From Clostridia bacterium (GTDB lineage: Bacteria > Bacillota > Clostridia > Oscillospirales > CAG-272): a stretch of 64,000 nucleotides of DNA. Position 1 is the stretch's first letter, and every line of letters begins with the position of its first letter. Below the pieces are notes generated by a model. The model did no database searches and had not been told where the DNA came from. It was given only the letters and a program-made list of their open reading frames with translations. The translations under genes were made by a program, and so were the position numbers. Below are positions 1 to 64,000 of the stretch, piece after piece. The stretch is taken from the NCBI GenBank assembly GCA_017399145.1, contig JAFQEG010000021.1, positions 50,348 through 114,347 of the forward strand. The letters are read 5' to 3'.

Positions 1-2
1 TA

Positions 3-233
3 GCTCAGCTTTCAAACGCATTTAAGTTTATGGAAAAATGCTTTGGCGACGGACAAGAAATGCTTGTATTTGTAACCGAGCTTACAATAAACGACTACAC
101 AACCTCATTTATTAGTCACTACGGCTGTAACGAATACTTTAAGCACAACAAGGAGCTTCTACTTTACGATAGACATAAGGAAATCATAAAAGAAATTGAA
201 ATCTTTGATATTGACGGCGACGACGAGGAATAA
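3..233 (+). CDS. C-terminal end of an unidentified protein (5' truncated by window edge)
   Basis: The reading frame is open from the window edge to a TAA at 231-233. The ATG at 30 has no convincing ribosome site, and the codons before it read as ordinary protein (AQLSNAFKF), so this is probably the last 76 or so residues of a longer protein. The tail is mixed hydrophobic and charged with an acidic end (DIDGDDEE). It lies three bases upstream of the LRR gene at 237, which suggests the two are co-transcribed and translationally coupled. I do not recognise the family with confidence. Confidence 0.6.
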   Translation, partial: AQLSNAFKFMEKCFGDGQEMLVFVTELTINDYTTSFISHYGCNEYFKHNKELLLYDRHKEIIKEIEIFDIDGDDEE

Positions 234-236
234 TAT

Positions 237-1721
237 ATGAAATTTAGAACAGATTTTGTTACCAACTCAAGCAGTAGCTCATTTATAGCAGTTACTGCCA
301 CAAGGAAAAACGGTCAGGTGGTAGAGGGCTCAATTAAATGTGGCACCGACTACCACGAAATCCCCTTGATTGAGGGCGAGCTTGAGGAAAACCTAAGCAC
401 CCTTAAGGAAGTAATTGAGAGCTCAAGGGATGCCTTTGACCTATGTGACAAGATTTACAGAGAGCTTTTATATACCTACCACACCGCAAACGATAAGCTA
501 GACTCAATCCGTGACCTTGAAACCCTTGACGACCTTGCTACAATTCAACTAAAGGGAAGTCAAGAGGGCTCAAACGGGGGACACTTCGACTTTACCTACG
601 ACTTTACAACTAAAGAAGCAACCGGTAATATGGACTACAAGTATTATTACGAGGAGCCAACAGGTAAAGAGCTAATTATAAAGCGATGCGACTACAAGGG
701 TGAGCTTGAAAGGGACGGAGTCTTTGAAATTGTCGAGGGAATACTAAAGAAGTACAACGGCAAGGACACAGACGTAATTGTGCCAGACGGTGTAATAGGC
801 ATAGGACCTATGGCATTTTTTGCTAACTACACAGTAGAAAATGTTTATCTACCCGAGGGCATAAGGTTTATAGATAGAGTCGCCTTCTATAATTGCCAAA
901 GATTAAGGTGTATCAATTTACCGAAGGGACTTGAAAGAATAGGTTCTTGCGCATTTTCAGGTTGTAGTCAAATTGAAAAGCTTGACTTGCCAAGTAGCCT
1001 ATTTGAAATAGACGTAGAGTGCTTTAAGGAAATGAAGTCGCTAAAATCTATTGTAGTCCCCGAGGGAATTACAGAAATTCCATATCAAGCCTTTTACTAT
1101 TGCGAGGGGCTTGAGGAGGTAAGCCTACCCTCAACCATTGAGCATATAGACGAGTACGCATTTTCCTGTTGTAGTAAGCTAAAGGAAATAAAAATCCCCG
1201 ACCAAGTGGCTGAAATTGACGTAGATGCCTTTTCGGGTTGCCACGATATAAAGAGCTTTTATATATCAAAATGTGGGGTAAAAATTAGCTCAAGCCTATT
1301 TAACGGAATGGAAAAGCTTGAGAAAATTATAGTTGATGAGGAAAACGAAAATTATAAGTCAGTTGACGGTGTTTTATATACTAAGGACGGCAAAAGACTT
1401 GTAAGGTACCCCGAGGGAAAAAGGGACAAGGAATACACAGTGAAAGAGGGCACAAGATTTATTTCAGAGTATGCATTTTTGTCAAGTAAAAATCTTGAAA
1501 AAATCAATCTACCAACGGGACTTGAAAGAATAGGCATTGATGCCTTGTCCTGTATGAAAAGGATTGAAAAAATCGAAATTCCAGACAGTATAAAAAGCAT
1601 AAGCAACGGAGCCTTCGACGCATGCGAGAGTCTTGTTGAAATCGTAATTCCAAAGGACTTCGACCTAGACGAGGACACCTACGACTACTGGCGCGAAAGC
1701 ATTAAAATAACAAAAAGATAA
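237..1721 (+). CDS. BspA-like leucine-rich-repeat protein with N-terminal NSSSSSF tag
   Basis: This is a 494-residue protein with no signal peptide or TM segment. Residues 1-17 read MKFRTDFVTNSSSSSFI, an N-terminal signature I have seen at the start of otherwise unrelated Firmicute hypothetical proteins. Residues about 20-180 are not recognised. From about residue 180 to 480 there are repeated LRR_5 (BspA/TpLRR) units of the form LP.GL.RIG..AFSGCS.IEKL, about 23 residues each. Known BspA-type proteins are often secreted and adhesive, but this one lacks an export signal and is predicted to be cytosolic. It starts three bases after the upstream stop and is followed by a terminator hairpin. Function unknown; the repeat suggests protein binding. 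Confidence 0.85.
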   Translation: MKFRTDFVTNSSSSSFIAVTATRKNGQVVEGSIKCGTDYHEIPLIEGELEENLSTLKEVIESSRDAFDLCDKIYRELLYTYHTANDKLDSIRDLETLDDLATIQLKGSQEGSNGGHFDFTYDFTTKEATGNMDYKYYYEEPTGKELIIKRCDYKGELERDGVFEIVEGILKKYNGKDTDVIVPDGVIGIGPMAFFANYTVENVYLPEGIRFIDRVAFYNCQRLRCINLPKGLERIGSCAFSGCSQIEKLDLPSSLFEIDVECFKEMKSLKSIVVPEGITEIPYQAFYYCEGLEEVSLPSTIEHIDEYAFSCCSKLKEIKIPDQVAEIDVDAFSGCHDIKSFYISKCGVKISSSLFNGMEKLEKIIVDEENENYKSVDGVLYTKDGKRLVRYPEGKRDKEYTVKEGTRFISEYAFLSSKNLEKINLPTGLERIGIDALSCMKRIEKIEIPDSIKSISNGAFDACESLVEIVIPKDFDLDEDTYDYWRESIKITKR

Positions 1722-1726
1722 ACGAG

Positions 1727-1784
1727 AAAAGCACACTTGGATTGAACTAAACGGGGTTCACTTCAGATTGAGTGTGCTTTTTAA
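1727..1784 (+). terminator. Rho-independent terminator after LRR gene
   Basis: AAAGCACACT at 1728-1737 pairs perfectly with AGTGTGCTTT at 1771-1780, followed by a short T run. The loop is unusually long and holds its own small hairpin (TGAAC with GTTCA). Confidence 0.75.
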
Positions 1785-1826
1785 ATTTAATATATTAAAG
1801 GTTATACTACATTTTTGCTTGCAATA

Positions 1827-1855
1827 TTGACAATACAAAATCCTTGTGCTAAAAT
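1827..1855 (+). promoter_or_regulatory. Sigma-A type promoter of trpS
   Basis: TTGACA at 1827-1832, a 17-base spacer, then TAAAAT at 1850-1855. The 5' leader is only about 25 nt, too short for a T-box or a trp attenuator. The ribosome site GAGGTG lies five bases before the ATG at 1887. Confidence 0.8.
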
Positions 1856-1886
1856 ATAACATATCAATATTTTTCGAGGTGAAAAA

Positions 1887-2879
1887 ATGGAGAGATTATT
1901 GACAGGACTTCAGCCTAGTGGTAGCTTGACTATTGGAAACTTTAGTGGGGGAATTAGACAGGTAATTGATTACCAAAAGAATTACGAAACCTTTTTGTTT
2001 GTTCCCGATATGCACGCAACGACAGTACCACAGGACCCTTATGCATTACACAGAAATATAAAAAGTGCAGTTGGACTTTACATTGCCTGTGGAGTTGATG
2101 TAAATCTAGAAAATATGCACCTATACATTCAATCAGAAAATCTATATCATGCAAACCTTTCATGGATTTTGGAGTGTATGACACCATTTGGTGAGCTTAC
2201 AAGAATGCACCAATTCAAGGAAAAGACAAAGAATAAAGAGGGCTTTAGCGCTGCCTTGGCAACCTACCCTGTTTTAATGGCATCTGACATTTTGCTTTAT
2301 GATGCAAAATACGTGCCAACAGGCATCGACCAAAAGCAACACGTTGAGCTTGCAAGAAACCTTGCTGAGCGCTTCAACGAAAGATACAAGGGCGATTACT
2401 TCTTAATGCCTGAGCCTGTTATTCCACAAATCGGCGCAAAAATCCGTGACCTAAAGGACCCATCTAAGAAAATGAGCAAATCGGCAGAGAATACAAAGGG
2501 AACAATTTTCCTACTTGACTCTGAAAAGGACATTCGTAAGAAAATTATGGGTGCTACAACCGATAGCGATGGTATTATAAAATTCGACGAGGAAAACAAG
2601 CCGGGACTTTCCAACCTTCTAACAATCTATTCCGTATTTAGTGGACTTAGTGTTGACGAAATTGTTGAGAAATTTAAGGGCTGTGGCTATGGCGAGCTTA
2701 AAAAGTCACTTGCCGACCTTCTTTGCGAAAAGCTAACTGCTATTCAAGCAAGATACAAGGAAATTATGGAAAGCGACATAATCGACAAGGCACTTGACAG
2801 AGGCAGAGAATATACTGAAAAAATCGCACGTGAAAAATACGAGCTTATTAGAAAAACAGTGGGCTACGGAAGGATATAA
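1887..2879 (+). CDS. trpS: Tryptophan--tRNA ligase
   Basis: This is a 330-residue class I aminoacyl-tRNA synthetase that charges tRNA-Trp with tryptophan using ATP, in the cytosol. The first signature appears as PSGSLTIGN (residues about 10-18), the Bacillus-like variant of HIGH. KMSKS lies near residue 195 in SKKMSKSAENTKG. The length is normal for bacterial TrpRS. The gene has its own promoter and is monocistronic, ending in a strong hairpin terminator shared with the convergent gene. The short leader argues against T-box control. Confidence 0.97.
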   Translation: MERLLTGLQPSGSLTIGNFSGGIRQVIDYQKNYETFLFVPDMHATTVPQDPYALHRNIKSAVGLYIACGVDVNLENMHLYIQSENLYHANLSWILECMTPFGELTRMHQFKEKTKNKEGFSAALATYPVLMASDILLYDAKYVPTGIDQKQHVELARNLAERFNERYKGDYFLMPEPVIPQIGAKIRDLKDPSKKMSKSAENTKGTIFLLDSEKDIRKKIMGATTDSDGIIKFDEENKPGLSNLLTIYSVFSGLSVDEIVEKFKGCGYGELKKSLADLLCEKLTAIQARYKEIMESDIIDKALDRGREYTEKIAREKYELIRKTVGYGRI

Positions 2880-2882
2880 AGA

Positions 2883-2912
2883 AAAGGTGTTGCAATGCAA
2901 CACCTTTTTTTA
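2883..2912. terminator. Bidirectional terminator between trpS and the convergent RSH-like gene
   Basis: AAAAGGTGTTGC and GCAACACCTTTT form a near-perfect stem around an AT loop, with T runs on both strands. The last bases overlap the stop region of the minus-strand gene. Confidence 0.85.
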
Positions 2913-4406
2913 TTGGTCCTTACGTCTGTAAATTCCGTTAAAATAATCAATATCAAGAGCTTTTCTTGCAGTGTTAAAGAAGGAATAAAGACGATTTCTT
3001 GCAAGCTTGCTTTCAAGAATAGTAAACCATTCTAGCTTAGCGCTATATCCCTCACAACGAATTATAACGACTCTGTCATTATTCTTTAGCTTGTAGTTAG
3101 GCTCAACGTAGGTATCGTTTACGATAGCACCCTCGTAGCTTGCGCCAATCTCTGTATTAAGAGAAAAGGCAAAGTCAAGTACAGTCATACCCTTGTCAAT
3201 TTCAAGAGAGTTACCATCCTTTGTAAAGATTTTAATCTTATCCGAGGCTGTAACCTTATGTAGCGTACGAGAGGAGGCCTCAAGTAATGCACTATTAAAG
3301 CCTTTATCCATAATCGTCAATCTTACAACATCCTTACCGTTATTGCGATTACTACGATATTGCACGTACACATTTACCATATTAGGTGAGATAAACTTTT
3401 CGTCAACGACGGAAACCAAATCCTCATTTGTAAGAGGCTTTATAAGCTTTAGTAGCTGGCTACCAAGAGGCTCTTCGGTAGGCTCATTCAACGTAATATA
3501 AATGGTTGGAATTGGAACGTAGTTAGCAACGGAAAACAACGAGCGATGTAAGAGGGACAAGTTAGGATTGTCCCTAGTTATAGATTTATATATTTTATGA
3601 GGGGTAGGCATAATAGTTACTGACCCAGCACCCATAACAGTAGCACGACTCTGACAAACCCTTGCTATGCTTGATTTTACACTAGAAAGTGAATCGGAAA
3701 TGCGTCCTAGATATTCTAACAAGCTTCTTTTAATATGCTCATAAATATTAGGCTCACGTATAGCAAAGCAACCGTCGGCTAAAAGCTCTGCAATAGGATG
3801 GCAATCAACCTTTTTAGCAAGAGGAATAAGTACGCTTTGGGTATGATTTACGTATTTTGTAATTTCCTCTTGAGTCTTATAAATATTTGCGTGAAGGTTG
3901 TTTAGACGGTCGGCAAATTTTATGTAGAGTGCAGCACGGGCAGGACCTGAAACGTTACCAAGCCTTTGGTCAAATTCTCTTTGAATTTGCTCTCTCTCCT
4001 GTCTATTCTGTGCATCAATCGCAGAAATTCTTGTAACTGTTTTTACATACTCACAAACCTCGTTGCCAAAATCCTTCTCCATATCCTCAAAGGTATAGCC
4101 CGTTTGGTCCTCTACCGTGTCGTGAAGAAGACTAGCAACTAAAAGATTTGTGTTATTAAAGCCGTCCTCGAAAAGAGTATTGAAAACAGCCAAGGGGTGA
4201 TAGAGAAATAACTCACCGGAGCTTCTTCTTTTAGTGCCGTGCCAATATTTTGTAGCAAGCCAAGCATCTTGTAGCTTGTCTGTGTCTATTTCGGTATGTA
4301 GACCCCTTGCTTGGTCCTCAAGTATAGAGGAAATAGTACTGCTAAACTGCTTGTCAATTGTTTTAAGCTGTTCGACAACCTTGTCGTTAAGAGTGTAATT
4401 CTTCAT
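2910..4406 (-). CDS. RelA/SpoT-like HD hydrolase with TGS domain, synthetase domain not recognisable
   Basis: This is a 498-residue protein. Residues about 60-175 match the HD hydrolase of RelA/SpoT proteins: H70 in LYHPLAV, H95-D96 in LLHDTVEDQ, and D166 in KFADRLNNL. That suggests (p)ppGpp pyrophosphohydrolase activity or hydrolysis of a related nucleotide. Residues about 390-449 look like a TGS domain (KIKIFTKDGNSLEI ... NNDRVVII). The stretch between them, where the synthetase would lie, keeps only a short HKIYKSI echo and lacks the rest of the catalytic motifs. There is no ACT domain. A strong ribosome site (AAAGGAGG) precedes the ATG. The XRE regulator lies 39 bases upstream on the same strand, so the two are probably one operon. 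HD and TGS assignments are firm; the substrate is inferred. Confidence 0.85.
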   Translation of the reverse strand: MKNYTLNDKVVEQLKTIDKQFSSTISSILEDQARGLHTEIDTDKLQDAWLATKYWHGTKRRSSGELFLYHPLAVFNTLFEDGFNNTNLLVASLLHDTVEDQTGYTFEDMEKDFGNEVCEYVKTVTRISAIDAQNRQEREQIQREFDQRLGNVSGPARAALYIKFADRLNNLHANIYKTQEEITKYVNHTQSVLIPLAKKVDCHPIAELLADGCFAIREPNIYEHIKRSLLEYLGRISDSLSSVKSSIARVCQSRATVMGAGSVTIMPTPHKIYKSITRDNPNLSLLHRSLFSVANYVPIPTIYITLNEPTEEPLGSQLLKLIKPLTNEDLVSVVDEKFISPNMVNVYVQYRSNRNNGKDVVRLTIMDKGFNSALLEASSRTLHKVTASDKIKIFTKDGNSLEIDKGMTVLDFAFSLNTEIGASYEGAIVNDTYVEPNYKLKNNDRVVIIRCEGYSAKLEWFTILESKLARNRLYSFFNTARKALDIDYFNGIYRRKDQ

Positions 4407-4445
4407 TTTAATCCTCCTTTGAAGGCTAAAAGGGGGACGTATCGA

Positions 4446-5528
4446 CTAATCCTGTTGCTTCTTGAAGAGAGTATAAAACTCTTGGTCCCTTTCCTCAATT
4501 AGCGACAAAATCTGCATTGAGCTTGTGCTAACTGCACTCTTGATAGCTCGAAGAGCAGTATTTCTTAAAAGGTCAACCTTGTCGTCCCAGGTGTAATTTT
4601 GACTGTTGAATAAATTGCTTGCTCTTTGGGTGATAGCCTCTGCTGCATAGTCAGATGCTTCAATTCTTGCAGGGTTAGAAAGTAGTGCGACAACCTTTCT
4701 TGAATCAAGGTCGCCAATTGTTTGATCTCTAGATAATAAAAGTAATTGTGAGCAAGGTGTTTTTCCGTATCCACGGGAAATTGATGAGCAAATTGCACCG
4801 CCACCGATATATGAACGAGCAACGCTATTGTCTGGGTTAATACCCATCATAAGCACCTTGTCGATTATGGAAATAGAATCCTCCTTAGCTGGATTGCAAT
4901 CTCTAGGGGCATAATATCCGGTTAAATCAATTGAGAAAAACTTTTCCTTTTGTACAAGAGAGAAGTTGCCCTCGTAATATCTTTCATTACTTAAGAATAC
5001 CCTTTTAACCTCGTTGTATTTACCATGATTAAATGCATCAGTTGCACGGGCATAAATCATTTCCTCTACCTCTTCATTTAAAGAGAAGCAAGCATAGCAC
5101 TTGTATGGTCCACGAGGATTGTTGTTTGCGCTTTCATTAAGAATTGCAAGAGTGCCATAGGAGATTTTAGGGTCATCTTGAAATCTTGTTAAGCTTGTAC
5201 GATTTGTAGAAAGGTAGTATAGGTGGTAAACACCGAAAAACTTCTTAAATTCCTGTGGGAAGAAGTTGTCCACAATCTGTACCTTTTTTGGGTCAAAGGA
5301 GCTTGAGCAAAGGTCGTCTAATGAAACGTTAAACCTTTCCTTAATAATATTAAGGTCCTTTATAGAAAACATACTTTGGTGACAAACGTTTAAATAGTTA
5401 CTAATGGTAGATTTAGCGCTAATGCCAAGAATGTGACCTAGGTCAGCCTGCTTAAGTCCCTTAGCCTTAAGAAGCTCTTGCACGTTGTTTTTAACGATAA
5501 AATTAATATCGTCGCTATTAAATGCCAT
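4446..5528 (-). CDS. XRE-family HTH regulator with unrecognised C-terminal domain
   Basis: This is a 360-residue protein. Residues about 12-65 form a Cro/C1-type helix-turn-helix (VQELLKAKGLKQADLGHILGISAKSTISNYLN). The remaining 290 or so residues match no family I recognise; they include YKCYACFSLNEEVEEMIYARA and a Gly-rich segment GGGAICSSISRGYG. The protein is far longer than a simple repressor, so the C-terminal part may sense a ligand or partner. The ribosome site AAGGAGGG precedes the ATG. It is first in a two-gene operon with the RSH-like gene and is divergent from the structured-leader/TPR/TraG operon, which makes it a candidate regulator of both. Confidence 0.85.
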   Translation of the reverse strand: MAFNSDDINFIVKNNVQELLKAKGLKQADLGHILGISAKSTISNYLNVCHQSMFSIKDLNIIKERFNVSLDDLCSSSFDPKKVQIVDNFFPQEFKKFFGVYHLYYLSTNRTSLTRFQDDPKISYGTLAILNESANNNPRGPYKCYACFSLNEEVEEMIYARATDAFNHGKYNEVKRVFLSNERYYEGNFSLVQKEKFFSIDLTGYYAPRDCNPAKEDSISIIDKVLMMGINPDNSVARSYIGGGAICSSISRGYGKTPCSQLLLLSRDQTIGDLDSRKVVALLSNPARIEASDYAAEAITQRASNLFNSQNYTWDDKVDLLRNTALRAIKSAVSTSSMQILSLIEERDQEFYTLFKKQQD

Positions 5529-5571
5529 TGAATGTCCCTCCTTGATTATATATCATTTTTAGTTGACTGGT

Positions 5572-5588
5572 GTAATTGTCGCGATTAC
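5572..5588. promoter_or_regulatory. Inverted repeat in the leader of the XRE operon
   Basis: GTAATTGTCGCGATTAC is an imperfect palindrome (arms GTAAT and ATTAC) about 45 bases before the XRE start codon. It is a plausible autoregulatory operator or leader hairpin; nothing in the sequence proves binding. Confidence 0.35.
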
Positions 5589-5667
5589 AAGCTCCTTCCT
5601 ATTTATTATATGAATCTATTATATATAAAGGAAGAAATTACTAGCGAAAAAAACATCTATCTCATTT

Positions 5668-5696
5668 ATTTTAACATACAAGGAAGATTATGTCAA
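5668..5696 (-). promoter_or_regulatory. Promoter of the XRE-RSH operon
   Basis: On the minus strand, TTGACA (plus 5691-5696), a 17-base spacer, then TAAAAT (plus 5668-5673). This predicts a 5' leader of about 130 nt before the ATG at 5528. Confidence 0.75.
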
Positions 5697-5892
5697 TAAG
5701 AATTATTTCAAAAATTCACAGTTTTTTACGCAAAACCCCTTGAAAAAGGTGTAAAACTGGGACAAAATAAAAAATACCGATAATAAAATGGAGAAAAGTG
5801 GTTGATAAATGTCAACAAAATACATAATTTGAACAGGAAACGGACAAAATTCGAAAATCTAAAACTTTTTTTGAAAAAATTAAAAATGAATG

Positions 5893-5921
5893 TTGACAAA
5901 TATGTAAGTATATGGTAATAT
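5893..5921 (+). promoter_or_regulatory. Promoter of the structured leader and TPR-TraG operon
   Basis: TTGACA at 5893-5898, a 17-base spacer, then TAATAT at 5916-5921, predicting transcription from about 5928. The stretch 5890-5923 matches 15781-15814, the promoter of the Hsp70 operon, at 26 of 34 positions. Upstream, 5801-5816 is a small inverted repeat (GTTGA / TCAAC). Nothing else with gene-like character is visible between 5700 and 5890. Confidence 0.8.
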
Positions 5922-5927
5922 ACTACT

Positions 5928-6216
5928 TGTAAAAAAATGAAGCAACGGGACAGATAATCTGAAGGGTGTTAAAAAACGCAAGGACCGCCTTGCTAGGCTT
6001 GAACCAACTAAAACAGTGGATTCAAGGCACTTTTTGCTAAAATGTTGTTCAAATTTGAATACCACTTCGAAACTTTGAACAAAAGAACCCAGAAATTTTC
6101 TTGAAAGTACTTCGTTTTTAACACATTCTGGCAAATAAATATATTGTGAGAGGGTGCTAAGGCATCTGACTACGCAAATTAATCTGGTAAACAGATTTAC
6201 ATAAATTAATTTGAAA
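5928..6216 (+). ncRNA. Large structured leader RNA or riboregulator candidate
   Basis: Between a consensus promoter and the ATG at 6241 lie about 310 nt without a convincing reading frame but with many complementary segments: CAGAT/ATCTG (5951-5961); GCAAGG/CCTTGC (5978-5993) with loop ACCG; CTTGAA/TTCAAG (5998-6003 with 6021-6026); TTGTTCAAA/TTTGAACAA (6045-6053 with 6074-6082); CCAGAA/TTCTGG (6089-6094 with 6126-6131). GTGTTAAAAAACG (5966-5978) can pair with CGTTTTTAACAC (6113-6124), which lies in the loop of the CCAGAA hairpin; forming both would make a pseudoknot. Near the ribosome site, CAAATTAAT/ATTAATTTG (6175-6183 with 6205-6213) encloses AATCTG/CAGATT. It could be a cis-regulatory leader or a stand-alone RNA such as a raiA-type RNA. 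I cannot assign an Rfam class by eye. Confidence 0.65.
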
Positions 6217-6240
6217 TAATATGAAAGTGAGGAAATCAAA

Positions 6241-6969
6241 ATGGAGAACATCACACGTGAAACCTTATACAGACAGTTCTTCGACGCAACAGTAGGCCGT
6301 TTTTACACAGAGGAGCAATCCTTAAAGCTTTTGCATTTATTCGCAAGCGAGTGTGGCCTCAAGAAGGGCGAGGAAGAATACAACACAGTTATGAATACTG
6401 TAAAGTTTATCCTTGACTTAAATATTCATAGCTTAACCGATAGTGCCAACCTTGGCTTGCTCACTAGCTTTAACGCACCCAACGAGGATATAAGCACAGC
6501 TGCAAAGGCGCTTGTTGAAGTATTCAAGTCAAGAGCGAAAGACGAATCACCTGTTTATGCAAACGACGTAAGCTGGCGTATAAGCATATTTAAGAGCCTT
6601 AGCTCTGATTCAGGAAAGCTTGAGGCAGCCTACATAAAGTACGTAAACGACGATATCCAAGAGGCTGTTGACCTATTCAAGGACCTTCTAAAGTCAGGTA
6701 GCATGACTGCACTTAGCCACCTTGCAATTATCAGCTACGAGGCAAGTAAGTACAGCGATGCATACCGTTATTTAAGCATGGTTCTCAAGGTTTACACCAA
6801 GGAGCTATATATGCCTAGCGTAAAGTGGGTTGAGGAGCTAAGAAACTACGTTGCACTATTCCTAACAGAGGACACTGTTTCCAAGATTGATGAAGAGGTA
6901 GGAAACGAAAAGCCCTTTTTATCAAGAACAAACACTAGAATCGGTGGCTTCGGTGGCTTTATAAGATAA
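6241..6969 (+). CDS. TPR-like helical protein of unknown function
   Basis: This is a 242-residue, mostly helical cytosolic protein with no signal peptide. Residues about 125-195 have a TPR/Sel1-like pattern (AAYIKYVNDDIQEAVDLFKDLL, then TALSHLAIISYEASKYSDAYRYLSMVLKVY). The C-terminus is Gly/Phe rich (RIGGFGGFIR). The start has a clear ribosome site (GTGAGG) and follows the structured leader. It is first in a two-gene operon with the TraG/VirD4-like ATPase 97 bases downstream, so it may be an adaptor or regulator of that ATPase. No specific family recognised. Confidence 0.8.
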   Translation: MENITRETLYRQFFDATVGRFYTEEQSLKLLHLFASECGLKKGEEEYNTVMNTVKFILDLNIHSLTDSANLGLLTSFNAPNEDISTAAKALVEVFKSRAKDESPVYANDVSWRISIFKSLSSDSGKLEAAYIKYVNDDIQEAVDLFKDLLKSGSMTALSHLAIISYEASKYSDAYRYLSMVLKVYTKELYMPSVKWVEELRNYVALFLTEDTVSKIDEEVGNEKPFLSRTNTRIGGFGGFIR

Positions 6970-6982
6970 GCCAATGACCAAA

Positions 6983-7017
6983 GAGTCTGAGATTATCACA
7001 AAAATAGTCTCAGACTC
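6983..7017 (+). promoter_or_regulatory. Intercistronic hairpin without T tract
   Basis: GAGTCTGAGA at 6983-6992 pairs perfectly with TCTCAGACTC at 7008-7017 across a 15-base loop. No T run follows, so it is more likely an mRNA stability or processing element between the two genes than a terminator. Confidence 0.6.
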
Positions 7018-7066
7018 AAGGTTATGTTCAAAATTGGAATTATATAATTAAGGAAAGGAAAAAGCT

Positions 7067-8770
7067 ATGGATTTCACAACTTCAATTAATGAAACCTTAA
7101 ACAAGGAAAATAGACAATATTACGAAGCATCTAAGTGCGTTGATTGCGAGCCAGGTATGGACTTTAAGCTTGGCAAGTGGGCAAAGCTTGATGAAATCAA
7201 GGATATGGAAGAGGTTTGCCTACCTATATTCTATGACCACGCGCAGGAAAAGGCACTTATGGTACCACTATCTCACTGTATGCTAACAGGTAGTACGGGT
7301 ACAGGTAAGTCAGAGGTAATTGTAAAGAATATTCTTTCGATTATGTCAAGATACGATGATGACAAAAAGCCATCATTTATGGTAACAGACCTAAAGGGTG
7401 ACATCTCTGAGCAGTTAGGCGCAAAGCTTCAAGCTCGTGGATACAACGTAGCTATCCTTGACATGCGTAATTCCTTTGGCTCAGCAAGATATAACTTCCT
7501 AACTCAGATTTACGATGACTATCAAGAGGCTATGAAGATTAAGAAGGATTTGGCTAGCAATAGAATTTCCTCAATCTTTGATGGCGTAAAGTATGATAGC
7601 GTAAAGACTGCTCGTTCAAGAGCTACAATTAAATATCTAACACTTCTAGAGGGCGTTGAAAGAACGGTAAACGAGCTATCAATCATAATGGTTCCTTGTG
7701 ACGACCCCAAGAACAAGTCTTGGGTAGACGGTGCAAGAACTATGTGCGAGGCTATTATGAGAACTATGCTTTTCGACTCCGAGGATTCAAGACTCGGTAT
7801 GACAAGAGAGAAGTTTACAATAGCAAACGTAGCAAGAATTTCATTCTCAACAGATGAAACCTGTACAAAGATTATCAACTGGATGGAAAGAGTTGAGGAT
7901 TCAATTCTTTGCGTAAAGAGTGCACTTTCAGGTAACTACCGTCTTTCTGCAAAGACAACAAGAGACGGCTATGTAAGTACCTTGAATACTCAGCTAGCAC
8001 ACTATGCCGCTGTATCAATTGCCGCACTTACTGAAACTGCAGACGACATCGATTTAAGAAAGATTGCACAAAGCGATAAGCCATATGCAGTGTTTATTAT
8101 AACAGATGACCGTCAGGTTACTACAAATAACATCTGTATGATGTTTATGAATAACCTAATCAATGAGCTTACAAAGGCAGCAGACTCAAGACCTGACCAC
8201 TGCCTACCAAGAGACTTTATCATTCTAGCTGACGAGTTTGCTAATATGCCAGCGCTACCAAATATTGCTAACAAGATTACAACTCTTCGTTCAAGAAAAA
8301 TTTGGATGATGATGGCAATTCAGTCCAACCAACAGCTTGATATGGTATATGGTACTAACCAAATGGAAATTCTTAAGGACAACTGCGACCTTCAAATCTT
8401 CATCGGCTGTAACAACGACAAGACCAAGGAGGACTTTGCAAAGTCTATGGGTGAAAGAATCGGTGCAATAACATCATTCTCAATCCAAAACGACGGCTCG
8501 ATTTCTGCTGCAAAGCAGTCGCAAAACGTACCGGTTGTAAGAAAGAGTGACCTTGATAATCTAAAGCTTGGCGAGTTTTATGTAAGACTTCGTAAGGGTG
8601 ACAATATGAAGAGTCGTATGACTCCATACTTCGAGCAAAGAATAGGTGAGGAAAAGCTAGCACCTGTAACAATAATTCGTGAGTTTGACCCAGACGCAAA
8701 TCATTACAATCTAGCAAGCGTGTTAAAGATTTTAAGACCTAAGTCCTCAAGAAACGACTGGTTTGACTAA
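7067..8770 (+). CDS. TraG/VirD4-family (T4CP-like) ATPase, no conjugation partners nearby
   Basis: This is a 567-residue P-loop ATPase. Walker A is GSTGTGKSE near residue 75, followed by DLKGDISEQLGAKLQARGYNVAILDMRN, a pattern typical of VirD4/TraG coupling proteins. Walker B is FIILADEFANMPALP near residue 384, followed by TLRSRKIWMMMAIQSNQQL. The N-terminal membrane anchor typical of conjugative coupling proteins is missing: the first 70 residues are hydrophilic. No relaxase, VirB4 or other T4SS gene is in the window, so a role in conjugation is unlikely. It may be a soluble DNA- or protein-pumping motor working with the TPR protein. A transcription terminator follows directly. Confidence 0.85.
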   Translation: MDFTTSINETLNKENRQYYEASKCVDCEPGMDFKLGKWAKLDEIKDMEEVCLPIFYDHAQEKALMVPLSHCMLTGSTGTGKSEVIVKNILSIMSRYDDDKKPSFMVTDLKGDISEQLGAKLQARGYNVAILDMRNSFGSARYNFLTQIYDDYQEAMKIKKDLASNRISSIFDGVKYDSVKTARSRATIKYLTLLEGVERTVNELSIIMVPCDDPKNKSWVDGARTMCEAIMRTMLFDSEDSRLGMTREKFTIANVARISFSTDETCTKIINWMERVEDSILCVKSALSGNYRLSAKTTRDGYVSTLNTQLAHYAAVSIAALTETADDIDLRKIAQSDKPYAVFIITDDRQVTTNNICMMFMNNLINELTKAADSRPDHCLPRDFIILADEFANMPALPNIANKITTLRSRKIWMMMAIQSNQQLDMVYGTNQMEILKDNCDLQIFIGCNNDKTKEDFAKSMGERIGAITSFSIQNDGSISAAKQSQNVPVVRKSDLDNLKLGEFYVRLRKGDNMKSRMTPYFEQRIGEEKLAPVTIIREFDPDANHYNLASVLKILRPKSSRNDWFD

Positions 8771-8782
8771 TCTGTAAACTAA

Positions 8783-8812
8783 AAAGCCACACGCAAGTGT
8801 GGCTTTATTCTT
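8783..8812 (+). terminator. Rho-independent terminator of the TPR-TraG operon
   Basis: AAAGCCACAC at 8783-8792 and GTGTGGCTTT at 8797-8806 form a perfect 10-bp stem with a GCAA loop, followed by a T-rich stretch. Confidence 0.85.
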
Positions 8813-8828
8813 TTAAGGAGGAATAAAT

Positions 8829-9509
8829 ATGATAAGAGTAACAGGCGATACCCATGGTGAGGAAATAAGATTCTATGAAGAAAATATGGTAGGCGAGCAT
8901 TCCTGGACTAAGGACGACTATCTAATGATATGTGGTGACTTTGGCTATATTTTTCGTAATAGCCCCTATGAAAGAATTTTCCTTGATAAGCTTGAGGAAA
9001 AGCCCTACACAATTTGCTTTGTAGATGGCAACCACGAAAATTTCCCTGCGATATATGAATATCCAAAGGAAAAATGGAATGGTGGATACGTGCATAGGAT
9101 AAGAAAAAATATAGTACACCTAATGCGTGGACAGGTTTACACAATCGAGGGCAAGACCTTCTTTACAATGGGTGGTGGTTATAGTCGCGATCGAATGTAT
9201 AGAAAGCCCGGTGTTTCATGGTGGCCACAGGAAATGCCATCTAACGACGAATACAGAGAGGCAACTCAAAATCTTAAGGAGGTAGGCAACAGGGTTGACT
9301 ATATCCTTTCACATACAGCACCTAAGGAGGTAGTAAATCGAATGAATCGTACCTGCGACGAAAACGAGCTTGAATTAAACGGCTTTTTCGATTGGCTTAT
9401 GTACGAGGTTGAGTTTAAGCAATGGTTTTTCGGTCACTGGCACTCTGATATAGGAATTGACGGTGGCAAATTTAGGGCAGTTTGGTTTGACGTTTGCGAG
9501 ATAAAGTAA
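8829..9509 (+). CDS. Calcineurin-like metallophosphoesterase
   Basis: This is a 226-residue cytosolic protein carrying all five metallophosphoesterase motifs in order: GDTHG near residue 6, GDFG near 36, GNHE near 67, SHTAP near 160 and GHWHSD near 208. These coordinate a dinuclear metal centre for phosphomonoester or phosphodiester hydrolysis; the physiological substrate cannot be told from sequence. The ribosome site AAGGAGG precedes the ATG. The gene lies just downstream of the TraG-operon terminator and may receive read-through, as no clear promoter separates them. Confidence 0.92.
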   Translation: MIRVTGDTHGEEIRFYEENMVGEHSWTKDDYLMICGDFGYIFRNSPYERIFLDKLEEKPYTICFVDGNHENFPAIYEYPKEKWNGGYVHRIRKNIVHLMRGQVYTIEGKTFFTMGGGYSRDRMYRKPGVSWWPQEMPSNDEYREATQNLKEVGNRVDYILSHTAPKEVVNRMNRTCDENELELNGFFDWLMYEVEFKQWFFGHWHSDIGIDGGKFRAVWFDVCEIK

Positions 9510-9516
9510 ATTTCTG

Positions 9517-9545
9517 TTGAAAAAAATATAACTCTGTGCTATACT
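9517..9545 (+). promoter_or_regulatory. Promoter immediately ahead of a terminator hairpin
   Basis: TTGAAA at 9517-9522, a 17-base spacer, then TATACT at 9540-9545. Transcription would start near 9552, directly before the terminator stem at 9558-9581, giving an RNA of only about 30-35 nt unless there is read-through. Confidence 0.5.
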
Positions 9546-9557
9546 AATTGCATAGGG

Positions 9558-9584
9558 AAAATCACCCTACGAGGTGATTTTTTC
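9558..9584 (+). terminator. Rho-independent terminator or attenuator
   Basis: AAAATCACC at 9558-9566 pairs with GGTGATTTT at 9573-9581, followed by further T residues. It terminates the phosphoesterase gene or attenuates transcription from the promoter at 9517 towards the gene at 9677. Confidence 0.8.
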
Positions 9585-9600
9585 GCAAAAGATAAAAGAC

Positions 9601-9660
9601 CTAACACAGTGTCTAAATTTTTAATCACTTAAAAGAAAAATACCGACCCTGTGTCTAGCT
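9601..9660. repeat. Two copies of the dispersed GACACAGGGTAG-type intergenic motif
   Basis: One copy reads CTAACACAGTGTCTAAATTT from 9601. The second, in the opposite orientation, reads CGACCCTGTGTCTAGC at 9644-9659. Related copies occur near 39441, 39541, 57295 and 63315. See the finding on this motif. Confidence 0.55.
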
Positions 9661-9676
9661 TTTAAAAGGAGCATTT

Positions 9677-10411
9677 ATGGAAGAAAAAGAGAAAAATCAG
9701 CCAAATGAGTCTAATATTGCTAGGCGAGAAAGACTTTTAGGCACCGATATGACCGACAAAATCCACGACGACGAGGCAGAAATTACAAAGGGTAGCTTTT
9801 TTGCAAACCTATGGTATAATCACAAGTGGAAAATTATAATTGCATCAGTTTTTATAATCGTCGCAATTGTTGGAATTGTAGCAATGCTAAACCAAAAAAA
9901 GTACGATATGGAGCTTTCCTATTACGGACCTGTTTACGTAAAAAATGACCTTTATGGTGATATTCAAGAAGCCCTTGACCAGCTAATCGACGACTATAAC
10001 GGCGATGGAGAAAAAAGAATAAACTTTACCTTTATATGCTATGATGGTGATATTAAGGACACGCCCGAAAACAAGGACCTGCTTGATGCTAACACGAAAA
10101 ACCTTGATGCTATGAATAGTCAGGTAAACGGTGGCTACATTTCATTTTATATTATGGACAAGGACATTTTTGAAATGTACAAGGGTCACTTTATTACCGC
10201 TGAGGAAATTCTTGGCTACAAGCCGGAGGAAAAAATGCTTTACGACTCTCGTGCAGTATTGCTTGAGGAAACTATGCTTGATGAAAGATATCCATCACTT
10301 GCGCCAATTTGCAAGGATACAGTAATTTGCGTGCAAAAAATCTATACCACAAGAGATGAAACTCTTGAAAGTGCAAAAGCACTTTTCAAGGCAATTGTTG
10401 AATTAGAATAA
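9677..10411 (+). CDS. Single-pass membrane protein of unknown function
   Basis: This is a 244-residue protein. The N-terminal 48 or so residues are hydrophilic and charged, with no cleavable signal. One TM segment at about 52-72 (IIIASVFIIVAIVGIVAML) is flanked by lysines on both sides. About 170 residues follow that would be extracytoplasmic if the positive-inside rule holds. The extracellular part contains repeated acidic patches (DQLIDDYNGDGEK, YDGDIKDTPENKD) but no motif I know. The ribosome site AAAAGGAG precedes the ATG, and a strong bidirectional terminator follows. Unknown function. Confidence 0.8.
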   Translation: MEEKEKNQPNESNIARRERLLGTDMTDKIHDDEAEITKGSFFANLWYNHKWKIIIASVFIIVAIVGIVAMLNQKKYDMELSYYGPVYVKNDLYGDIQEALDQLIDDYNGDGEKRINFTFICYDGDIKDTPENKDLLDANTKNLDAMNSQVNGGYISFYIMDKDIFEMYKGHFITAEEILGYKPEEKMLYDSRAVLLEETMLDERYPSLAPICKDTVICVQKIYTTRDETLESAKALFKAIVELE

Positions 10412-10444
10412 AAAAGATGAGCAACGTCGTTGCTCATCTTTTTT
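10411..10444. terminator. Bidirectional terminator between convergent genes
   Basis: A perfect 15-bp stem (AAAAAGATGAGCAAC with GTTGCTCATCTTTTT) around GTC has A and T runs usable on both strands. It overlaps the ends of both flanking genes. Confidence 0.9.
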
Positions 10445-11666
10445 AATCAAAATAACTCTTATATTCAATATGTAAGTTGCTATCGGGGAAAAGGTGCTGA
10501 TGCAAATCAACAAAGTAGTCGTCGGTCATGCTTGCAATATAGTCAACTACAATTTGATTTTTCTCTTCCTTTTCGTAAGGAATTTCCCTTTCGTAAGGGG
10601 ATTCATTTATATACTTAATATGATGAGAGAAAATAGGGGAGTCAAGATTTTCATTTTCAAGGTCTGCAAGTAGCCTTTCGTAAACGTTTTTCATCATAAC
10701 CTTAACAGTGCTATCAAGCAACTCTTGATTTTTTGGGCAAAGATAAATAAGTCTGTAATTTTCTTCCTTTGCAGTTTTGAGCGCATCAAAATGCTTTTGG
10801 TCAAGCATAATGTAATCCTTGCCATAGCTATTTTGAATAATGTTTACCATTAGGTTATTAATAATTTCTGCATTCTCAACGCCGATTGCAGTATCGGAAA
10901 ACATTCCTATGTCAAGGTCCCTTGCCCTTTTTGCATCTTGTCTGTCCTTGCCAAGATATGCTATAATATCGCAAATTCTCATAACACAGCCCTCAAGGGT
11001 TGATGGGACTAGCTTTCTTACGTTAGCTTTGTCGACGTAACAAGCTTCAATTTGAGAATCAAACTCCTCGAAGGAGGTAAGAGCTTTTGGCTTGTATTCC
11101 TTTAACTCTAATTCACCATCGTGACTTGCAATTCCACTAAGAGTCTGTAAGCTAATGTTAAGAGGGTAAATCTTATCAAGGACACGGACAGAGTGAATGT
11201 TGTGAGAAAAGTGTCTTTTTGTATAAGAATAGTAAATCTCGTCAAGATATTTTTCACCGGCATGGCCAAAGGGAGTATGACCGATATCGTGACCTAGGGC
11301 AATAGCTTCAATTAGGTCAAGGTTAAGATTTAAGCACTTGCCAATAGTCCTTGCAATTCTAGAAACCAATTGTACGTGAAGGGCACGTCTTGTAATATCA
11401 TCGTTTTTGTAAAATGAGAAAACTTGTGTCTTGTCGCTGTATCTATTGTAATAGGGACAGTGCAAGATTTTATCTATATCTCGAATGTAAGGAGTGCGTA
11501 CGACGCTTGCAATGTCGGAGGTGCGAGGGTGCCTTCTTATAGCATCTCTGTCACCGGTTGCAAAGGAAACAAAGGTACAGCCTTCCTTTTCTTCAATAAT
11601 TCTTTGATTTAACTCAGGGGTAAGCGTTTCGTAGCTTAACCTTCTTTTTGTGTTAAGGTCTTTCAT
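10443..11666 (-). CDS. dgt: Deoxyguanosinetriphosphate triphosphohydrolase-like HD protein
   Basis: This is a 407-residue cytosolic HD-domain protein of the dGTPase family, which splits dNTPs (classically dGTP) to the deoxynucleoside and triphosphate. The HD signature is LGHDIGHTPFGHAGE, preceded by RRALHVQLVSRIARTIGKCLNLN. Upstream are RRHPRTSDIASVVRTPYIRDIDKILHCPYYNRYSDKTQVF. A GTG six bases upstream is possible, but the ribosome site AAAGGTGG is correctly spaced only for the ATG at 11666. Monocistronic, with its own promoter. It may act in dNTP-pool control; some family members restrict phage, but nothing here singles that out. Confidence 0.93.
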   Translation of the reverse strand: MKDLNTKRRLSYETLTPELNQRIIEEKEGCTFVSFATGDRDAIRRHPRTSDIASVVRTPYIRDIDKILHCPYYNRYSDKTQVFSFYKNDDITRRALHVQLVSRIARTIGKCLNLNLDLIEAIALGHDIGHTPFGHAGEKYLDEIYYSYTKRHFSHNIHSVRVLDKIYPLNISLQTLSGIASHDGELELKEYKPKALTSFEEFDSQIEACYVDKANVRKLVPSTLEGCVMRICDIIAYLGKDRQDAKRARDLDIGMFSDTAIGVENAEIINNLMVNIIQNSYGKDYIMLDQKHFDALKTAKEENYRLIYLCPKNQELLDSTVKVMMKNVYERLLADLENENLDSPIFSHHIKYINESPYEREIPYEKEEKNQIVVDYIASMTDDYFVDLHQHLFPDSNLHIEYKSYFD

Positions 11667-11688
11667 AAGCACCCACCTTTCTTATATA

Positions 11689-11717
11689 ATTCTACCATAA
11701 AAGAGAAATAAATTCAA
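11689..11717 (-). promoter_or_regulatory. Promoter of the dGTPase gene
   Basis: Minus strand: TTGAAT (plus 11712-11717), a 17-base spacer, TAGAAT (plus 11689-11694). The leader is short. Confidence 0.6.
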
Positions 11718-11774
11718 CCTCTATTTTATATCAATGTATGAACAACTTTACACTTGAACATACATAGATGAAAC

Positions 11775-11796
11775 AAAAAAGCTCACAAGAGAGCTT
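11775..11796 (-). terminator. Terminator downstream of the TVP38-gene remnant
   Basis: On the minus strand AAGCTC and GAGCTT form the stem, followed by TTTTTTG. It overlaps the stop codon of the duplicated C-terminal fragment and is probably the terminator of the ancestral gene copy. Confidence 0.65.
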
Positions 11797-11866
11797 ATTT
11801 GTTTCTTTTTAGCCTTGTTGCAAGTCTGTCTAAGAATTCGTTTATTTGACTTGAAAATTTCATTCC
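11795..11866 (-). pseudogene. Remnant of a duplicated TVP38/TMEM64-type gene (C-terminal 23 codons)
   Basis: The minus strand encodes GMKFSSQINEFLDRLATRLKRNK and a stop. It closely parallels the C-terminus of the intact gene next door (GMKFSSQINDFLDRLSRNIRK). At DNA level 11844-11866 is identical to 12058-12080 (23 bp), while the last codons have diverged. The rest of this copy is missing and is replaced upstream by the GC-rich repeat at 11867-12010. An old tandem duplication followed by deletion or replacement explains this best. Confidence 0.7.
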
Positions 11867-12010
11867 AAAGCCTTCCCCTTTGTACGGAGGGCACCCTTCA
11901 GGGCGTGCCTTGTGCAGAAGGGGGCGATTCCCCTGTGAGGGGAAATGTCGCAAAGCGACAAAAGGGTTGCGCCCTGCCAAAGGGACCCTCGGGTGGTGGA
12001 TGAGGTGTAG
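11867..12010. repeat. GC-rich palindromic intergenic element (MITE/REP-like)
   Basis: About 140 bp are markedly richer in G+C than the surroundings and packed with inverted repeats: CCCCTGTGAGGGG (11930-11942), TGTCGC/GCGACA (11946-11960), and GGCAC/GTGCC around 11890-11909. It has no coding potential I trust. It resembles the GC-rich, stem-loop-forming intergenic repeats common in clostridial genomes. It sits between the remnant and the intact TVP38-like gene, so it probably inserted at, or mediated, the rearrangement. Confidence 0.65.
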
Positions 12011-12014
12011 TATT

Positions 12015-12728
12015 CTATTTTCTTATATTGCGAGAAAGCCTATCCAAAAAGTCATTAATTTGACTTGAAAATTTCATTCCTAGAAAAAGTCCTAATAGAG
12101 ATAGCACAATCAAAAGTGCAATAATCAAAATTCCCCACCAGGTATATGGTATTACCTCTCCCGACATAAACAGAAGAGTTGCGCCAATTGAGGTTGCCCT
12201 TGTAAAAAGCTGCATAATAGTAAAGGTAAAGGGTGGAGTTTTTAACATTCCTGAAACTGAGCAAAGTAAATCGTCAGGGAAGAAGGGAAACAAAAACGCA
12301 AAGAAGAGTGCGATATTTTCCTTGCCCTTAAGTCGCAAAAGCCAAAGGTCTACCTTCTTCTTGTCTCCTGCTACCCAATCAAGATAGGGTCTTCCAAGGA
12401 CTCTACCTAGGAAATATGCAAAATATGACCCTGCCAAAAGTCCCACGTATGAATAGATAAAGGAAACCCAAGGACCAAAAAGATAGCTACCTGCCAAAAC
12501 AGTAACCGTTGAGGGAATAGGAATAATAGTAACCTGTAAAAAGGTTGCTAAAATAAAAATCAAGGGGGCAAGTGCCCCCTTTTCCTTGATGTATTCCTGT
12601 AACCCTTCCTTAGTTATGCTAGTAAGTCCCAAATGCTTAAAAAGAAAATACAAAATCAAAAGAGCTAAGCCTATACCGAAAAGAGAGGCAACAAGCCTAA
12701 TTAGTGCTTGCTTATTTTCTTTTTTCAT
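12015..12728 (-). CDS. TVP38/TMEM64 (VTT/DedA-type) membrane protein
   Basis: This is a 237-residue polytopic inner-membrane protein with about five or six hydrophobic segments (LVASLFGIGLALLILYFLF; LIFILATFLQVTIIPIPSTVTVLAG; YVGLLAGSYFAYFLG; WWGILIIALLIVLSLLGLFLG). The pattern ATFLQVTIIPIPSTVTVLAGSYLFG followed by LLAGSYFAYFLGRVLGRPYL is typical of the TVP38/TMEM64 (SNARE-associated, VTT) family, whose members are linked to lipid scrambling or transport. It has its own promoter. A C-terminal duplicate fragment lies downstream beyond the GC-rich element. Confidence 0.88.
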   Translation of the reverse strand: MKKENKQALIRLVASLFGIGLALLILYFLFKHLGLTSITKEGLQEYIKEKGALAPLIFILATFLQVTIIPIPSTVTVLAGSYLFGPWVSFIYSYVGLLAGSYFAYFLGRVLGRPYLDWVAGDKKKVDLWLLRLKGKENIALFFAFLFPFFPDDLLCSVSGMLKTPPFTFTIMQLFTRATSIGATLLFMSGEVIPYTWWGILIIALLIVLSLLGLFLGMKFSSQINDFLDRLSRNIRK

Positions 12729-12799
12729 AAATATTCCTTTGTTTTTTCTTAGTATATGCAGAGAAAAATTTAATAATCCTAAAATACAAATCTAAAATG

Positions 12800-12828
12800 A
12801 GTATAGCACAAAAGAAAAGCATTGTAAA
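12800..12828 (-). promoter_or_regulatory. Promoter of the TVP38-like gene
   Basis: Minus strand: TTTACA (plus 12823-12828), a 17-base spacer, TATACT (plus 12800-12805). Confidence 0.65.
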
Positions 12829-12832
12829 GAAA

Positions 12833-12864
12833 AATAAATAGGGTACCGAAGTACCCTACTTATT
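12833..12864 (-). terminator. Terminator of the small membrane protein gene
   Basis: TAGGGTAC and GTACCCTA form a stem with a CGAA (plus strand) tetraloop, flanked by A/T runs. Confidence 0.8.
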
Positions 12865-12876
12865 TTGCTATGTTAA

Positions 12877-13194
12877 TTATTCAGCTGCCTCAGCAAGGTG
12901 AGTATGAGAAACTACCCAACCTACCATCTTGATTGAAAGCCAGAAGCTGTAAATACCAAGAGTGATGATTGTGAGCAATAACCACTTAATGTATTGACCG
13001 AACAACTGACCGCCGTTACCATCGAATGTAACCTGCTTACCATCAATCTTAATGTGCTTTGCGTACCAGTTCATAACCATGCAAACAGCCCAAGGAGCAC
13101 CAATACCCAATGTGATTGATGTCAAAAGACCAGCAAGAAGGCTGATACCGATAAGGCCCAAAAGACCACCGTTAAACTTTGATGTGTTTTCCAT
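12877..13194 (-). CDS. Small DUF898-like membrane protein
   Basis: This is a 105-residue protein with two hydrophobic regions (GLLGLIGISLLAGLLTSITLGIGAPWAVCMV and YIKWLLLTIITLGIYSFWL). The pattern TLGIGAPWAVCMVMNWYAKHIKIDGKQVTFDG ... FGQYIKWLLLTIITLGIYSFW resembles one repeat of DUF898 (YjgN-type) proteins. Full-length members carry several such units, so this is a single-unit version. A TTG two codons upstream is possible, but GGAGAG is spaced correctly for the ATG at 13194. It has its own strong promoter and terminator. Function unknown. Confidence 0.8.
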   Translation of the reverse strand: MENTSKFNGGLLGLIGISLLAGLLTSITLGIGAPWAVCMVMNWYAKHIKIDGKQVTFDGNGGQLFGQYIKWLLLTIITLGIYSFWLSIKMVGWVVSHTHLAEAAE

Positions 13195-13237
13195 TGTCAA
13201 ATCTCTCCTTTCAAAATTTGCCCATTAGGACATAATA

Positions 13238-13266
13238 ATTATAGCACTAACTATTTACTTTGTCAA
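13238..13266 (-). promoter_or_regulatory. Consensus promoter of the small membrane protein gene
   Basis: Minus strand: TTGACA (plus 13261-13266), a 17-base spacer, TATAAT (plus 13238-13243). A perfect consensus suggests high expression. Confidence 0.85.
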
Positions 13267-13330
13267 CTATTAATTAACAAATGTTAATAATTCGTAAGTT
13301 AATACAACCTAAAAAACTGTGCAAAACGAC

Positions 13331-13365
13331 AAAAAAGCACAGACTAGAAAAGTCTGTGCTAAAAA
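13331..13365 (-). terminator. Terminator of the LRR gene
   Basis: AGCACAGACT (13336-13345) pairs with AGTCTGTGCT (13351-13360), with A/T runs on both sides. Confidence 0.85.
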
Positions 13366-14124
13366 TTATTTTCTAAACCAACCGCCACAGCCGTCGTCAA
13401 AGTCCATTGTTGAAAGCATTTCTGCATTTTTCTCAGGATTAGACAAATCAAGGTCGTATTCCTCGTCGTTGTAAACGCAGGTCCATGCCCAGCCACAAGG
13501 ATTTTCAAAGGTTACTCTCTTTAGTCCATAACAGCTTCTAAAGGCCAGTGGTTCAATTCTTTTAACACTCTTAGGAATAGTAATATCAACTAATGAGTAG
13601 CAATGCTCAAATGCATCCTCTTCGATTATAACTGCTCTTTGTGAAACAGGGAATACCTTCAAGGACTCACAACCGCTAAAGGTACCCTCAGAAATCAAAT
13701 CGGTAGGATTGATATTTTCAAGGGACTTGCAATCGCAAAAGGCATAAGGACCTATGTATCCAACACGCACGGATGCAGTAACAAGTGATGAGCAACCATA
13801 AAATGCGCCTCTACCAATTACAGACACGTGGCAGGGTATATCAATAGATTTTAGTGCTGTACAATAATTAAATGCATAGTCGCCAATTTCAAACATAGAG
13901 GCAAAGCTATCGTGATTATAAAAATCCTCTTCACAAGGAAAAGTAACCGACTCAAGCTGACTACAATCCTTAAAGGCTTGCTCCTCGATTCCAACAACTA
14001 AATAGCCATTCACGTCTAGTGGGATTTCAACACTCTTAGCGTCCTTTTCACATTCTACAATAACACAGGTGTGCTCAAATTTATCAAGTCTTAGGGTTAG
14101 CTTTTCGTATTTAATCTCTTCCAT
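13366..14124 (-). CDS. BspA-like leucine-rich-repeat protein, cytosolic
   Basis: This is a 252-residue protein without signal peptide or TM segment. From about residue 25 it consists of LRR_5/BspA units (GIEEQAFKDCSQLESVTFP; IGDYAFNYCTALKSIDIP; IGRGAFYGCSSLV; IEEDAFEHCYSLVDITIP; IEPLAFRSCYGLKRVTF). Unlike the LRR protein at 237 it lacks the NSSSSSF tag. The acidic C-terminus ends in DDGCGGWFRK. The ribosome site AAAAAGGAG precedes the ATG. A protein-binding role is likely; the partner is unknown. Monocistronic. Confidence 0.85.
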   Translation of the reverse strand: MEEIKYEKLTLRLDKFEHTCVIVECEKDAKSVEIPLDVNGYLVVGIEEQAFKDCSQLESVTFPCEEDFYNHDSFASMFEIGDYAFNYCTALKSIDIPCHVSVIGRGAFYGCSSLVTASVRVGYIGPYAFCDCKSLENINPTDLISEGTFSGCESLKVFPVSQRAVIIEEDAFEHCYSLVDITIPKSVKRIEPLAFRSCYGLKRVTFENPCGWAWTCVYNDEEYDLDLSNPEKNAEMLSTMDFDDGCGGWFRK

Positions 14125-14152
14125 AATTAAGCTCCTTTTTTGAATATATCTT

Positions 14153-14182
14153 ATTTTATCACGACAAATGGGATTTTGTAAA
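14153..14182 (-). promoter_or_regulatory. Promoter of the LRR gene
   Basis: Minus strand: TTTACA (plus 14177-14182), an 18-base spacer, TAAAAT (plus 14153-14158). Confidence 0.5.
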
Positions 14183-14229
14183 GTGAAAATCCTAAAAAAG
14201 TAGAAAAATCATACACTTCCTAGGACTTT

Positions 14230-14643
14230 TTACTCAGAAACAACATATTTTTTTAAAATTTCATCGTACTCTGTAAAGCCCTTAGTCAATGAGGTAGGCA
14301 TACCCTTGGAATTTAAAAAGCAATGAAAGCTTTTGCCCGTAAAAACTAACTCACCGCTTTGATTATACATAGCGTAGGAAAAGGACAATTTTACCCTTTT
14401 GTACTCAATGATTTTTACACAAACTCGCACACTGTCCCCAAAGGTTGTAGGCTTTTTGTATTGACATTCCACCCCGATAACGGGAGAAATAATACCCTGT
14501 GGCTCTAATTTATCATAGCCACAACCAATTTGGTCCAAAAAATCGATACGTGCCTCTTCCATTAGCCTTACATAGTTAGAATGGTGGGTGACACCCATCT
14601 TGTCAGTTTCGTAATAATTTATCTTGCGAATATAGTCCTTCAT
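14230..14643 (-). CDS. YbgC-type acyl-CoA thioesterase (4HBT, hotdog fold)
   Basis: This is a 137-residue hotdog-fold protein. The N-terminal YYETDKMGVTHHSNYVRLMEEARIDFL matches the 4HBT/YbgC signature, with the catalytic Asp in the ETDKMG.TH.SNY motif. It would hydrolyse acyl-CoA or a similar acyl thioester. It lies 12 bases downstream of the flavin reductase gene on the same strand, so the two are probably one transcript. The substrate is not predictable. Confidence 0.92.
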   Translation of the reverse strand: MKDYIRKINYYETDKMGVTHHSNYVRLMEEARIDFLDQIGCGYDKLEPQGIISPVIGVECQYKKPTTFGDSVRVCVKIIEYKRVKLSFSYAMYNQSGELVFTGKSFHCFLNSKGMPTSLTKGFTEYDEILKKYVVSE

Positions 14644-14655
14644 AATAGCCTCTTT

Positions 14656-15216
14656 TTACTTTTTTAGCCTTTGTCCGTCTACAAATGCACTACCAACTCG
14701 CTCACCCAAAACGTAATATGCGTGATTCATTTCGTCATAGGTAATAGGCTTTAGCTTTATTGGGTCAATTTTGTCGTTAGTTAAAACACTCTCGTCGGCG
14801 CAAACGTTTAAAATCTCACCAACTAGTCGACAGGAATCCTCATCGTAGCTTTTTAGCTTACACTCAAGCGCCATAGGTAGCTCGCAAATAATGGGCGCAT
14901 CAACAAGTGGACTCCTTTCTGTGTGAAGTCCGGCTACCTCTAGCTTGTTTAGTACGTCATTTCCCGATACAATGCCAACGTAATCACAGGCAACAACAGT
15001 ATCAGCCGTTGCCATGCTAACGGTAAACGCACCCTTCAAAAGAATATTTTTAGTAGTCTTGTGGTCTGCGCTTACGCAAATAGAAATTTCATTTTCCTCA
15101 CTTATGCCACCCCAAGCCGCATTCATAGCATTAGCAACCCCATTCTCATCATAGGTGCCGATAATCAAAACAGGCTGTGGATAAATTAGTGGTTTAACAC
15201 CAAAGCTTTTTCTCAT
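14656..15216 (-). CDS. Flavin reductase-like FMN-binding protein
   Basis: This is a 186-residue protein of the flavin reductase-like (split-barrel FMN) family. The N-terminal PLIYPQPVLIIGTYDENGVANAMNAAWGGISEENEISICVS and the HKTTKNILLKGAFTVSMAT segment are typical. Such proteins bind FMN and reduce flavins or small oxidised substrates with NAD(P)H. The ribosome site AAGGAGA precedes the ATG. First gene of a two-gene operon with the thioesterase. Confidence 0.9.
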   Translation of the reverse strand: MRKSFGVKPLIYPQPVLIIGTYDENGVANAMNAAWGGISEENEISICVSADHKTTKNILLKGAFTVSMATADTVVACDYVGIVSGNDVLNKLEVAGLHTERSPLVDAPIICELPMALECKLKSYDEDSCRLVGEILNVCADESVLTNDKIDPIKLKPITYDEMNHAYYVLGERVGSAFVDGQRLKK

Positions 15217-15248
15217 TTTTGGTCTCCTTCATAGGTTTTTCTAAATAC

Positions 15249-15277
15249 ATTGTATAACAAAAAATGAAAAATATCAA
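15249..15277 (-). promoter_or_regulatory. Promoter of the flavin reductase-thioesterase operon
   Basis: Minus strand: TTGATA (plus 15272-15277), a 17-base spacer, TACAAT (plus 15249-15254). Moderate match. Confidence 0.5.
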
Positions 15278-15334
15278 GTAGAGATTAGTTTGCTTTAGGA
15301 TATCTCTCCCAATCAAGCACGGTGCGAACATCAT

Positions 15335-15473
15335 CAGCGGAACTAGGAGGCTTTTTCTTGCGAAAAAGAACTTCGCTCGGCTTATATGAGCAAGCTCCTA
15401 ACGCCTTACGCTCGTTTACGCACCCAATTCGCATTTGCTTTGCAAATACGAAGCTGGGTTCGACCTGTTCCGC
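15335..15473. repeat. tRNA-derived inverted-repeat element next to tRNA-Gln
   Basis: The left edge, CAGCGGAACTAGGA at 15335-15348, is identical to 15521-15534, the acceptor/T-arm 3' end of the adjacent tRNA-Gln on the complementary strand. The right edge, CTGGGTTCGACCTGTTCCGC at 15454-15473, resembles the same tRNA 3' region in the opposite orientation. The interior holds hairpins (TTCTT/AAGAA near 15355; TTCGCATTTGC/GCAAATACGAA at 15428-15452) and no credible gene; the overlapping ORFs are compositional. It could be a small non-autonomous element targeting tRNA genes, or a decayed tRNA-like module. Confidence 0.55.
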
Positions 15474-15475
15474 AT

Positions 15476-15517
15476 TCAAAAACAAAAGACCACTCGGGGT
15501 GAGTGGTCTTTTGTTTT
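15476..15517 (-). terminator. Terminator of tRNA-Gln
   Basis: Perfect 15-bp arms (AACAAAAGACCACTC at 15481-15495 and GAGTGGTCTTTTGTT at 15501-15515) lie directly after the CCA end of the tRNA. Confidence 0.9.
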
Positions 15518-15591
15518 TGGCAGCGGAACTAGGATTCGAACCCAGACATACAGAGTCAGAGTCTGCTGTGCTACCTTTACACAATTCCGCT
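15518..15591 (-). tRNA. tRNA-Gln (anticodon CTG), CCA encoded
   Basis: The minus strand folds as a full cloverleaf. Acceptor AGCGGAA/TTCCGCT is perfect, the D stem is GTGT/GCAC, and the anticodon stem GCAGA/TCTGT carries loop CTCTGAC, so the anticodon is CTG reading CAG. T arm is CTGGG/CCTAG with loop TTCGAAT. Discriminator G is followed by an encoded CCA (plus-strand TGG at 15518-15520). It has its own consensus promoter and a strong terminator. Confidence 0.96.
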
Positions 15592-15603
15592 AAGTGCGTT
15601 GAC

Positions 15604-15632
15604 ATTATATCACAAGATAAAAAGGTTGTCAA
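15604..15632 (-). promoter_or_regulatory. Consensus promoter of tRNA-Gln
   Basis: Minus strand: TTGACA (plus 15627-15632), a 17-base spacer, TATAAT (plus 15604-15609). Confidence 0.9.
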
Positions 15633-15718
15633 CTATTTTTTTGAAAAAACCTTAAATATAGCATTTACAAGTAGCGCGAAAGTATGTAAAGGCGTTCAAA
15701 AAAATTTGAAGGGTTTTT

Positions 15719-15752
15719 ACTTTTCGAAAAAAGTCCCAAAATGACGAAAAGT
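15719..15752. promoter_or_regulatory. Candidate operator upstream of the Hsp70-operon promoter
   Basis: ACTTTTCG at 15719-15726 and CGAAAAGT at 15745-15752 are exact inverted repeats 18 bases apart, ending 31 bases before the -35 element. The left half is itself part of an imperfect palindrome (ACTTTTCGAAAAAAGT). A dimeric regulator could bind here; no direct proof. Confidence 0.4.
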
Positions 15753-15783
15753 GAGTTTTTTGTGAACATATTAGCAAAAAATG

Positions 15784-15812
15784 TTGACAAACACATAAAT
15801 ATATAATAAAAT
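15784..15812 (+). promoter_or_regulatory. Promoter of the ten-gene Hsp70-SNF2-AAA operon
   Basis: TTGACA at 15784-15789, a 17-base spacer, then TAAAAT at 15807-15812. The block 15781-15814 matches the TPR-TraG promoter block 5890-5923 at 26 of 34 positions, including the identical ATGTTGACAAA. The leader is about 40 nt, with ribosome site GGAGGGG before the ATG at 15859. Confidence 0.8.
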
Positions 15813-15858
15813 AAAAGTATTATCGTGCGCATATTTTTTATCAAATACGGAGGGGAAA

Positions 15859-17913
15859 ATGGCAGACAATTCATATTTAAATGTAGCGATAGATTTGGGC
15901 ACTGAATCTGTAAAAATAGTTTGTGCCTACAAAACCAAGGACGGAAAGGTTAAAAGACTCTTTCTTACCGACCAAGATGACCCTAATAATCAGCCTTTTA
16001 GTAGCTTGGCGCTTTATCAGGGACCGCCTCAATCTAAATGGGTATTTGGACAGGATATAAACAAAAAGGACGATTATGCAAACATAATAAGAGTAAAGGA
16101 AATGCTTTACCTGTTAGCATCAAAGAATGAAGCAGACAAGGATTACTATGAGAACAAAAGGAAATTTCCAATTTTTATTTTCCCACCAAGACCAGACCAA
16201 CCAAGCATTAAAAATGGTATGAGTCAGCTTGATGAGGACGGATATACCTTTGAGGCAGTTACAACCCCTCAAGAAATGGCACGTGAATTTTTTAAGGCTT
16301 TGTTTGAAAAATGCATAAAAAATCAAACAAAGAAGATTTTAAGTAGCAATCCACACTTAGAGGGAATCAAATACATATCAATATTCCCAGACCCTAAAAT
16401 GAAAGAGGATTACAAGAATGAGCTTGTAGATTTGATTGCGTATGGTGCTGGAATTGACGATATATTTGATAAAAAATCACTCCCAATTGTGTCTATGTCA
16501 ACTCCACAAGCAATCGCAATCGGTGCTTACGTTGAGAAAATGATAAAGGCAAACGACTATTCAAACGATGACAATAAGACCTTAATTTTCGATATAGGCG
16601 AAAGAAATATTTCTGTTGCAAAGGTTGACGTTAAGAACAGTGTAAGTGGAAAACAGGGGGAAATTAGCATTTGCGTAGATGGCGTAGATGAGAACGAATC
16701 CGAGTGTGCTATCGGTGGCACAGATATTGACGTTGCAATTGGTGAATACGTAAAGAGGAAAACCGAGGAAAATCTTCCTAAGGGCGAAAAATCGAGCATT
16801 GTTCAAGACTATATGTCCTATCGTCAGCAGTATCGCTTGCTAAGACATGTAAAAAGCGCAAAGAAGGGCTTCTTATATTTCGATCAAGCCTACGTTTTAG
16901 TAGAAAAAAGCATCAACTATGAAATTCCTGTTACAAAGGACGAATTTGTAGACATTATCTTCAATAATGGAAATGCAGTAGGAGAAAAAATTGCAAATTA
17001 CATTATTTCTGTGCTTGAAAGACAGGGTAATGAAAACGTAAAAAATGTTCTCTTAGTCGGTGGAGGCGCCGCATCTTACCATCTTCGTGATTACATTGAA
17101 GAAAAATGTAGCTCAGAGGAAAATGCTGGTAGGCTAGGACACGTAGTAATTTCAGCAACCGATAACGACGAAGACAAATTAAGCGAGTACTTTTCTGCAA
17201 TAGGTGCCGCAATGCTTGAGCCAAGTGGACTCTTGCTAAAGGTGGTATCTGCATACACCTATGGCACAAGTAGAATACAGTACGTACCCGTTGGTGGCAC
17301 CTACAAAGAGGAAAGAGTATTTACAATATGGATTAACCGTGGAGATGAGATAAGTAGCTTTGACCCTACTCCTGAGTGCGTGTCTAAAGCTAAATTTAGT
17401 GACTCTGTGTTTAGATACCCATATAGATTAAACCGTGATGTTTATTATGCCGAAGAGGATGAAAGAAACCATAATTACGAGGCATTTATTTACAGGGAGC
17501 CGCTAGTTCTTGGTAATCCAGAGAGCAAGGAATTTAAAAGGGCGCAGGAAAAGGGCGTAGTTACTATTGGAACAGCCAAAATTAAGTTGGCAATAATGCT
17601 AGATGGTAAAAAGGTGCCCTTCGAAGAGATATATTCAAAATATCCTGATCAACCATATATAAGATCGTACATTGAGAATATCAATGGAGTGAACTATGAA
17701 TACTTAGGATTGAATAAACGCTCTGTGTTCTTTAAGCAGGGTGCAAGAATTTCCTCAAATGGTAGGGTAACACCATACTATGAAATTGACGTAGATAGAA
17801 CTAAAAAAATGAACAATGGTGAGTTTTACGTAAATATTGGAAAACAGAAGTACGGTGTAGAGTATTTTACCTTCGACGGAAAGCTTGATCCATTTACGCC
17901 AGAGACAAACTAA
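15859..17913 (+). CDS. Hsp70/actin-fold ATPase, first gene of the large operon
   Basis: This is a 684-residue protein with the nucleotide-binding motifs of the Hsp70/actin superfamily: phosphate-1 VAIDLGTESVKI at residues 9-20, phosphate-2 LIFDIGERNISVAKV near 241, and adenosine motif LLVGGGAASYHLRDYI near 397. After about residue 460 the sequence does not resemble a DnaK substrate-binding domain; it is a 220-residue region I do not recognise. It is therefore Hsp70-like in its ATPase but not a general chaperone. Such divergent ATPases often serve as regulated clamps or assembly factors. It is followed after 12 bases by the SNF2 helicase with a clear ribosome site, so the two are co-translated. 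Confidence 0.88.
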   Translation: MADNSYLNVAIDLGTESVKIVCAYKTKDGKVKRLFLTDQDDPNNQPFSSLALYQGPPQSKWVFGQDINKKDDYANIIRVKEMLYLLASKNEADKDYYENKRKFPIFIFPPRPDQPSIKNGMSQLDEDGYTFEAVTTPQEMAREFFKALFEKCIKNQTKKILSSNPHLEGIKYISIFPDPKMKEDYKNELVDLIAYGAGIDDIFDKKSLPIVSMSTPQAIAIGAYVEKMIKANDYSNDDNKTLIFDIGERNISVAKVDVKNSVSGKQGEISICVDGVDENESECAIGGTDIDVAIGEYVKRKTEENLPKGEKSSIVQDYMSYRQQYRLLRHVKSAKKGFLYFDQAYVLVEKSINYEIPVTKDEFVDIIFNNGNAVGEKIANYIISVLERQGNENVKNVLLVGGGAASYHLRDYIEEKCSSEENAGRLGHVVISATDNDEDKLSEYFSAIGAAMLEPSGLLLKVVSAYTYGTSRIQYVPVGGTYKEERVFTIWINRGDEISSFDPTPECVSKAKFSDSVFRYPYRLNRDVYYAEEDERNHNYEAFIYREPLVLGNPESKEFKRAQEKGVVTIGTAKIKLAIMLDGKKVPFEEIYSKYPDQPYIRSYIENINGVNYEYLGLNKRSVFFKQGARISSNGRVTPYYEIDVDRTKKMNNGEFYVNIGKQKYGVEYFTFDGKLDPFTPETN

Positions 17914-17928
17914 ACAAGGAGAAAAGTG

Positions 17929-20892
17929 ATGGCAGAGGAAACTTTAAACGACAATTATAAAATAAATAAATATAAGATTGTCTTCAGCGACAATAGTAAT
18001 GAAAACATAACCATCGATTCACTAGTTCAAGAGCCTGTTGATTTAAACAAGAATTTGGAGCTTCAGGTTTCTCTTGTTGAAACTCTTGACAAGTATGATG
18101 ATATGCAGTTGAAAATCAGCTCTAATTCATACAGAAAGGTGGGCGAATACGGCATAGAGTATGACGAAAATATCCATGGTGGTGAAGCTGAAAACCCAGA
18201 GGGAAACGTTATTCTTAATGCACAGCGTAAGGCAGCCAAATATTTCCTAGGAACCCTTCGTGGCTTTGGTATTCTAGCGGACACCGTTGGCTCAGGTAAA
18301 ACCTATGAGGCTGGTGTGATTTTGTCCGAGCTTGCTTTAACCGGTAAAATTACGAACCTTCTTATCGTTGTACCAAATAGAGAGCTCCTTGTAAAATGGA
18401 AAAGGACCATAGAGTACGAATTCGGTATGGGCAAGGACACAATTTACGAGGTTGAGGATATTTCCAAGTTCTCAATCAAGGACGAAAACGGAAAAAGGAT
18501 AAGTGCCTTTACTACTGAAAAGTTTAACAAAAAGGGCGAAACAATAACTCTTTCAAAGCCTAACGTGGCAATGATTGTAACAAAGGATAATTTTGTTAAA
18601 TGGAATAAATGCTATTCGGCAGTAGAGAATCTATTGTTTGAATGTATAGTAGTAGATGAGGCACACTTCTTGAACGATGAAGAGGGCGATGGTGCGATTG
18701 CGCTACGACTTCTTTCAAGGCTTATGCAAAATAAGAAGATTGCTAACAAGGATAACTGTCTTCTTATTACTGCTACTCCACACTCAGGCAACCTAGAAAA
18801 GATGTTTAATCTATGGTATTTCAAGATTGCAGATGGTGGATATCCAAACGACTTTTATTCTCCAAGTGGCAAACCAAAAAGCGAAAAATATAATCAATAC
18901 AAAAAGCTTTTTGATAGCAACTGTAGATATGCAAAAACCGTTTCGGAATTTATCGAGGCGGCAAAGGATGAGTTCATAACCATCGCCAGTGACGAGGGTC
19001 GTGCATTCGCTGAATATCTTGGAAGGGAAGGCATAACTCTAGATCAGTATAGAGAGCTAACCGAGCTAGGAAGAAGAAATATAAGAGATAAATTCTTAGA
19101 TGCTAAGGAAAATTCAGCAATTAAGGAAAGTGTATTAAAGAAGGTTTCTAATCTCTATCATAGAAAAGTTATAGGTATGATAATGAGAAGAGAAACTCAA
19201 ACACATAGCAACGGTATTCAAAAGGACGTAACTAACATTTTCATCTGTCCTGTAAATGAAAAAACTCTCAAAATGAGAGAGGAAGACCTTCAGGAAAGAT
19301 GGAAGGCTGGTGACGGTATTTGCGAAAATCTTGATAGAATGTATGAGCCAGACGCTATCAAGATTAAAAGAGGAAACAAAACTATAAGCATATCCCTTGA
19401 AGAATACCTTAAGGAAAGAAGCAACAAGAAAAAGGTGGATATCATCATAGACGATGTGCTGTCCAATTCCTTATTTAAGGCAGATAGTAATACACCATTT
19501 ATTCAAGCGGGTAGCGCAGGATGCTACAAGCAGCTTTTAAGCGAAAACAAGAAGGATATCGAAAATGGATTGCTAGATAATCAGTTTAGAATTATGTATG
19601 ATTATGATAGCGAAAAGCCTGAAAACGTGTTCAACTTTAAGCTTAAGGAGCTTGAAAGAATTCTTGAAAACAACCCAGACGATAAAATAATAGTATTCTT
19701 TGATTATCAAAGGAAATGCAACATTGATTCCGAACCAGAATGGAACAAGATTTACGATGCATTTTCATCGGATCCTCGTTTTAAGGATAGACTAATTCTT
19801 GCTACCACAGGTAAAGAGGTGGTAAGTGAATATAACGCAAGGTCAAATGCTATATTCCTAGCAGGCTCGGAAAAGTACACTGAGGGTATCGATATGCAAA
19901 GTGGACATATTGTTGTAAACTTCTCAGTAACTCACGACCCAGTTGCAATGTCTCAAAGAGTAGGACGTGTATTTAGACTTGGTCAGGATAGAAACGTTCA
20001 AATTATTTCACTTGCTATGATGAACGAGCTAGAGGGCTATGCCCTTGCATATCAAACCTGCATAGGCTTGCTATCTACAAACGAGGGTGATGCCACAATT
20101 ATTGCAGGCTGTAATAGTGAAAATATGAAGGCATTTACCTGTAAATCCTGTGAGGATATGAAGCTTATGACCATAAAGGAATACGACGAGGAAAAGGATG
20201 AGGAAGGTTACATATACTGTAAAAATCCTTTGTGTAAGATCCAAAGTGGTGGCGACAAGAACAAGGGAATGCCATACACAGAAATCACAGCAACAGAGTA
20301 TAAATGTACCTCTTGTGGAGAAAAGCTAAGCAAGAGATTTAGCGAGGACAACGGCTATTATTGCCTATCTAGAAGTGATTCAGCTAGTGGTAAGATGTAT
20401 AGCATTGCCGACCCACAAAACAAGATAGTAATAGGCTGTTCAAAGCTTTGCGTTATAAAGCACTGTGCAAAAATTGCAAGCTTTGGTAAGGACGGTGTAA
20501 CCGTGCCTTGTGCTATTTTGAAAACTGGTGCAGACGACATAAACGACGCAAGAGCGCTTTGTATGAGGTGTGAAAACCTTAGAAAAGGCTTCTGCGATAA
20601 AAGGTGCTCAATGCTTTCAGCACTTGATTTTAGTGATTGTGGTAAGTGCTCGGATGCAAATTGTCATCCTAAGCCACACAAGATACAATTCGAAAACGAT
20701 ATGGCAGAATGTCCAGCATGTAAGAAAGGAACACTCAAGCCATCTGGCACAAAGACCTTTGCATCTTACCTATATCAGTCCTTTGAGTATGGTAGGAAGA
20801 AAATAGGAAGCGATTCCTTCTGTAAACGACTTTTAGGCGATAAGAATTCTGTTACAGATATTAGAATGGTCTTAGACAAGCACCAGGATTAG
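17929..20892 (+). CDS. SNF2-family helicase/translocase with C-terminal zinc-cluster region
   Basis: This is a 987-residue superfamily-2 ATPase. Motif I is ADTVGSGKTYEAG near residue 117, motif II VVDEAHFLND near 241, motif III TATPHSGN near 281, and the second RecA domain has EGIDMQSGHIVVNFS and SQRVGRVFRLGQDRNVQII near 675. These are SNF2/RapA-like double-stranded DNA translocase features. From about residue 735 to 940 there are many Cys pairs (CKSCEDM, CTSCGEK, CMRCENL, CGKCSDANC, CPACKKG), implying several zinc ribbons that may bind nucleic acid or protein. A GTG one codon upstream is possible; AAGGAG is spaced for the ATG at 17929. Second gene of the operon, 15 bases after the Hsp70-like gene. 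Confidence 0.9.
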   Translation: MAEETLNDNYKINKYKIVFSDNSNENITIDSLVQEPVDLNKNLELQVSLVETLDKYDDMQLKISSNSYRKVGEYGIEYDENIHGGEAENPEGNVILNAQRKAAKYFLGTLRGFGILADTVGSGKTYEAGVILSELALTGKITNLLIVVPNRELLVKWKRTIEYEFGMGKDTIYEVEDISKFSIKDENGKRISAFTTEKFNKKGETITLSKPNVAMIVTKDNFVKWNKCYSAVENLLFECIVVDEAHFLNDEEGDGAIALRLLSRLMQNKKIANKDNCLLITATPHSGNLEKMFNLWYFKIADGGYPNDFYSPSGKPKSEKYNQYKKLFDSNCRYAKTVSEFIEAAKDEFITIASDEGRAFAEYLGREGITLDQYRELTELGRRNIRDKFLDAKENSAIKESVLKKVSNLYHRKVIGMIMRRETQTHSNGIQKDVTNIFICPVNEKTLKMREEDLQERWKAGDGICENLDRMYEPDAIKIKRGNKTISISLEEYLKERSNKKKVDIIIDDVLSNSLFKADSNTPFIQAGSAGCYKQLLSENKKDIENGLLDNQFRIMYDYDSEKPENVFNFKLKELERILENNPDDKIIVFFDYQRKCNIDSEPEWNKIYDAFSSDPRFKDRLILATTGKEVVSEYNARSNAIFLAGSEKYTEGIDMQSGHIVVNFSVTHDPVAMSQRVGRVFRLGQDRNVQIISLAMMNELEGYALAYQTCIGLLSTNEGDATIIAGCNSENMKAFTCKSCEDMKLMTIKEYDEEKDEEGYIYCKNPLCKIQSGGDKNKGMPYTEITATEYKCTSCGEKLSKRFSEDNGYYCLSRSDSASGKMYSIADPQNKIVIGCSKLCVIKHCAKIASFGKDGVTVPCAILKTGADDINDARALCMRCENLRKGFCDKRCSMLSALDFSDCGKCSDANCHPKPHKIQFENDMAECPACKKGTLKPSGTKTFASYLYQSFEYGRKKIGSDSFCKRLLGDKNSVTDIRMVLDKHQD

Positions 20893-20941
20893 TAAATCCT
20901 TATGTAGAGTGAGGACAATCCAACGACGAAAGGGAGAAATA

Positions 20942-22714
20942 ATGCAAACGATATACATAAAAAGTGGTGACGAATGCTTTAAAAGCCTACTAATGCTTTA
21001 CGAAAGTGGCTATGGCAAGGATATATATTCCGTCTCAAACAACACCATTATTTTCAACAATTGTTGCTTTACTATGATAGAAAAAACAAATAATGAAAAT
21101 GATGAACAAAAAGACGGTGATAGTTATCCAATGGACCCTCAAAAAGGTTCACCTGCCTTTGCTAACTTCCGTAGAGGCGAAAGAGGAATCAAAACCAGTA
21201 TGGCAAGATGGAAGGAGTTAATTACAGAGGTAAGTAAGAGCTTCCACAAGGAAAACACCTGGTTAAGATACGACACAACAAGCTCCGAGGCAAGTCCAGA
21301 GGTAATAAAGGCTGACATGAATAAAATTAAAGCCTTCTTGAATAGATTTTGGGACGAAAGAATAGCCAAGAATTTTGAAATTGACTATAAGCTAAACCCA
21401 AATGCAAGTGATGCAATTACAACTATTTACGGTGCTAGCTTAAGGCTTGGTATTTGTGTTGAACGTCCAAAGGAGGAAATACCAATTGTAGGTAGAATCT
21501 TCTTTAAAAGAGAGCTAAATAATAGCCTTGTGCCATTACCCTATCAGGTGGCTGAAAACATTTCAGAAAAGCTAAAGATTTTTGAAAAACCAAACGGCAC
21601 CTCAAGGACAACACAAAGGGGCGCAGACGAGGACAATTACGATTTCAACCATCTATCAACGGCGCTTCAAGAGGGAATACAAAGGTGTATTGCTGACGAT
21701 AGCGAGCTAGGACTTGCTAACTATTTGATTGTAAAAAGCGATAGAGATCAAAATGGCGCAATCATTGATGATAATAAGATAATCGAGAATATTATTAAAA
21801 AGGCCACAGAGGAAGACATAAAGGTAGAGGAAATTACTTGTAAAAACATCAAAATGCTCTATATGTTTCAGGTAAGAACAAGAAATAGAGTATATGAGGT
21901 AAAATACAATGACAGACCCGTTCTTAGAATAATGATAGATATGAACGAGGACTTTTCCATGAGGTGCCTATGCTGTAATGAGTCAGAATTACTAGTAGAA
22001 AGAAATACCGTAACCTTTAGAAAATATGACGAAAACGGCAAAGAGGAGTCGGTTGAAAGAGCTACACTAGACTTCAGTGATACAATGAATACAGGATTGC
22101 CTATAACAGACCCAATGTATGTAAGAGTTATGGAAAAGCTAGGCGATCACATTAAGCTAATTACCTGTAATGAGGCAAACGGCTGTAAACGTATTAAATG
22201 TAGCTGTGATATTGTTAAAGCGGATGCAATGGGCGATGTAGGTAACAGAGAATATTGTGCCGATTGCGAAAAATTCGAGGTAATTTATCACGTTGACGGA
22301 AAGCCTAGGTGCACTAGCAAGCTTGTTTACGATTGTGAAAAGAACGACCTTGTTGTTGCTCAAAACGGTCAAACCTGCAAGGTTTGTGGTAGAACCTATT
22401 ATCAATCAAAACTTACCGATGGAATGTGCGAATTTTGTCAGGGAACTGATGAGGAGCAAATAAAGAAAGCAACAAAGCTTTATAAAATCTACTCAGAAGC
22501 ACTTTCACCAATGACACGATTGACCCATCTATTTGCAGAAAAGGGTTGCTTTGAGGACGAGGAGGTAATTGTGTTTAAGCTAGGAAACGATTATTACACA
22601 ATAGATAAGCTACAGTCCTTAGGAAACAGCAAAAAATTCCTTTCAACGGCGAAATTCAAGTATAGAGTGATGACCGAAAAGAAAAAGGAACCTAAGAAAC
22701 AAGTACAAGAGTAA
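20942..22714 (+). CDS. Zinc-cluster protein of unknown function
   Basis: This is a 590-residue protein. The ATG at 20942 is preceded by AGGGAG at correct spacing; an upstream GTG at 20909 is unlikely. The first 340 or so residues have no recognised motif. From about 340 on there are Cys-rich segments: CLCCNES near 342, CNEANGCKRIKCSC near 407, YCADCEKF near 438, CKVCGRTYY near 479 and MCEFCQG near 495. These suggest two or three zinc-binding knuckles, echoing the zinc-cluster tail of the helicase before it. The C-terminus is Lys-rich (KKKEPKKQ). It probably works with the SNF2 protein as an adaptor; no enzyme motif is seen. Confidence 0.8.
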   Translation: MQTIYIKSGDECFKSLLMLYESGYGKDIYSVSNNTIIFNNCCFTMIEKTNNENDEQKDGDSYPMDPQKGSPAFANFRRGERGIKTSMARWKELITEVSKSFHKENTWLRYDTTSSEASPEVIKADMNKIKAFLNRFWDERIAKNFEIDYKLNPNASDAITTIYGASLRLGICVERPKEEIPIVGRIFFKRELNNSLVPLPYQVAENISEKLKIFEKPNGTSRTTQRGADEDNYDFNHLSTALQEGIQRCIADDSELGLANYLIVKSDRDQNGAIIDDNKIIENIIKKATEEDIKVEEITCKNIKMLYMFQVRTRNRVYEVKYNDRPVLRIMIDMNEDFSMRCLCCNESELLVERNTVTFRKYDENGKEESVERATLDFSDTMNTGLPITDPMYVRVMEKLGDHIKLITCNEANGCKRIKCSCDIVKADAMGDVGNREYCADCEKFEVIYHVDGKPRCTSKLVYDCEKNDLVVAQNGQTCKVCGRTYYQSKLTDGMCEFCQGTDEEQIKKATKLYKIYSEALSPMTRLTHLFAEKGCFEDEEVIVFKLGNDYYTIDKLQSLGNSKKFLSTAKFKYRVMTEKKKEPKKQVQE

Positions 22715-22729
22715 GAGGAAATAACCGAA

Positions 22730-25700
22730 ATGAACAACTATTCTAATATGAGCTTTGACCAAATGACTAAGAAAAGCCTGTTTGGTTACAAGAAATGGGT
22801 ACGTGCTGCACTTGCTATCAGTATGTTAGCTGATCTAGCAACGTTCATATACCTATTGATTTTTGCTGATAGCTTTACATATGCACTAATTCCGTTACTT
22901 TTGTTGGTGCTTAGTGGAGTGGCTATTGGACTTTCCTTTGTAATCGACTATCGCTATTCTTATTCAATTTGGATTGCAGTGTTGTATTCAATACTTCAAG
23001 CCGTCGGCGTTATATCACTAATATATCTTACTGGCTTTAACGTTGACGTTACTATGAGTACAGCATCGTACATATTCTACGTTGTTACACACATTGTTAC
23101 AGTGGTGCTTTACAACGTAGTAGCATACAACACAAATAAGCTAGATAAAAAATGCAACAAGGTAGGAGTTATATTGTTGGCAATAATAACAATCATATCT
23201 ATTGCCTCAATAGCATATACCTGTGTCTTTGGATTTTTTGGACAAAACATAGGCTTATTTGATAATGAAATGGTTCTTGTTTATGAGAAAAACGAGGACG
23301 GCACCTACGGGGTTAAGGATATTCTTTACGGACGTGGAGAAACAGTAGTAATCCCAGAGAGCTTTGACGGCAAGGAAATAACAAGCCTATCGGCAGAGCT
23401 TTTTACTAAAGGGGCAATTAAGAAAATTGTGGTAGCAAACAGTAAGAGCTTAAGAGTTGACGACCTAGAGGTGCTAACCGATGACCTAGACCGCCTACCA
23501 CAAATACAGGTAAATCTAGAATTGATGGACTATTACAGAGATACTTTATTTAATGCATCAATTCAACAAAATTCAAAATCAGCATTAGCGCTTTGCAATG
23601 GCATTACTTACATTTCTTGCCCAGACAACAAGGTTGTAGTAAGCTTCAATTATGATTTTGATAATCTTCCACAGATGGCAGAGGGAAAGCTATTCCCAAC
23701 AATAATTCTTGACAAGGGAAGCACCTTTGATTTAGAAAGCTACATTGATGACGTTTCATATATATCCTTTGTAAATGCAGACACAGAGGAAAAAATATAC
23801 GACGCATACTATCAAGGAAAGGGCTACTATCTAAAAGCACCAGTCCTTGGAGAGGGACAGCTCCTTGACGGCGCAGTTATACAATCAAGTATAGAGGTTT
23901 TACCTTTATCCTTTGGTAGAGTATTCCTAATTGACGTAACTAGTGGCAACGATACAAAATATCAAGTTCCAACAGAGTTAAGTACAACAATAAAGGATGC
24001 TGACAAGGGTAAGCTAATAAGAGATGACCAAATTTCAACCTACGTAGCAAGTGTTGAGAGCCTAGTTAAGAGAGAGGGCTTCGACGTTGAATATAAGGTA
24101 GGAGAGAATAATCTTACAGCCGACATTCTACTAAGCGACCTACAGGACAAAACCAGTACGGTTATCGTTCCTAACTGGACAATTCATACACCAAAAATCA
24201 CAGGCATTGAGGGAAAAGTGAATTACACCTATGGTGACGAATTACTTTCCTTGACGGTTAATGCAGAATCTGTACACAACCTTAAATATCAGCTAGTGGA
24301 AAGAGATAATCTTGTAGCTAGCGACAACGTGTTTACAAAATCACGTCCTATTCCTTCAGATTCAGCTATTTATACCTTTAGAGTATATATTGACGACGAA
24401 AAAACCTCTCTTACAGCTGAGACGACAAAGGAGGTTGTCGTAACAGTAAGCAAGAAAAAGGTAGAGGCTATCTGGACTATTCCGGAAAACGCAGTATATA
24501 ACGAAAATCCATATACAGCATACGCAACAATTCCAAGTGGTGATATGGTATTTGAGGATTCCTCAAGTGCTGTAACTAATATATTTGATGGCACAGGCAA
24601 AAAAGTGCTTAATCCAACAAATGCAGGCACATACAGAATGGAGGTTGCATTTGCTGACCAAGACCTTGATAGCCTATACACAATAATTCACTCAACCGAG
24701 GAATTAGAAATTGCAAGATGCAGAGTTGATGCACAATGGTCTAACACAAGCCTAATCTACACAGGCAAGCAAAACCTACCAAGTGCCTTGGTTAATGGTG
24801 TTAGTGGAGTGCTTTCAACTAAGGTAATTGGCGAAAGCAAGGATGCAGGTGAATATACTGCATACGTTGAATTTGTAAACGATATAGACAAATTAAACTA
24901 CACAATCAGCAATATATTCCAAGAATATACAATTTCAGCAAAGGTTATAAACGCAGTTTGGGGCAACTCAACCCTTGTTTATAACGACAAGGACCAATCT
25001 CCAACAATCATAGACTTTGAAAGTAATTCACTTTGCGAGGGTGACAGTCTAGACCTGGGCAAAATCAATTATATTGGCAAGCAAATAAATGCAGGCACAG
25101 GCTACACAGTAACAATAACTGAGAATTTCAAAAACTACGATATTTCAAGCAGTACCTCAAGCTGTGAATTTCAAATCACAAAAGCACCTCTTACCATAAG
25201 GGTAGAGAATAAAGAGGTTGATTATGATGGTGGAAAATTCGACGATAGCTTCAACGTAACTGCCGAGGGACTTCTTGGAAACGATACACTATCAAGTGTA
25301 ATTTCTCAACTTTACTATGGTGACGAGGTTGCAAGCGCACAAAACGCAGACACCTACCAAATAGTATTATCTGCAAAGCAACAGGGCGTAGATTATAACA
25401 ACTACACAGTAACCTACGAGGAGGGCAAGACCCTTAAAATCAATCGTGTTAAGGCTATTGTAAGCTGGGGAAGTGAAACGTTAGAATATACAAGCCAAGC
25501 ACAGCATCCAAGTGTTAGCGTAAAGGGTGTAAATCAAGCATCTCTTGAATTTAACCTAACAGGTATGCAGACAAATGCAGGCACAGGCTACAAGGCAGAG
25601 ATTTCACTTGTAGATTCACTTGATAAGCAGAATTATTACATAGAGATAAACGACGCTAGCCTTCAATACGTAATTAATAAAAAGCCACTTACATTAACAG

Positions 25701-27646
25701 CCGAAAGCAAGTCAAAAATCTATGACTCAAAGGTATTTACAGGATTTACCTATACCTACTCAGAGCTAGGTGTAAACGATACTATCGACCAAATTGTAAC
25801 AAGCGTTGAATATAACACAGAGGCAACATCAGCTATCGACGTAGGCGATTACGATATTGAGCTTACAATAAATAGAAATCTTGAAAAGAGTAATAACTAC
25901 GACATAACTCTTACAAAGGGTAAGCTAGTAATTAGCAAGGCAACTGCAACCGTTTTCTCCGAGGGCAATAGTTTTATATTTGACGGCACTAAAAAGCTAC
26001 CAACAATTAAGGTAACAGGTGTTACCCTTGATGGTGGGTTGGCTGAATCCGTTAGCTTCAATGCATACACAAGGCAAAACGGACAAAGACAAGATGCAAT
26101 AAACACAGGTGCATACGATGTTGAATTAGTGCTTACTAATAACAACTATAAGCTACCTACTTACAGTATTTCCTTCGAAATTACACCATCACAAGCAAGT
26201 GTAGAATGGGGCAATACAAGCCTTACCTTCACAGGTGAAAAACAGCTACCAACCGTAACCGTAAAGGGTGTAGGTGGAGTGCTGGTTGACTTTACAGCTG
26301 TAACAAGCGACGGACAAGATTCAATAAACGCAAGGGACTACGAGGCAAAGATAATACTAAATGACGCAAACTATGTCCTTGCTAGCTATACACAGCCCTT
26401 TACCATTAAGCCATATACAGCTAAAATAGCTTGGCTTAACAAGGAAATGGTATATAATGGCGAAAAACAGCTACCAATTGCTGTAATCAAGGGTGTAAAC
26501 GATACAGTAATATATAGCTACACCGTTAACACCGTAGACGGACTTGATGCAGTAGACGTAGGCGACTACGAGGCTAAGGTTATCTTGAGTGATAGCAACT
26601 ACGTGCTAGAAGACTATACAACAGACTTCAAGATTACACAAGCGACAATTAGTCCAGTATTCAAAAACGTAACTCTAACCTATAATGGCAATGCACAGCT
26701 TCCAAGCTTTGTGTTTACTGGCGTTAAGGGCGAAATGATAGAGTACGGTGTTACAACGAATAACGGACTTGATGCAATCGACGTAGGCGAATACAAGGCG
26801 ATTGTGACACTAAATAACAGTAACTACAAGCTTGAAAATAATGAAATAGGCTTCAAGATAGAAAAGGCTAAGCTAACTGTTAAGTGGGAAAACACAACTC
26901 ACACCTACAATGGGGTTGAATTTGCACCATCAGTAACACTCAAGGGTGTAGATGATACAATTATAGAGGCAGATGTATCTGGTGCCGAGACAAACGTAGG
27001 CACAGGCTACACAGCAACAGTATCAATCAAAAACCCAGAGGACCAAAAGAATTATTACATTGATGAGACAGACGAAATTAAAGGCTTTTCAATCACACCG
27101 GCACAAGCAAGTGTAGCTTGGGACTTCAATCCACAGTACACCTACAACGGCACAGCACAAAAGCCGACTGCCACTGTAACTGGTGTATCTGGCACCTTAC
27201 TTGATGCAACTGTTGAGTATATGCTACAAGATAAGTCAGCTACTACTGAATCTATCAATGTAGGCAATTATGTTGCGGTACTCACAGTAAATGACACAAA
27301 CTACACACTAAAGGATTCCGATAAGGAATTAACCTATGCAATTAAGAAAAAGGACCTTACAATAAAAGCAAAGGACCTAACTGTTGATTACACAGGAGAG
27401 GACTTTAACGAGGCTCTTAGCTACGAGTGTGAGGGCTTAGTAGATGGCGAGGACCTAAGCGATATAGTAGAGGTAACTATCACAGGCGAAGCAATCGACA
27501 AGACAGAGGTAGGCACCTATACAATCGAGCCTTCAATCGAAATCATCAATGATCAAAACTATGATATTAAATTGGTAAACGGCACACTTACTATCCAAGA
27601 GGTAGTAAGTGACCCTGACCAAGAACAGGAGGGAGAAAATGAGTAA
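22730..27646 (+). CDS. Giant membrane-anchored surface protein, 5 TM plus about 13 MBG-like repeats
   Basis: This is a 1638-residue protein. Five hydrophobic segments at about 25-46, 50-72, 79-101, 112-132 and 145-170, together with a Lys-rich N-terminus, predict N-in/C-out topology. Residues about 180-570 are extracytoplasmic and unassigned. From about 574 to 1625 there are about 13 units of 75-80 residues with the core W.N..L.YNG..QLP...VKGV and the ending VGDYEAKVILSDSNYVL, which match MBG-type beta-sandwich repeats of surface proteins. The C-terminus is acidic, with no LPXTG. No signal peptide is needed because of the TM bundle. It is unexpected amid helicase and AAA genes and overlaps the next gene by 8 bases, so it is translationally coupled to it. 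Confidence 0.85.
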   Translation: MNNYSNMSFDQMTKKSLFGYKKWVRAALAISMLADLATFIYLLIFADSFTYALIPLLLLVLSGVAIGLSFVIDYRYSYSIWIAVLYSILQAVGVISLIYLTGFNVDVTMSTASYIFYVVTHIVTVVLYNVVAYNTNKLDKKCNKVGVILLAIITIISIASIAYTCVFGFFGQNIGLFDNEMVLVYEKNEDGTYGVKDILYGRGETVVIPESFDGKEITSLSAELFTKGAIKKIVVANSKSLRVDDLEVLTDDLDRLPQIQVNLELMDYYRDTLFNASIQQNSKSALALCNGITYISCPDNKVVVSFNYDFDNLPQMAEGKLFPTIILDKGSTFDLESYIDDVSYISFVNADTEEKIYDAYYQGKGYYLKAPVLGEGQLLDGAVIQSSIEVLPLSFGRVFLIDVTSGNDTKYQVPTELSTTIKDADKGKLIRDDQISTYVASVESLVKREGFDVEYKVGENNLTADILLSDLQDKTSTVIVPNWTIHTPKITGIEGKVNYTYGDELLSLTVNAESVHNLKYQLVERDNLVASDNVFTKSRPIPSDSAIYTFRVYIDDEKTSLTAETTKEVVVTVSKKKVEAIWTIPENAVYNENPYTAYATIPSGDMVFEDSSSAVTNIFDGTGKKVLNPTNAGTYRMEVAFADQDLDSLYTIIHSTEELEIARCRVDAQWSNTSLIYTGKQNLPSALVNGVSGVLSTKVIGESKDAGEYTAYVEFVNDIDKLNYTISNIFQEYTISAKVINAVWGNSTLVYNDKDQSPTIIDFESNSLCEGDSLDLGKINYIGKQINAGTGYTVTITENFKNYDISSSTSSCEFQITKAPLTIRVENKEVDYDGGKFDDSFNVTAEGLLGNDTLSSVISQLYYGDEVASAQNADTYQIVLSAKQQGVDYNNYTVTYEEGKTLKINRVKAIVSWGSETLEYTSQAQHPSVSVKGVNQASLEFNLTGMQTNAGTGYKAEISLVDSLDKQNYYIEINDASLQYVINKKPLTLTAESKSKIYDSKVFTGFTYTYSELGVNDTIDQIVTSVEYNTEATSAIDVGDYDIELTINRNLEKSNNYDITLTKGKLVISKATATVFSEGNSFIFDGTKKLPTIKVTGVTLDGGLAESVSFNAYTRQNGQRQDAINTGAYDVELVLTNNNYKLPTYSISFEITPSQASVEWGNTSLTFTGEKQLPTVTVKGVGGVLVDFTAVTSDGQDSINARDYEAKIILNDANYVLASYTQPFTIKPYTAKIAWLNKEMVYNGEKQLPIAVIKGVNDTVIYSYTVNTVDGLDAVDVGDYEAKVILSDSNYVLEDYTTDFKITQATISPVFKNVTLTYNGNAQLPSFVFTGVKGEMIEYGVTTNNGLDAIDVGEYKAIVTLNNSNYKLENNEIGFKIEKAKLTVKWENTTHTYNGVEFAPSVTLKGVDDTIIEADVSGAETNVGTGYTATVSIKNPEDQKNYYIDETDEIKGFSITPAQASVAWDFNPQYTYNGTAQKPTATVTGVSGTLLDATVEYMLQDKSATTESINVGNYVAVLTVNDTNYTLKDSDKELTYAIKKKDLTIKAKDLTVDYTGEDFNEALSYECEGLVDGEDLSDIVEVTITGEAIDKTEVGTYTIEPSIEIINDQNYDIKLVNGTLTIQEVVSDPDQEQEGENE

Positions 27647-28871
27647 ATGCGAAAGCTGTGGAAAACAGTATAAACAAACGTTAACAAGCTTTTTAGGCGT
27701 TGAATATTGTCCCCACTGTCATGAAGGAATATTGCCAACCAAAAGAACAATTCTCAAGGTAACACCGGAGAGCAGAGTTGCCTATGTACAGGCTGAAAGG
27801 CTTTTCAAGGAGGGATACCTTCTAAATAAGGCAAGTAGATTTGGCTTTAAGGACAAGGGTGATGCACTTGAGAGGGCAGTTGAAAATGATAAGCAGGCGG
27901 GCTTAGTTTTACATGACCCCTATGCGCTTAATGCACTAGCATTATTTTACGAGCATAATTGTGTCGACGATACAAACGACAAAACTGTTTCCTGGAAAAA
28001 GGCGTTAACTCTTTTTGAGTCGGTAGGCTTGAATGAGGAGCTTGAGGGCTCTTTAGAAATGGAAACACTAGAAAAATACGAAATACAGCTAAAGGCATGT
28101 ATAGGACTATTAAGGCTCTGCAAGAATGCTCCGCAAAGATTCCAAAACGAGGAAACACTTTTCATAGGAAATGCTGCAGTAACCAAAATAGGAAGGATGC
28201 TCAGAGAGTACCCTGATCTATTAAGCCGAGAGCACAGAAAGCTAGTTGAGGAAGCAGGGGAAACCTACAGAAGAGGACAGGACGCAAGGCTTGTTGAATG
28301 TGTGGATATTGATGGGGTAACAGAAGCACTTCTAGACCTTATCAAGCACCAAAGCGAGGGTAAGACCTTTATGCTAGTTTCGAGCATGACAAGAGAAGCA
28401 TTCATACAGCTTTCAGACCATACACGTACGATTACTAGAAACGGCAACAAAGTTAGCTTTGTTGAGAGTGTATTAGCTCAATGCAACAATATGCGCTTAT
28501 ACTTCGGTGCATTTAAGGATGACGGAAGAGGAAAGGAATTGATTCCAATAGATGGCAAAAGACGTCGTTGGCTACCTCTTGACGAGTTCACTGGTGCAGG
28601 AAAAACAATTCTTGAGCAAAAGGATATTTATTTCACAGTTATAGGCGTCTATATGGAAAAAATGTTCAAGCTTAAGAAAAAAACTGTATCAGAAGAGCAA
28701 TATGAGAAATTTGACGAAGAGCTAGAGAACTCAGGCTTACTTGATAAGCTAAGTAATGTCAGCTTGAAAAATGAATATAGATTCACAACTGACGATTTGT
28801 TGCTTACAAGAGAAGACAATTACATTGAGGCTATTGAAAAAATTATAGATAGCATTCCCAAAATTCATTAG
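27639..28871 (+). CDS. Zinc-ribbon protein of unknown function, coupled to the MBG protein
   Basis: This is a 410-residue protein. Residues 4-28 form a zinc ribbon (CESC near the start, CPHC about 20 residues later). The following 380 residues have helical, Sel1/TPR-like stretches (AYVQAERLFKEGYLL; DPYALNALALFYEHN) and no catalytic motif I recognise. The ATG at 27639 lies inside the end of the MBG gene with an ideal GGAGGGAG ribosome site; longer starts would remove the zinc ribbon from the N-terminus. The coupling suggests a stoichiometric partner of the membrane protein, perhaps the cytosolic adaptor linking it to the ATPases. Confidence 0.8.
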   Translation: MSKCESCGKQYKQTLTSFLGVEYCPHCHEGILPTKRTILKVTPESRVAYVQAERLFKEGYLLNKASRFGFKDKGDALERAVENDKQAGLVLHDPYALNALALFYEHNCVDDTNDKTVSWKKALTLFESVGLNEELEGSLEMETLEKYEIQLKACIGLLRLCKNAPQRFQNEETLFIGNAAVTKIGRMLREYPDLLSREHRKLVEEAGETYRRGQDARLVECVDIDGVTEALLDLIKHQSEGKTFMLVSSMTREAFIQLSDHTRTITRNGNKVSFVESVLAQCNNMRLYFGAFKDDGRGKELIPIDGKRRRWLPLDEFTGAGKTILEQKDIYFTVIGVYMEKMFKLKKKTVSEEQYEKFDEELENSGLLDKLSNVSLKNEYRFTTDDLLLTREDNYIEAIEKIIDSIPKIH

Positions 28872-28908
28872 TTAATCCAAAAAAATAAAATATAAGGAGA
28901 AATATATC

Positions 28909-30684
28909 ATGGATAACATTTACCAAAACATGCCAGAGCAGGAGCAACCAGAAAAGGAGCAACCACAAAGAAAAGAGCTAGACAGATTTGAGGAAAAGGA
29001 CGTATTTGATGCTATTCCTTTTTCCGTAATTAAGGAAATTTCAGGTGAAAAAAGAGGCACAATAGGCCCAGATGGCATTTATAGTAACTTTAGATCTGCA
29101 GAAGAGGTAGTAAGAGATGCGTATTCTCTTATTCGTGACATTAAGGTATCACGTATGTACTCAGTAAAGAAGAGATTTTTACTCTTTACAGACGATAGAT
29201 ACAAAAACGACATCAAAAAGCTAGACAAGCTTATTAAGGAATTAGAGTCAAAAATGAAAAGAAACGCTAATACTGTCGATAAGACTGTTGATTCAATTGC
29301 AAATGTAATTGATAGTATTAGAGAGAAATACGACAAAGTAGATAAAGAGTATGATCAAAGAAAAAGTGAAAACAGAATGATCTTGCTTGATGAGTACATC
29401 CGTGACACAATGGTTTGTATTAGAATGACACAAGAAATCAAAAATAGTATAGCACCAAGAGTATATGATGATACTATGAAAATCCTATACGAAATAAGAG
29501 GATACCTTAATATAGCTATTTTTGACGGCTTCTCCGAGGAAGCAAACAAGTGCTATGAGGACATAGCTAACATTATCACTCGTGCAAGATCGCTAGCAAT
29601 TAGAGGCGACAAATCTGCGCTAGTTACAACAACCGAGCTTCGTGGAGCTTTAAAAATAGTAAAGGAAACATGGGCAAGTCGCAACAAAAAGTTTCCAAAG
29701 GTTACAAATAGAGCAAAGGCACCTCTAGAAATTTCAATGGAGGATGCAATAAGCACCGTAAAGGAATACGACGACGTTGTGCTTAATGCTGAAACCTTGT
29801 TCGAAAATACTCAAAGCCTTGTTAAAAAATATCGTAAGGTGAGCGATGGCAAGAAAAAGGAACTTGAAAAATATAAGAACCAGAAGGATGAGCTTTATGA
29901 AAAGCTAGACCAAATCGACGAGCTCACACTGTCAGGTATTATGGGAATTGATGAGCACTTTGACAAGTCCTATGAAATAAAGGATAAAATCTTTGATATT
30001 CAAGACAGAATTTGGGATCTAGAAGAGGATATTGAGTCCGATGAAATAGATGCTGAAAATATGGAAGAGCTCGTAAGAGTTTTTGACGATATGAAGGATT
30101 GCTATGAGGCCAGCAAAATAAAAGGACTAATCCCTGAAATAGTAACTGCATTTAGATCTGGTGATGGTATGGACTACGAGATTATTTATACATACCTAGA
30201 GCAATGGGATACTCTTACAGAGGAAGAGCGCATAATATGCGAGGAAACAATTAGAGAATTGCTAGAGACTTATGAGTCAAGATCAGAGGCATTAGCAAGA
30301 AATAGTGAAAGCTTTAGAAGTATTAGAGAAGATAGCAGAAGAAGAAAGCAAGTAAGAAGCAAAGAACACCAAGAACAGAAGATAGCTCGTACTAAGGAAA
30401 GAACAGAGCGAAAGATAAAAAGGGAATCAGACAGAGCTGAGGCAATGGAAGAAAGAGCGAAGATGCAAAGGGATCTTGATGAACAAAGAAGAAAGCTTTA
30501 CGAGCAGGCTCAAGCTGGAAGTAATCAGCCAGATAGAGAAAGCGAATATCTTGCTAATCTAAGTAGGGAAAGAGAAGCAAGACACGCACAGCGTAGCGGA
30601 AGAGACCCATTTGAGGAAGCAAATGACGGTTTCAAGAGAAAACAGCGTTATTCTGATACTGGAGACGTAGGCGAAGATAACTAA
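28909..30684 (+). CDS. Long coiled-coil protein of the operon
   Basis: This is a 591-residue hydrophilic protein, mostly helical. Segments with heptad character are at about 100-160 (KKLDKLIKELESKMKRN ... IREKYDKVDKEYDQRK), 300-400 (KKYRKVSDGKKKELEKYKNQ ... DIQDRIWDLEEDIE) and a very charged Arg/Glu helix at about 475-575 (RRRKQVRSKEHQEQKIART). The N-terminus is Gln/Glu/Pro-rich. There is no signal, TM segment or catalytic motif. Probably a structural or filament-forming component; compare the AAA ATPase at the operon end. It is followed by a perfect intercistronic palindrome. Confidence 0.8.
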   Translation: MDNIYQNMPEQEQPEKEQPQRKELDRFEEKDVFDAIPFSVIKEISGEKRGTIGPDGIYSNFRSAEEVVRDAYSLIRDIKVSRMYSVKKRFLLFTDDRYKNDIKKLDKLIKELESKMKRNANTVDKTVDSIANVIDSIREKYDKVDKEYDQRKSENRMILLDEYIRDTMVCIRMTQEIKNSIAPRVYDDTMKILYEIRGYLNIAIFDGFSEEANKCYEDIANIITRARSLAIRGDKSALVTTTELRGALKIVKETWASRNKKFPKVTNRAKAPLEISMEDAISTVKEYDDVVLNAETLFENTQSLVKKYRKVSDGKKKELEKYKNQKDELYEKLDQIDELTLSGIMGIDEHFDKSYEIKDKIFDIQDRIWDLEEDIESDEIDAENMEELVRVFDDMKDCYEASKIKGLIPEIVTAFRSGDGMDYEIIYTYLEQWDTLTEEERIICEETIRELLETYESRSEALARNSESFRSIREDSRRRKQVRSKEHQEQKIARTKERTERKIKRESDRAEAMEERAKMQRDLDEQRRKLYEQAQAGSNQPDRESEYLANLSREREARHAQRSGRDPFEEANDGFKRKQRYSDTGDVGEDN

Positions 30685-30695
30685 TAAAGCACTAT

Positions 30696-30726
30696 CTTAC
30701 GGGGCAAGAGTCTCTTGCCCCGTAAG
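30696..30726 (+). promoter_or_regulatory. Intercistronic palindrome without T tract
   Basis: CTTACGGGGCAAGAG at 30696-30710 and CTCTTGCCCCGTAAG at 30712-30726 are perfect 15-base inverted arms around a single T. The next bases are the ribosome site region of the following gene, with no T run. It could protect or define an mRNA end, or partly reduce downstream expression. Confidence 0.65.
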
Positions 30727-30744
30727 AGGTGAAGGGAGTAAATG

Positions 30745-32721
30745 ATGATCGATTTAAAAAAGAGATTCAATGACGCAATAAACCGAGCAAATAATGTCTA
30801 TAAGAATTCGTTAAACCCTGAGGAGCTTAAAAACGCACACGCAAGTCTAACACCTATTATCAAGCTAAAGAATAGTGACGATGACTATAACGAGCTAATC
30901 ACTAATGCAAATGCTCTAAGCCTTCGTATAGGTGCTAAGAGAATTGCCTTTGATGCAACAAGAAACAATCTTGATTACGATTTGGATTGGGCACAAAAAA
31001 AGCTTAGTGAGCTCGAAGCATCTGCAAGCGCTGGTGGATTTTCTAAAACCTATGCACTAATTCTAAGGGTTCAAAAGTTAATTAGTAGCCTTAAGGAAAT
31101 ATACAGCCAAAGCAAGTTTATACGTGCTAGCTATCAAAATGACCGTGGGGCAAATAGCGAAAGCGTTGTCGCACAAGCAAAGGCGCAGTATGGTGAGCTT
31201 TACAAGGAGTGCGACAAGCTTCCTACAGAGGCTGAAATTTTCACAGGTGTTGCCTTTCTTGACATTAAGGCGGAAACTCGTGAGTTTATTGATAGCTTAA
31301 TTCAAGAGGCAGAGGATAATCACAAAAGACTTACCTCGAATAGAGTAAGCGAAAGAATAAACGGCATAGTAAATGCTTTACCTGATGAGTGGAAGAGTGG
31401 CTACCATTTCTGTCCAGGCATTACAAGTGGCTCTAACAAAATGATGGTTGTGCTAACACCATTTAGAGAGGAATTTTCCTTCCTTGCATACTCTTATGCA
31501 AGAGATAATGCTGGACGTGTAGCTATAATAGACGTTAGCTCAAAGGTGTTCGGTGGATGTGTTGAAAGTGATATAAATGCAATTTTTGATTATCTAGCTA
31601 CAACTGCTGACGTGTTAGCAATTACAGGATTAGCAATGTACTACGATAACAACAAACCTGCAATTTTAAGGGCACTTTATAGAGTTGCGTGCTCCAAGAA
31701 GGGTATAGGCGTTTTCATTCACGATTTTAACAGTAGACTTACTGTTTGGAAGGAAATTGAGGACGCACTACCTAAGGCATACGACATATACTATATGTAT
31801 CTAAAGCTTCCTGGCTTTAGAGAAACCGTTGATGCGATAAGAGATGCAAGTGTAAGACAAGAAAATGTTGATGAAATCTTCATCAAGAAGCATTGTGCAT
31901 ATCTTGGCTATGTTGGTGTAAACGACATAATTAAAAGAGTTAAGGACGATTATACCTGGGACTTTAAGGATTTTGCTGAGATACGTTCGATTGAGAATTA
32001 TGGCAAGGTTATAAATTACATAATGGACCTAAAGAGCGACTCTCAGCTTGTTGACCCAAGCTGGGGCATATCCTACGATAAGGCTATTGACGAGAGCTTT
32101 GAGCCAAGAAAGAGCTTTGGTGGATATGATTACGACACTAAGAGAAGACTCAATCCACAAAATATAAAGCTTATAACTGAGGCAGAAAACTTCTCATTAC
32201 CAGCAAAGTGTGGACTTGTTACAAACTATTGTCTGCTTTGCGGAGACGACAAATCTACATGGTATGAATTGGATGATGAGGAGCAGTTTTACAGATTGAG
32301 TGTAGCTACAAAAACTGTTGGAAGACTTCTCAACACTGAATACGACCCAGAAATAGAAATTAAGACAAGCGAAGACGGTAAGAACGGTGGCGCATATTGC
32401 TCTGGTGCAGGAAAGCTAATCGTTTATTACGACGGAGCACTTAAAAATTATGACGAGCTACTTAAAACCGTATGTCACGAAATGTTCCATTCTTTCCAGT
32501 ACACAGCAATGCATTTTGGCTGGAAGAGATGGCACGAAAGTGAGTTATTAGTGTGCAAGGCAAGAGTGGATGAATGGTCTGAGTGTGAGCCAAAATATAT
32601 TTCCTCTAAGGAAAACGAAAGAGCTTACAGAATACAAGGACTAGAGGTAGATGCACGTGTCTTTGCTACTCAAGCAGCTACTAACTTAAGTACGAACTGG
32701 TCAAAAATAAATTTACTCTAA
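30745..32721 (+). CDS. Predicted zinc metallopeptidase-like (HExxH) protein of the operon
   Basis: This is a 658-residue cytosolic protein. Near residue 580 is CHEMFHSFQYTAMHFGW, an HExxH zinc-binding signature in a helical context, with a downstream Glu (IQGLEVDARVFATQA) that could be the third ligand of a gluzincin. The N-terminal 230 residues are helical. The middle (about 225-420) has an alpha/beta pattern (NKMMVVLTPFREEFSFLAYSYA, GRVAIIDVSSK, DVLAITGLAMYY) without a P-loop. Two ATGs are adjacent; AGGGAG is better spaced for 30745 than 30742. Its substrate is unknown; within the operon it could cleave one of the coiled-coil partners or a foreign protein. Confidence 0.78.
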   Translation: MIDLKKRFNDAINRANNVYKNSLNPEELKNAHASLTPIIKLKNSDDDYNELITNANALSLRIGAKRIAFDATRNNLDYDLDWAQKKLSELEASASAGGFSKTYALILRVQKLISSLKEIYSQSKFIRASYQNDRGANSESVVAQAKAQYGELYKECDKLPTEAEIFTGVAFLDIKAETREFIDSLIQEAEDNHKRLTSNRVSERINGIVNALPDEWKSGYHFCPGITSGSNKMMVVLTPFREEFSFLAYSYARDNAGRVAIIDVSSKVFGGCVESDINAIFDYLATTADVLAITGLAMYYDNNKPAILRALYRVACSKKGIGVFIHDFNSRLTVWKEIEDALPKAYDIYYMYLKLPGFRETVDAIRDASVRQENVDEIFIKKHCAYLGYVGVNDIIKRVKDDYTWDFKDFAEIRSIENYGKVINYIMDLKSDSQLVDPSWGISYDKAIDESFEPRKSFGGYDYDTKRRLNPQNIKLITEAENFSLPAKCGLVTNYCLLCGDDKSTWYELDDEEQFYRLSVATKTVGRLLNTEYDPEIEIKTSEDGKNGGAYCSGAGKLIVYYDGALKNYDELLKTVCHEMFHSFQYTAMHFGWKRWHESELLVCKARVDEWSECEPKYISSKENERAYRIQGLEVDARVFATQAATNLSTNWSKINLL

Positions 32722-32736
32722 TGGGAGAAAAGATTG

Positions 32737-35700
32737 ATGAATAAGAATGACATTATAAAAAAGTATATTGTTGAATTTCTTCATGTAAATGATGAAGCCA
32801 ACAATCGCATGATGGATCTTTACGGAAGCGGAAGAGCAAACTCCATTACAATTAACATTTGTGACCGCATAAGCAATCAAGAGAAGCTTTACGACCGCAT
32901 CGTAAACAGAATAAAGGCTAGATATGGAAGACCTGCGAATACAGCACTTCGTGATAGCTCATTACAGGGTACTGTTGGAAACGTTGATGATGTAAACGTG
33001 CTGGACTGGGCGATTTTTAAATACGAGGACGTTGATAACGACTATAAGCTTAAGCTATTAAACAAGCTTGCAAATAGCTCCTTAGCTGAATTGAAGCAAA
33101 AGGGAGTAAACTCCTTATTTATGTCAGTAGGCGCTATTGAATGGGATATACCAGACCCAGACGACAGCCAAAAGACTATAAAAATCACAACACCACTATT
33201 GATTTTTCCAATCAAGCTAAATCGAGCACAGGGCTTAATGCCAGTTATGGTAGAATTTGTTGCAGACGATATAAGATTAAACCCATGTCTTATTGAGAAG
33301 ATTGGCCGTGTATATAATTTTGAGCTTGCAGAGAAATTCCCAAGCCCAAGACTTGTTGAGGGCTCAGTAGATATAGACGCACTTGATATTGTTGACTATT
33401 TTGCAAGAGTAAACACCTTTATAGGTGAAAACTTTAGAGATTCAAGAAGAGAGTTTAAGCTTTTGAATAATAATATAGCAATTTCCAACTTCAATAGCTT
33501 GGATATAGCTATGTATTACGACCTAATCAACCACCAAAAACAGCTTGAGGACAGCCAAATGATTGAAAAGCTATTTTCAAGCGTTGAAAGAATTGACAAC
33601 GAGCAGGTTGTAGCTCCTCTTATCACCTTGCCAGCAGATAGCGTACAAGAGAAAATTCTTTCAAGAGCAGTAAATGGCGATGATATGATAATTAAGGGCC
33701 CTCCAGGTACAGGAAAGACTCTTACAATTGCAAACCTTATAGCATCACTTATGGGTGCAGGTAAAAAGGTAATGTTCGTATCTGCTAAAACCTCAGCTCT
33801 TGCCGAGGTGTGCAACAAGCTACCTGAGTGCCTAAGACCATTCGTGCTAGAGCTATTCTGCGAAAGTGAGGCAGAGGCTGCAAACTTTAGCGTAACTGAC
33901 CTTACAAATTCTCTTAGAAGAGCAAGAGATGCAGAGCCTGTAAAGGATGAAAATCTACTTAAGCACGAAATTCAAGGCTATAAGAATAGAAAAAATGAAG
34001 CCTCTGACTATATTAGAAGCTACAAGGAGTACTATTTTACAAATCCAAATCCTGTTTCAGGACGTGCCTTTTATGCAACAATCAATAAGGCGTTAAAGTA
34101 CGAGGGTGACCCACAGCTAAGAGGTGCATTTATTGGAAGAACCTCTAGAATATCCGTTGAAGACTACAACAAAATGCAGGGCGCAGTAGAGCTATGCGAA
34201 ACTAACCTTAATCATATTACTAACAATGGTGAAAAGATTGCTGTTGACGGACCATGGTATGATGCTGAAACAACAGTAACCCCATTGATGATTGAGGGCG
34301 AAATCAACGAGGTAGTTGCAGGACTTAAGGTTATTTCAAGCAAGATAAGACAATTCCTAAAGGACCTTGGAATAAACGACAAGGACGGAGTAATTAAAAT
34401 AGCCTTGTTTATGTCAATAATTGAGGCTGAGCTTACCAAGGAAGAAATCAATAAAATAATTGTAGGAAACGTTCGTCACTCCTTGTTGCAAAATCTAAAG
34501 GATATGACAGTAGAATATTATCTTGATAGTGAGCGCAAGTCATATCTTGAGGAAGCTATTAAGGATAAGCTAACTCTAACAAGTCTTGACGAGGAGACAG
34601 TTGTAAATACAATTAAAGCTCTTGGTGAAAATGCAAAAACCAACAAGAGCGTAAATGAGCTTCGTGAGATTAAGGGCTCAATTGAAAAGATGAATCTTGC
34701 AGTTGAGGAGTCCTGTGATATAGTTCTTGACGTATTCGAAAGCTATAATCAAAAGGCAAATGATCTAGCAAGGATTGAAGAAGAAATAGATGGCCTTATT
34801 GTAGTAGTTGGTAAGCAAAGAGACGTTCGCAAGGAACTTCTTGAGCAACATAGCGAAACTCTTGCAAGGCTTGCTCAAAGGGATGTACAAAAGTTCTCAA
34901 TCTTTGAGGGTAAGGCTAAAAAGGCTTACGAGGAAATTGCAAAGCTTCCTATCAGCAAAAAGCCTACAATCAACGATGTTACAAAGGCTTGTGAGCTTTA
35001 CGAAATGATAAAGACCAAGGAAAACGAAAAGAAAGAGGTATTCAATCGTTTCGTTGAAATGTTCGGTGAGGAAATTACCGAGGAAGACGTTAACAAGGTA
35101 CAATCCTTCATCAGCCTAGGCACCAACAAGTCAGAGCAAAAGGAAATTCTCAACAATCTACTTAAAGAGGCACTTCTTGTTGAAAAGGCGCGTGGTATGA
35201 TAACCTCATCACTTGAAAGAGTTGAAAATGAGCTTAACAATAAGAATTCAACAGACCTTGCTGAGTGCTTAAAATATGCCTTTGAAAGAGCAAAGATTGG
35301 TGAACTATTTGGACAAGTGTGTGCTGAGCTAGGACTTGGTAAGGACAAGGAATTTACCGACCTAGAGGACGCAAACACAATCGTATCACTAAGAGAGCTT
35401 GCAGGATACTTTGTATATAACCAAACAAGAGTTGATACAATTTGTGAGTTCATAAAGGAAAAGGATAACATTTTAAACGGCTTAATTCAGCTAGGCGCAT
35501 TTGCACAAAAATACAATCTAAATCCCAAATATACCTATATTGGTTCACTTACACTTGTTGACATTGACCGCTTTATCGAGGATATTCCTGACGCAAGAAT
35601 AAGCAATGCTTGTCAACAGCTAAAGCAAACAATGGAGGAGGATGACCTAGGTTGCTTCAAATCATTCCTTGATTACTTTGCAACAGGAAAATCAAGACTT

Positions 35701-37353
35701 CCAAGAAGAGGTGAACTAAATATGTCACAACTTCTTGAGTATGCTTACTATAATGCTTGTACTATCGACACAGAGGGTGAGCTAACAAAGAATGGTGGAG
35801 CAGTATATGATGGAACTATGCTAAGAGCAATGGAAAAGAATCTTATTTCTTCCTCTTCAATGCTTGCAAGAAGCCAAGCAAAATATATTGCTCATAAGCT
35901 AAGCATTAAGGATAAGACCTCGCCAAAGTATGCGTTCTTAAATAACGAAAAACCAGCTAACATTAGCGCAAGAGTATTCTTTAAGCAAAACGCAAGTGCA
36001 ATTCTATCACTTGCAAGATGTGTGGTATTGTCACCATACTCAGTAAGTGTATTTATGAAGCCACAGGAATACTTTGATTACGACGTGCTTATCGTTGACG
36101 AGGCTTCTCAGCTTCACGCAAGAGAAATCTTACCTTGCTCAATTCGTGCAAAGCAGGTAGTTCTAGTTGGTGACCAAAACCAAATGCCACCAATCACCTA
36201 CTTCCAAAGAAAGGATAACAACACAAGCAAGGAGGACGACGAAACTGAGGGTAGCAACATGTCACAGGCAGATTCAATTCTCGACCTTGCTATTAAAAAC
36301 AAGTCTATTGCAACTTCTGAATTGCTATGTCACTATCGTAGTAGAAATGAGTCCTTGATTGCGTACTCACAGAAAAAATACTATGACGGCATGACAACCT
36401 TCCCAACCGCTAACCCAGAGGTTGACGGTCGTGGCTTGATTGACGTATATGTTGAGGGTAGCCACGTAAACGGCGAAAATATAGTTGAGGCAAAAAAGGT
36501 TGTTGAGCTTATTGAACAGCATTTTGAAACTTACTTCGACGAGGAAGCTCAGATGCTTCGCGAGTCACTTGGTGTAGTAGTATTCGGTAAGAGTCAGCTT
36601 GAATGTATTACAAAGCTCATTGATAAGAGAGATATAAGAAACAAGATAAATGCTGCAAGAGCAAACACAAGAGATAATCCTGACAAGACCTACTTCATCA
36701 CAGCAGTTGATGCAGTACAGGGTCAGGAAATCGAGCACTTAATTATATCCTTGACATATTGCAAGAAGAGTGCAGACGGCACAGTAAAGCAAAGCTTCGG
36801 TATGTTGAACAGAACTGATAACGGAGAAAGACTTGGCGAAAGAATATTCAATGTTGCCGTAACTCGTGCAATTAAGTCCTTGACCTTTGTTCACTCCGTT
36901 AAATCAAGCGAAATTACACATAAAAACCTATCACACCTACGTGAGTATCTAGAAATGCTAGAAAATCTAGGTAGCAAGAAGGATGAGGCTCAACCAAAAT
37001 TCGTTTCCAACAAGGATAAGGTTGACGAGTTTGCTCTAAGCATTAAGAGAGCAATATCTGAGCTTATCTCTGATGAGGACAGAATAGTTTATGGTTATGG
37101 TGTAACCGAAAAATCCTTAAGAATTCCAATCGTAATTCTCAATAAGGAAAAGACACATGCTGAGCTTGGTATTTTCTGTGAAACAGATATTAAGGATGGC
37201 GAAAGATACACAGACACTTGGGTTAACTACCCAGAAACCCTTGAGGTGCGCAACTGGACCCTTCACAGAATGTATATTCATGACTGGTACTTCAACCACG
37301 ATGTTGAGTTAAGGGCACTACAAAACGCAGTTCAACCATTCATTACAGAGTAA
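32737..37353 (+). CDS. SF1 (UPF1/DNA2-like, DUF4011-type) helicase, very large
   Basis: This is a 1538-residue protein. The N-terminus carries a DUF4011-like region (NSLFMSVGAIEWDIPDPDD ... ITTPLLIFPIKLNR). Motif I KGPPGTGKTLTIANLIA is near residue 320. After a coiled-coil insertion of several hundred residues come motif II IVDEASQLHAREILP near 1121, VVLVGDQNQMPP, HYRSRNESLI, VDAVQGQEIEHLIIS near 1323 and NVAVTRAIKSL near 1371. The last 100 residues (IPIVILNKEKTHAELGIFCE ... NYPETLEVRNWTLHRMYIHDWYFN) resemble the Vsr/MTES-type endonuclease domain that often ends such helicases, but the catalytic acidic residues look incomplete. AGGAGA-like GGGAGA favours the ATG at 32737 over a TTG at 32734. 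Confidence 0.88.
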   Translation: MNKNDIIKKYIVEFLHVNDEANNRMMDLYGSGRANSITINICDRISNQEKLYDRIVNRIKARYGRPANTALRDSSLQGTVGNVDDVNVLDWAIFKYEDVDNDYKLKLLNKLANSSLAELKQKGVNSLFMSVGAIEWDIPDPDDSQKTIKITTPLLIFPIKLNRAQGLMPVMVEFVADDIRLNPCLIEKIGRVYNFELAEKFPSPRLVEGSVDIDALDIVDYFARVNTFIGENFRDSRREFKLLNNNIAISNFNSLDIAMYYDLINHQKQLEDSQMIEKLFSSVERIDNEQVVAPLITLPADSVQEKILSRAVNGDDMIIKGPPGTGKTLTIANLIASLMGAGKKVMFVSAKTSALAEVCNKLPECLRPFVLELFCESEAEAANFSVTDLTNSLRRARDAEPVKDENLLKHEIQGYKNRKNEASDYIRSYKEYYFTNPNPVSGRAFYATINKALKYEGDPQLRGAFIGRTSRISVEDYNKMQGAVELCETNLNHITNNGEKIAVDGPWYDAETTVTPLMIEGEINEVVAGLKVISSKIRQFLKDLGINDKDGVIKIALFMSIIEAELTKEEINKIIVGNVRHSLLQNLKDMTVEYYLDSERKSYLEEAIKDKLTLTSLDEETVVNTIKALGENAKTNKSVNELREIKGSIEKMNLAVEESCDIVLDVFESYNQKANDLARIEEEIDGLIVVVGKQRDVRKELLEQHSETLARLAQRDVQKFSIFEGKAKKAYEEIAKLPISKKPTINDVTKACELYEMIKTKENEKKEVFNRFVEMFGEEITEEDVNKVQSFISLGTNKSEQKEILNNLLKEALLVEKARGMITSSLERVENELNNKNSTDLAECLKYAFERAKIGELFGQVCAELGLGKDKEFTDLEDANTIVSLRELAGYFVYNQTRVDTICEFIKEKDNILNGLIQLGAFAQKYNLNPKYTYIGSLTLVDIDRFIEDIPDARISNACQQLKQTMEEDDLGCFKSFLDYFATGKSRLPRRGELNMSQLLEYAYYNACTIDTEGELTKNGGAVYDGTMLRAMEKNLISSSSMLARSQAKYIAHKLSIKDKTSPKYAFLNNEKPANISARVFFKQNASAILSLARCVVLSPYSVSVFMKPQEYFDYDVLIVDEASQLHAREILPCSIRAKQVVLVGDQNQMPPITYFQRKDNNTSKEDDETEGSNMSQADSILDLAIKNKSIATSELLCHYRSRNESLIAYSQKKYYDGMTTFPTANPEVDGRGLIDVYVEGSHVNGENIVEAKKVVELIEQHFETYFDEEAQMLRESLGVVVFGKSQLECITKLIDKRDIRNKINAARANTRDNPDKTYFITAVDAVQGQEIEHLIISLTYCKKSADGTVKQSFGMLNRTDNGERLGERIFNVAVTRAIKSLTFVHSVKSSEITHKNLSHLREYLEMLENLGSKKDEAQPKFVSNKDKVDEFALSIKRAISELISDEDRIVYGYGVTEKSLRIPIVILNKEKTHAELGIFCETDIKDGERYTDTWVNYPETLEVRNWTLHRMYIHDWYFNHDVELRALQNAVQPFITE

Positions 37354-37367
37354 AAGAGGAGAAAATT

Positions 37368-38081
37368 ATGGATTCACAAAACAGAATGCTTGGTGGCAGA
37401 CAGCTTGGCCAATCAAGAGATGAAAACGTAAAGAAAAGAGCACTTATGAGATCTCTTGAGCAAAAGGAAAAGGATTCCGCAATGAAGTTCGATGAGCTAG
37501 TAAACAAGCTTAACGAAATTGAAGAATCAGACCTATCTCAAAAGAGCGTTTTAAAGGTTACACTAATCAACGCAATAAATATGATTGCACAGTTTAGAGA
37601 GGTTATTGAAGAGGTTAAAACCATTCAGCTTACCTTTGATGCTTTAACCACAACTCTAGGAATAGTAGACGATTCCTTTAAGCTAATACATACAATGGTT
37701 CAAGAGCAAATTGCTCAAGACCCAGGTGCCTTCTACGGCTCAAGGGTTTCTGCAGAGGTTGAACAGATGGGCAGAAGCATCAATAGACGCTTTGATGGCC
37801 TAGGTGCAGTTGTAGGTATTATGCCAAAGCTACATGGCTTTATGGGAAACCTTAATAACAAGATTGGTAGATCTATGGGTAAGGCAAGTAAAATAGGCAG
37901 AAAAAAGAGTAGCAACGATGATGGCAACTACGGTGCTGAGCTTTCACCACAAGCACTTGCTATGATCAATAAGAAGGGCATGAAATACAGTGGTGGCAAC
38001 TCAGGTGGTAGCTCTGACGGTGGTAACTCTGGAGGTAAACCAGTTCCACCATCTAGTGGCAAGCCATCAGAGGGTATTTAA
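37368..38081 (+). CDS. Small helical protein with Gly/Ser-rich tail
   Basis: This is a 237-residue cytosolic protein. Residues about 20-120 are helical with coiled-coil character (LEQKEKDSAMKFDELVNKLNEIEESD ... MIAQFREVIEEVKTIQLTF). A basic patch (GRSMGKASKIGRKKSS) near 175 is followed by a low-complexity Gly/Ser/Pro tail (GGNSGGSSDGGNSGGKPVPP). There is no TM segment or catalytic motif. It sits 14 bases after the SF1 helicase and 78 bases before the AAA ATPase. Size, helices and a flexible tail make it a plausible polymerising substrate or adaptor of that ATPase, but this is inference only. Confidence 0.75.
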   Translation: MDSQNRMLGGRQLGQSRDENVKKRALMRSLEQKEKDSAMKFDELVNKLNEIEESDLSQKSVLKVTLINAINMIAQFREVIEEVKTIQLTFDALTTTLGIVDDSFKLIHTMVQEQIAQDPGAFYGSRVSAEVEQMGRSINRRFDGLGAVVGIMPKLHGFMGNLNNKIGRSMGKASKIGRKKSSNDDGNYGAELSPQALAMINKKGMKYSGGNSGGSSDGGNSGGKPVPPSSGKPSEGI

Positions 38082-38100
38082 TATAACCAAACAAGCTATA

Positions 38101-38126
38101 ACGTGTGCCATCTTTATGGCACACGT
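38101..38126 (+). promoter_or_regulatory. Intercistronic hairpin without T tract
   Basis: ACGTGTGCCAT at 38101-38111 and ATGGCACACGT at 38116-38126 form a perfect 11-bp stem with a CTTT loop. No T run follows. It lies just ahead of the AAA ATPase gene. Confidence 0.65.
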
Positions 38127-38159
38127 GCCTAGCATAAAGCTAACGGAGGTATTAGATAA

Positions 38160-39398
38160 ATGGGAAAAATAAACAGAGGCAACAATAACGTAGATTACGA
38201 TGTAGCCGACGAGCAAAACAAAAGAAGAGACGAACAAAACACCGAGCTTCAATCATATATAGCTGAATACGATAAGCTAAAAATAGAGGTTATCAACACA
38301 AGAAAAGATAGCAAAAAGATGGCACCTGAGGAAAAGGTAGCAATTAGAAAGCTATATAACAAAATGTTCCGCTTAGCAAAAAAGATAAGCGAAATGGCAA
38401 CCTCTCAAACAACTATTGACGATTATAAGGAGGCTCAAAAGGTAACTAGCGCAAGAGCAAAGGAATACGGCTCTGCGATAGTAGGCGAGGCACCAAAGAC
38501 GAGAATGGAGGACATTCAAGGTCTTGAAAACGTAAAGGAGCTAATAAACAGCTTCCTATTTATGCTTAAAAACCCTGAGCTTGTAGCCCACTATAATGTT
38601 GAGGGTGGCTGTAATATGCTAATGTATGGAGCACCTGGTACAGGTAAGAGTATGTTCGCAGAGGCAGTAGCTAGCGAAATGGAGCTTCCTATCTTTACAA
38701 TAAAGCCCTCGGACATTTTCAAGCCTTATGTAGGTGAATCTGAGGCATCTATAAGAGACCTGTTTGCCGAGCTTGACACCTGTGACGATGGTGCAGTTGT
38801 GTTCATAGACGAGTGCGAAAGTATATTCGGTGTAAGAAAGGCTGGCTCAAACGACGCATCAAAGGCTGTAACAAACGAGCTTCTACAAGCAATGAACGGC
38901 TTTGGTGTTGATAGAAGAAAGATAATTATGATGGCAGCAACAAACTGTCCTGAAATGATTGACCCAGCATATCTTCGTTTCAAGCGTTTCTCTCACATAG
39001 TACACGTAACACCACCAGATACTGATGCGATAGAGGCACTAGTAAAGAGAAAGCTAAGATACGGCGCTCCTGAGATAGTAGATGGAAAGCCAGTACCTAA
39101 AAACAAGGCTCCTATTAAGCTAAATGCAGACGTAACCATTGACTACATTGTAAACGAAATAGAGAGAAGAAGAAAAAAGGTAAATGGCAAACCAACCCTA
39201 TACTTCACACCAGCCGACATCAACGGAATTATTGAAGAGGCTTGTCGTCAAGCACTTGTTTATATTCAAACAAATAAGCTAACCGAGCCAATTTCCCTTT
39301 CAAAGGAAATGTTCGAAAAGGCATTCGATAAGGTGCCACCAAGCGTAACCCAAGCAAAAATCGATGCTCTCGACAAATTTAGAGAACAGAACAAATAA
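38160..39398 (+). CDS. Vps4/katanin-like AAA ATPase, last gene of the operon
   Basis: This is a 412-residue classical AAA ATPase with one ATPase domain. Walker A is MYGAPGTGKSMFAEAVA near residue 156, pore loop SDIFKPYVGESE near 185, Walker B AVVFIDECESIFG near 213, sensor 1 MMAATN near 257, then DPAYLRFKRFSHIVHVTPP. The N-terminal 120 residues form charged helices (TELQSYIAEYDKLKIEV ... LYNKMFRLAKKISEM), comparable in position to the substrate-recruiting region of Vps4/katanin-type enzymes. It lacks FtsH membrane and protease parts. It is expected to form a hexamer that threads or disassembles a protein partner, possibly one of the operon's coiled-coil proteins. The ribosome site GGAGG precedes the ATG. 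Confidence 0.88.
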   Translation: MGKINRGNNNVDYDVADEQNKRRDEQNTELQSYIAEYDKLKIEVINTRKDSKKMAPEEKVAIRKLYNKMFRLAKKISEMATSQTTIDDYKEAQKVTSARAKEYGSAIVGEAPKTRMEDIQGLENVKELINSFLFMLKNPELVAHYNVEGGCNMLMYGAPGTGKSMFAEAVASEMELPIFTIKPSDIFKPYVGESEASIRDLFAELDTCDDGAVVFIDECESIFGVRKAGSNDASKAVTNELLQAMNGFGVDRRKIIMMAATNCPEMIDPAYLRFKRFSHIVHVTPPDTDAIEALVKRKLRYGAPEIVDGKPVPKNKAPIKLNADVTIDYIVNEIERRRKKVNGKPTLYFTPADINGIIEEACRQALVYIQTNKLTEPISLSKEMFEKAFDKVPPSVTQAKIDALDKFREQNK

Positions 39399-39400
39399 CA

Positions 39401-39432
39401 AAAAAGTACCTGCCAAAGCAGGTGCTTTTTTA
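39401..39432 (+). terminator. Terminator of the Hsp70-AAA operon
   Basis: AAAAGTACCTGC and GCAGGTGCTTTT pair with one mismatch around CAAA, followed by T residues, directly after the AAA stop codon. Confidence 0.85.
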
Positions 39433-39438
39433 GTTATA

Positions 39439-39570
39439 TCGACACAGGGTAGGCTATTTTTATAAGAAAAAGATCATACTGTGGCTAAAAAATGCAAGAC
39501 TGCTGACAAAGGCTTGAAAATTCGAAAAAACATTAAAAATGCGACACATGGTAGGGCTTTTTAATGAAAA
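39439..39570 (+). repeat. Two direct copies of the dispersed GACACAGGGTAG motif
   Basis: CGACACAGGGTAGGCTATTT begins at 39440 and CGACACATGGTAGGGCTTTT at 39542, in the same orientation and about 100 bases apart, between two terminators. The rest of the gap from 39399 to 39769 holds no gene I can support, only terminators, these repeats and a promoter. Confidence 0.6.
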
Positions 39571-39597
39571 GTGGGCGAAAGAGCCCACTTTTTTTGC
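39567..39597 (+). terminator. Second terminator upstream of the MoxR/vWA operon
   Basis: AAAAGTGGGC at 39567-39576 and GCCCACTTTT at 39582-39591 form a perfect 10-bp stem followed by T residues. Confidence 0.85.
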
Positions 39598-39674
39598 ATT
39601 TTAGGGTGGCGAAAGGGACAAAATGAATAAATTGTAACATTACAAAATTCGGTACTCTAATTTGGATAAAATTC

Positions 39675-39703
39675 TTGACTTAACAAGCATATTTTGTTAT
39701 AAT
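39675..39703 (+). promoter_or_regulatory. Promoter of the MoxR/DUF58/vWA operon
   Basis: TTGACT at 39675-39680, a 17-base spacer, TATAAT at 39698-39703. An AT-rich leader of about 60 nt precedes the ATG at 39770, with AGAAAGGA as ribosome site. Confidence 0.8.
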
Positions 39704-39769
39704 TATGCTGACTTTTTATTTTTATTTTAATATTTTAAATTATATTCTATATCTTTAGAAAGGATTTTT

Positions 39770-41305
39770 ATGGGCGATTTTTTCAAAAAAATTAAGCACA
39801 AGGCGCTTGCCATACGCATAGTAAAGGCGCTTTTGCTAGGCATAGCCGTAGGACTTCCCTTAATTGGTGTGCTTTTGCTTCTTAGAAGATTTGAGCTGAT
39901 TACTCTTATACCTGTTGGAATAATTTTTATAGGAATTGGCACGCTCTTAGCAGTTGGTGGCTTAGTCTATTTGCTTTTGCACCAAAACGACAAGTCCTTA
40001 GCTATAAGGCTTGATAAGGAAAAGAATCTTAGTGAAAGAATACAGACAAGCCTAGCCTTTAAAGACCAAGAGGGTCCAATGCTTGACCTACAAAGACAGG
40101 ATGCAGACAAAAAGCTTATGGAGGTTAAGGACGTAGGCTTAGGCTTAAAGAAAATTTGGATTTACATACTAGCCCTTGTAATTGGCGCAGGTGCTTTTGG
40201 TGTTTCCTTTATTTTCAATCCAGCACCAACTCCACCCACACCTCCCCCACCGGAAACCCCATTCAAGGTTACTGAGCTACAATTACTTGCCCTTGAGGAC
40301 CTGGTTGCTTACGTTGAAGCGGCGGAAATGCAGGACCCCTACAAGACGAGCGTTATATCCTCACTAACCACCTTTATAGACGAAATTAGGGTTGCCGAGA
40401 ATGAAACTCAAAGAGACACAGCCCTAGAAAAGGCAATAGACGAAATTCTTAAGCAAACAGACGATAGTAGCTATGGCGTTGAGGTTATAAATGCTCTTTG
40501 GTCAACAGGTATTGATACCTGCCGACTTTTGGCAAAGGCACTTAACTACTACGATTGGCCCAAGGAAAACGAATGGGACCGCTTCGTTGAAAAAATGACT
40601 GACCTAAGGACAGGCTTTGTACATATTGATGCAACTACTCAAAGCCCGGACCTTGAAAAAATGAAGGAAGATATTAAGGTTGTGTTATTATCTGCAAGTC
40701 AAGGAATTGACTTGTCAATTGCATCATCAAAAATCCCAGAAAATGACGTGCTAAGACTTGCCCTTGTGCGTCTTTCCACAGCCAACGAAATCAATATTGA
40801 CGGCACAAGAGTATTTGGATTTTCAATTCTTGCTGAGTTTATCGAGAAAAACGGATACACTAAGGCGCAAAGAGAGCTAGATGCAACAATCTCTGCCTTA
40901 AGCCCTGAAATATTCAAGGCACTTTCCCAAAATGCAATTAACACAGGTACAGGTGAGTACGCAATAACTCAGCTAGCCAGCATTTTTGGAATAAGAGCAC
41001 CTGAATTTAAACGACCAGACCTTTATGAGTCAACTGACCCTAACATACCAGGTAGCGAGGGCGGAGGCGGAGGAGGCGCAATCGGTGGCGGACCTACCTA
41101 TGGTAGCGACGATAAGGTTTACGACCCCTTTACCAACCAATACGTTGAATACGGCAAAATCCTAGATAAATACTACAACATTATGTTTGGTGGCTTATCA
41201 AGTGGAAGCTACACCGACGAGGAAAAGAAGGCACTTGAGGAATACTTCCAAATCCTATACGGTGGCTTTAAAGAAGAAGCACCAGACGAAAACGAGAATA
41301 ATTAA
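39770..41305 (+). CDS. Membrane protein of the Bat-like operon (DUF4175-like N-terminus)
   Basis: This is a 511-residue protein. TM segments lie at about 17-38, 42-68 and 125-147. Between them is a cytosolic segment SLAIRLDKEKNLSERIQTSLAF that resembles the DUF4175 pattern seen in MoxR/vWA operons. After the third TM come a Pro-rich linker (PTPPTPPPPETP) and a helical domain of about 260 residues, then a Gly-rich stretch (GGGGGGAIGGG) and an acidic end. It is first in the operon, 20 bases before moxR. It probably acts as a membrane scaffold for the MoxR/vWA complex; the detailed role is unknown. Confidence 0.78.
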   Translation: MGDFFKKIKHKALAIRIVKALLLGIAVGLPLIGVLLLLRRFELITLIPVGIIFIGIGTLLAVGGLVYLLLHQNDKSLAIRLDKEKNLSERIQTSLAFKDQEGPMLDLQRQDADKKLMEVKDVGLGLKKIWIYILALVIGAGAFGVSFIFNPAPTPPTPPPPETPFKVTELQLLALEDLVAYVEAAEMQDPYKTSVISSLTTFIDEIRVAENETQRDTALEKAIDEILKQTDDSSYGVEVINALWSTGIDTCRLLAKALNYYDWPKENEWDRFVEKMTDLRTGFVHIDATTQSPDLEKMKEDIKVVLLSASQGIDLSIASSKIPENDVLRLALVRLSTANEINIDGTRVFGFSILAEFIEKNGYTKAQRELDATISALSPEIFKALSQNAINTGTGEYAITQLASIFGIRAPEFKRPDLYESTDPNIPGSEGGGGGGAIGGGPTYGSDDKVYDPFTNQYVEYGKILDKYYNIMFGGLSSGSYTDEEKKALEEYFQILYGGFKEEAPDENENN

Positions 41306-41325
41306 AATGCGAGAGGAAAAAATAA

Positions 41326-42330
41326 ATGAGTAACGTAGAAAATATGAATGAGTTAGACAAGGTACAAATGTTCAGCCAAAAGGTTGAAAGGGTAAAGAGT
41401 GAGCTTGCCAAGGACGTGGTTGGTCAAGCAGATATAATCAATAACGTAATTATCGCAATCGTTGCAGGTGGTAACGTATTGCTAGAGGGTATTCCAGGCG
41501 TAGGTAAGACAAGACTTGTTCGTTCCTTAGGCAGAGTTTTATCTCTTCCATTCTCAAGAATCCAGTTTACCCCAGACCTTATGCCATCTGACGTAACAGG
41601 TACAAATATCGTTGAAAAGGACGAAAACGGAAGACTAGTAACAAGCTTCAAAAAGGGTCCTATCTTTGCAAACCTTGTTCTTGCCGACGAAATTAACCGT
41701 GCAACTCCAAAGACTCAGTCAGCTATGCTTGAGGTAATGCAGGAGCACAAGGTAACTGTATCAAATCAATCCTACAAAATCGAGGAGCCATTCTTCGTTC
41801 TTGCAACAGAAAACCCAATCGAGCAGGATGGTACATACCCACTACCAGAGGCGCAAATGGACCGTTTTATGTTCAAGCTTATGGTAAACTTCCCATCTGA
41901 CGAGGAGCTTGTTTCTATCGTTAAGATGACCCAAATCACAATGCAAGAAACTGCCGAGCCTGTTATCAATGGCGAGGAAATCCTTGAAATGAGAAGTCTT
42001 GCCTCAAAGGTACCGGTGGTTGACGAAATTATTCTTTACGCAGTAAATCTTGTATCTAACACTCATCCAGAGCTACAAGCAAGCCCAGCATCATCAAAGA
42101 AATACGTAAAGTATGGTGCATCTCCACGTGCAGCACAGGGTCTAATCACAGCTGCAAAGGTACGTGCCCTTATGTGTGGCAGATACAACGTAGCCTACGA
42201 GGACATTGATGCCCTTGCATATCCTGTACTAAGACACAGAATGAAGATTAACTACACAGCAATCAATGAAAAGCTAGGCGTTGACGACGTTATCTCAATG
42301 ATTATTAAGGAAACTAAAAAAGGAAACTAA
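41326..42330 (+). CDS. MoxR-family AAA+ ATPase
   Basis: This is a 334-residue AAA+ protein of the MoxR class. Walker A GIPGVGKTRLVRSLG is near residue 55, Walker B VLADEINRATPKTQSAMLEVMQEHKVTV near 120, and sensor 1 FVLATENPIEQDGTYPLPEAQMDRFMFKL follows. MoxR ATPases act as chaperones that remodel or activate partners, usually with von Willebrand factor A proteins. The three following genes (DUF58, vWA, vWA) fit that partnership exactly. It is cytosolic and probably hexameric. A strong, well-spaced GAGAGGA ribosome site precedes the start. Confidence 0.95.
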   Translation: MSNVENMNELDKVQMFSQKVERVKSELAKDVVGQADIINNVIIAIVAGGNVLLEGIPGVGKTRLVRSLGRVLSLPFSRIQFTPDLMPSDVTGTNIVEKDENGRLVTSFKKGPIFANLVLADEINRATPKTQSAMLEVMQEHKVTVSNQSYKIEEPFFVLATENPIEQDGTYPLPEAQMDRFMFKLMVNFPSDEELVSIVKMTQITMQETAEPVINGEEILEMRSLASKVPVVDEIILYAVNLVSNTHPELQASPASSKKYVKYGASPRAAQGLITAAKVRALMCGRYNVAYEDIDALAYPVLRHRMKINYTAINEKLGVDDVISMIIKETKKGN

Positions 42331-42336
42331 GATTGA

Positions 42337-43218
42337 ATGAAAATGGTAATAGATGAAGCGTTTTTGTCTGAGCTAGAGGCTCTGCAATCGCTTCTTAGAA
42401 ATAATATTGCCGGTATGTTTGGTGGCAACCACCAATCCAAGAATTTTGGTTCCTCCTGTGAATTTGCTGACTATCGTGATTACGTTCCAGGGGACGACAT
42501 GACAAAAATCGACTGGAATGTATATGCTCGCTTTGATAAGCTTTATCAAAAGCTTTATCTTGACGAAAGGCAAATGCACACAAAAATCTATATAGATGCA
42601 AGCCGTTCCATGAAGCACAATAGTGAGGAAAAGGCAGACCAAGCAATACGAATTGCAGCCGCCTTTGCCTATCTTTCCGTTTGTGAAATGGATAAGGTTT
42701 CTATATACGCAATCCGTGGTAATCAAATTGAGGAGGTCATATCTGGCATGGTAGGCAAGGACTCATACCTTACCTACATCAATAGATTAAATGACATCGA
42801 ATTTGACAGCGATGTATCTATTAGCGAGGCAATTTTGCCAAGCAAGGTAGGACGTGGTGACGGATATTCAATCCTTATCTCCGACTTCCTAACCGACGAC
42901 GATTACGAAAGAGCAATCGACAAATTTGCCGAATGTAGACGTGATATGCTTTGCATACAGGTTTTGTCAAGAGATGAATTAAACCCTCAATACAGAGGCA
43001 AAATGCATCTTTTCGACTCTGAAAACCCAGGACGCTTCTTCCGTAAGAAAATCGACAAGGATCGTATAAATGCCTATAAAGAAGCACTTCAATACGTGGT
43101 AAACAGAATAAAGAATTACTGTGAAAGCCGTGGTGGCTTCTATATGCTAGTGCCAGGCTACGAAAAGCTATTCGACGTATTCTTTGGAAAAATGACGGAC
43201 TTGGAGGTTTTAAAATGA
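42337..43218 (+). CDS. DUF58 domain protein
   Basis: This is a 293-residue protein with the DUF58 signature GGNHQSKNFGSSCEFADYRDYVPGDDMTKIDWNVYARFDKLYQKLYLDERQ near the N-terminus, followed by a vWA-like fold with IYIDASRSMKHNSEEKADQAIRIAAAFAYL. DUF58 proteins are regular partners of MoxR ATPases. It is soluble, with no TM segment. The start lies 6 bases after moxR and the stop overlaps the next start (ATGA), indicating tight coupling. The function of the DUF58 family is still poorly defined. Confidence 0.93.
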   Translation: MKMVIDEAFLSELEALQSLLRNNIAGMFGGNHQSKNFGSSCEFADYRDYVPGDDMTKIDWNVYARFDKLYQKLYLDERQMHTKIYIDASRSMKHNSEEKADQAIRIAAAFAYLSVCEMDKVSIYAIRGNQIEEVISGMVGKDSYLTYINRLNDIEFDSDVSISEAILPSKVGRGDGYSILISDFLTDDDYERAIDKFAECRRDMLCIQVLSRDELNPQYRGKMHLFDSENPGRFFRKKIDKDRINAYKEALQYVVNRIKNYCESRGGFYMLVPGYEKLFDVFFGKMTDLEVLK

Positions 43219-45059
43219 GCTTTTTATTTCCTCTTGGTCTTTTAGGATTAATCGGTATTCCAATTATCATCTTAATTTACATTCTTCAAAGCAAATATAC
43301 CGAGCAAACTGTAAACTCAACCTATATTTGGACACTTAGTGACAAGTTTCTAAAGAGAAGAAACCCACTTAGTGGCATGGCAGGTATTATTAGCCTTATT
43401 CTTCAATTGCTTATGGTTTTAGTAATTTCCTTAGCAATTGCAAGACCTATATTCGTTTTGCCAGGCTCAGCCCACAACTATTGCTTTGTCCTTGATGCCT
43501 CAAGCAGTATGACAACCGAGGAAAATGGTACAACTCGCTTTGACAGGGCAAAGGGTGAAATAGTAAATGTAATGAAAAAAGCAAACGACGGTAGCTCGTT
43601 TTCACTAATTTGCGTGTCAGACGAGGCAATTAGTGTTTTTGACTCTGTAACAAGCAAGAAAAACGCAATCAACCTAGTTGATAGTGCAAGGGTTACTAAC
43701 ACACACGCAACCCATAGTGATCTTTTGCAAACCGCACAGGAGGTTTTTGATAATAACACCTCAACGAAAATCTATTTCGTAACAGACAAAGGCTACGAAA
43801 AGCACGACAATATCGAAATTATCGACGTAGGCAACGAAAACGTAGAAAACTACGGTGTTTTTGACGTTGAGTATTCCCATATCGGTGGCACTCTTACGGC
43901 AAGCGCAAATCTTGTATCCTACAATAGCGATAGCGACATTACCCTTAGCCTATTGATAGACGGCGAAAGGAAGTCAACTATTACCAAATCAGTTAAAAAG
44001 GGTGTGCCCACAAAGGCAGATATTTCGGCAGGGTGCGAAAGCTTTTCTCAATTTTCCGTCGTTGTTGAAAATAAAGACGGTTACTCGGTTGATAACGAAA
44101 TTACCACCTATAACAAAAAAAGCGATAAAAGCTATAGCGTTTTGATAGTTAGTGAAACAGGCTTCTTCTTTAAGGCAGTAATCGATGCACTTGTCGACTC
44201 TGAAATTAAGGTAATTAAGCCCTCACAATACGAAACGGAAACAGAGAAGTATGGTCTTTATATCTTTGATTCCTATGAGCCCCCAGTATTGCCCGACGGT
44301 GCAACCTGGCTTATCAATGCAGACGAAAGCATTGAGAATGCAGGCTTCGGCGTAAGAGGTAAGCTAGAGATTCCAAACGGAGATACAATAGACAAGTCCA
44401 CCTCTACCTCAACAAACGTAAGACACCTTCTAAGAGGTGTTAGCAATAGCGACATTTACATAACAAACTACGTAAAATACAGTGGAATGTATCTAAGCTT
44501 CCATACACTTTATAGCTACGATTCAAACCCACTTATCTTTGCAGGTACTAATGGCACAGGCAATAGGCAGGTAGTTTTCGGCTTTGATTTACACAATTCC
44601 GACTTTGCCCTAACAACGGATTTTGTAATTCTTATGCGTAACCTACTTGAGTATTCCTTCCCTGACGTTATTGACAAAACTAACTATATCGTGGGTGAGG
44701 ACGCAATAGTAAACATTGTAACAAACGCAACCAACTTCAAGGCGCAGTCCCCATCAGGTAAGGATATTTATATCGAAACTGACGGCACAACTGCAACAAT
44801 TGCCCTAAACGAGGTTGGCACCTATACAATAACTATGACTGTTGCAAACAAGGAAACAAGCTATAAGCTATATTCCTGTGCACATCCAAATGAAAGCACA
44901 CCTGCCGTAAACGAGTTAGATTTCTCCTTAGCAGGTGAGGCAACCTATGAAAGAATAGACGGAGAATACGACCCCATAGTTTTACTCTTCGTTTTACTTG
45001 CATTACTATTTATTGCGGATTGGGGGGTATATTTGTATGATAAATATCAGCTTCGATAA
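43215..45059 (+). CDS. BatA-like membrane vWA protein
   Basis: This is a 614-residue protein. TM segments lie at about 5-24 and 57-76 and at the C-terminus (about 588-606, PIVLLFVLLALLFIADWG). Between them is a vWA domain with a MIDAS-type motif FVLDASSSMT near residue 94, then a beta-rich extracytoplasmic part of more than 350 residues. The domain order (aerotolerance-regulator N-terminal TM pair, vWA, TM) is that of BatA-type proteins. It overlaps DUF58 by 4 bases and the next gene by 23 bases. Confidence 0.88.
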   Translation: MSFLFPLGLLGLIGIPIIILIYILQSKYTEQTVNSTYIWTLSDKFLKRRNPLSGMAGIISLILQLLMVLVISLAIARPIFVLPGSAHNYCFVLDASSSMTTEENGTTRFDRAKGEIVNVMKKANDGSSFSLICVSDEAISVFDSVTSKKNAINLVDSARVTNTHATHSDLLQTAQEVFDNNTSTKIYFVTDKGYEKHDNIEIIDVGNENVENYGVFDVEYSHIGGTLTASANLVSYNSDSDITLSLLIDGERKSTITKSVKKGVPTKADISAGCESFSQFSVVVENKDGYSVDNEITTYNKKSDKSYSVLIVSETGFFFKAVIDALVDSEIKVIKPSQYETETEKYGLYIFDSYEPPVLPDGATWLINADESIENAGFGVRGKLEIPNGDTIDKSTSTSTNVRHLLRGVSNSDIYITNYVKYSGMYLSFHTLYSYDSNPLIFAGTNGTGNRQVVFGFDLHNSDFALTTDFVILMRNLLEYSFPDVIDKTNYIVGEDAIVNIVTNATNFKAQSPSGKDIYIETDGTTATIALNEVGTYTITMTVANKETSYKLYSCAHPNESTPAVNELDFSLAGEATYERIDGEYDPIVLLFVLLALLFIADWGVYLYDKYQLR

Positions 45060-47679
45060 TCCGTATTTATTGCTAATTGCAATACCCGTTGTCCTAGGCT
45101 TAATAATCTCTTACCTAATCGTAAGAAACAAGGACAACAAATCCTTCCCTTGGCTACTTTCACTTGTATTCCACATAGCAATTACAGTAGTAGTAACTCT
45201 TGCAATTGCAGGACTTTCAAGGACCACGTTGCTTACTGAAACTACAATTTACGTAGTGGCAGACGTATCCCATTCCTCTGAAAGAAGCCTTGATAAAATC
45301 GACGAATACATTGAGGAAATAAGCCAAAATCTCCCAGAGAAAACAAAAATGGGTGTTGTATGCTTCGGCAAGGACTGTATAATTACAACCCCCGTTGGTA
45401 GAAAAGTCGTATCCGTTAAAAATTCAGGCGTAAACGATAGTGCGACCGACATAGCAAAGGCGCTTGACTTTACCGAGGGACTTTTCAAGGGAGATTCCCA
45501 AAAGAAAATTATTCTTATCACCGACGGAAACGACACGGTAAACGAAAACGTAGGTACGATTGCCTCATCTGTTGAAAGACTTAGCGAAAACGGAGTGCAA
45601 ATTGACGCAATCTTCCTTGATAACACACTAACCGACCAGGATAAGGAACTTCAATTGTTGGAAATTGAAGCTCCAAAATCAGCATACCTTGGAGGTGTGT
45701 GTGAATCAAAGATTCTAATTCAATCCACCACCAACGCACAGGTCCTAGTTGAGCTATATTCTAGGAAAAAGGGCGATGACGGGGCTGAATTTGAGAAAAT
45801 AACCCAAAAAATTCTAACAGTTGAAAAGGGTCTTACAACTACAAAGCTACCACTTAATACAAAGGAATCCGGCACCTACGAGTATAAGGTTTTAATCTCA
45901 AGCGACACCGATACCTCAGAGGTAAACAACGTAAGATACCTTACTCATACAGTAGAGGGTCAAGAGAAAATCCTCTTGATAACCAGCAATCCGGCGGATA
46001 CAACCCTTGTACAAAAGCTATACGGCGAAAAGGCAGATATTGATTCCTATGTAGTCGCAGGTAGCAACACAAGAGTACCATTTAAGCTAGAGGAGCTAGT
46101 TGAGTACGACGAATTTATAATTTCAAGCCTAGATATAAGAAATATCAAAAACGTCAATGCCTTTATTGATTCACTTGATATGGTAATTTCCCAATACGGA
46201 AAGAGCCTAATTACCCTAGGCAACCTAGAATTGCAAACTAATTCAGACGATGCAATCTTCCAAAAATTCGCAGAGCTTTTACCTGTAAAATACGGCACCA
46301 CAAACAGAGACGGACGTCTTTACACCATAGTTTTAGACGTGTCCCACAGTATGTTTATGGCATCTAAGTTTACAACTGCAAAGCAATCTGCAATTAAGCT
46401 AATCTCAGTCCTTGACGACGAGGACTACATATGCCTAGTAACCTTCTCAGGCGACGTTAAGGTAGAAACCCCTAAAAAGGTAAAGGACTGTAAGGACTCC
46501 TTAATCGAGTACATAAACGGGCTTACAACAGCCCACGGCACCGATATCGGCTTAGGTCTTGAGGAAGCCTTAAAGACGGTAGAGGCGCTCAATCTAACCG
46601 AAAACCAAGTAATGGTAATCTCCGACGGCTTTAGCTTTAGAAGTGAGCACGATGCAATAGATATCACAAGGAAGCTACATGGCGGTGGCGCTATTGTTTC
46701 AACAATTTGCACCTACATTATGGCAGAGGGCGACAGCGGATATGCTACTCTTAACGAAATTTCATCAAACGGTGGTGGCAAGCCCTGTTATAGAATTTCA
46801 AGACCCGAGGACGTTTCCGGAGTTGTATTCGGTCAAGTAGCCGAGGACATAGGCGAGGTTATTGTAGAAAAGATAGCATCTGTTAACATTTCTAAGTATA
46901 ACGACCCAATTGTAAACGGCTTGAATAAGATACCAAACGTATCAGGCTTTATCATCTCACTTGAAAAGTACGATGCAACTGTACCTCTTACCATTACCTA
47001 CGAAAAGAATAATGGATATCAGGAAACGGTACCACTTTACGCATACCGTTCCCACGGAAACGGTCGTGTAGCAAGCTTTACAAGTAATCTAAGCACTAGA
47101 TGGACAGAATTGTGGTCAGCCGAGGCTAAGAGTGCTATTGTTTCTAATATGCTATCAAGCAACACGCCAAAGGAAAGAGTAAATTACCCGTTTACTGTTA
47201 ATATGGAAAGAAATGATTACAACGCCTATATCGAAATAGTACCAAGCGTGCTTAATCCTGAGGCAAAAACCGCAATCGACATAAGATATCCAAATGGTAG
47301 AAAGGTAACAAGAAATCTTACCTTTGATGCAAAGAAGTATTTCTATAATCTTGACCTAGGTCAAGTAGGCACCTACACAATCGACGTTAAATATTCTTAC
47401 GATGACAAATCCTTTACCACAAGCACAAGCTTCAATATTCCATATACAAAGGAATATGACGAATTTGCCGTTTGTGATAAGTTTAGCATCTATGAATTTT
47501 TAAGAGGCAACGGTACAATCTCAATAGGAGAAATCCCAAGCCTTGAAAACGATGAAACAAAAATCACAACCTATAAGCAAAGCTTTGTAATTCCATTGCT
47601 GATTATCGCAGTGGTGCTCTTTGTAATCGACGTATTTATTCGTAAGCTAAGAGTAAAAAGAAAAGCAGTAAAGAAATGA
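45037..47679 (+). CDS. Membrane protein with two vWA domains (BatB/YfbK-like)
   Basis: This is an 880-residue protein. TM segments at about 8-28 and 37-58 precede a first vWA domain (YVVADVSHSSERSLDK near 72) with FITD-like ILITDGND later. A second complete vWA domain begins near residue 425 (YTIVLDVSHSMFMASK) and includes TTAHGTDIGLGLEEAL and MVISDGFSF, so the MIDAS residues are present in both. The C-terminal TM (FVIPLLIIAVVLFVIDVFI) is followed by a Lys/Arg tail. The start is taken as ATG 45037, inside the preceding gene, with GGGGGG upstream; an earlier TTG is unlikely. Two vWA domains in one polypeptide suggest an extended MIDAS adhesion surface. Confidence 0.87.
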   Translation: MINISFDNPYLLLIAIPVVLGLIISYLIVRNKDNKSFPWLLSLVFHIAITVVVTLAIAGLSRTTLLTETTIYVVADVSHSSERSLDKIDEYIEEISQNLPEKTKMGVVCFGKDCIITTPVGRKVVSVKNSGVNDSATDIAKALDFTEGLFKGDSQKKIILITDGNDTVNENVGTIASSVERLSENGVQIDAIFLDNTLTDQDKELQLLEIEAPKSAYLGGVCESKILIQSTTNAQVLVELYSRKKGDDGAEFEKITQKILTVEKGLTTTKLPLNTKESGTYEYKVLISSDTDTSEVNNVRYLTHTVEGQEKILLITSNPADTTLVQKLYGEKADIDSYVVAGSNTRVPFKLEELVEYDEFIISSLDIRNIKNVNAFIDSLDMVISQYGKSLITLGNLELQTNSDDAIFQKFAELLPVKYGTTNRDGRLYTIVLDVSHSMFMASKFTTAKQSAIKLISVLDDEDYICLVTFSGDVKVETPKKVKDCKDSLIEYINGLTTAHGTDIGLGLEEALKTVEALNLTENQVMVISDGFSFRSEHDAIDITRKLHGGGAIVSTICTYIMAEGDSGYATLNEISSNGGGKPCYRISRPEDVSGVVFGQVAEDIGEVIVEKIASVNISKYNDPIVNGLNKIPNVSGFIISLEKYDATVPLTITYEKNNGYQETVPLYAYRSHGNGRVASFTSNLSTRWTELWSAEAKSAIVSNMLSSNTPKERVNYPFTVNMERNDYNAYIEIVPSVLNPEAKTAIDIRYPNGRKVTRNLTFDAKKYFYNLDLGQVGTYTIDVKYSYDDKSFTTSTSFNIPYTKEYDEFAVCDKFSIYEFLRGNGTISIGEIPSLENDETKITTYKQSFVIPLLIIAVVLFVIDVFIRKLRVKRKAVKK

Positions 47680-47695
47680 AAGGAGAAAAGGTAAA

Positions 47696-49309
47696 TTGAA
47701 AAAGATTTTATCGTTATTATTAATTGCAATTATGCTATTCTCCTTGACCTCTTGCTTAGGAGAATATCAGGTTGGTGTAAATCAGGGTGGAAATAATAAT
47801 CAAAATAATAACACAGGTGGCACCGAGGACGACCTTGACCCAGACGAGGGATACGCCCCACCGACTATGAATGGCGACCCTACCGATGACTTTGTCGTTA
47901 CTCTTCACGCCGACGGCTCACCATATAGTCCCCGTACGGAAATGTACGCCTATTGGAATGACGGTAGTAGCGTACACACGGCTAAGTTCGATAAAAATGG
48001 TGTTGCAAGAATAGACGGACTTGACGGTGACTATCGTGTTACTCTAACAAACGTACCAAACGAATACACCTACAATCCAAATGATAACCTGGCAACCAAC
48101 GACGACCGAAGCATAATAGTAAATCTATACACGCTAAACTCTTTGTCTGGTGGTGGCACAGGACTTTACGATTGCTATAATTTTAGAAAAACAGGCGTAT
48201 ATTCGGCAGTTTTAAATTCAGCCGATGACGGCATTTTCTTCCAATACGCACCTGATGGAATGGGTACCTATTCAATTGAAAGCTGGGCAGACGTAATAAC
48301 TGACGATATTGACCCCGATATTGACGTTTACGTAGGTAGCTCACAATGGAAGGCGTATGAAAAAACCATAACCGATGGTGGCCCCGTTGGTAGCTATACC
48401 ATTAACTTTGTTCACGAGGTGCAAATCGCCTCTGAAAACATAAGCGCAGGTGGACAGGCGGTTTATACCTTCGTCGTAAGGGCAGAGTCCAAAAACGATA
48501 AGTACCCAATTACAGTTACCTTTGCCGTAAAGCGCAATGGCGACTTTGAGCTTCCCTCGGGAAATAAGGGCACGGGCAAGACAATGGCAACACCAACCTA
48601 CGACTTTACCGATTTTGACGTAAACGACCACGAATACGATAGCAATTACAAGATTGCATACCCCGAATATCAATATTCCGGTGCAACCTACGTATTTGAC
48701 GAATCTAAGGTTAAATTGTGGGAAAAAGCAGTGGGTGGCGACGATTTTTACCATCTTTACGATGAGGAAAAGTATCAGTCAACGGGTGGCTATGGCCCGA
48801 TACTGTATGCAAATATCACAAAAGCAAATCGTTTCCTTGACGTTTCCTTCAATAGAATTGAATATAACGCAAGTGGCGAAATTATCAACGCAGCATTAAG
48901 TGCAAACGGAGTAAACTACAAGCACCTAATCGAGGGATATTCACAGCTATCAACCATAGGCAAAATTACAGGTTCAACCTACTACTGCATCGATACCTGT
49001 CCATGCCATGACCCATCAAACAATTTAGGCTGGGCTTGTACCGCTGAATGTACAAAATGTGACACACAGTGTCGAAAAATACTACCTGAGCTAATCGGCT
49101 TTGAGGGCTATCAAGCCTACGCAAACTCTGACGGACTAGTACCCGTAACCAAGGATATAAAGGACTTTTTACTAGCGTATTGTAATAAGGAATTATTTTT
49201 CTGGGACGGCAAGGGAACCAAGGAGGGACAGCTAATTAACAACAAGTATTTCCAAGCCGTAGGTGACTCAGGCTGGTTGTTTGGCTGTTGCTACTACGAG
49301 GAAAAGTAA
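47696..49309 (+). CDS. Lipoprotein, last gene of the Bat-like operon
   Basis: This is a 537-residue protein. It starts with TTG at 47696; no nearby ATG would keep the signal peptide, and AGGAG lies ten bases upstream. Residues 1-20 form a lipoprotein signal (KKILSLLLIAIMLFSLTSC) with lipobox LTSC, followed by an Asn/Gly-rich linker. The body is beta-rich with no recognised enzyme motif. Near residue 425-455 there is a Cys-dense patch (CIDTCPCHD ... CTAECTKCDTQC) that could bind metal or form disulfides. It is anchored on the outer face of the membrane and probably acts with the vWA proteins. Confidence 0.82.
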   Translation: MKKILSLLLIAIMLFSLTSCLGEYQVGVNQGGNNNQNNNTGGTEDDLDPDEGYAPPTMNGDPTDDFVVTLHADGSPYSPRTEMYAYWNDGSSVHTAKFDKNGVARIDGLDGDYRVTLTNVPNEYTYNPNDNLATNDDRSIIVNLYTLNSLSGGGTGLYDCYNFRKTGVYSAVLNSADDGIFFQYAPDGMGTYSIESWADVITDDIDPDIDVYVGSSQWKAYEKTITDGGPVGSYTINFVHEVQIASENISAGGQAVYTFVVRAESKNDKYPITVTFAVKRNGDFELPSGNKGTGKTMATPTYDFTDFDVNDHEYDSNYKIAYPEYQYSGATYVFDESKVKLWEKAVGGDDFYHLYDEEKYQSTGGYGPILYANITKANRFLDVSFNRIEYNASGEIINAALSANGVNYKHLIEGYSQLSTIGKITGSTYYCIDTCPCHDPSNNLGWACTAECTKCDTQCRKILPELIGFEGYQAYANSDGLVPVTKDIKDFLLAYCNKELFFWDGKGTKEGQLINNKYFQAVGDSGWLFGCCYYEEK

Positions 49310-49374
49310 TTAAAAAAAGCACCACATTCTTAGAAAATTAACATTTTTTAGGTTAAATTTATATTATATGCATA

Positions 49375-49403
49375 TTGAAATATAATTATTATTGTGCTAT
49401 AAT
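49375..49403 (+). promoter_or_regulatory. Promoter of the large repeat lipoprotein gene
   Basis: TTGAAA at 49375-49380, a 17-base spacer, TATAAT at 49398-49403. The leader to the ATG is about 110 nt. Confidence 0.75.
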
Positions 49404-49411
49404 GTTACTAT

Positions 49412-49462
49412 GGTAAGTATTTCTAAAACCTACTTTTTGTGCTTTTATAGGTTTTTCTTACC
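49412..49462 (+). promoter_or_regulatory. Leader stem-loop upstream of the repeat lipoprotein
   Basis: GGTAAG (49412-49417) pairs with CTTACC (49457-49462), and inside it AAAACCTA (49425-49432) pairs with TAGGTTTT (49448-49455). The long hairpin starts right at the predicted 5' end of the transcript and could stabilise the mRNA. Confidence 0.55.
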
Positions 49463-49521
49463 AAATAAATTTTGTTTGTTTTGTGAAAACAAAAAATATA
49501 TTTTAAAGGAGGCTCTTTGTT

Positions 49522-52500
49522 ATGAAGAGAGTATTAGCGATTCTTCTTTGCCTAATTCTTTGTCTTGGTGTAGTTCTTTCAATGGCTGCATGTAACGACG
49601 ATGGCTCAGGAGATCCTGTTGACCCAGGTAATCAGGGACAACAAGCCCATGTTCATACGTTCAAAACAGATGCCGATTGGTCCAAGGACGCAAGCGGACA
49701 CTGGTATGATGCAACATGTGACTGTGATGACGTAACCGTAAGGAAGCTTAATCACGTTGATGACAACAAGGATGCTATCTGTGACGTATGTAAATTTGAG
49801 TACGATCACGAGCATACCTACGCAGAGGATTGGACAGCTGACTGTACAAACCACTGGTACGCCGCTGACTGTGGATGTATTATCCCAGGCACAGAGGTAG
49901 GCGCACACGCAGACGAAAACGGAGACGGTGAGTGTGACGTATGTAAGTACGTTATTAACGATCTCCACAAGCACATATTTGCAACTGAGTGGTCCAGCGA
50001 TGGTGAAAACCACTGGCACGCAGCTCTTTGTGAGCACAACGTAGAGGTTGCAGATAAGCAAGCTCACACCCTTAACGACGCAGGCTATTGTACAGTTTGT
50101 GACGCAAAGGTAAGAGAAATTGACAGAACCGACATTCTTGCAGTTCTTAAGGCAGCAGTTGCTAGCAACAATAAGGTTGTAAGTGGTAGCGTTGCTTACG
50201 TTAATACAATTCCTGACTTTAATTACACACTTACACATGATGTTTACTACGTTCTTGGTGCTTCATCAGCATACGTTAAGCGCATTGAATATGGTATGGC
50301 TAAGGAAAGATGGTATCAGTTAATTGGCAACGATGAGGTGTTCGGTGTAACAAGCGAGGATGGCGGATTTACAATCACTCCACTATCTGCTGATATTGAT
50401 AGCTTAAAGGGCTACAACTACACTCCATCAACAATGCTTGGTAGCTATGATTCAACAGCAACTCTTGCTGATACTCTATATGCTCTCTATGACATTTCAC
50501 TAAAGGACACAGTGTCAAACAAGGTAGTAAGCTACAACGAAGAAACAGGTGTTTACACAATCAGCTACATCTATCTTGAGGTAAGAACACTTCAAGGTCA
50601 CGATAGCTTGGGGGATTCAGGTAATGATGATAGCTCAGCTGAATTGCAAACAGTTGTACTTACAAATCTTTATGAGGTAGAGGCAAGCTTTACAGTTGAC
50701 GAAAACTTTGTAATCGACAGTGCAGAATTTGTTGTTGGTGCATATAATCAAGACATTGACGGCGACTATGTATACAACGTAGAAACAGGCACATACCAAA
50801 TGAGTGCTAGCGCTTTAGCTGATACATATAGCTACAAGGTAGCACAAACATCTGGCGAAAGAACATATTACACAGCTTATCCAAAGGCTTCAATTGTTCC
50901 AAATAGCTTTGATCTTATGCTTCCTAATGGTGAAATAGCTGGTGAAGAAATAAAAACAGCTGTTGGCACTTACGTTCAATTCTATCTAACAAATCTAAAG
51001 CCATTTAGCGCACTTTCAGAGTTTATCGATGCAAATGATTTTACAATCACAACAATTGATAATGCAACAGGAGAGGCAGCAGGCTTCACACCATTCTATA
51101 GCTCATTTAGTGGCGCAGTATGCTTCAATCCAAATAAGATTGGAAGCTACACAATGACAATTAAGTATGGTGATTTTGAAAAGGTATATACCTTAACAAT
51201 AACACCAGCAGCTCCTAACTCAGTAAAGCTTTATCCATTTGCATGGATTGAAGGCTTTGGCGAAATGGTTTACACAGCAGATGAGTACAACCCAGGTCCA
51301 TCAACTAAGATTGAACTAGACGTTGGCGAAACAATCGACTTCCTTGTTCGTGTAAATCCAAGTGCAGCTGAGCAGCTTTACACAATCACAGTTGATAGCA
51401 CTGATGCAACAATTTCAGAGATAACTGTTAATAATGTAGTTGCATTCTACGAAATGCTTGAGGAATGCACAGCATATCAATTTAAGTCAGATGTTGAGGG
51501 CAAGTATATAATCACACTTAAATCAACAGTTGATGAAAACGTAACAAGCACAGTTGAGGTTTATGTTGGCGACGTTGAACAAGATGTTAAGACATCTGAA
51601 ACATTTGAAATCCCAACACCAGGTAACTTTGCTCCATCAGATGAATATGTATTTACAGCAGGTGCTGCTGGTACATACGTAATCACAGCAGATGGTCTTG
51701 ATGCTTCAACATGGCTACAGGTATATGATGCAGCAGATGATTCATGGACACAAATCCAAGGCTCACTTCCATATTCAGTAGAGCTTGGTGCAGAAGAAAC
51801 ATTAACACTCAGACTATTCGGATGGGATGATGCAGTTACAGGTCAAGTGGTAACAGTAACAGTTGCTACTGATGGTGGCAGTGCATCAGCAGGTACTACA
51901 TTTGAAATCCCAACACCAGGTAACTTTACTCCATCAGATGAATATGTATTTACAGCAGGTGCTGCTGGTACATACGTAATCACAGCAGATGGTCTTGATG
52001 CTTCAACATGGCTACAGGTATATGATGCAGAAGATGATTCATGGCCACAAATCCAAGGCTCACTTCCATATTCAGTAGAGCTTGGTGCAGGTGAAACATT
52101 AACACTCAGACTATTCGGCTGGGATGATGCAGTTGCAGGTCAAGTGGTAACAGTAACAGTTGCTACTGGCACAGCAGGCGAAGGTGGCGGAGAAGGCGGA
52201 GACACTCCAACACTTGAGGGTAGCGGTACAAATGCTGCCCCATTCGTTCTTGTAGAGAATGGCGACTATGTATGTGCATTCCCAGGTGGCTACGACTACG
52301 TATTCTATAAGTACACAGCGACACAAGCTGGTACACTTACAATTTCAGTATTGTATGACGATATCTACTGGGGAATTGGTAACTCTGCGATGTCATTACT
52401 TGCAGGTCAAAACCAAACACAAAGTGTGGATATGGAAGCAAACCAAACAGTTATGATTGGTATTTCAACAAATTCTACTGATTCAGCAGACATCGACTTC

Positions 52501-54306
52501 ACAGTAAGCTTTGAGGCAAGCTCAGGCGAGGGTGGAGGAAGCACCGAAACAACTCCTGACGGTTCAGCAACAAATCCATATGAGATTCAAGAGAACAACA
52601 CTTGCGAATATCCAGGTGGATATGCTTGGGTATATTACCAGTTCACAGCACCAACTGCTGGAACAGCAACAATCACAGTTACAAGTGATGACTACTACTG
52701 GTCATATGGCTTCTCACCAGACCAAATGGAAAATGTTGGTCAAGTTCCAACTGCAAGTCTTGATTTAACAGCTGGCCAAACAGTTTACATTGGTATGTCA
52801 ACAAACTCAACAGATCCAGCAACAATTACATTTACAGCTTCCTTTGAAGCAGCATCATCTGAAATGACAGAGGATGAATTAAAGGCTTCTCTTGGTGGTA
52901 TGTATGATTTCAGCGAAACAATGGGACTATTCTTTTTGTTTGCTGAAAACGAGGGAGAGAATGGTGTGTACCTTATGAATGCATACGCACCTGACTATTC
53001 TTGGGACCTCTACTTCACATACACACTAACAGACAATGGTGATGGCACATACACAATCACACCAACCTATTATAGCCGTACTGACTATGAGGTTGAGGCT
53101 ACACAACAAAACATTGATGCAGTTCTTAACACAGAAATTATCGCTAACTACAATGGCGAAACATGGTCATTTGGCGAACAAACTGAAACACCATCAAATG
53201 TAGCACTTAACATTGGTCCAAACGAAATTGAAGCAGCAGACGTAACGTTTGAATATACAGCTACTGAGGCAGGTACACTTAACCTTTCTGCAGGTAATGC
53301 AATCATGGGTATGGTTGAAATCAGCTACACAGTAAATGGTGGCGATTCAACAGTGCTTGAGCTTGGTACAAACGTTGACCTTGCACTTCAAGCAGGCGAC
53401 GTAGTAGTAATTACAGTTGTAGCTGAGGGTTACTCTTCAATCCAAGCTACTTGGACAGGCACATCAGCAGGTGGCAATACAGCACTTAACATTGGTGCAA
53501 ACCAAATTGAAGCAGCAGATGTAACATTTGAGTACACAGCTACTGAGGCAGGTACACTTAACCTTTCTGCAGGTAATGCAGTCATGGGTATGGTTGAAAT
53601 CAGCTACACAGTAAACGGTGGCGATTCAACAGTGCTTGAGCTTGGTACAAATGTTGACCTTGCACTTCAAGCAGGCGACGTAGTAGTAATTACAGTTGTA
53701 GCTGAGGGTTACTCTTCAATCCAAGCTACTTGGACAGGCGCATCAGCAGGTGGCAATACAGCACTTAACATTGGTGCAAACCAAATTGAAGCAGCAGATG
53801 TAACATTTGAATATACAGCTACTGAGGCAGGTACACTTAATCTTTCTGCAGGTAATGCAATCATGGGTATGGTTGAAATCAGCTATACAGTAAATGGTGG
53901 CGATTCAACAGTGCTTGAGCTTGGTACAAATGTTGACCTTGCACTTCAAGCAGGTGACGTAGTAGTAATTACAGTTGTAGCTGAGGGTTACTCTTCAATC
54001 CAAGCTACTTGGACAGGCGCATCAGCAGGTGGCAATACAGCACTTCAAGAGGGTGCAAACCAAATTGAAGCAGCAGATGTAACATTTGAATATACAGCTG
54101 CTGAGGCAGGTACACTTAACCTTTCTGCAGGTAATGCAATCATGGGTATGGTTGAAATCAGCTACACAGTAAATGGTGGCGATTCAACAGTGCTTGAGCT
54201 TGGTACAAACGTTGACCTTGCACTTCAAGCAGGTGACGTAGTAGTAATTACAGTTGTAGCTGAGGGATATTCTTCAATCGAAGCTACTTGGACAACCGCT
54301 GAGTAA
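49522..54306 (+). CDS. Large surface lipoprotein with several repeat families
   Basis: This is a 1594-residue protein. Residues 1-24 form a signal with lipobox SMAAC. At about 40-200 there are three units of about 45 residues with the pattern HWY.A.C ... H.D.N.DG.CDVC, common in clostridial surface proteins. The middle (about 210-690) is beta-rich and unassigned. At about 694-890 two nearly identical 99-residue units (TFEIPTPGNF ... DEYVFTAGAAGTYVITADG) and then two related YPGGY..V.YQFTA units resemble PPC-type domains. The last 370 residues are four nearly identical 93-residue units. It lacks an LPXTG anchor; the lipid is the anchor. Own promoter and terminator; monocistronic. Confidence 0.85.
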   Translation: MKRVLAILLCLILCLGVVLSMAACNDDGSGDPVDPGNQGQQAHVHTFKTDADWSKDASGHWYDATCDCDDVTVRKLNHVDDNKDAICDVCKFEYDHEHTYAEDWTADCTNHWYAADCGCIIPGTEVGAHADENGDGECDVCKYVINDLHKHIFATEWSSDGENHWHAALCEHNVEVADKQAHTLNDAGYCTVCDAKVREIDRTDILAVLKAAVASNNKVVSGSVAYVNTIPDFNYTLTHDVYYVLGASSAYVKRIEYGMAKERWYQLIGNDEVFGVTSEDGGFTITPLSADIDSLKGYNYTPSTMLGSYDSTATLADTLYALYDISLKDTVSNKVVSYNEETGVYTISYIYLEVRTLQGHDSLGDSGNDDSSAELQTVVLTNLYEVEASFTVDENFVIDSAEFVVGAYNQDIDGDYVYNVETGTYQMSASALADTYSYKVAQTSGERTYYTAYPKASIVPNSFDLMLPNGEIAGEEIKTAVGTYVQFYLTNLKPFSALSEFIDANDFTITTIDNATGEAAGFTPFYSSFSGAVCFNPNKIGSYTMTIKYGDFEKVYTLTITPAAPNSVKLYPFAWIEGFGEMVYTADEYNPGPSTKIELDVGETIDFLVRVNPSAAEQLYTITVDSTDATISEITVNNVVAFYEMLEECTAYQFKSDVEGKYIITLKSTVDENVTSTVEVYVGDVEQDVKTSETFEIPTPGNFAPSDEYVFTAGAAGTYVITADGLDASTWLQVYDAADDSWTQIQGSLPYSVELGAEETLTLRLFGWDDAVTGQVVTVTVATDGGSASAGTTFEIPTPGNFTPSDEYVFTAGAAGTYVITADGLDASTWLQVYDAEDDSWPQIQGSLPYSVELGAGETLTLRLFGWDDAVAGQVVTVTVATGTAGEGGGEGGDTPTLEGSGTNAAPFVLVENGDYVCAFPGGYDYVFYKYTATQAGTLTISVLYDDIYWGIGNSAMSLLAGQNQTQSVDMEANQTVMIGISTNSTDSADIDFTVSFEASSGEGGGSTETTPDGSATNPYEIQENNTCEYPGGYAWVYYQFTAPTAGTATITVTSDDYYWSYGFSPDQMENVGQVPTASLDLTAGQTVYIGMSTNSTDPATITFTASFEAASSEMTEDELKASLGGMYDFSETMGLFFLFAENEGENGVYLMNAYAPDYSWDLYFTYTLTDNGDGTYTITPTYYSRTDYEVEATQQNIDAVLNTEIIANYNGETWSFGEQTETPSNVALNIGPNEIEAADVTFEYTATEAGTLNLSAGNAIMGMVEISYTVNGGDSTVLELGTNVDLALQAGDVVVITVVAEGYSSIQATWTGTSAGGNTALNIGANQIEAADVTFEYTATEAGTLNLSAGNAVMGMVEISYTVNGGDSTVLELGTNVDLALQAGDVVVITVVAEGYSSIQATWTGASAGGNTALNIGANQIEAADVTFEYTATEAGTLNLSAGNAIMGMVEISYTVNGGDSTVLELGTNVDLALQAGDVVVITVVAEGYSSIQATWTGASAGGNTALQEGANQIEAADVTFEYTAAEAGTLNLSAGNAIMGMVEISYTVNGGDSTVLELGTNVDLALQAGDVVVITVVAEGYSSIEATWTTAE
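51601..52192 (+). repeat. Two tandem 297-bp repeats inside the lipoprotein gene
   Basis: The unit beginning ACATTTGAAATCCCAACACC recurs with period 297 bp (starts 51601 and 51898), with only scattered base changes, so it arose by recent in-frame duplication. Confidence 0.85.
53203..54303 (+). repeat. Four tandem 279-bp repeats inside the lipoprotein gene
   Basis: GCACTT-anchored copies start at 53203, 53482, 53761 and 54040, exactly 279 bp (93 codons) apart, and are nearly identical in DNA. The last unit ends at the stop codon. Length variation by slippage or recombination is expected. Confidence 0.9.
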
Positions 54307-54325
54307 TTAAGCTAAATAATTCAAT

Positions 54326-54360
54326 AAAAAGGTACGAGGGTAAAACCTCGTACTTTTTTT
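54326..54360 (+). terminator. Terminator of the repeat lipoprotein gene
   Basis: GTACGAGG (54332-54339) and CCTCGTAC (54346-54353) form the stem, flanked by AAAAAG and a run of T. Confidence 0.88.
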
Positions 54361-54381
54361 ATTTTCACCCACTACGAAATA

Positions 54382-54410
54382 TTGAAAACCTTAATTATAT
54401 ATGATAAAAT
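54382..54410 (+). promoter_or_regulatory. Promoter of the GH106-like gene
   Basis: TTGAAA at 54382-54387, a 17-base spacer, TAAAAT at 54405-54410. The leader is about 25 nt, with AAAAGGTGG as ribosome site. Confidence 0.7.
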
Positions 54411-54441
54411 AAATGTAACTAAATAAAAAAGGTGGACACAT

Positions 54442-57252
54442 ATGAAACAGGTTGAAAAGAAATATAGATGCGTGCCATTTTGGTCTTGGAATGATACCCT
54501 TGACAAAAATCAGCTTGTAAAGCAGGTTGAGTGGATGAACAAAAATGGTGTAGGTGGCTTCTTTATGCACGCAAGAGGTGGTCTTAAAACCGAATATCTA
54601 GGCAAGGAATGGTTTGAGTCAATTGACGCATGCTCAAAAAGAGCTAAGGAATTAGGTATGGAAGCCTATGCCTATGATGAAAACGGTTGGCCAAGTGGCT
54701 TTGTAGGTGGTAAGCTTTTAGAGGACATAGAAAATCACGACAGATACCTAACCTGTAAACAGGGCGAATATGACGAAAATGCCCTTGCATCCTTTGTAAT
54801 AGGCAAAAGAACACTTAAAAAAGCCAAGGCAGGGGATACAAATTGCCTAAACGTGTACGAAAATTACTCAACCTCAACTGCTGATATTTTAAATCCAGAG
54901 GTAGTAGATAAGTTTATTGCACAAACCCACGAGCAGTACAGAAAAAGAGATACCTATAATCTAAAGGGCTTCTTTACCGACGAGCCTCAATATTTTAGAT
55001 GGGACGTGCCCTATACTAAGGTGCTACCAAGCTATTTTGAAAGAGAATATGGAGAAAATCTTCTTGACAGAATAGGTCTTTTATTCCTAAAAAAGCAGGG
55101 CTACCGAGATTTTAGATATAAATATTGGAAGGCAATGCAAAGTCTAATGCTAGAAAGCTTTGCTAAGAAAATCTACGATTGGTGCGACAAATACGGGTAT
55201 AAGCTAACAGGCCACTATATCGAGGAATGCTGTCTATGTGCACAAATGGAATGCTGTGGTGGAATTATGCCCTTTTATGAATACGAGCATATACCGGGCA
55301 TTGATTACCTAGGCTCAGGAATGGGCAACGAAACCTCAGCAAAGCAGGTAGGTAGCGTATCAGCACAGCTTGGCAAAAAACAGGTCTTGACCGAAACCTT
55401 TGCAGCCTGTGGCTGGGATATTACCCCAATTCAGCTAAAAGCAATAGCAGAATCCCAATACGTAGCCGGTGTAAACCTAATGTGTCAGCACCTTTTACCC
55501 TATAAGGAGCAGGGTCAAAGAAAAAGAGACTATCCTGCCCATTTTTCAACCATCAACCCTTGGATTGAAAGGGGCTTTAAGGACTTTAACGACTATTTTT
55601 CCTACCTAGGCAAGCTACTTGCCAATAGCAAGGAAATAGTAAACGTAGGTGTTTTGCACCCTATAAGAAGTGCATATTTCGACTACGAAAGAAACACAAA
55701 ATCACCATACCTAGGACTTGAAGCAATTGAAAAGCCATTTATTAGCTTAATGGAAAAGCTTTGTAACCTAGGCATAGGTCACCACTTCCTTGACGAAGCC
55801 CTACTTGCAAAATACGGCAAGGTAAAGGGACAAAAGCTAATCCTTGGCAAATGTCAGTACGACTACGTAATTTTACCCACTATTTATACAATGGACAAAA
55901 CCACAGAAAAGCTACTTGCAAAATACGTAAAAAACGGTGGTAAAATTCTTTTAACAAGTAAAAAGCCTCAATACCTAGAGGGTCAAAGGTATTCCTACGA
56001 CTACCTAAAATCAAACACGTGCTGGGACGAAATTATAAAAAGTCAACCCTTCACCCTAAAGCAAGACAAGGGCGCTGATATTCGCCTAGCCCACAGACGT
56101 AACCCACAGGGCAAGGAGTTTATCTATTGCGTAAACTGTGGCGAGGGCGAAGCAAATGCAACTATAAAGCACAAAAGGGGAAAATCCTTTAATTCCTACG
56201 ACATAGTTACAGATACTTACACCAAAATCCCAACAAAATTACACTTTGACAAGGGTCAATCCTATATCTTATATATAGATGAGGAAAAGCCTAAGAAGCA
56301 AAAAAAGCTAAAGAACCTATACCTTAAAAAGGACTTTGAAATAGTAAAGAGTGTAGATAACTACCTAACCCTTGATATGATAAGCTATTCGCTAAACGGA
56401 GTTGACTACACCTCTCCCCGTCACCATATGTGCGTATTTAGTGAGCTTCTTGACAAGCGCTATAAGGGTAAGGTTTACCTAAAATATCAAGTAAATATAA
56501 ACACTCCCCCCACAAAATGTAGCCTTTTAGCCGAGGATACAAACACTCTTTCAGTAACAGTAAATGGTCAAAGAGTAGAAAAGGAGGGGGAAAGCCCCCT
56601 TGAATTAGCGCCCCTTTGCTATAACGTAGCCCATAAGCTACACAAGGGCATTAACGAAATAATAGTTGAAATAGACTACTTCCAAAAGGAAGAGGTTTAC
56701 TACGCACTCTTTGGTGAAAACGTAACAGAAAGCCTAAAGAATTGCCTAGCCTACGATACCGACATCGAGCCAATTTACCTATATGGTAATTTCGGCGTAT
56801 ATGGCAATTTCAAGGACCACGAAAATGGCTTTGTAAGTGGCAAGGACCTTTACCTAGATACACAAAAATCAAGGACCCAGTGTCTAATTACAGATGGCTA
56901 CCCCTTCTTCCGTGGAAATATAGTCTTAAAGCAAAATGTAATGCTTGAGGACACAAGCTATCAGCTAGTAATTCCCGAGAATTTCCTTTTGATTGACCTA
57001 CAAATAAATGGAAAAAGGGCAGGCAGAATGTTGCTTTCCTCTAAGCTTGATATAAGCAAATACCTACAAAAGGGCGAAAACGAAATAATCATCACCCTAA
57101 CAGTAGGCAACCGTAACCTCTTAGGTCCATTCCACACCATCGGCGAGCACGGCTTCGTCGGCCCCGACACCTTTGAGCGCCTCGGTAGCTGGCAAGACGG
57201 CAAGAGTAAGCACTTTAACCCCGACTACTCCTTCAAAAAAACAATAATCTAA
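54442..57252 (+). CDS. Glycoside hydrolase, GH106/alpha-L-rhamnosidase-like
   Basis: This is a 936-residue cytosolic enzyme with no signal peptide. The N-terminal VPFWSWNDTLDKNQLVKQVEWMNKNGVGGFFMHARGGLKTEYL, then AYAYDENGWPSGFVGG, and later GFFTDEPQYF and LTGHYIEECC, match the TIM-barrel glycosidases grouped as GH106 and relatives. The last 250 or so residues are beta-sandwich/carbohydrate-binding-like (TDGYPFFRGNIVLKQNVML ... FLLIDLQINGKRAGRML). It is convergent with the FAD-dependent oxidoreductase gene and close to a PocR-AraC regulator, which suggests intracellular breakdown of an imported plant or mucus oligosaccharide. The exact substrate is not predictable. Confidence 0.88.
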   Translation: MKQVEKKYRCVPFWSWNDTLDKNQLVKQVEWMNKNGVGGFFMHARGGLKTEYLGKEWFESIDACSKRAKELGMEAYAYDENGWPSGFVGGKLLEDIENHDRYLTCKQGEYDENALASFVIGKRTLKKAKAGDTNCLNVYENYSTSTADILNPEVVDKFIAQTHEQYRKRDTYNLKGFFTDEPQYFRWDVPYTKVLPSYFEREYGENLLDRIGLLFLKKQGYRDFRYKYWKAMQSLMLESFAKKIYDWCDKYGYKLTGHYIEECCLCAQMECCGGIMPFYEYEHIPGIDYLGSGMGNETSAKQVGSVSAQLGKKQVLTETFAACGWDITPIQLKAIAESQYVAGVNLMCQHLLPYKEQGQRKRDYPAHFSTINPWIERGFKDFNDYFSYLGKLLANSKEIVNVGVLHPIRSAYFDYERNTKSPYLGLEAIEKPFISLMEKLCNLGIGHHFLDEALLAKYGKVKGQKLILGKCQYDYVILPTIYTMDKTTEKLLAKYVKNGGKILLTSKKPQYLEGQRYSYDYLKSNTCWDEIIKSQPFTLKQDKGADIRLAHRRNPQGKEFIYCVNCGEGEANATIKHKRGKSFNSYDIVTDTYTKIPTKLHFDKGQSYILYIDEEKPKKQKKLKNLYLKKDFEIVKSVDNYLTLDMISYSLNGVDYTSPRHHMCVFSELLDKRYKGKVYLKYQVNINTPPTKCSLLAEDTNTLSVTVNGQRVEKEGESPLELAPLCYNVAHKLHKGINEIIVEIDYFQKEEVYYALFGENVTESLKNCLAYDTDIEPIYLYGNFGVYGNFKDHENGFVSGKDLYLDTQKSRTQCLITDGYPFFRGNIVLKQNVMLEDTSYQLVIPENFLLIDLQINGKRAGRMLLSSKLDISKYLQKGENEIIITLTVGNRNLLGPFHTIGEHGFVGPDTFERLGSWQDGKSKHFNPDYSFKKTII

Positions 57253-57253
57253 C

Positions 57254-57289
57254 AAAAAAGCTTGAAGGCAATTGCCTTCAAGCTTTTTT
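57254..57289. terminator. Bidirectional terminator, perfect 36-bp palindrome
   Basis: AAAAAAGCTTGAAGGCAA and TTGCCTTCAAGCTTTTTT are exact inverted repeats between the convergent glycosidase and oxidoreductase genes. Confidence 0.92.
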
Positions 57290-57312
57290 CTAATATAGCT
57301 ACCCCTGTGTCG
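57290..57312. repeat. Copy of the dispersed GACACAGGGTAG motif
   Basis: TAATATAGCTACCCCTGTGT lies at 57291-57310; its complement reads ACACAGGGGTAGCTATATTA. It lies between the bidirectional terminator and the stop codon of the minus-strand oxidoreductase. Confidence 0.6.
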
Positions 57313-57316
57313 TGTT

Positions 57317-58612
57317 TTATTCACCAACGATTTTTTGAATTTCCCTTGGGTCAACGTCACGAAGTCGTTTGCTTTGCAAAACCGACAACGCACAGGCAAC
57401 GCCTGACGCCTCGCCTAAAGCGATACACACCGACATAATTCTAAAATTAGAATGGGCAAGATGGGACCCACTTATGTTTCTTCCCGACAAGGCTAAGCCT
57501 TCAATTTTCTTAGGTAGTAGACAACCATAAGGAATAGTATAATCCCCCTGTTGCTTCCAATTCTTTTGAATACCCGTTTTATCAAGACTAGCACCCGTTA
57601 AATTGTGCACGTCAAAATTAAACCAAGCACGTCTAACAACCCAGTCTTCCTGATATTTAGCCTCTAAAATATCTTCCTTAGTAAGAGACTTAACACCCTC
57701 AAAATGTCTTGTTTCACGAACGCCTACTAAAGAAGCTGAGGACATAAGCCAACAGCGTTCATATCCGGGAATGTATTCACGCAAGAATTTAACAATAGGA
57801 ATAATCTGCGACCTACATGTCATAACACCACGAGTCAAGCTTTCACCGTCTGTGCCGTCAATTTCAATTGCATTTGTCATATTGCACACAACTGTATTTG
57901 GTGTAGGACTAGCATACAAAAGCACGTGGCCGGCAGGGAAGGGTAAGTGCATTTTGGCAAGAGCTTGTATTTCACCCTTTTCCGTCTCGATTGTCGTTTC
58001 AAATGATGGTGGGAATAATGCACGACTATAATCCACACCACCAACCTTAAACATAATAGTACAGGGTTGCATTCTTTTGTCAGTCTCTCTCCCAAGAAAA
58101 TAAGGTACGCCAGCCGACGAGGCAACGTCGCCGTCACCTGTTGCATCAACAATTCGCTTAGCTCTAATAAAGCCTCTACCACTTTTATTTTCGACGATAA
58201 CACCAACAACAGTGTCCTTTTCAACCACAGCCCTGCAGACTCTTGTGTAGTAGAGAATTTTGATATTTTCCTTTAGCATCATTTCCTCAAGCACGATTTT
58301 CTGCACCTCGTGATATATAGCATCATGACCGCATTTATCATTATTACACCAGCCTACCTCTTGCGCTTTATCATAGGTATTTTGAAAAATCTCTTGCATA
58401 ATCTTGCTAGAGGACCTTCCACCCCAGTGTGACATCATGCCGGCAGTCGCAATACCACCAATGCAATCAAGCGCCTCGACAACCATAACCGACACCCCTA
58501 GCCTAGATGCACGAATTGATGCACCAATTCCAGCAGGACCACCACCACAAACAAGCACGTCAACCTCTGCAATTTGAGGTATTTTGCAAGATTCCTCAAT
58601 ATAATATTCCAT
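57317..58612 (-). CDS. FAD-dependent oxidoreductase (PF12831-type)
   Basis: This is a 431-residue flavoprotein. The N-terminal VDVLVCGGGPAGIGASIRASRLGVSVMVVE is a Rossmann GxGxxG FAD-binding motif, followed by GGIATAGMMSHWGG, KRIVDATGDGDVASSAGVPY and, near the C-terminus, GLALSGRNISGSHLAHSNFRIMSVCIALGEASGVACAL. This is the FAD_oxidored family that accompanies many sugar-catabolic and glycosidase loci in gut bacteria. The start is the ATG at 58612, with AGGGGGC upstream; the ATG at 58648 has no ribosome site. It is divergent from the AraC regulator, so that regulator probably controls it. Confidence 0.9.
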   Translation of the reverse strand: MEYYIEESCKIPQIAEVDVLVCGGGPAGIGASIRASRLGVSVMVVEALDCIGGIATAGMMSHWGGRSSSKIMQEIFQNTYDKAQEVGWCNNDKCGHDAIYHEVQKIVLEEMMLKENIKILYYTRVCRAVVEKDTVVGVIVENKSGRGFIRAKRIVDATGDGDVASSAGVPYFLGRETDKRMQPCTIMFKVGGVDYSRALFPPSFETTIETEKGEIQALAKMHLPFPAGHVLLYASPTPNTVVCNMTNAIEIDGTDGESLTRGVMTCRSQIIPIVKFLREYIPGYERCWLMSSASLVGVRETRHFEGVKSLTKEDILEAKYQEDWVVRRAWFNFDVHNLTGASLDKTGIQKNWKQQGDYTIPYGCLLPKKIEGLALSGRNISGSHLAHSNFRIMSVCIALGEASGVACALSVLQSKRLRDVDPREIQKIVGE

Positions 58613-58722
58613 AAAAAGCCCCCTTACTTGACAATTTTCTATTTTCATAATATAATAAATTTACAAAGATTACCTTAGAATTTTGACTACTTTTCTTTAA
58701 AATTCGCTAATAAGGAGAGACT

Positions 58723-59562
58723 ATGGAAAATATCCATCTTAGCAACGCTATAAATTACATAGAATTTTTGCGTACCTGTGGCTACTACGTTTCACTAAGT
58801 GGCTTTGAGGATAGATTTGAGCCCTACACAAAGGACTTGCTATCCTATGAAATTCACCTTCACTCAATCTGCAACTACCTAAAGCAATGCAAGGGTACAC
58901 AGGGAATGTGCGTAGCAAACAAAAGACGGCTAACAAATGCCCACGTAAATCGGGTAATATATTCCTGTTGCTATGCAGGAGTTGAGGAATACGTAATTCC
59001 CGTAATCTATGAGGACATTCCCATAATAAACGTAAACGTTTCGGGCTACCGTGATACCCTTGAAAAATCCAAGGAAAGAAAAAATCAAATAGCTAAGCTA
59101 TGCGACCAGGACTTCAAAAGACTGTATAAGGAATTATCTACCACTCCACCGACAAAAGAAAACGTCCTTTCCTTTGTCAAGCCACTTGAATATATGCTTG
59201 TAGAGCTGTACAAGCATTGTAAGGAAAACAAAAGCAATAAAAGCAAGTCAACAAAGGTTATATATCTAAAGGCAATGGAATATATTCACGAAAACTATAT
59301 GCACAAGCTTTCCTGTGAGTCAATAGCCAAGGAATTAAATTATTCCACCTCGTACCTTCGATATATATTTAAGTGCGAGGGAGTCACCTCAATAAACAAG
59401 CAAATAAATAATATAAGGCTTGAAAGGGCAAAATACCTATTAGAAAGCACTAGCCAAAGCATAACCGAAATAGCTTATAGCTGTGGCTTTTGCGACTCAA
59501 ACTATTTTTCAACCACCTTCAAGGCAAAATATGGCAAAAGCCCCAAAAAAATTAGAGGCTAG
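58723..59562 (+). CDS. AraC-family regulator with PocR-type sensory domain
   Basis: This is a 279-residue one-component regulator. Residues about 10-135 contain spaced cysteines and the IPVIYEDIPIINVNVSGY pattern of PocR ligand-binding domains. The C-terminal 100 residues hold two helix-turn-helix motifs (LSCESIAKELNYSTSYLRYIFK and QSITEIAYSCGFCDSNYFSTTFKAKYGKSPKKIRG), typical of AraC/XylS. The ribosome site AAGGAG precedes the ATG. It is divergent from the FAD oxidoreductase gene with a 110-base shared intergenic region, and likely controls it and the glycosidase in response to a small carbohydrate-derived ligand. Confidence 0.92.
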   Translation: MENIHLSNAINYIEFLRTCGYYVSLSGFEDRFEPYTKDLLSYEIHLHSICNYLKQCKGTQGMCVANKRRLTNAHVNRVIYSCCYAGVEEYVIPVIYEDIPIINVNVSGYRDTLEKSKERKNQIAKLCDQDFKRLYKELSTTPPTKENVLSFVKPLEYMLVELYKHCKENKSNKSKSTKVIYLKAMEYIHENYMHKLSCESIAKELNYSTSYLRYIFKCEGVTSINKQINNIRLERAKYLLESTSQSITEIAYSCGFCDSNYFSTTFKAKYGKSPKKIRG

Positions 59563-59567
59563 TGTAA

Positions 59568-59596
59568 TTGACAAATCAACGATTATATGGTATAAT
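59568..59596 (+). promoter_or_regulatory. Consensus promoter of the ferritin gene
   Basis: TTGACA at 59568-59573, a 17-base spacer, TATAAT at 59591-59596. No obvious Fur or PerR box is seen in the short leader. Confidence 0.88.
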
Positions 59597-59626
59597 TAAA
59601 TTACAAATAGCAAAGGAGAAAAAACG

Positions 59627-60136
59627 ATGAACGCAAAGGTACATGAATTATTAAATCAACAAATCAACAAGGAATTTTATTCCGCATATCTCTATCTTGA
59701 TTTCTCAAATTATTTTGAGGATGTAGGTCTTGACGGCTTTGCTAACTGGTACAAGATTCAAGCCCAAGAGGAGCGCGACCACGCAATGCTATTCTATCAA
59801 TACCTACAAAACGAAAACCAAAAGGTAACCCTTGAATCAATCGCAAAGCCAGACAAGGAAATTACTTGTCATATGGACGCTTTAAAGGCAGGCCTTGAGC
59901 ACGAAAAGTACGTTACCTCACTTATCAACGATATTTACGCAGCAGCATACGAGGTTAAGGACTTCCGTACAATGCAATTCCTTGACTGGTTCGTAAAGGA
60001 GCAGGGCGAGGAGGAAACCAACGCAAACGACCTAATCACAAAAATGGAGCTTTTCGGCACCGACCCCAAAAGCCTCTATATGCTTAACCAAGAGCTAAAC
60101 GCAAGAGTTTACTCAGCCCCCTCACTAGTGCTTTAA
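59627..60136 (+). CDS. ftnA: Ferritin (non-haem iron storage)
   Basis: This is a 169-residue ferritin. Ferroxidase ligands visible are E16, E49 and H52 (in IQAQEERDHA), plus a Glu/Gln cluster around KEQGEEE near 125. The four-helix pattern and length are typical of bacterial FtnA, which oxidises Fe(II) and stores it as a mineral core in a 24-mer, in the cytosol. Monocistronic with a consensus promoter and a strong terminator, suggesting high expression. Confidence 0.96.
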   Translation: MNAKVHELLNQQINKEFYSAYLYLDFSNYFEDVGLDGFANWYKIQAQEERDHAMLFYQYLQNENQKVTLESIAKPDKEITCHMDALKAGLEHEKYVTSLINDIYAAAYEVKDFRTMQFLDWFVKEQGEEETNANDLITKMELFGTDPKSLYMLNQELNARVYSAPSLVL

Positions 60137-60139
60137 TAG

Positions 60140-60168
60140 AAAAACGAGGATTCAATCCTCGTTTTTTT
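60140..60168 (+). terminator. Terminator of the ferritin gene
   Basis: AAACGAGGA and TCCTCGTTT arms around TTCAA, followed by T residues. Confidence 0.88.
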
Positions 60169-60196
60169 ATTTCAAAAAATAAGAATTAAAATCGTA

Positions 60197-60225
60197 TTGA
60201 CAATATCCTTGTGGAATGGTATAAT
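60197..60225 (+). promoter_or_regulatory. Consensus promoter of asnS
   Basis: TTGACA at 60197-60202, a 17-base spacer, TATAAT at 60220-60225. The leader is about 40 nt, too short for a T-box. Confidence 0.88.
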
Positions 60226-60272
60226 ACATATATTAATGTCAACTATAATAGTTGATTAATAAAGGAGCTTTT

Positions 60273-61670
60273 ATGAAACATATTGATATATCAGAACTTT
60301 TTAAAAACCCATCTGCTTATTACGGTAAGGAGGTTACCGTTTGTGGTTGGGTAAGGACAAGCGCAGACGTTAAGCCTATGGTGTTTATTCAGGTTAATGA
60401 TGGCACTACCTCACTAAAAAATCTTCAGCTTACAATCCAACGTGATAGCTATACAAACGAGGAATTTCTTGAAAAGATTAAGCCTGCTATGCCCGTTGGT
60501 GTTGCACTAAAGGCAACAGGTACTATAATCGAGTCCGAAAGAAATGGTATCGAGCTTGAGGTTGCAGATATCGAGGTCCTAGGCGGTTGTCCTACCGACT
60601 ACCCACTTCAAAAGAAGGGCACAAGTGTAGAATTTTTGCGTACAATCCCACACCTAAGGACAAGAACAAATCTATTCAAGGCTGTATTCTCAGTAAGAGC
60701 ACGTCTTGCATATGCAATTCACCAATATTTTACCGACCATGGCTATAAATATCTACACGCACCAATCATCACAAATAGTGACTGTGAGGGTGCTGGTGAA
60801 ATGTTTAGAATTACAACTCAACCATGGAATGCTCAATTCAAAACAGAGGAGGAGTACAACGCAAAGGACTACTTCACCTGTAAGGCAGGACTTTCCGTTT
60901 CCTGTCAGCTAGAGGGCGAAATGGCAGCAGTTGGTGGACTAGGTCGTATCTATACCTTTGGTCCTACCTTCCGTGCAGAGCATAGTGAAACAAAGAAGCA
61001 CGTGTCTGAATTCTGGCACGTTGAGCCAGAGGCTTGCTTCGTTGATATAAACGAAATTATTGATATGGCTGAGGACTTCATTAAGTACGTTATTCGTGAT
61101 GCAATGGACAATTGCGCAGAGGAGCTTGCATTCTTCAATAAATTTACCGAGCGTGGCTTGATAGAGAAGCTAAAGAACGTTGTAGAAAGCGACTTCGTAA
61201 GAGTTGACTATACAAAGGCAATTGAAATTCTTGAAAAGAATAATGCAAAATTTGAATTCCCAGTAAAATGGGGTGACGACCTTCAAAGTGAGCATGAGCG
61301 CTACTTGACAGAGGTAATCTACAAGTCCCCTGTATTCGTTGTAAACTTCCCTAAGGACCTAAAGTCCTTCTATATGAAGCAAAATCCAGATAACAAAACA
61401 GTTGCCGCAACTGACCTTTTGGTACCTGGCATCGGCGAAATAATCGGTTGTAGCGAAAGAGAAACCGACTACGATAAGCTAGTTGAGGCAATGAAGATTC
61501 GTAATATGGCACTTGAGGACTATGAGAGCTATCTCGACCTTCGTAAATACGGCACAGCACAGCACAGTGGCTTCGGCTTAGGCTTCGACCGCTTAGTTAT
61601 GTACGTAACTGGCGTGGACAACATCCGTGACGTACTCCAATTCCCAAGAACCTACAAGCACATCTATTAG
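60273..61670 (+). CDS. asnS: Asparagine--tRNA ligase
   Basis: This is a 465-residue class IIb synthetase that attaches asparagine to tRNA-Asn. The N-terminal OB-fold anticodon-binding domain begins with VTVCGWVRTSADVKPMVFIQVNDG. Class II motif 2 appears as FRAEHSETKKHVSEFWHVEPE and motif 3 as GFGLGFDRLVMYVTG. The start chosen is the ATG at 60273, where AAAGGAG is well placed; the upstream in-frame ATG at 60252 lacks a ribosome site. Monocistronic, terminated by a GC-rich hairpin. Confidence 0.97.
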   Translation: MKHIDISELFKNPSAYYGKEVTVCGWVRTSADVKPMVFIQVNDGTTSLKNLQLTIQRDSYTNEEFLEKIKPAMPVGVALKATGTIIESERNGIELEVADIEVLGGCPTDYPLQKKGTSVEFLRTIPHLRTRTNLFKAVFSVRARLAYAIHQYFTDHGYKYLHAPIITNSDCEGAGEMFRITTQPWNAQFKTEEEYNAKDYFTCKAGLSVSCQLEGEMAAVGGLGRIYTFGPTFRAEHSETKKHVSEFWHVEPEACFVDINEIIDMAEDFIKYVIRDAMDNCAEELAFFNKFTERGLIEKLKNVVESDFVRVDYTKAIEILEKNNAKFEFPVKWGDDLQSEHERYLTEVIYKSPVFVVNFPKDLKSFYMKQNPDNKTVAATDLLVPGIGEIIGCSERETDYDKLVEAMKIRNMALEDYESYLDLRKYGTAQHSGFGLGFDRLVMYVTGVDNIRDVLQFPRTYKHIY

Positions 61671-61698
61671 AAAAACGCACCCACGGGTGCGTTTTTTC
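61671..61698 (+). terminator. Terminator of asnS
   Basis: AACGCACCC (61674-61682) and GGGTGCGTT (61685-61693) with T run. Confidence 0.88.
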
Positions 61699-61718
61699 AT
61701 CGCAAATTTTTTTAATAG

Positions 61719-61747
61719 TTGAAATGCTTTTGAAAAAATGATATAAT
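61719..61747 (+). promoter_or_regulatory. Promoter of the VOC-protein gene
   Basis: TTGAAA at 61719-61724, a 17-base spacer, TATAAT at 61742-61747. Confidence 0.78.
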
Positions 61748-61787
61748 AAACTCACAGATAAATAAGAATTTGACAAGGTGAACATAT

Positions 61788-62150
61788 ATGAAATACAAAG
61801 GAACGCTTATTGTTGTTAAAGATTGTAACCGTGCGTTAAAGTTCTATAGTGATATGTTTGGGTTTCAACTGCTTCAAGACAACGATGGGAATATGGAATT
61901 GACGAATAATTTATATTTACAGGAATCGGGATACTGGGAAAAATTCACAAAAAGAAGTGTAATTCCAAACAGTAATCAGTCGGAGCTGTATTTTGAAGAG
62001 CCCAACATAGAACAATTTGTAGAACGTCTTGAAACACTTTACCCTGAAATCGAATATGTCAATCGACTGATGACACACAGTTGGGGGCAAAAGGTGGTCA
62101 GATTCTACGATTTGGATGGTAACTTAATTGAAGTTGGAACACCGATATAA
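61788..62150 (+). CDS. VOC-superfamily (glyoxalase/bleomycin-resistance fold) protein
   Basis: This is a 120-residue single-domain VOC protein. The opening GTLIVVKDCNRALKFYSDMFGFQLLQDNDGNMELTNNLYL and the ending KVVRFYDLDGNLIEVGTPI are typical. Metal-ligand residues are not convincingly all present, so it could be a dioxygenase-fold enzyme or a binding protein rather than a true glyoxalase I. It has its own promoter and a strong hairpin downstream. Base and codon use looks slightly different from neighbours (more TTG/GGG), which fits transfer, but weakly. Confidence 0.85.
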   Translation: MKYKGTLIVVKDCNRALKFYSDMFGFQLLQDNDGNMELTNNLYLQESGYWEKFTKRSVIPNSNQSELYFEEPNIEQFVERLETLYPEIEYVNRLMTHSWGQKVVRFYDLDGNLIEVGTPI

Positions 62151-62190
62151 ACAGGCAAATTCCAATTTGTCGAGTAGTTAAATTAGGTAA

Positions 62191-62218
62191 AGGGCTAACG
62201 ATTGTTATCGTTAGCCCT
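62191..62218 (+). terminator. Terminator hairpin after the VOC gene
   Basis: AGGGCTAACGAT and ATCGTTAGCCCT form a perfect 12-bp stem with a TGTT loop. The following T tract is weak (CTAAATTT). Confidence 0.7.
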
Positions 62219-62240
62219 CTAAATTTGAGTCGCAGAAAAC

Positions 62241-62323
62241 AAAGAAAAAGCCTTGAAAATGGTACTTTTTGAAATTTGGGATTTTCATTTTAAGAATATG
62301 AAAATCAAAGAAAAGCCTTGAAT
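62241..62323 (+). repeat. Short direct repeats upstream of the LuxR-type gene
   Basis: AAAGAAAAAGCCTTGAA (62241-62257) and AAAGAAAAGCCTTGAA (62308-62323) are almost identical and 67 bases apart. The second overlaps the -35 region of the next gene, so they may be binding sites or remnants of a small duplication. Confidence 0.5.
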
Positions 62324-62347
62324 TACAATGATAGGTATGATAAAATA
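62281..62347 (+). promoter_or_regulatory. Promoter with upstream inverted repeat for the LuxR-type gene
   Basis: TTGAAT at 62319-62324, a 17-base spacer, TAAAAT at 62342-62347. GATTTTCAT (62281-62289) and ATGAAAATC (62299-62307) form a perfect inverted repeat ending 11 bases before the -35, a good place for an activator or for autoregulation. Confidence 0.6.
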
Positions 62348-62378
62348 ATTATAATAAATTTATAGTAGGAGGAAGCCT

Positions 62379-63314
62379 ATGACAATTGGATATGGAATCA
62401 CCTTAGCTCTTGCTATAGGCTTACTAATAGCCTACTTGGTAATGGTTAAAAACAAAGAAATTTGGCTAACAATGCTTTATATTTGTGTTACAGTAGTCAA
62501 TTTAGGATACTTGTTGCTTTCAATGGCAAAAACCGTTGAATTTGCTATTTTTGGTAATGACATAGCATATTTAGGAAGCGTATTTCTTTCAATGTGTATG
62601 CTTTTAACCATTGTTCGTTTGTGCGGATTTGAAATTAAAAAGGCTCACATAATTGTGTGCGTTTCAATAGGAGCGATTATGTTTGCAATAATTGCTACCT
62701 CTGGCTTTTTACCTTGGTATTACGAGAGTGTAAGCCTTGAAACGATTGATGGCTCTGCTAAACTCGTAAAAGAATACGGCGTATTGCATCCCGTTTATTT
62801 GGTGTATCTGCTCGGCTACTTTGCCACAATGATTGGAACGATCATTCACTCAGTTGTAAAAAAGAAAATTGGAAAACCAAAGCTAGCAGGGTTTATAGTT
62901 GGAATAGTTTGTAGCAATCTTATTGTTTGGCTATTTGAAAAGCTTGTGAGCTGGGATTTTGAGTTCCTTTCAGTAACGTATATTATTTCTGAGCTTATGC
63001 TATTGCTTGTTTCCTGGATGATGCAGGATTACATTCCTATAAGAGATATTCCTAAGCCTGTTTTTTACGAGGAAAAGGACACCAATATAAAGGAAAAAAT
63101 GGATAAGGCGCTTTCCATACTGAGAGAGGGAGAAAGCTTATCAGTAAGGGAAACGGAAATTCTTGAAGCGGTTTTAGAGAATAAAAAAAGAAAAAATATA
63201 GCTCTTGAAATGCACCTTTCCGAAAACACAATAAAGACCTACACAAGAAATTTATATAATAAGCTCGGTGTTTCATCAAGAGACGAGTTGTTTGAATTGA
63301 TTTCAAAAAAATAG
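62379..63314 (+). CDS. Membrane-bound LuxR-type regulator with 7-TM-like sensor
   Basis: This is a 311-residue protein. About seven hydrophobic segments occupy residues 1-215 (ITLALAIGLLIAYLVMV; IWLTMLYICVTVVNLGYLLLSM; IAYLGSVFLSMCMLLTIVRL; AHIIVCVSIGAIMFAIIATSGF; LVYLLGYFATMIGTIIHSV; LAGFIVGIVCSNLIVWLF; YIISELMLLLVSWMM), like the 7TM sensor half of some histidine kinases. Residues about 250-310 are a LuxR/GerE helix-turn-helix (LSVRETEILEAVLENKKRKNIALEMHLSENTIKTYTRNLYNKLGVSSRDEL). It is a one-step membrane sensor-regulator without phosphotransfer. It may control the secreted protein downstream or itself. Confidence 0.9.
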   Translation: MTIGYGITLALAIGLLIAYLVMVKNKEIWLTMLYICVTVVNLGYLLLSMAKTVEFAIFGNDIAYLGSVFLSMCMLLTIVRLCGFEIKKAHIIVCVSIGAIMFAIIATSGFLPWYYESVSLETIDGSAKLVKEYGVLHPVYLVYLLGYFATMIGTIIHSVVKKKIGKPKLAGFIVGIVCSNLIVWLFEKLVSWDFEFLSVTYIISELMLLLVSWMMQDYIPIRDIPKPVFYEEKDTNIKEKMDKALSILREGESLSVRETEILEAVLENKKRKNIALEMHLSENTIKTYTRNLYNKLGVSSRDELFELISKK

Positions 63315-63332
63315 TCACCCTGTGTGTGATTT
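63312..63332. repeat. Copy of the dispersed GACACAGGGTAG motif
   Basis: TAGTCACCCTGTGTGTGATT begins at 63312, overlapping the stop codon of the LuxR-type gene. Its complement reads CACACACAGGGTGACTA and is followed by a T run, as in the other copies. Confidence 0.55.
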
Positions 63333-63336
63333 TAAT

Positions 63337-63370
63337 AAAAGACGGCAGAAAAAAACTGCCGTCTTTTATT
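63337..63370 (+). terminator. Terminator of the LuxR-type gene
   Basis: AAAAGACGGCAG (63337-63348) and CTGCCGTCTTTT (63356-63367) form a perfect 12-bp stem. Confidence 0.9.
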
Positions 63371-63375
63371 ATTTT

Positions 63376-63423
63376 CACCCCTATGGGGTGTAGTAAAAAT
63401 GTTTTAATAGTATTACTATTAAA
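63376..63423. promoter_or_regulatory. Two perfect palindromes upstream of the secreted-protein gene
   Basis: CACCCC/GGGGTG around TAT at 63376-63390, and TTTAATAGTA/TACTATTAAA around T at 63403-63423. They lie 35-80 bases before the start codon at 63458 and are candidate operators. Confidence 0.45.
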
Positions 63424-63457
63424 TTAACAAAGTTACTTACAAAGGAGAGAAATTAAA

Positions 63458-64000
63458 ATGAAAACTAAAAAAATAGCAATCAGTATTTTATTAGTGCTTG
63501 TAATGGTGCTTACACTTGTTCCCGTGAGTGCCTTGACCGCTTTTGCGGCAGGTGGAACCGAATTTGTCCATTTTGCCATCGAGGAGCATTGGGGTGTCTA
63601 TTTTGAACAAACAGGCTCAAATAATCTTTATCCCATAACATTGACTAATGAGAACAAATTATCAGTACCACTTCCAGCTCTTTACAGAACGGATTACGAC
63701 GGCTACGTGTTTGACGGTTGGTATATTGCCGACACAGACGCAAAGGTAACGCAGGATACCGTGTTTGACGGATATACCGTAGTGGTTGACAGATGGACTT
63801 ACCAAGAAAAAGATGCAAATACGGTTATAAGCAACATTAGAATAAATAACGTAGAACTTGAAGCAGGTATGACAACCACACAATACAATGCGGCAGTACA
63901 AGGTGCAACTGCAACTGTAAACGGTGCGCCTGCAGATGCCATTACTGCCGACAGTGCAACGACCTATACGATCTATAAAGGTCTTAACAAGAGTGGCGAT
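63458..64000 (+). CDS. N-terminal part of a secreted repeat protein (3' truncated by window edge)
   Basis: The frame stays open to the window edge (181 codons). Ribosome site AAAGGAGAG precedes the ATG. Residues 1-31 are a Sec signal peptide (KKIAISILLVLVMVLTLVPVSA, cleavage probably near AFA). The mature part has a segment DYDGYVFDGWYIADTDAKVTQDTVFDG that resembles the Listeria-Bacteroides (Flg_new/InlB-type) beta-grasp repeat of surface proteins. The rest lies beyond the window. Probably an extracellular adhesin or wall-associated protein. Confidence 0.8.
   Translation, partial: MKTKKIAISILLVLVMVLTLVPVSALTAFAAGGTEFVHFAIEEHWGVYFEQTGSNNLYPITLTNENKLSVPLPALYRTDYDGYVFDGWYIADTDAKVTQDTVFDGYTVVVDRWTYQEKDANTVISNIRINNVELEAGMTTTQYNAAVQGATATVNGAPADAITADSATTYTIYKGLNKSGD

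Follow-up and report, generated by a model that had tools for sequence, protein, structure and literature searches.

Gene content and organisation

Positions 15859 to 39398 of the window, by which we mean the whole 64,000-nucleotide stretch analysed, hold ten open reading frames on the plus strand (Table 1). An earlier reading, made from the sequence alone, described ten same-strand genes with short or overlapping junctions, and this is borne out. The gaps range from 12 to 78 bases, and the sole overlap, between genes 4 and 5, amounts to 38 bases, or to fewer if an internal ATG of gene 5 is its start. The second codon is probably the start of genes 2 and 8, as is an internal ATG in the case of gene 3.

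The same reading proposed one promoter and a terminator only at the end. The best promoter-like site on the plus strand does lie 46 bases 5' of gene 1, and the strongest terminator-like hairpin follows gene 10, with another promoter-like site (39675-39703) beyond it. These calls are pattern matches: promoter-like sites number 44 in the first half and 32 in the second, compared with 32.7 (sd 5.4) and 29.9 (sd 4.8) in shuffles, and terminator-like sites 7 and 14, compared with 8.6 and 8.5. Weak internal sites are therefore possible, and the proposed arrangement is plausible only.

Table 1. Genes and candidate transcription signals of the ten-gene operon (window coordinates; lengths are those of the open reading frames).
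Feature	Position	Strand	Length (aa)	Description
Promoter-like site	15784..15812	+		TTGACA-17-TAAAAT, 11 of 12; consensus scan
Gene 1	15859..17913	+	684	Putative Hsp70-like ATPase domain (weak matches); C-terminal region without recognised family
Gene 2	17926..20892	+	988	SNF2-type translocase; C-terminal cysteine-rich (zinc-cluster) region; 31 Cys in total
Gene 3	20909..22714	+	601	Cysteine-rich (zinc-cluster) protein, 22 Cys; no named family
Gene 4	22730..27646	+	1638	Membrane protein; five N-terminal TM-like segments, then large MBG region, predicted extracellular
Gene 5	27609..28871	+	420	N-terminal CxxC...CxxC motif; very weak Sel1-like similarity
Gene 6	28909..30684	+	591	Helical/coiled-coil protein; relative fused to FtsK motor in locus L037
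Gene 7	30742..32721	+	659	HExxH protein; SprT-like match under cut-off; missing from 5- and 8-gene forms
Gene 8	32734..37353	+	1539	DUF4011 SF1 helicase; C-terminal MTES_1575-type domain; missing from 5- and 8-gene forms
Gene 9	37368..38081	+	237	Small helical-looking protein; Gly/Ser-rich tail ending PSEGI
Gene 10	38160..39398	+	412	Cdc48/Vps4-type AAA ATPase; N-terminal region of ~100 residues; AAA + Vps4_C
Terminator-like hairpin	39566..39593	+		11-pair stem + T tail; consensus scan

Genes 1 to 5

Among the gene identities put forward earlier, the SNF2, DUF4011 SF1, AAA/Vps4_C, MBG membrane and HExxH proteins stand, and the Hsp70 identity finds weak profile matches only. Residues 129-423 of gene 1 align to DnaK, for which hhalign gave 242 columns at an E-value of 5.8e-4 but a probability of 29%. 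DnaK was also found in the PDB profile search (E 9.7e-4) and HscA, far under its cut-off, in NCBIfam (E 2.2e-4), and no Pfam HSP70 match was reported. A phosphate-1-like DLG can be discerned by eye at residues 12-14, and the phosphate-2 loop is altered, reading GERN where DnaK has GGGT, with GEE as the family consensus for the GGG of DnaK.

Gene 2 carries the Pfam domains ResIII/SNF2 and Helicase_C, and gene 4 carries MBG_2/MBG_3, the five TM-like segments being common to all five MBG proteins examined. The motor motifs are conserved.

Coiled-coil proteins, tails and the AAA ATPase

For genes 3, 6 and 9, Pfam and PDB searches gave only generic zinc-finger and coiled-coil matches. A gene 6 profile built without the window's clade nevertheless recovered the window's gene 6 (E 1.3e-6) and that of genome G852 (E 1.8e-15), and hhalign gave 96% over 268 columns with 18% identity. 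The idea that gene 6 is unrelated filler was set aside on these results; its homology is likely, not certain, since the bias term for coiled coils equals the match scores in size.

Relatives of gene 9 outside the window's genus end in an I-D/S-D-I/V/L motif, found in 22 of 25 genomes as against 7 of 165 background open reading frames, and absent from the window's own copy and its two congeners. The motif recurs at the end of gene 6 in 7 of 25 genomes, and a similar one is seen in the gene 6-FtsK fusion. Next to gene 9, gene 10 matches Vps4_C (PF09336) with 23.6 bits, above the Pfam cut-off of 21.3. Genes 9 and 10 have a layout like that of ESCRT-III and Vps4, with no ESCRT-III or MIT homology detected. 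MIT was not among all 18 Pfam families reported for the window's gene 10, nor among the 25 of 55 families listed for 18 gene 10 N-terminal regions; Snf7 and PspA were not reported for the window's gene 9, nor among the 25 of 49 families listed for 22 gene 9 members.

This layout invites an explanation in terms of ESCRT-like membrane remodelling, in which gene 9 (and 6) would polymerise under the gene 4 anchor, gene 10 would disassemble the polymer, and the helicases would serve a linked nucleoprotein step. The Vps4_C match, the position of a small helical-looking protein with linker and terminal motif beside the AAA gene, and the similar motif in gene 6 tails and the FtsK fusion all speak for it. 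The missing MIT and Snf7/PspA matches speak against it, as does the failure of PDB profile searches to find any ESCRT relative; the nearest PDB relatives of gene 10 are of p97/Cdc48 type, with no Vps4 among the best 60 of 259, and one natural form of the cluster, described below, dispenses with genes 6, 9 and 10. We consider this explanation unlikely.

Genes 7 and 8

Residues H579, E580, H583 and E635 of gene 7 are invariant across 13 aligned rows. A CdvA-like match in one of 13 gene 7 members (E 0.042) was treated as chance.

Gene 8 contains DUF4011 and AAA_11/AAA_12 domains, with MTES_1575 under cut-off. In MTES_1575-type nucleases a D and an E(C)DG motif are catalytic. All 13 operon SF1 copies that cover the motif (G868 among them) have it altered, with P for D, W/F/M for E and E replacing the next D; L056, from the genome of L031, has a motif like the operon copies. 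Eleven other DUF4011-type paralogues differ, six (L050-L055) keeping both D and ECDG and five (L057-L060, L068) the D only. The nuclease-type domain of the operon helicase thus looks degenerate, and the altered motif makes restriction by cutting through gene 8 unlikely; because an acidic residue persists one position further on (CE for CD), the loss of cutting is something that we infer only.

Conserved order, modular forms and distribution

All or part of the cluster occurs, with its order conserved, in 31 further genomes, whose proteins are mostly 14-50% identical to those of the window; the carriers are a few dozen, mostly uncultured bacteria. The order Hsp70-SNF2-Zn3-MBG is present in 27 of the 28 loci compared, L035 ending inside SNF2. 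A five-gene core, comprising the Hsp70-like protein, SNF2, a zinc protein, the 5-TM MBG surface protein and a second zinc protein, is found without genes 6-10 alongside in two genomes (L034/G837 and G907). Addition of gene 6, gene 9 and the AAA ATPase yields an eight-gene form, and further addition of the HExxH protein and SF1 helicase the ten-gene form. In a single genome (L037) gene 6 is fused to an FtsK motor; the genome gave no SF1 match, and an RNA-ligase-family gene is inserted in the cluster. The sequence-only reading had neither these forms and the FtsK fusion nor the tails at the C-termini of genes 6 and 9.

In the window's genus the cluster is present in 3 of 29 genomes, at the same chromosomal site in all three, and was not found in the other 26, 11 of which are at least 90% complete. 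In another family it occurs in 16 of 46 genomes, and the AAA gene accompanies SNF2 in 15 of these 16 and is seen in none of the 30 without it. Trees of RpoB and SNF2 agree in 13 of 23 splits, mostly shallow, and their conflicts suggest transfer. Values of dN/dS, computed between relatives of the window with the window itself left out, lie between 0.02 and 0.33 across all ten families, indicating purifying selection. The MBG surface protein has the highest value of each pair (0.13-0.33); such fast evolution of its ectodomain would also fit an adhesin.

Conserved order in diverged genomes, together with these dN/dS values, makes the operon more than a chance assembly, and the accidental adjacency against which its neighbourhoods were checked is rejected on that order. 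The cluster might still represent ordinary co-located genes or, as had been suggested earlier, a nucleoprotein machine with housekeeping duties in this lineage, and both the shared chromosomal site and the shallow agreement of the trees would suit this. Its absence from most of the genus, which contradicts a universal role, and the order kept across diverged genomes would not, and we hold it to be very unlikely; an accessory system is more in keeping with the patchiness, the tree conflicts and the modular variation than a housekeeping one is.

Operon GC (0.390) equals that of the rest of the window (0.397) and gives no signal of recent foreign origin. Among 17 proteins that flank other loci, ten have a Pfam family, these being metabolic, transport, tRNA-synthetase and spore/cell-wall genes and one Band_7 protein. 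PADLOC returned two matches among ten window neighbours, a dGTPase-type HD protein (148.9 bits) and a mad8-like protein (45.5 bits); by this light test, and by Pfam on the flanks of other loci, there is no clear defence island. The Pfam families of those flanks, the GC and the membership of a surface protein in the minimal core speak for a lineage-specific envelope or surface function, be it adhesion or the assembly, export or turnover of the giant MBG protein, which the chaperone-like ATPases would then serve. An SNF2 translocase as a core gene and the SF1/FtsK alternatives are left unexplained in that case, and patchy presence and tree conflicts also tell against it, so that we rate it as rather unlikely.

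An open reading frame upstream of the L034/G837 core resembles, by eye, a site-specific recombinase. A membrane apparatus for DNA uptake, export or element maintenance could account for this, and for the FtsK fusion and inserted RNA-ligase-family protein of L037. It is nonetheless improbable: for the ten proteins Pfam reported no family of relaxases, pilus proteins or integrases, a search of plasmid and phage records with gene 1 gave no match, and SNF2 and Hsp70-like profile scans of those viral-contig stretches with set peptide patterns gave no relative. A contig scan of genomes with gene 1 alone likewise gave none.

A possible envelope-anchored remodelling machine

The reading that we favour, with somewhat less than even confidence, is of an accessory machine, anchored in the envelope and powered by ATP, whose action on DNA or DNA-protein complexes is to remodel and not to cut them. 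In its favour we count the conserved gene order, the free-standing five-gene core, the joint occurrence of the AAA and SNF2 genes, the conserved motor motifs, the TM-like segments, the FtsK fusion, the altered nuclease-type motif, the gene 9 tail motif, the patchiness and tree conflicts, and the high dN/dS of the MBG protein. An envelope-anchored machine had been proposed before; the conserved unit, the five TM-like segments and the large MBG region agree with that part of the proposal, and a defence function is a tentative part of it. DNA is the presumed substrate because of the helicase families and the one FtsK fusion. Gene 4, with its five TM segments and fast-evolving MBG ectodomain, would anchor the machine and sense or bind something extracellular. 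Zinc proteins 3 and 5 and a switch provided by gene 1 may couple it to the SNF2 core motor, the five genes being linked as observed. Coiled-coil proteins 6 and 9 would join the core in the larger forms; gene 10, lying beside gene 9, might engage the C-terminal tails of both to extract or recycle them, as Vps4 acts on ESCRT-III. SF1, or FtsK fused to gene 6, would supply an extra DNA motor, and gene 7 a possible protease. The likeliest role would be to block incoming phage or other foreign DNA, or to strip it, at the envelope. We give a defence role about half the likelihood of the machine itself.

Counted against this machine were the scores of all defence families, which stay under their cut-offs, the weak Hsp70 assignment, the gaps in the tail motif, the missing MIT and Snf7/PspA matches, the acidic residue that persists in the SF1 motif and the adhesin-like alternative for the ectodomain. 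If the machine is defensive, foreign DNA would be halted at the membrane through remodelling and not cutting; if its logic is ESCRT-like, it would provide a bacterial example of AAA-driven tail recognition. The natural forms (5, 8 and 10 genes, and the FtsK variant) point to pieces worth testing in either case.

Comparison with known systems

The earlier failure to fit the operon to DISARM, Druantia, Zorya, Hachiman, BREX or Dnd/Ssp is supported. With the ten proteins, no NCBIfam defence model scored above its cut-off where one exists, and PADLOC gave nothing beyond generic likenesses to motor proteins (25 of 32 families listed for gene 2), with zero matches for genes 1, 3, 4, 5, 6, 7 and 9. 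Known defence systems were rejected as the identity of the operon on these PADLOC, NCBIfam and Pfam results.

The similarities of gene 2 concern its ATPase parts: 80.8 bits with DrmD of DISARM (NCBIfam cut-off 610), 69.6 bits with RapA (NCBIfam cut-off 576) and 79 bits with BrxHI/BrxHII of BREX in PADLOC, which gives no cut-off. Its matches, in the 25 of 32 families listed, are to the helicase core only and include one DrmA model. Pfam and PADLOC reported no DrmB, DrmC or methylase of DISARM in the other nine proteins, and no PglZ, BrxC or PglX/methylase of BREX among the ten. Gene 8 resembles the anti-phage DUF4011 SF1 proteins ProA (PDC-S37; 407.1 bits, cut-off 1500) and Hhe (293.9 bits, cut-off 2000) in SF1 core, C-terminal MTES_1575 layout and DUF4011, but differs in having two acidic motif residues replaced and in lying within a ten-gene operon. 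Gene 10 is like the AAA of IetAS (92.7 bits, cut-off 510), and both operons hold a protease, here a possible one; however, no subtilase (Peptidase_S8) was reported among the ten, and the gene 10 AAA is nearest p97/Cdc48 (best 60 of 259). The likeness to ESCRT-III/Vps4 (Cdv) is confined to the layout described above, and the motif is absent in the window's genus.

ZorD of the Zorya system is SNF2-like. Zorya couples a membrane-anchored complex to cytosolic effectors (PMC11890865), and the operon shares this functional idea only: PADLOC gave no ZorA/ZorB MotAB-like motor in the ten proteins, and no nickase effector was seen. Type III CoCoNuT systems have nucleic-acid enzymes with coiled coils and an Hsp70-like domain nearby (PMC11090510), a combination that the operon may share; Pfam reported neither McrB GTPase nor McrC/DUF2357 in the ten proteins.

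Among the listings that searches of the open PMC library gave, none describes such a system. It is possible, though doubtful, that the operon represents an undescribed class of machine, with an Hsp70-like/SNF2 core connected to a TM surface receptor, tail-docking coiled coils read by a Cdc48/Vps4-type AAA, swappable SF1/FtsK motors, nuclease-free exclusion or stripping of incoming DNA at the envelope and a separately arisen ESCRT-like logic. Modular, conserved in order and equipped with several ATPases and an envelope anchor, and with no nuclease that looks intact, the operon resembles none of the defence or surface systems with which it was compared.

Conservation and forms of the gene cluster

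The proposal of the sequence-only reading that these ten genes belong together is borne out by their neighbourhoods elsewhere: gene order is conserved in diverged genomes, marking the cluster as a real unit. Within the window's family, gene 1 (Hsp70-like) as query matched two of 295 genomes, the window's own included, the other containing a remote relative, 25% identical, whose contig bears genes for the Hsp70-like protein, SNF2, the zinc protein Zn3 and the MBG surface protein in window order until the contig ends. A two-row SNF2 profile likewise matched two of 391 genomes in the class, again including the window's own; the second has five genes ordered as in the window. A three-row SNF2 alignment run against genome contigs gave 28 loci, a lower bound since solely stretches carrying two peptide patterns were covered. 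These are labelled as Clostridia, Christensenellaceae and other Clostridia groups, almost throughout as MAGs or uncultured bins. Iterated profile searches find the order Hsp70, SNF2, Zn3, MBG in 27 of the 28, the L035 contig stopping inside SNF2. Protein identity to the window is for the most part 14-50%, with L011 above that range. All or part of the cluster occurs in 31 genomes besides the window, G886, G907 and G922 included; L032, L034 and L011 are treated as one with G355, G837 and G889, whose contigs match them in length.

The cluster is modular. The ten-gene form lies on a single contig in the window, G852, G886, G855, G867, G869, G871 and G874, and is spread over at least two contigs, yet consistent, in G853, G857, G861, G868 and G870. 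G855 and G867 have a tandem pair of HExxH genes. The eight-gene form, without HExxH and SF1, is found at loci L013, L015, L017, L018, L019, L021-L025, L038 and L036 and in G922; in L036 gene 9 is duplicated in tandem, the second copy without its C-terminal motif, and the AAA gene lies just past the stretch read. The five-gene core, with none of the other genes adjoining, is seen at L034/G837, where hrcA-grpE-dnaK come next (names assigned by eye), and in G907, where it is flanked on both sides by genes that by eye have a housekeeping look. AAA had no match anywhere in the G907 genome, and SF1 none in G875, the genome of L034. An ORF upstream of the G837 core resembles, by eye, a site-specific recombinase. 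Locus L037 is rearranged: first comes a gene 6-FtsK fusion, then gene 9, AAA and a CvpA-family protein, followed by Hsp70-like, RNA-ligase-family, SNF2, Zn3 and MBG genes. We placed in no form L031 and L032, whose contigs break off inside or beyond MBG, and L035, which stops inside SNF2; the genome of L031 has an operon-type SF1 on a different contig. Gene 6 is very likely homologous wherever it occurs, with coiled-coil bias as a caveat.

Operon layout and flanking genes

All ten ORFs are present where they had been placed, and their junctions are indeed short, with 12 to 78 bases between genes plus one overlap. The claim of one promoter and a terminator only at the end is plausible: a promoter-like site precedes the genes and a terminator-like hairpin follows them, both, like all such calls in the window, being pattern matches to consensus. 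Promoter-like sites are somewhat commoner than expected in the first half of the window (44 vs 32.7, sd 5.4, in shuffles) and about as frequent as in shuffles in the second. The downstream operon is separate, encoding a 511-aa protein, a MoxR AAA, DUF58, BatA/vWA, an 893-aa vWA protein and a 537-aa protein. Of 29 genomes in the window's genus, 24 have a MoxR match, some of them just through paralogues of ~62% identity, and we therefore consider it outside this system.

Ten neighbouring proteins in the window were scanned with PADLOC, yielding an HD-domain protein matching the dGTPase model (148.9 bits) and a 567-aa protein with a mad8-like match (45.5 bits). HD proteins of dGTPase type are often housekeeping. 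A small BspA-type leucine-rich-repeat protein is also encoded upstream. Of 17 flanking proteins at other loci, seven have no Pfam family and ten have one: carbamoyl-phosphate synthase/DAP epimerase, Glu/Gln-tRNA synthetase, permease, MFS, Fe-ADH (twice), cell-wall hydrolase, YpeB, SpoIIR and Band_7.

Coordinates of features in the window and at related loci
Feature	Location	Coordinates	Strand	Basis
Mad8-like 567-aa protein	window	7067-8770		PADLOC
HD-domain protein	window	10443-11672	-	PADLOC
BspA-type protein	window	13366-14124	-	
Promoter-like site	window	15784-15812		consensus scan
Terminator-like hairpin	window	39566-39593		consensus scan
Further promoter-like site, past the hairpin	window	39675-39703		consensus scan
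Downstream MoxR operon	window	39770-49309		
Recombinase-like ORF	L010	18663-20000		by eye
Tandem gene 9	L036	13402-14792		
Gene 6 fused to FtsK/SpoIIIE motor domain	L037	262-3069		
RNA-ligase-family protein between Hsp70-like and SNF2 genes	L037	8172-8792		
Tandem HExxH genes (G855)	L072	1428-5255		

Protein components

Gene 1 went unreported in a Pfam HSP70 search of the genome and gives a weak profile match to DnaK (hhalign probability 29%, E 5.8e-4; PDB DnaK E 9.7e-4), with motifs in register: VFDLGGG vs IFDIGER, LGGDDFD vs IGGTDID and KVLLVGG vs NVLLVGG. The change in its phosphate loop may point to slow hydrolysis or to a switch. The SNF2 core of gene 2, aligned without duplicate rows or rows below 70% of median length, has conserved motifs and numerous conserved cysteines. 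Hydropathy gives five TM-like segments in each of the five gene 4 (MBG) proteins examined. In gene 7, possibly a zinc protease, whose SprT-like match falls below cut-off, the HExxH residues H, E and H, along with an E further downstream, are invariant across 13 rows.

Gene 8 retains conserved helicase motifs. In its nuclease-type domain, all 13 operon copies have P for the first acid and W, F or M for the second, with E next, at the place of D in paralogues; the comparison covered both strands, G886 included. These genomes also encode 11 other DUF4011-type proteins that were compared, six keeping D plus ECDG and five D only. The six with the intact-looking D...ECDG are SF1 paralogues (L050-L055) located elsewhere in eight-gene genomes. 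The best PDB relatives of gene 10, among the best 60 of 259, are p97/Cdc48 (E 5e-79), and it has a Vps4_C match.

In 22 of 25 genomes gene 9 ends in a short I-(D/S)-D-(I/V/L) motif behind a Ser/Gly-rich stretch; the remaining three, those of the window's genus, end in GI. Seven of 25 gene 6 proteins have a matching end, and the L037 fusion finishes with ADIDDITR, an IDDI-type tail like that of gene 9. The motif ends 7 of 165 other ORFs, possibly not all genes; the related genomes are not independent, so these counts describe a pattern rather than a probability. The N-terminal region of gene 10 has diverged in the window's clade too, with 67% identity to its congener and 18-29% to the other members, which would be in keeping with a changed docking pair.

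Divergence, distribution and descent

Nei-Gojobori dN/dS over the ten families, from five genome pairs (one read as two pieces; HExxH and SF1 from one pair), is 0.02-0.33. MBG is highest within every pair (0.13-0.33); the lowest values belong to AAA and SNF2 in three of the four eight-gene pairs, and to AAA in the ten-gene stretch containing it. Between the window and its congeners conservation is lowest for gene 6 (29-39% identity, where RpoB has 92-95%) and highest for SF1 (66-79%). MBG is less conserved past its TM region than within it in eight of nine pairs, the exception being window/G852 (65% vs 62%).

Distribution is patchy, absences being approximate since some searched genomes are incomplete. 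SNF2 occurs in three of 29 genomes of the window's genus, at one common chromosomal site, and in none of the 11 at least 90% complete. In the G862 family 16 of 46 genomes have SNF2; AAA accompanies it in 15 of these and is found in none of the 30 without. The gene 1-family profile across 398 phylum genomes, and gene 1 alone across 197 genomes of the order, each matched only the window's own genome.

RpoB, sought in 30 genomes, was matched in 27, and 26 with an ORF over 600 aa entered the tree. It shares 13 of 23 splits with the SNF2 tree, and distances in the two correlate at Spearman 0.59. Seven SNF2 splits supported at 0.9 or above contradict RpoB splits supported to a similar degree; most of these are deep, and one lies within the G862 family. 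From these shared and conflicting splits we read descent as probably mainly vertical in shallow clades, with transfer between deeper ones.

Possible function and comparison with known systems

The operon products may assemble as a complex, with DNA as the putative substrate and the tails of genes 9 and 6 perhaps recognised by gene 10. The altered nuclease-type motif of gene 8 would accord with a machine that does not cut DNA, and the role could be defensive. The open PMC literature yielded no description of the operon, and the portions consulted of PMC11090510, PMC7159879, PMC11237479 and PMC11890865 do not describe it. We tentatively place it as an envelope-anchored machine remodelling DNA or nucleoprotein without cutting, a reading to which we give somewhat less than even weight.
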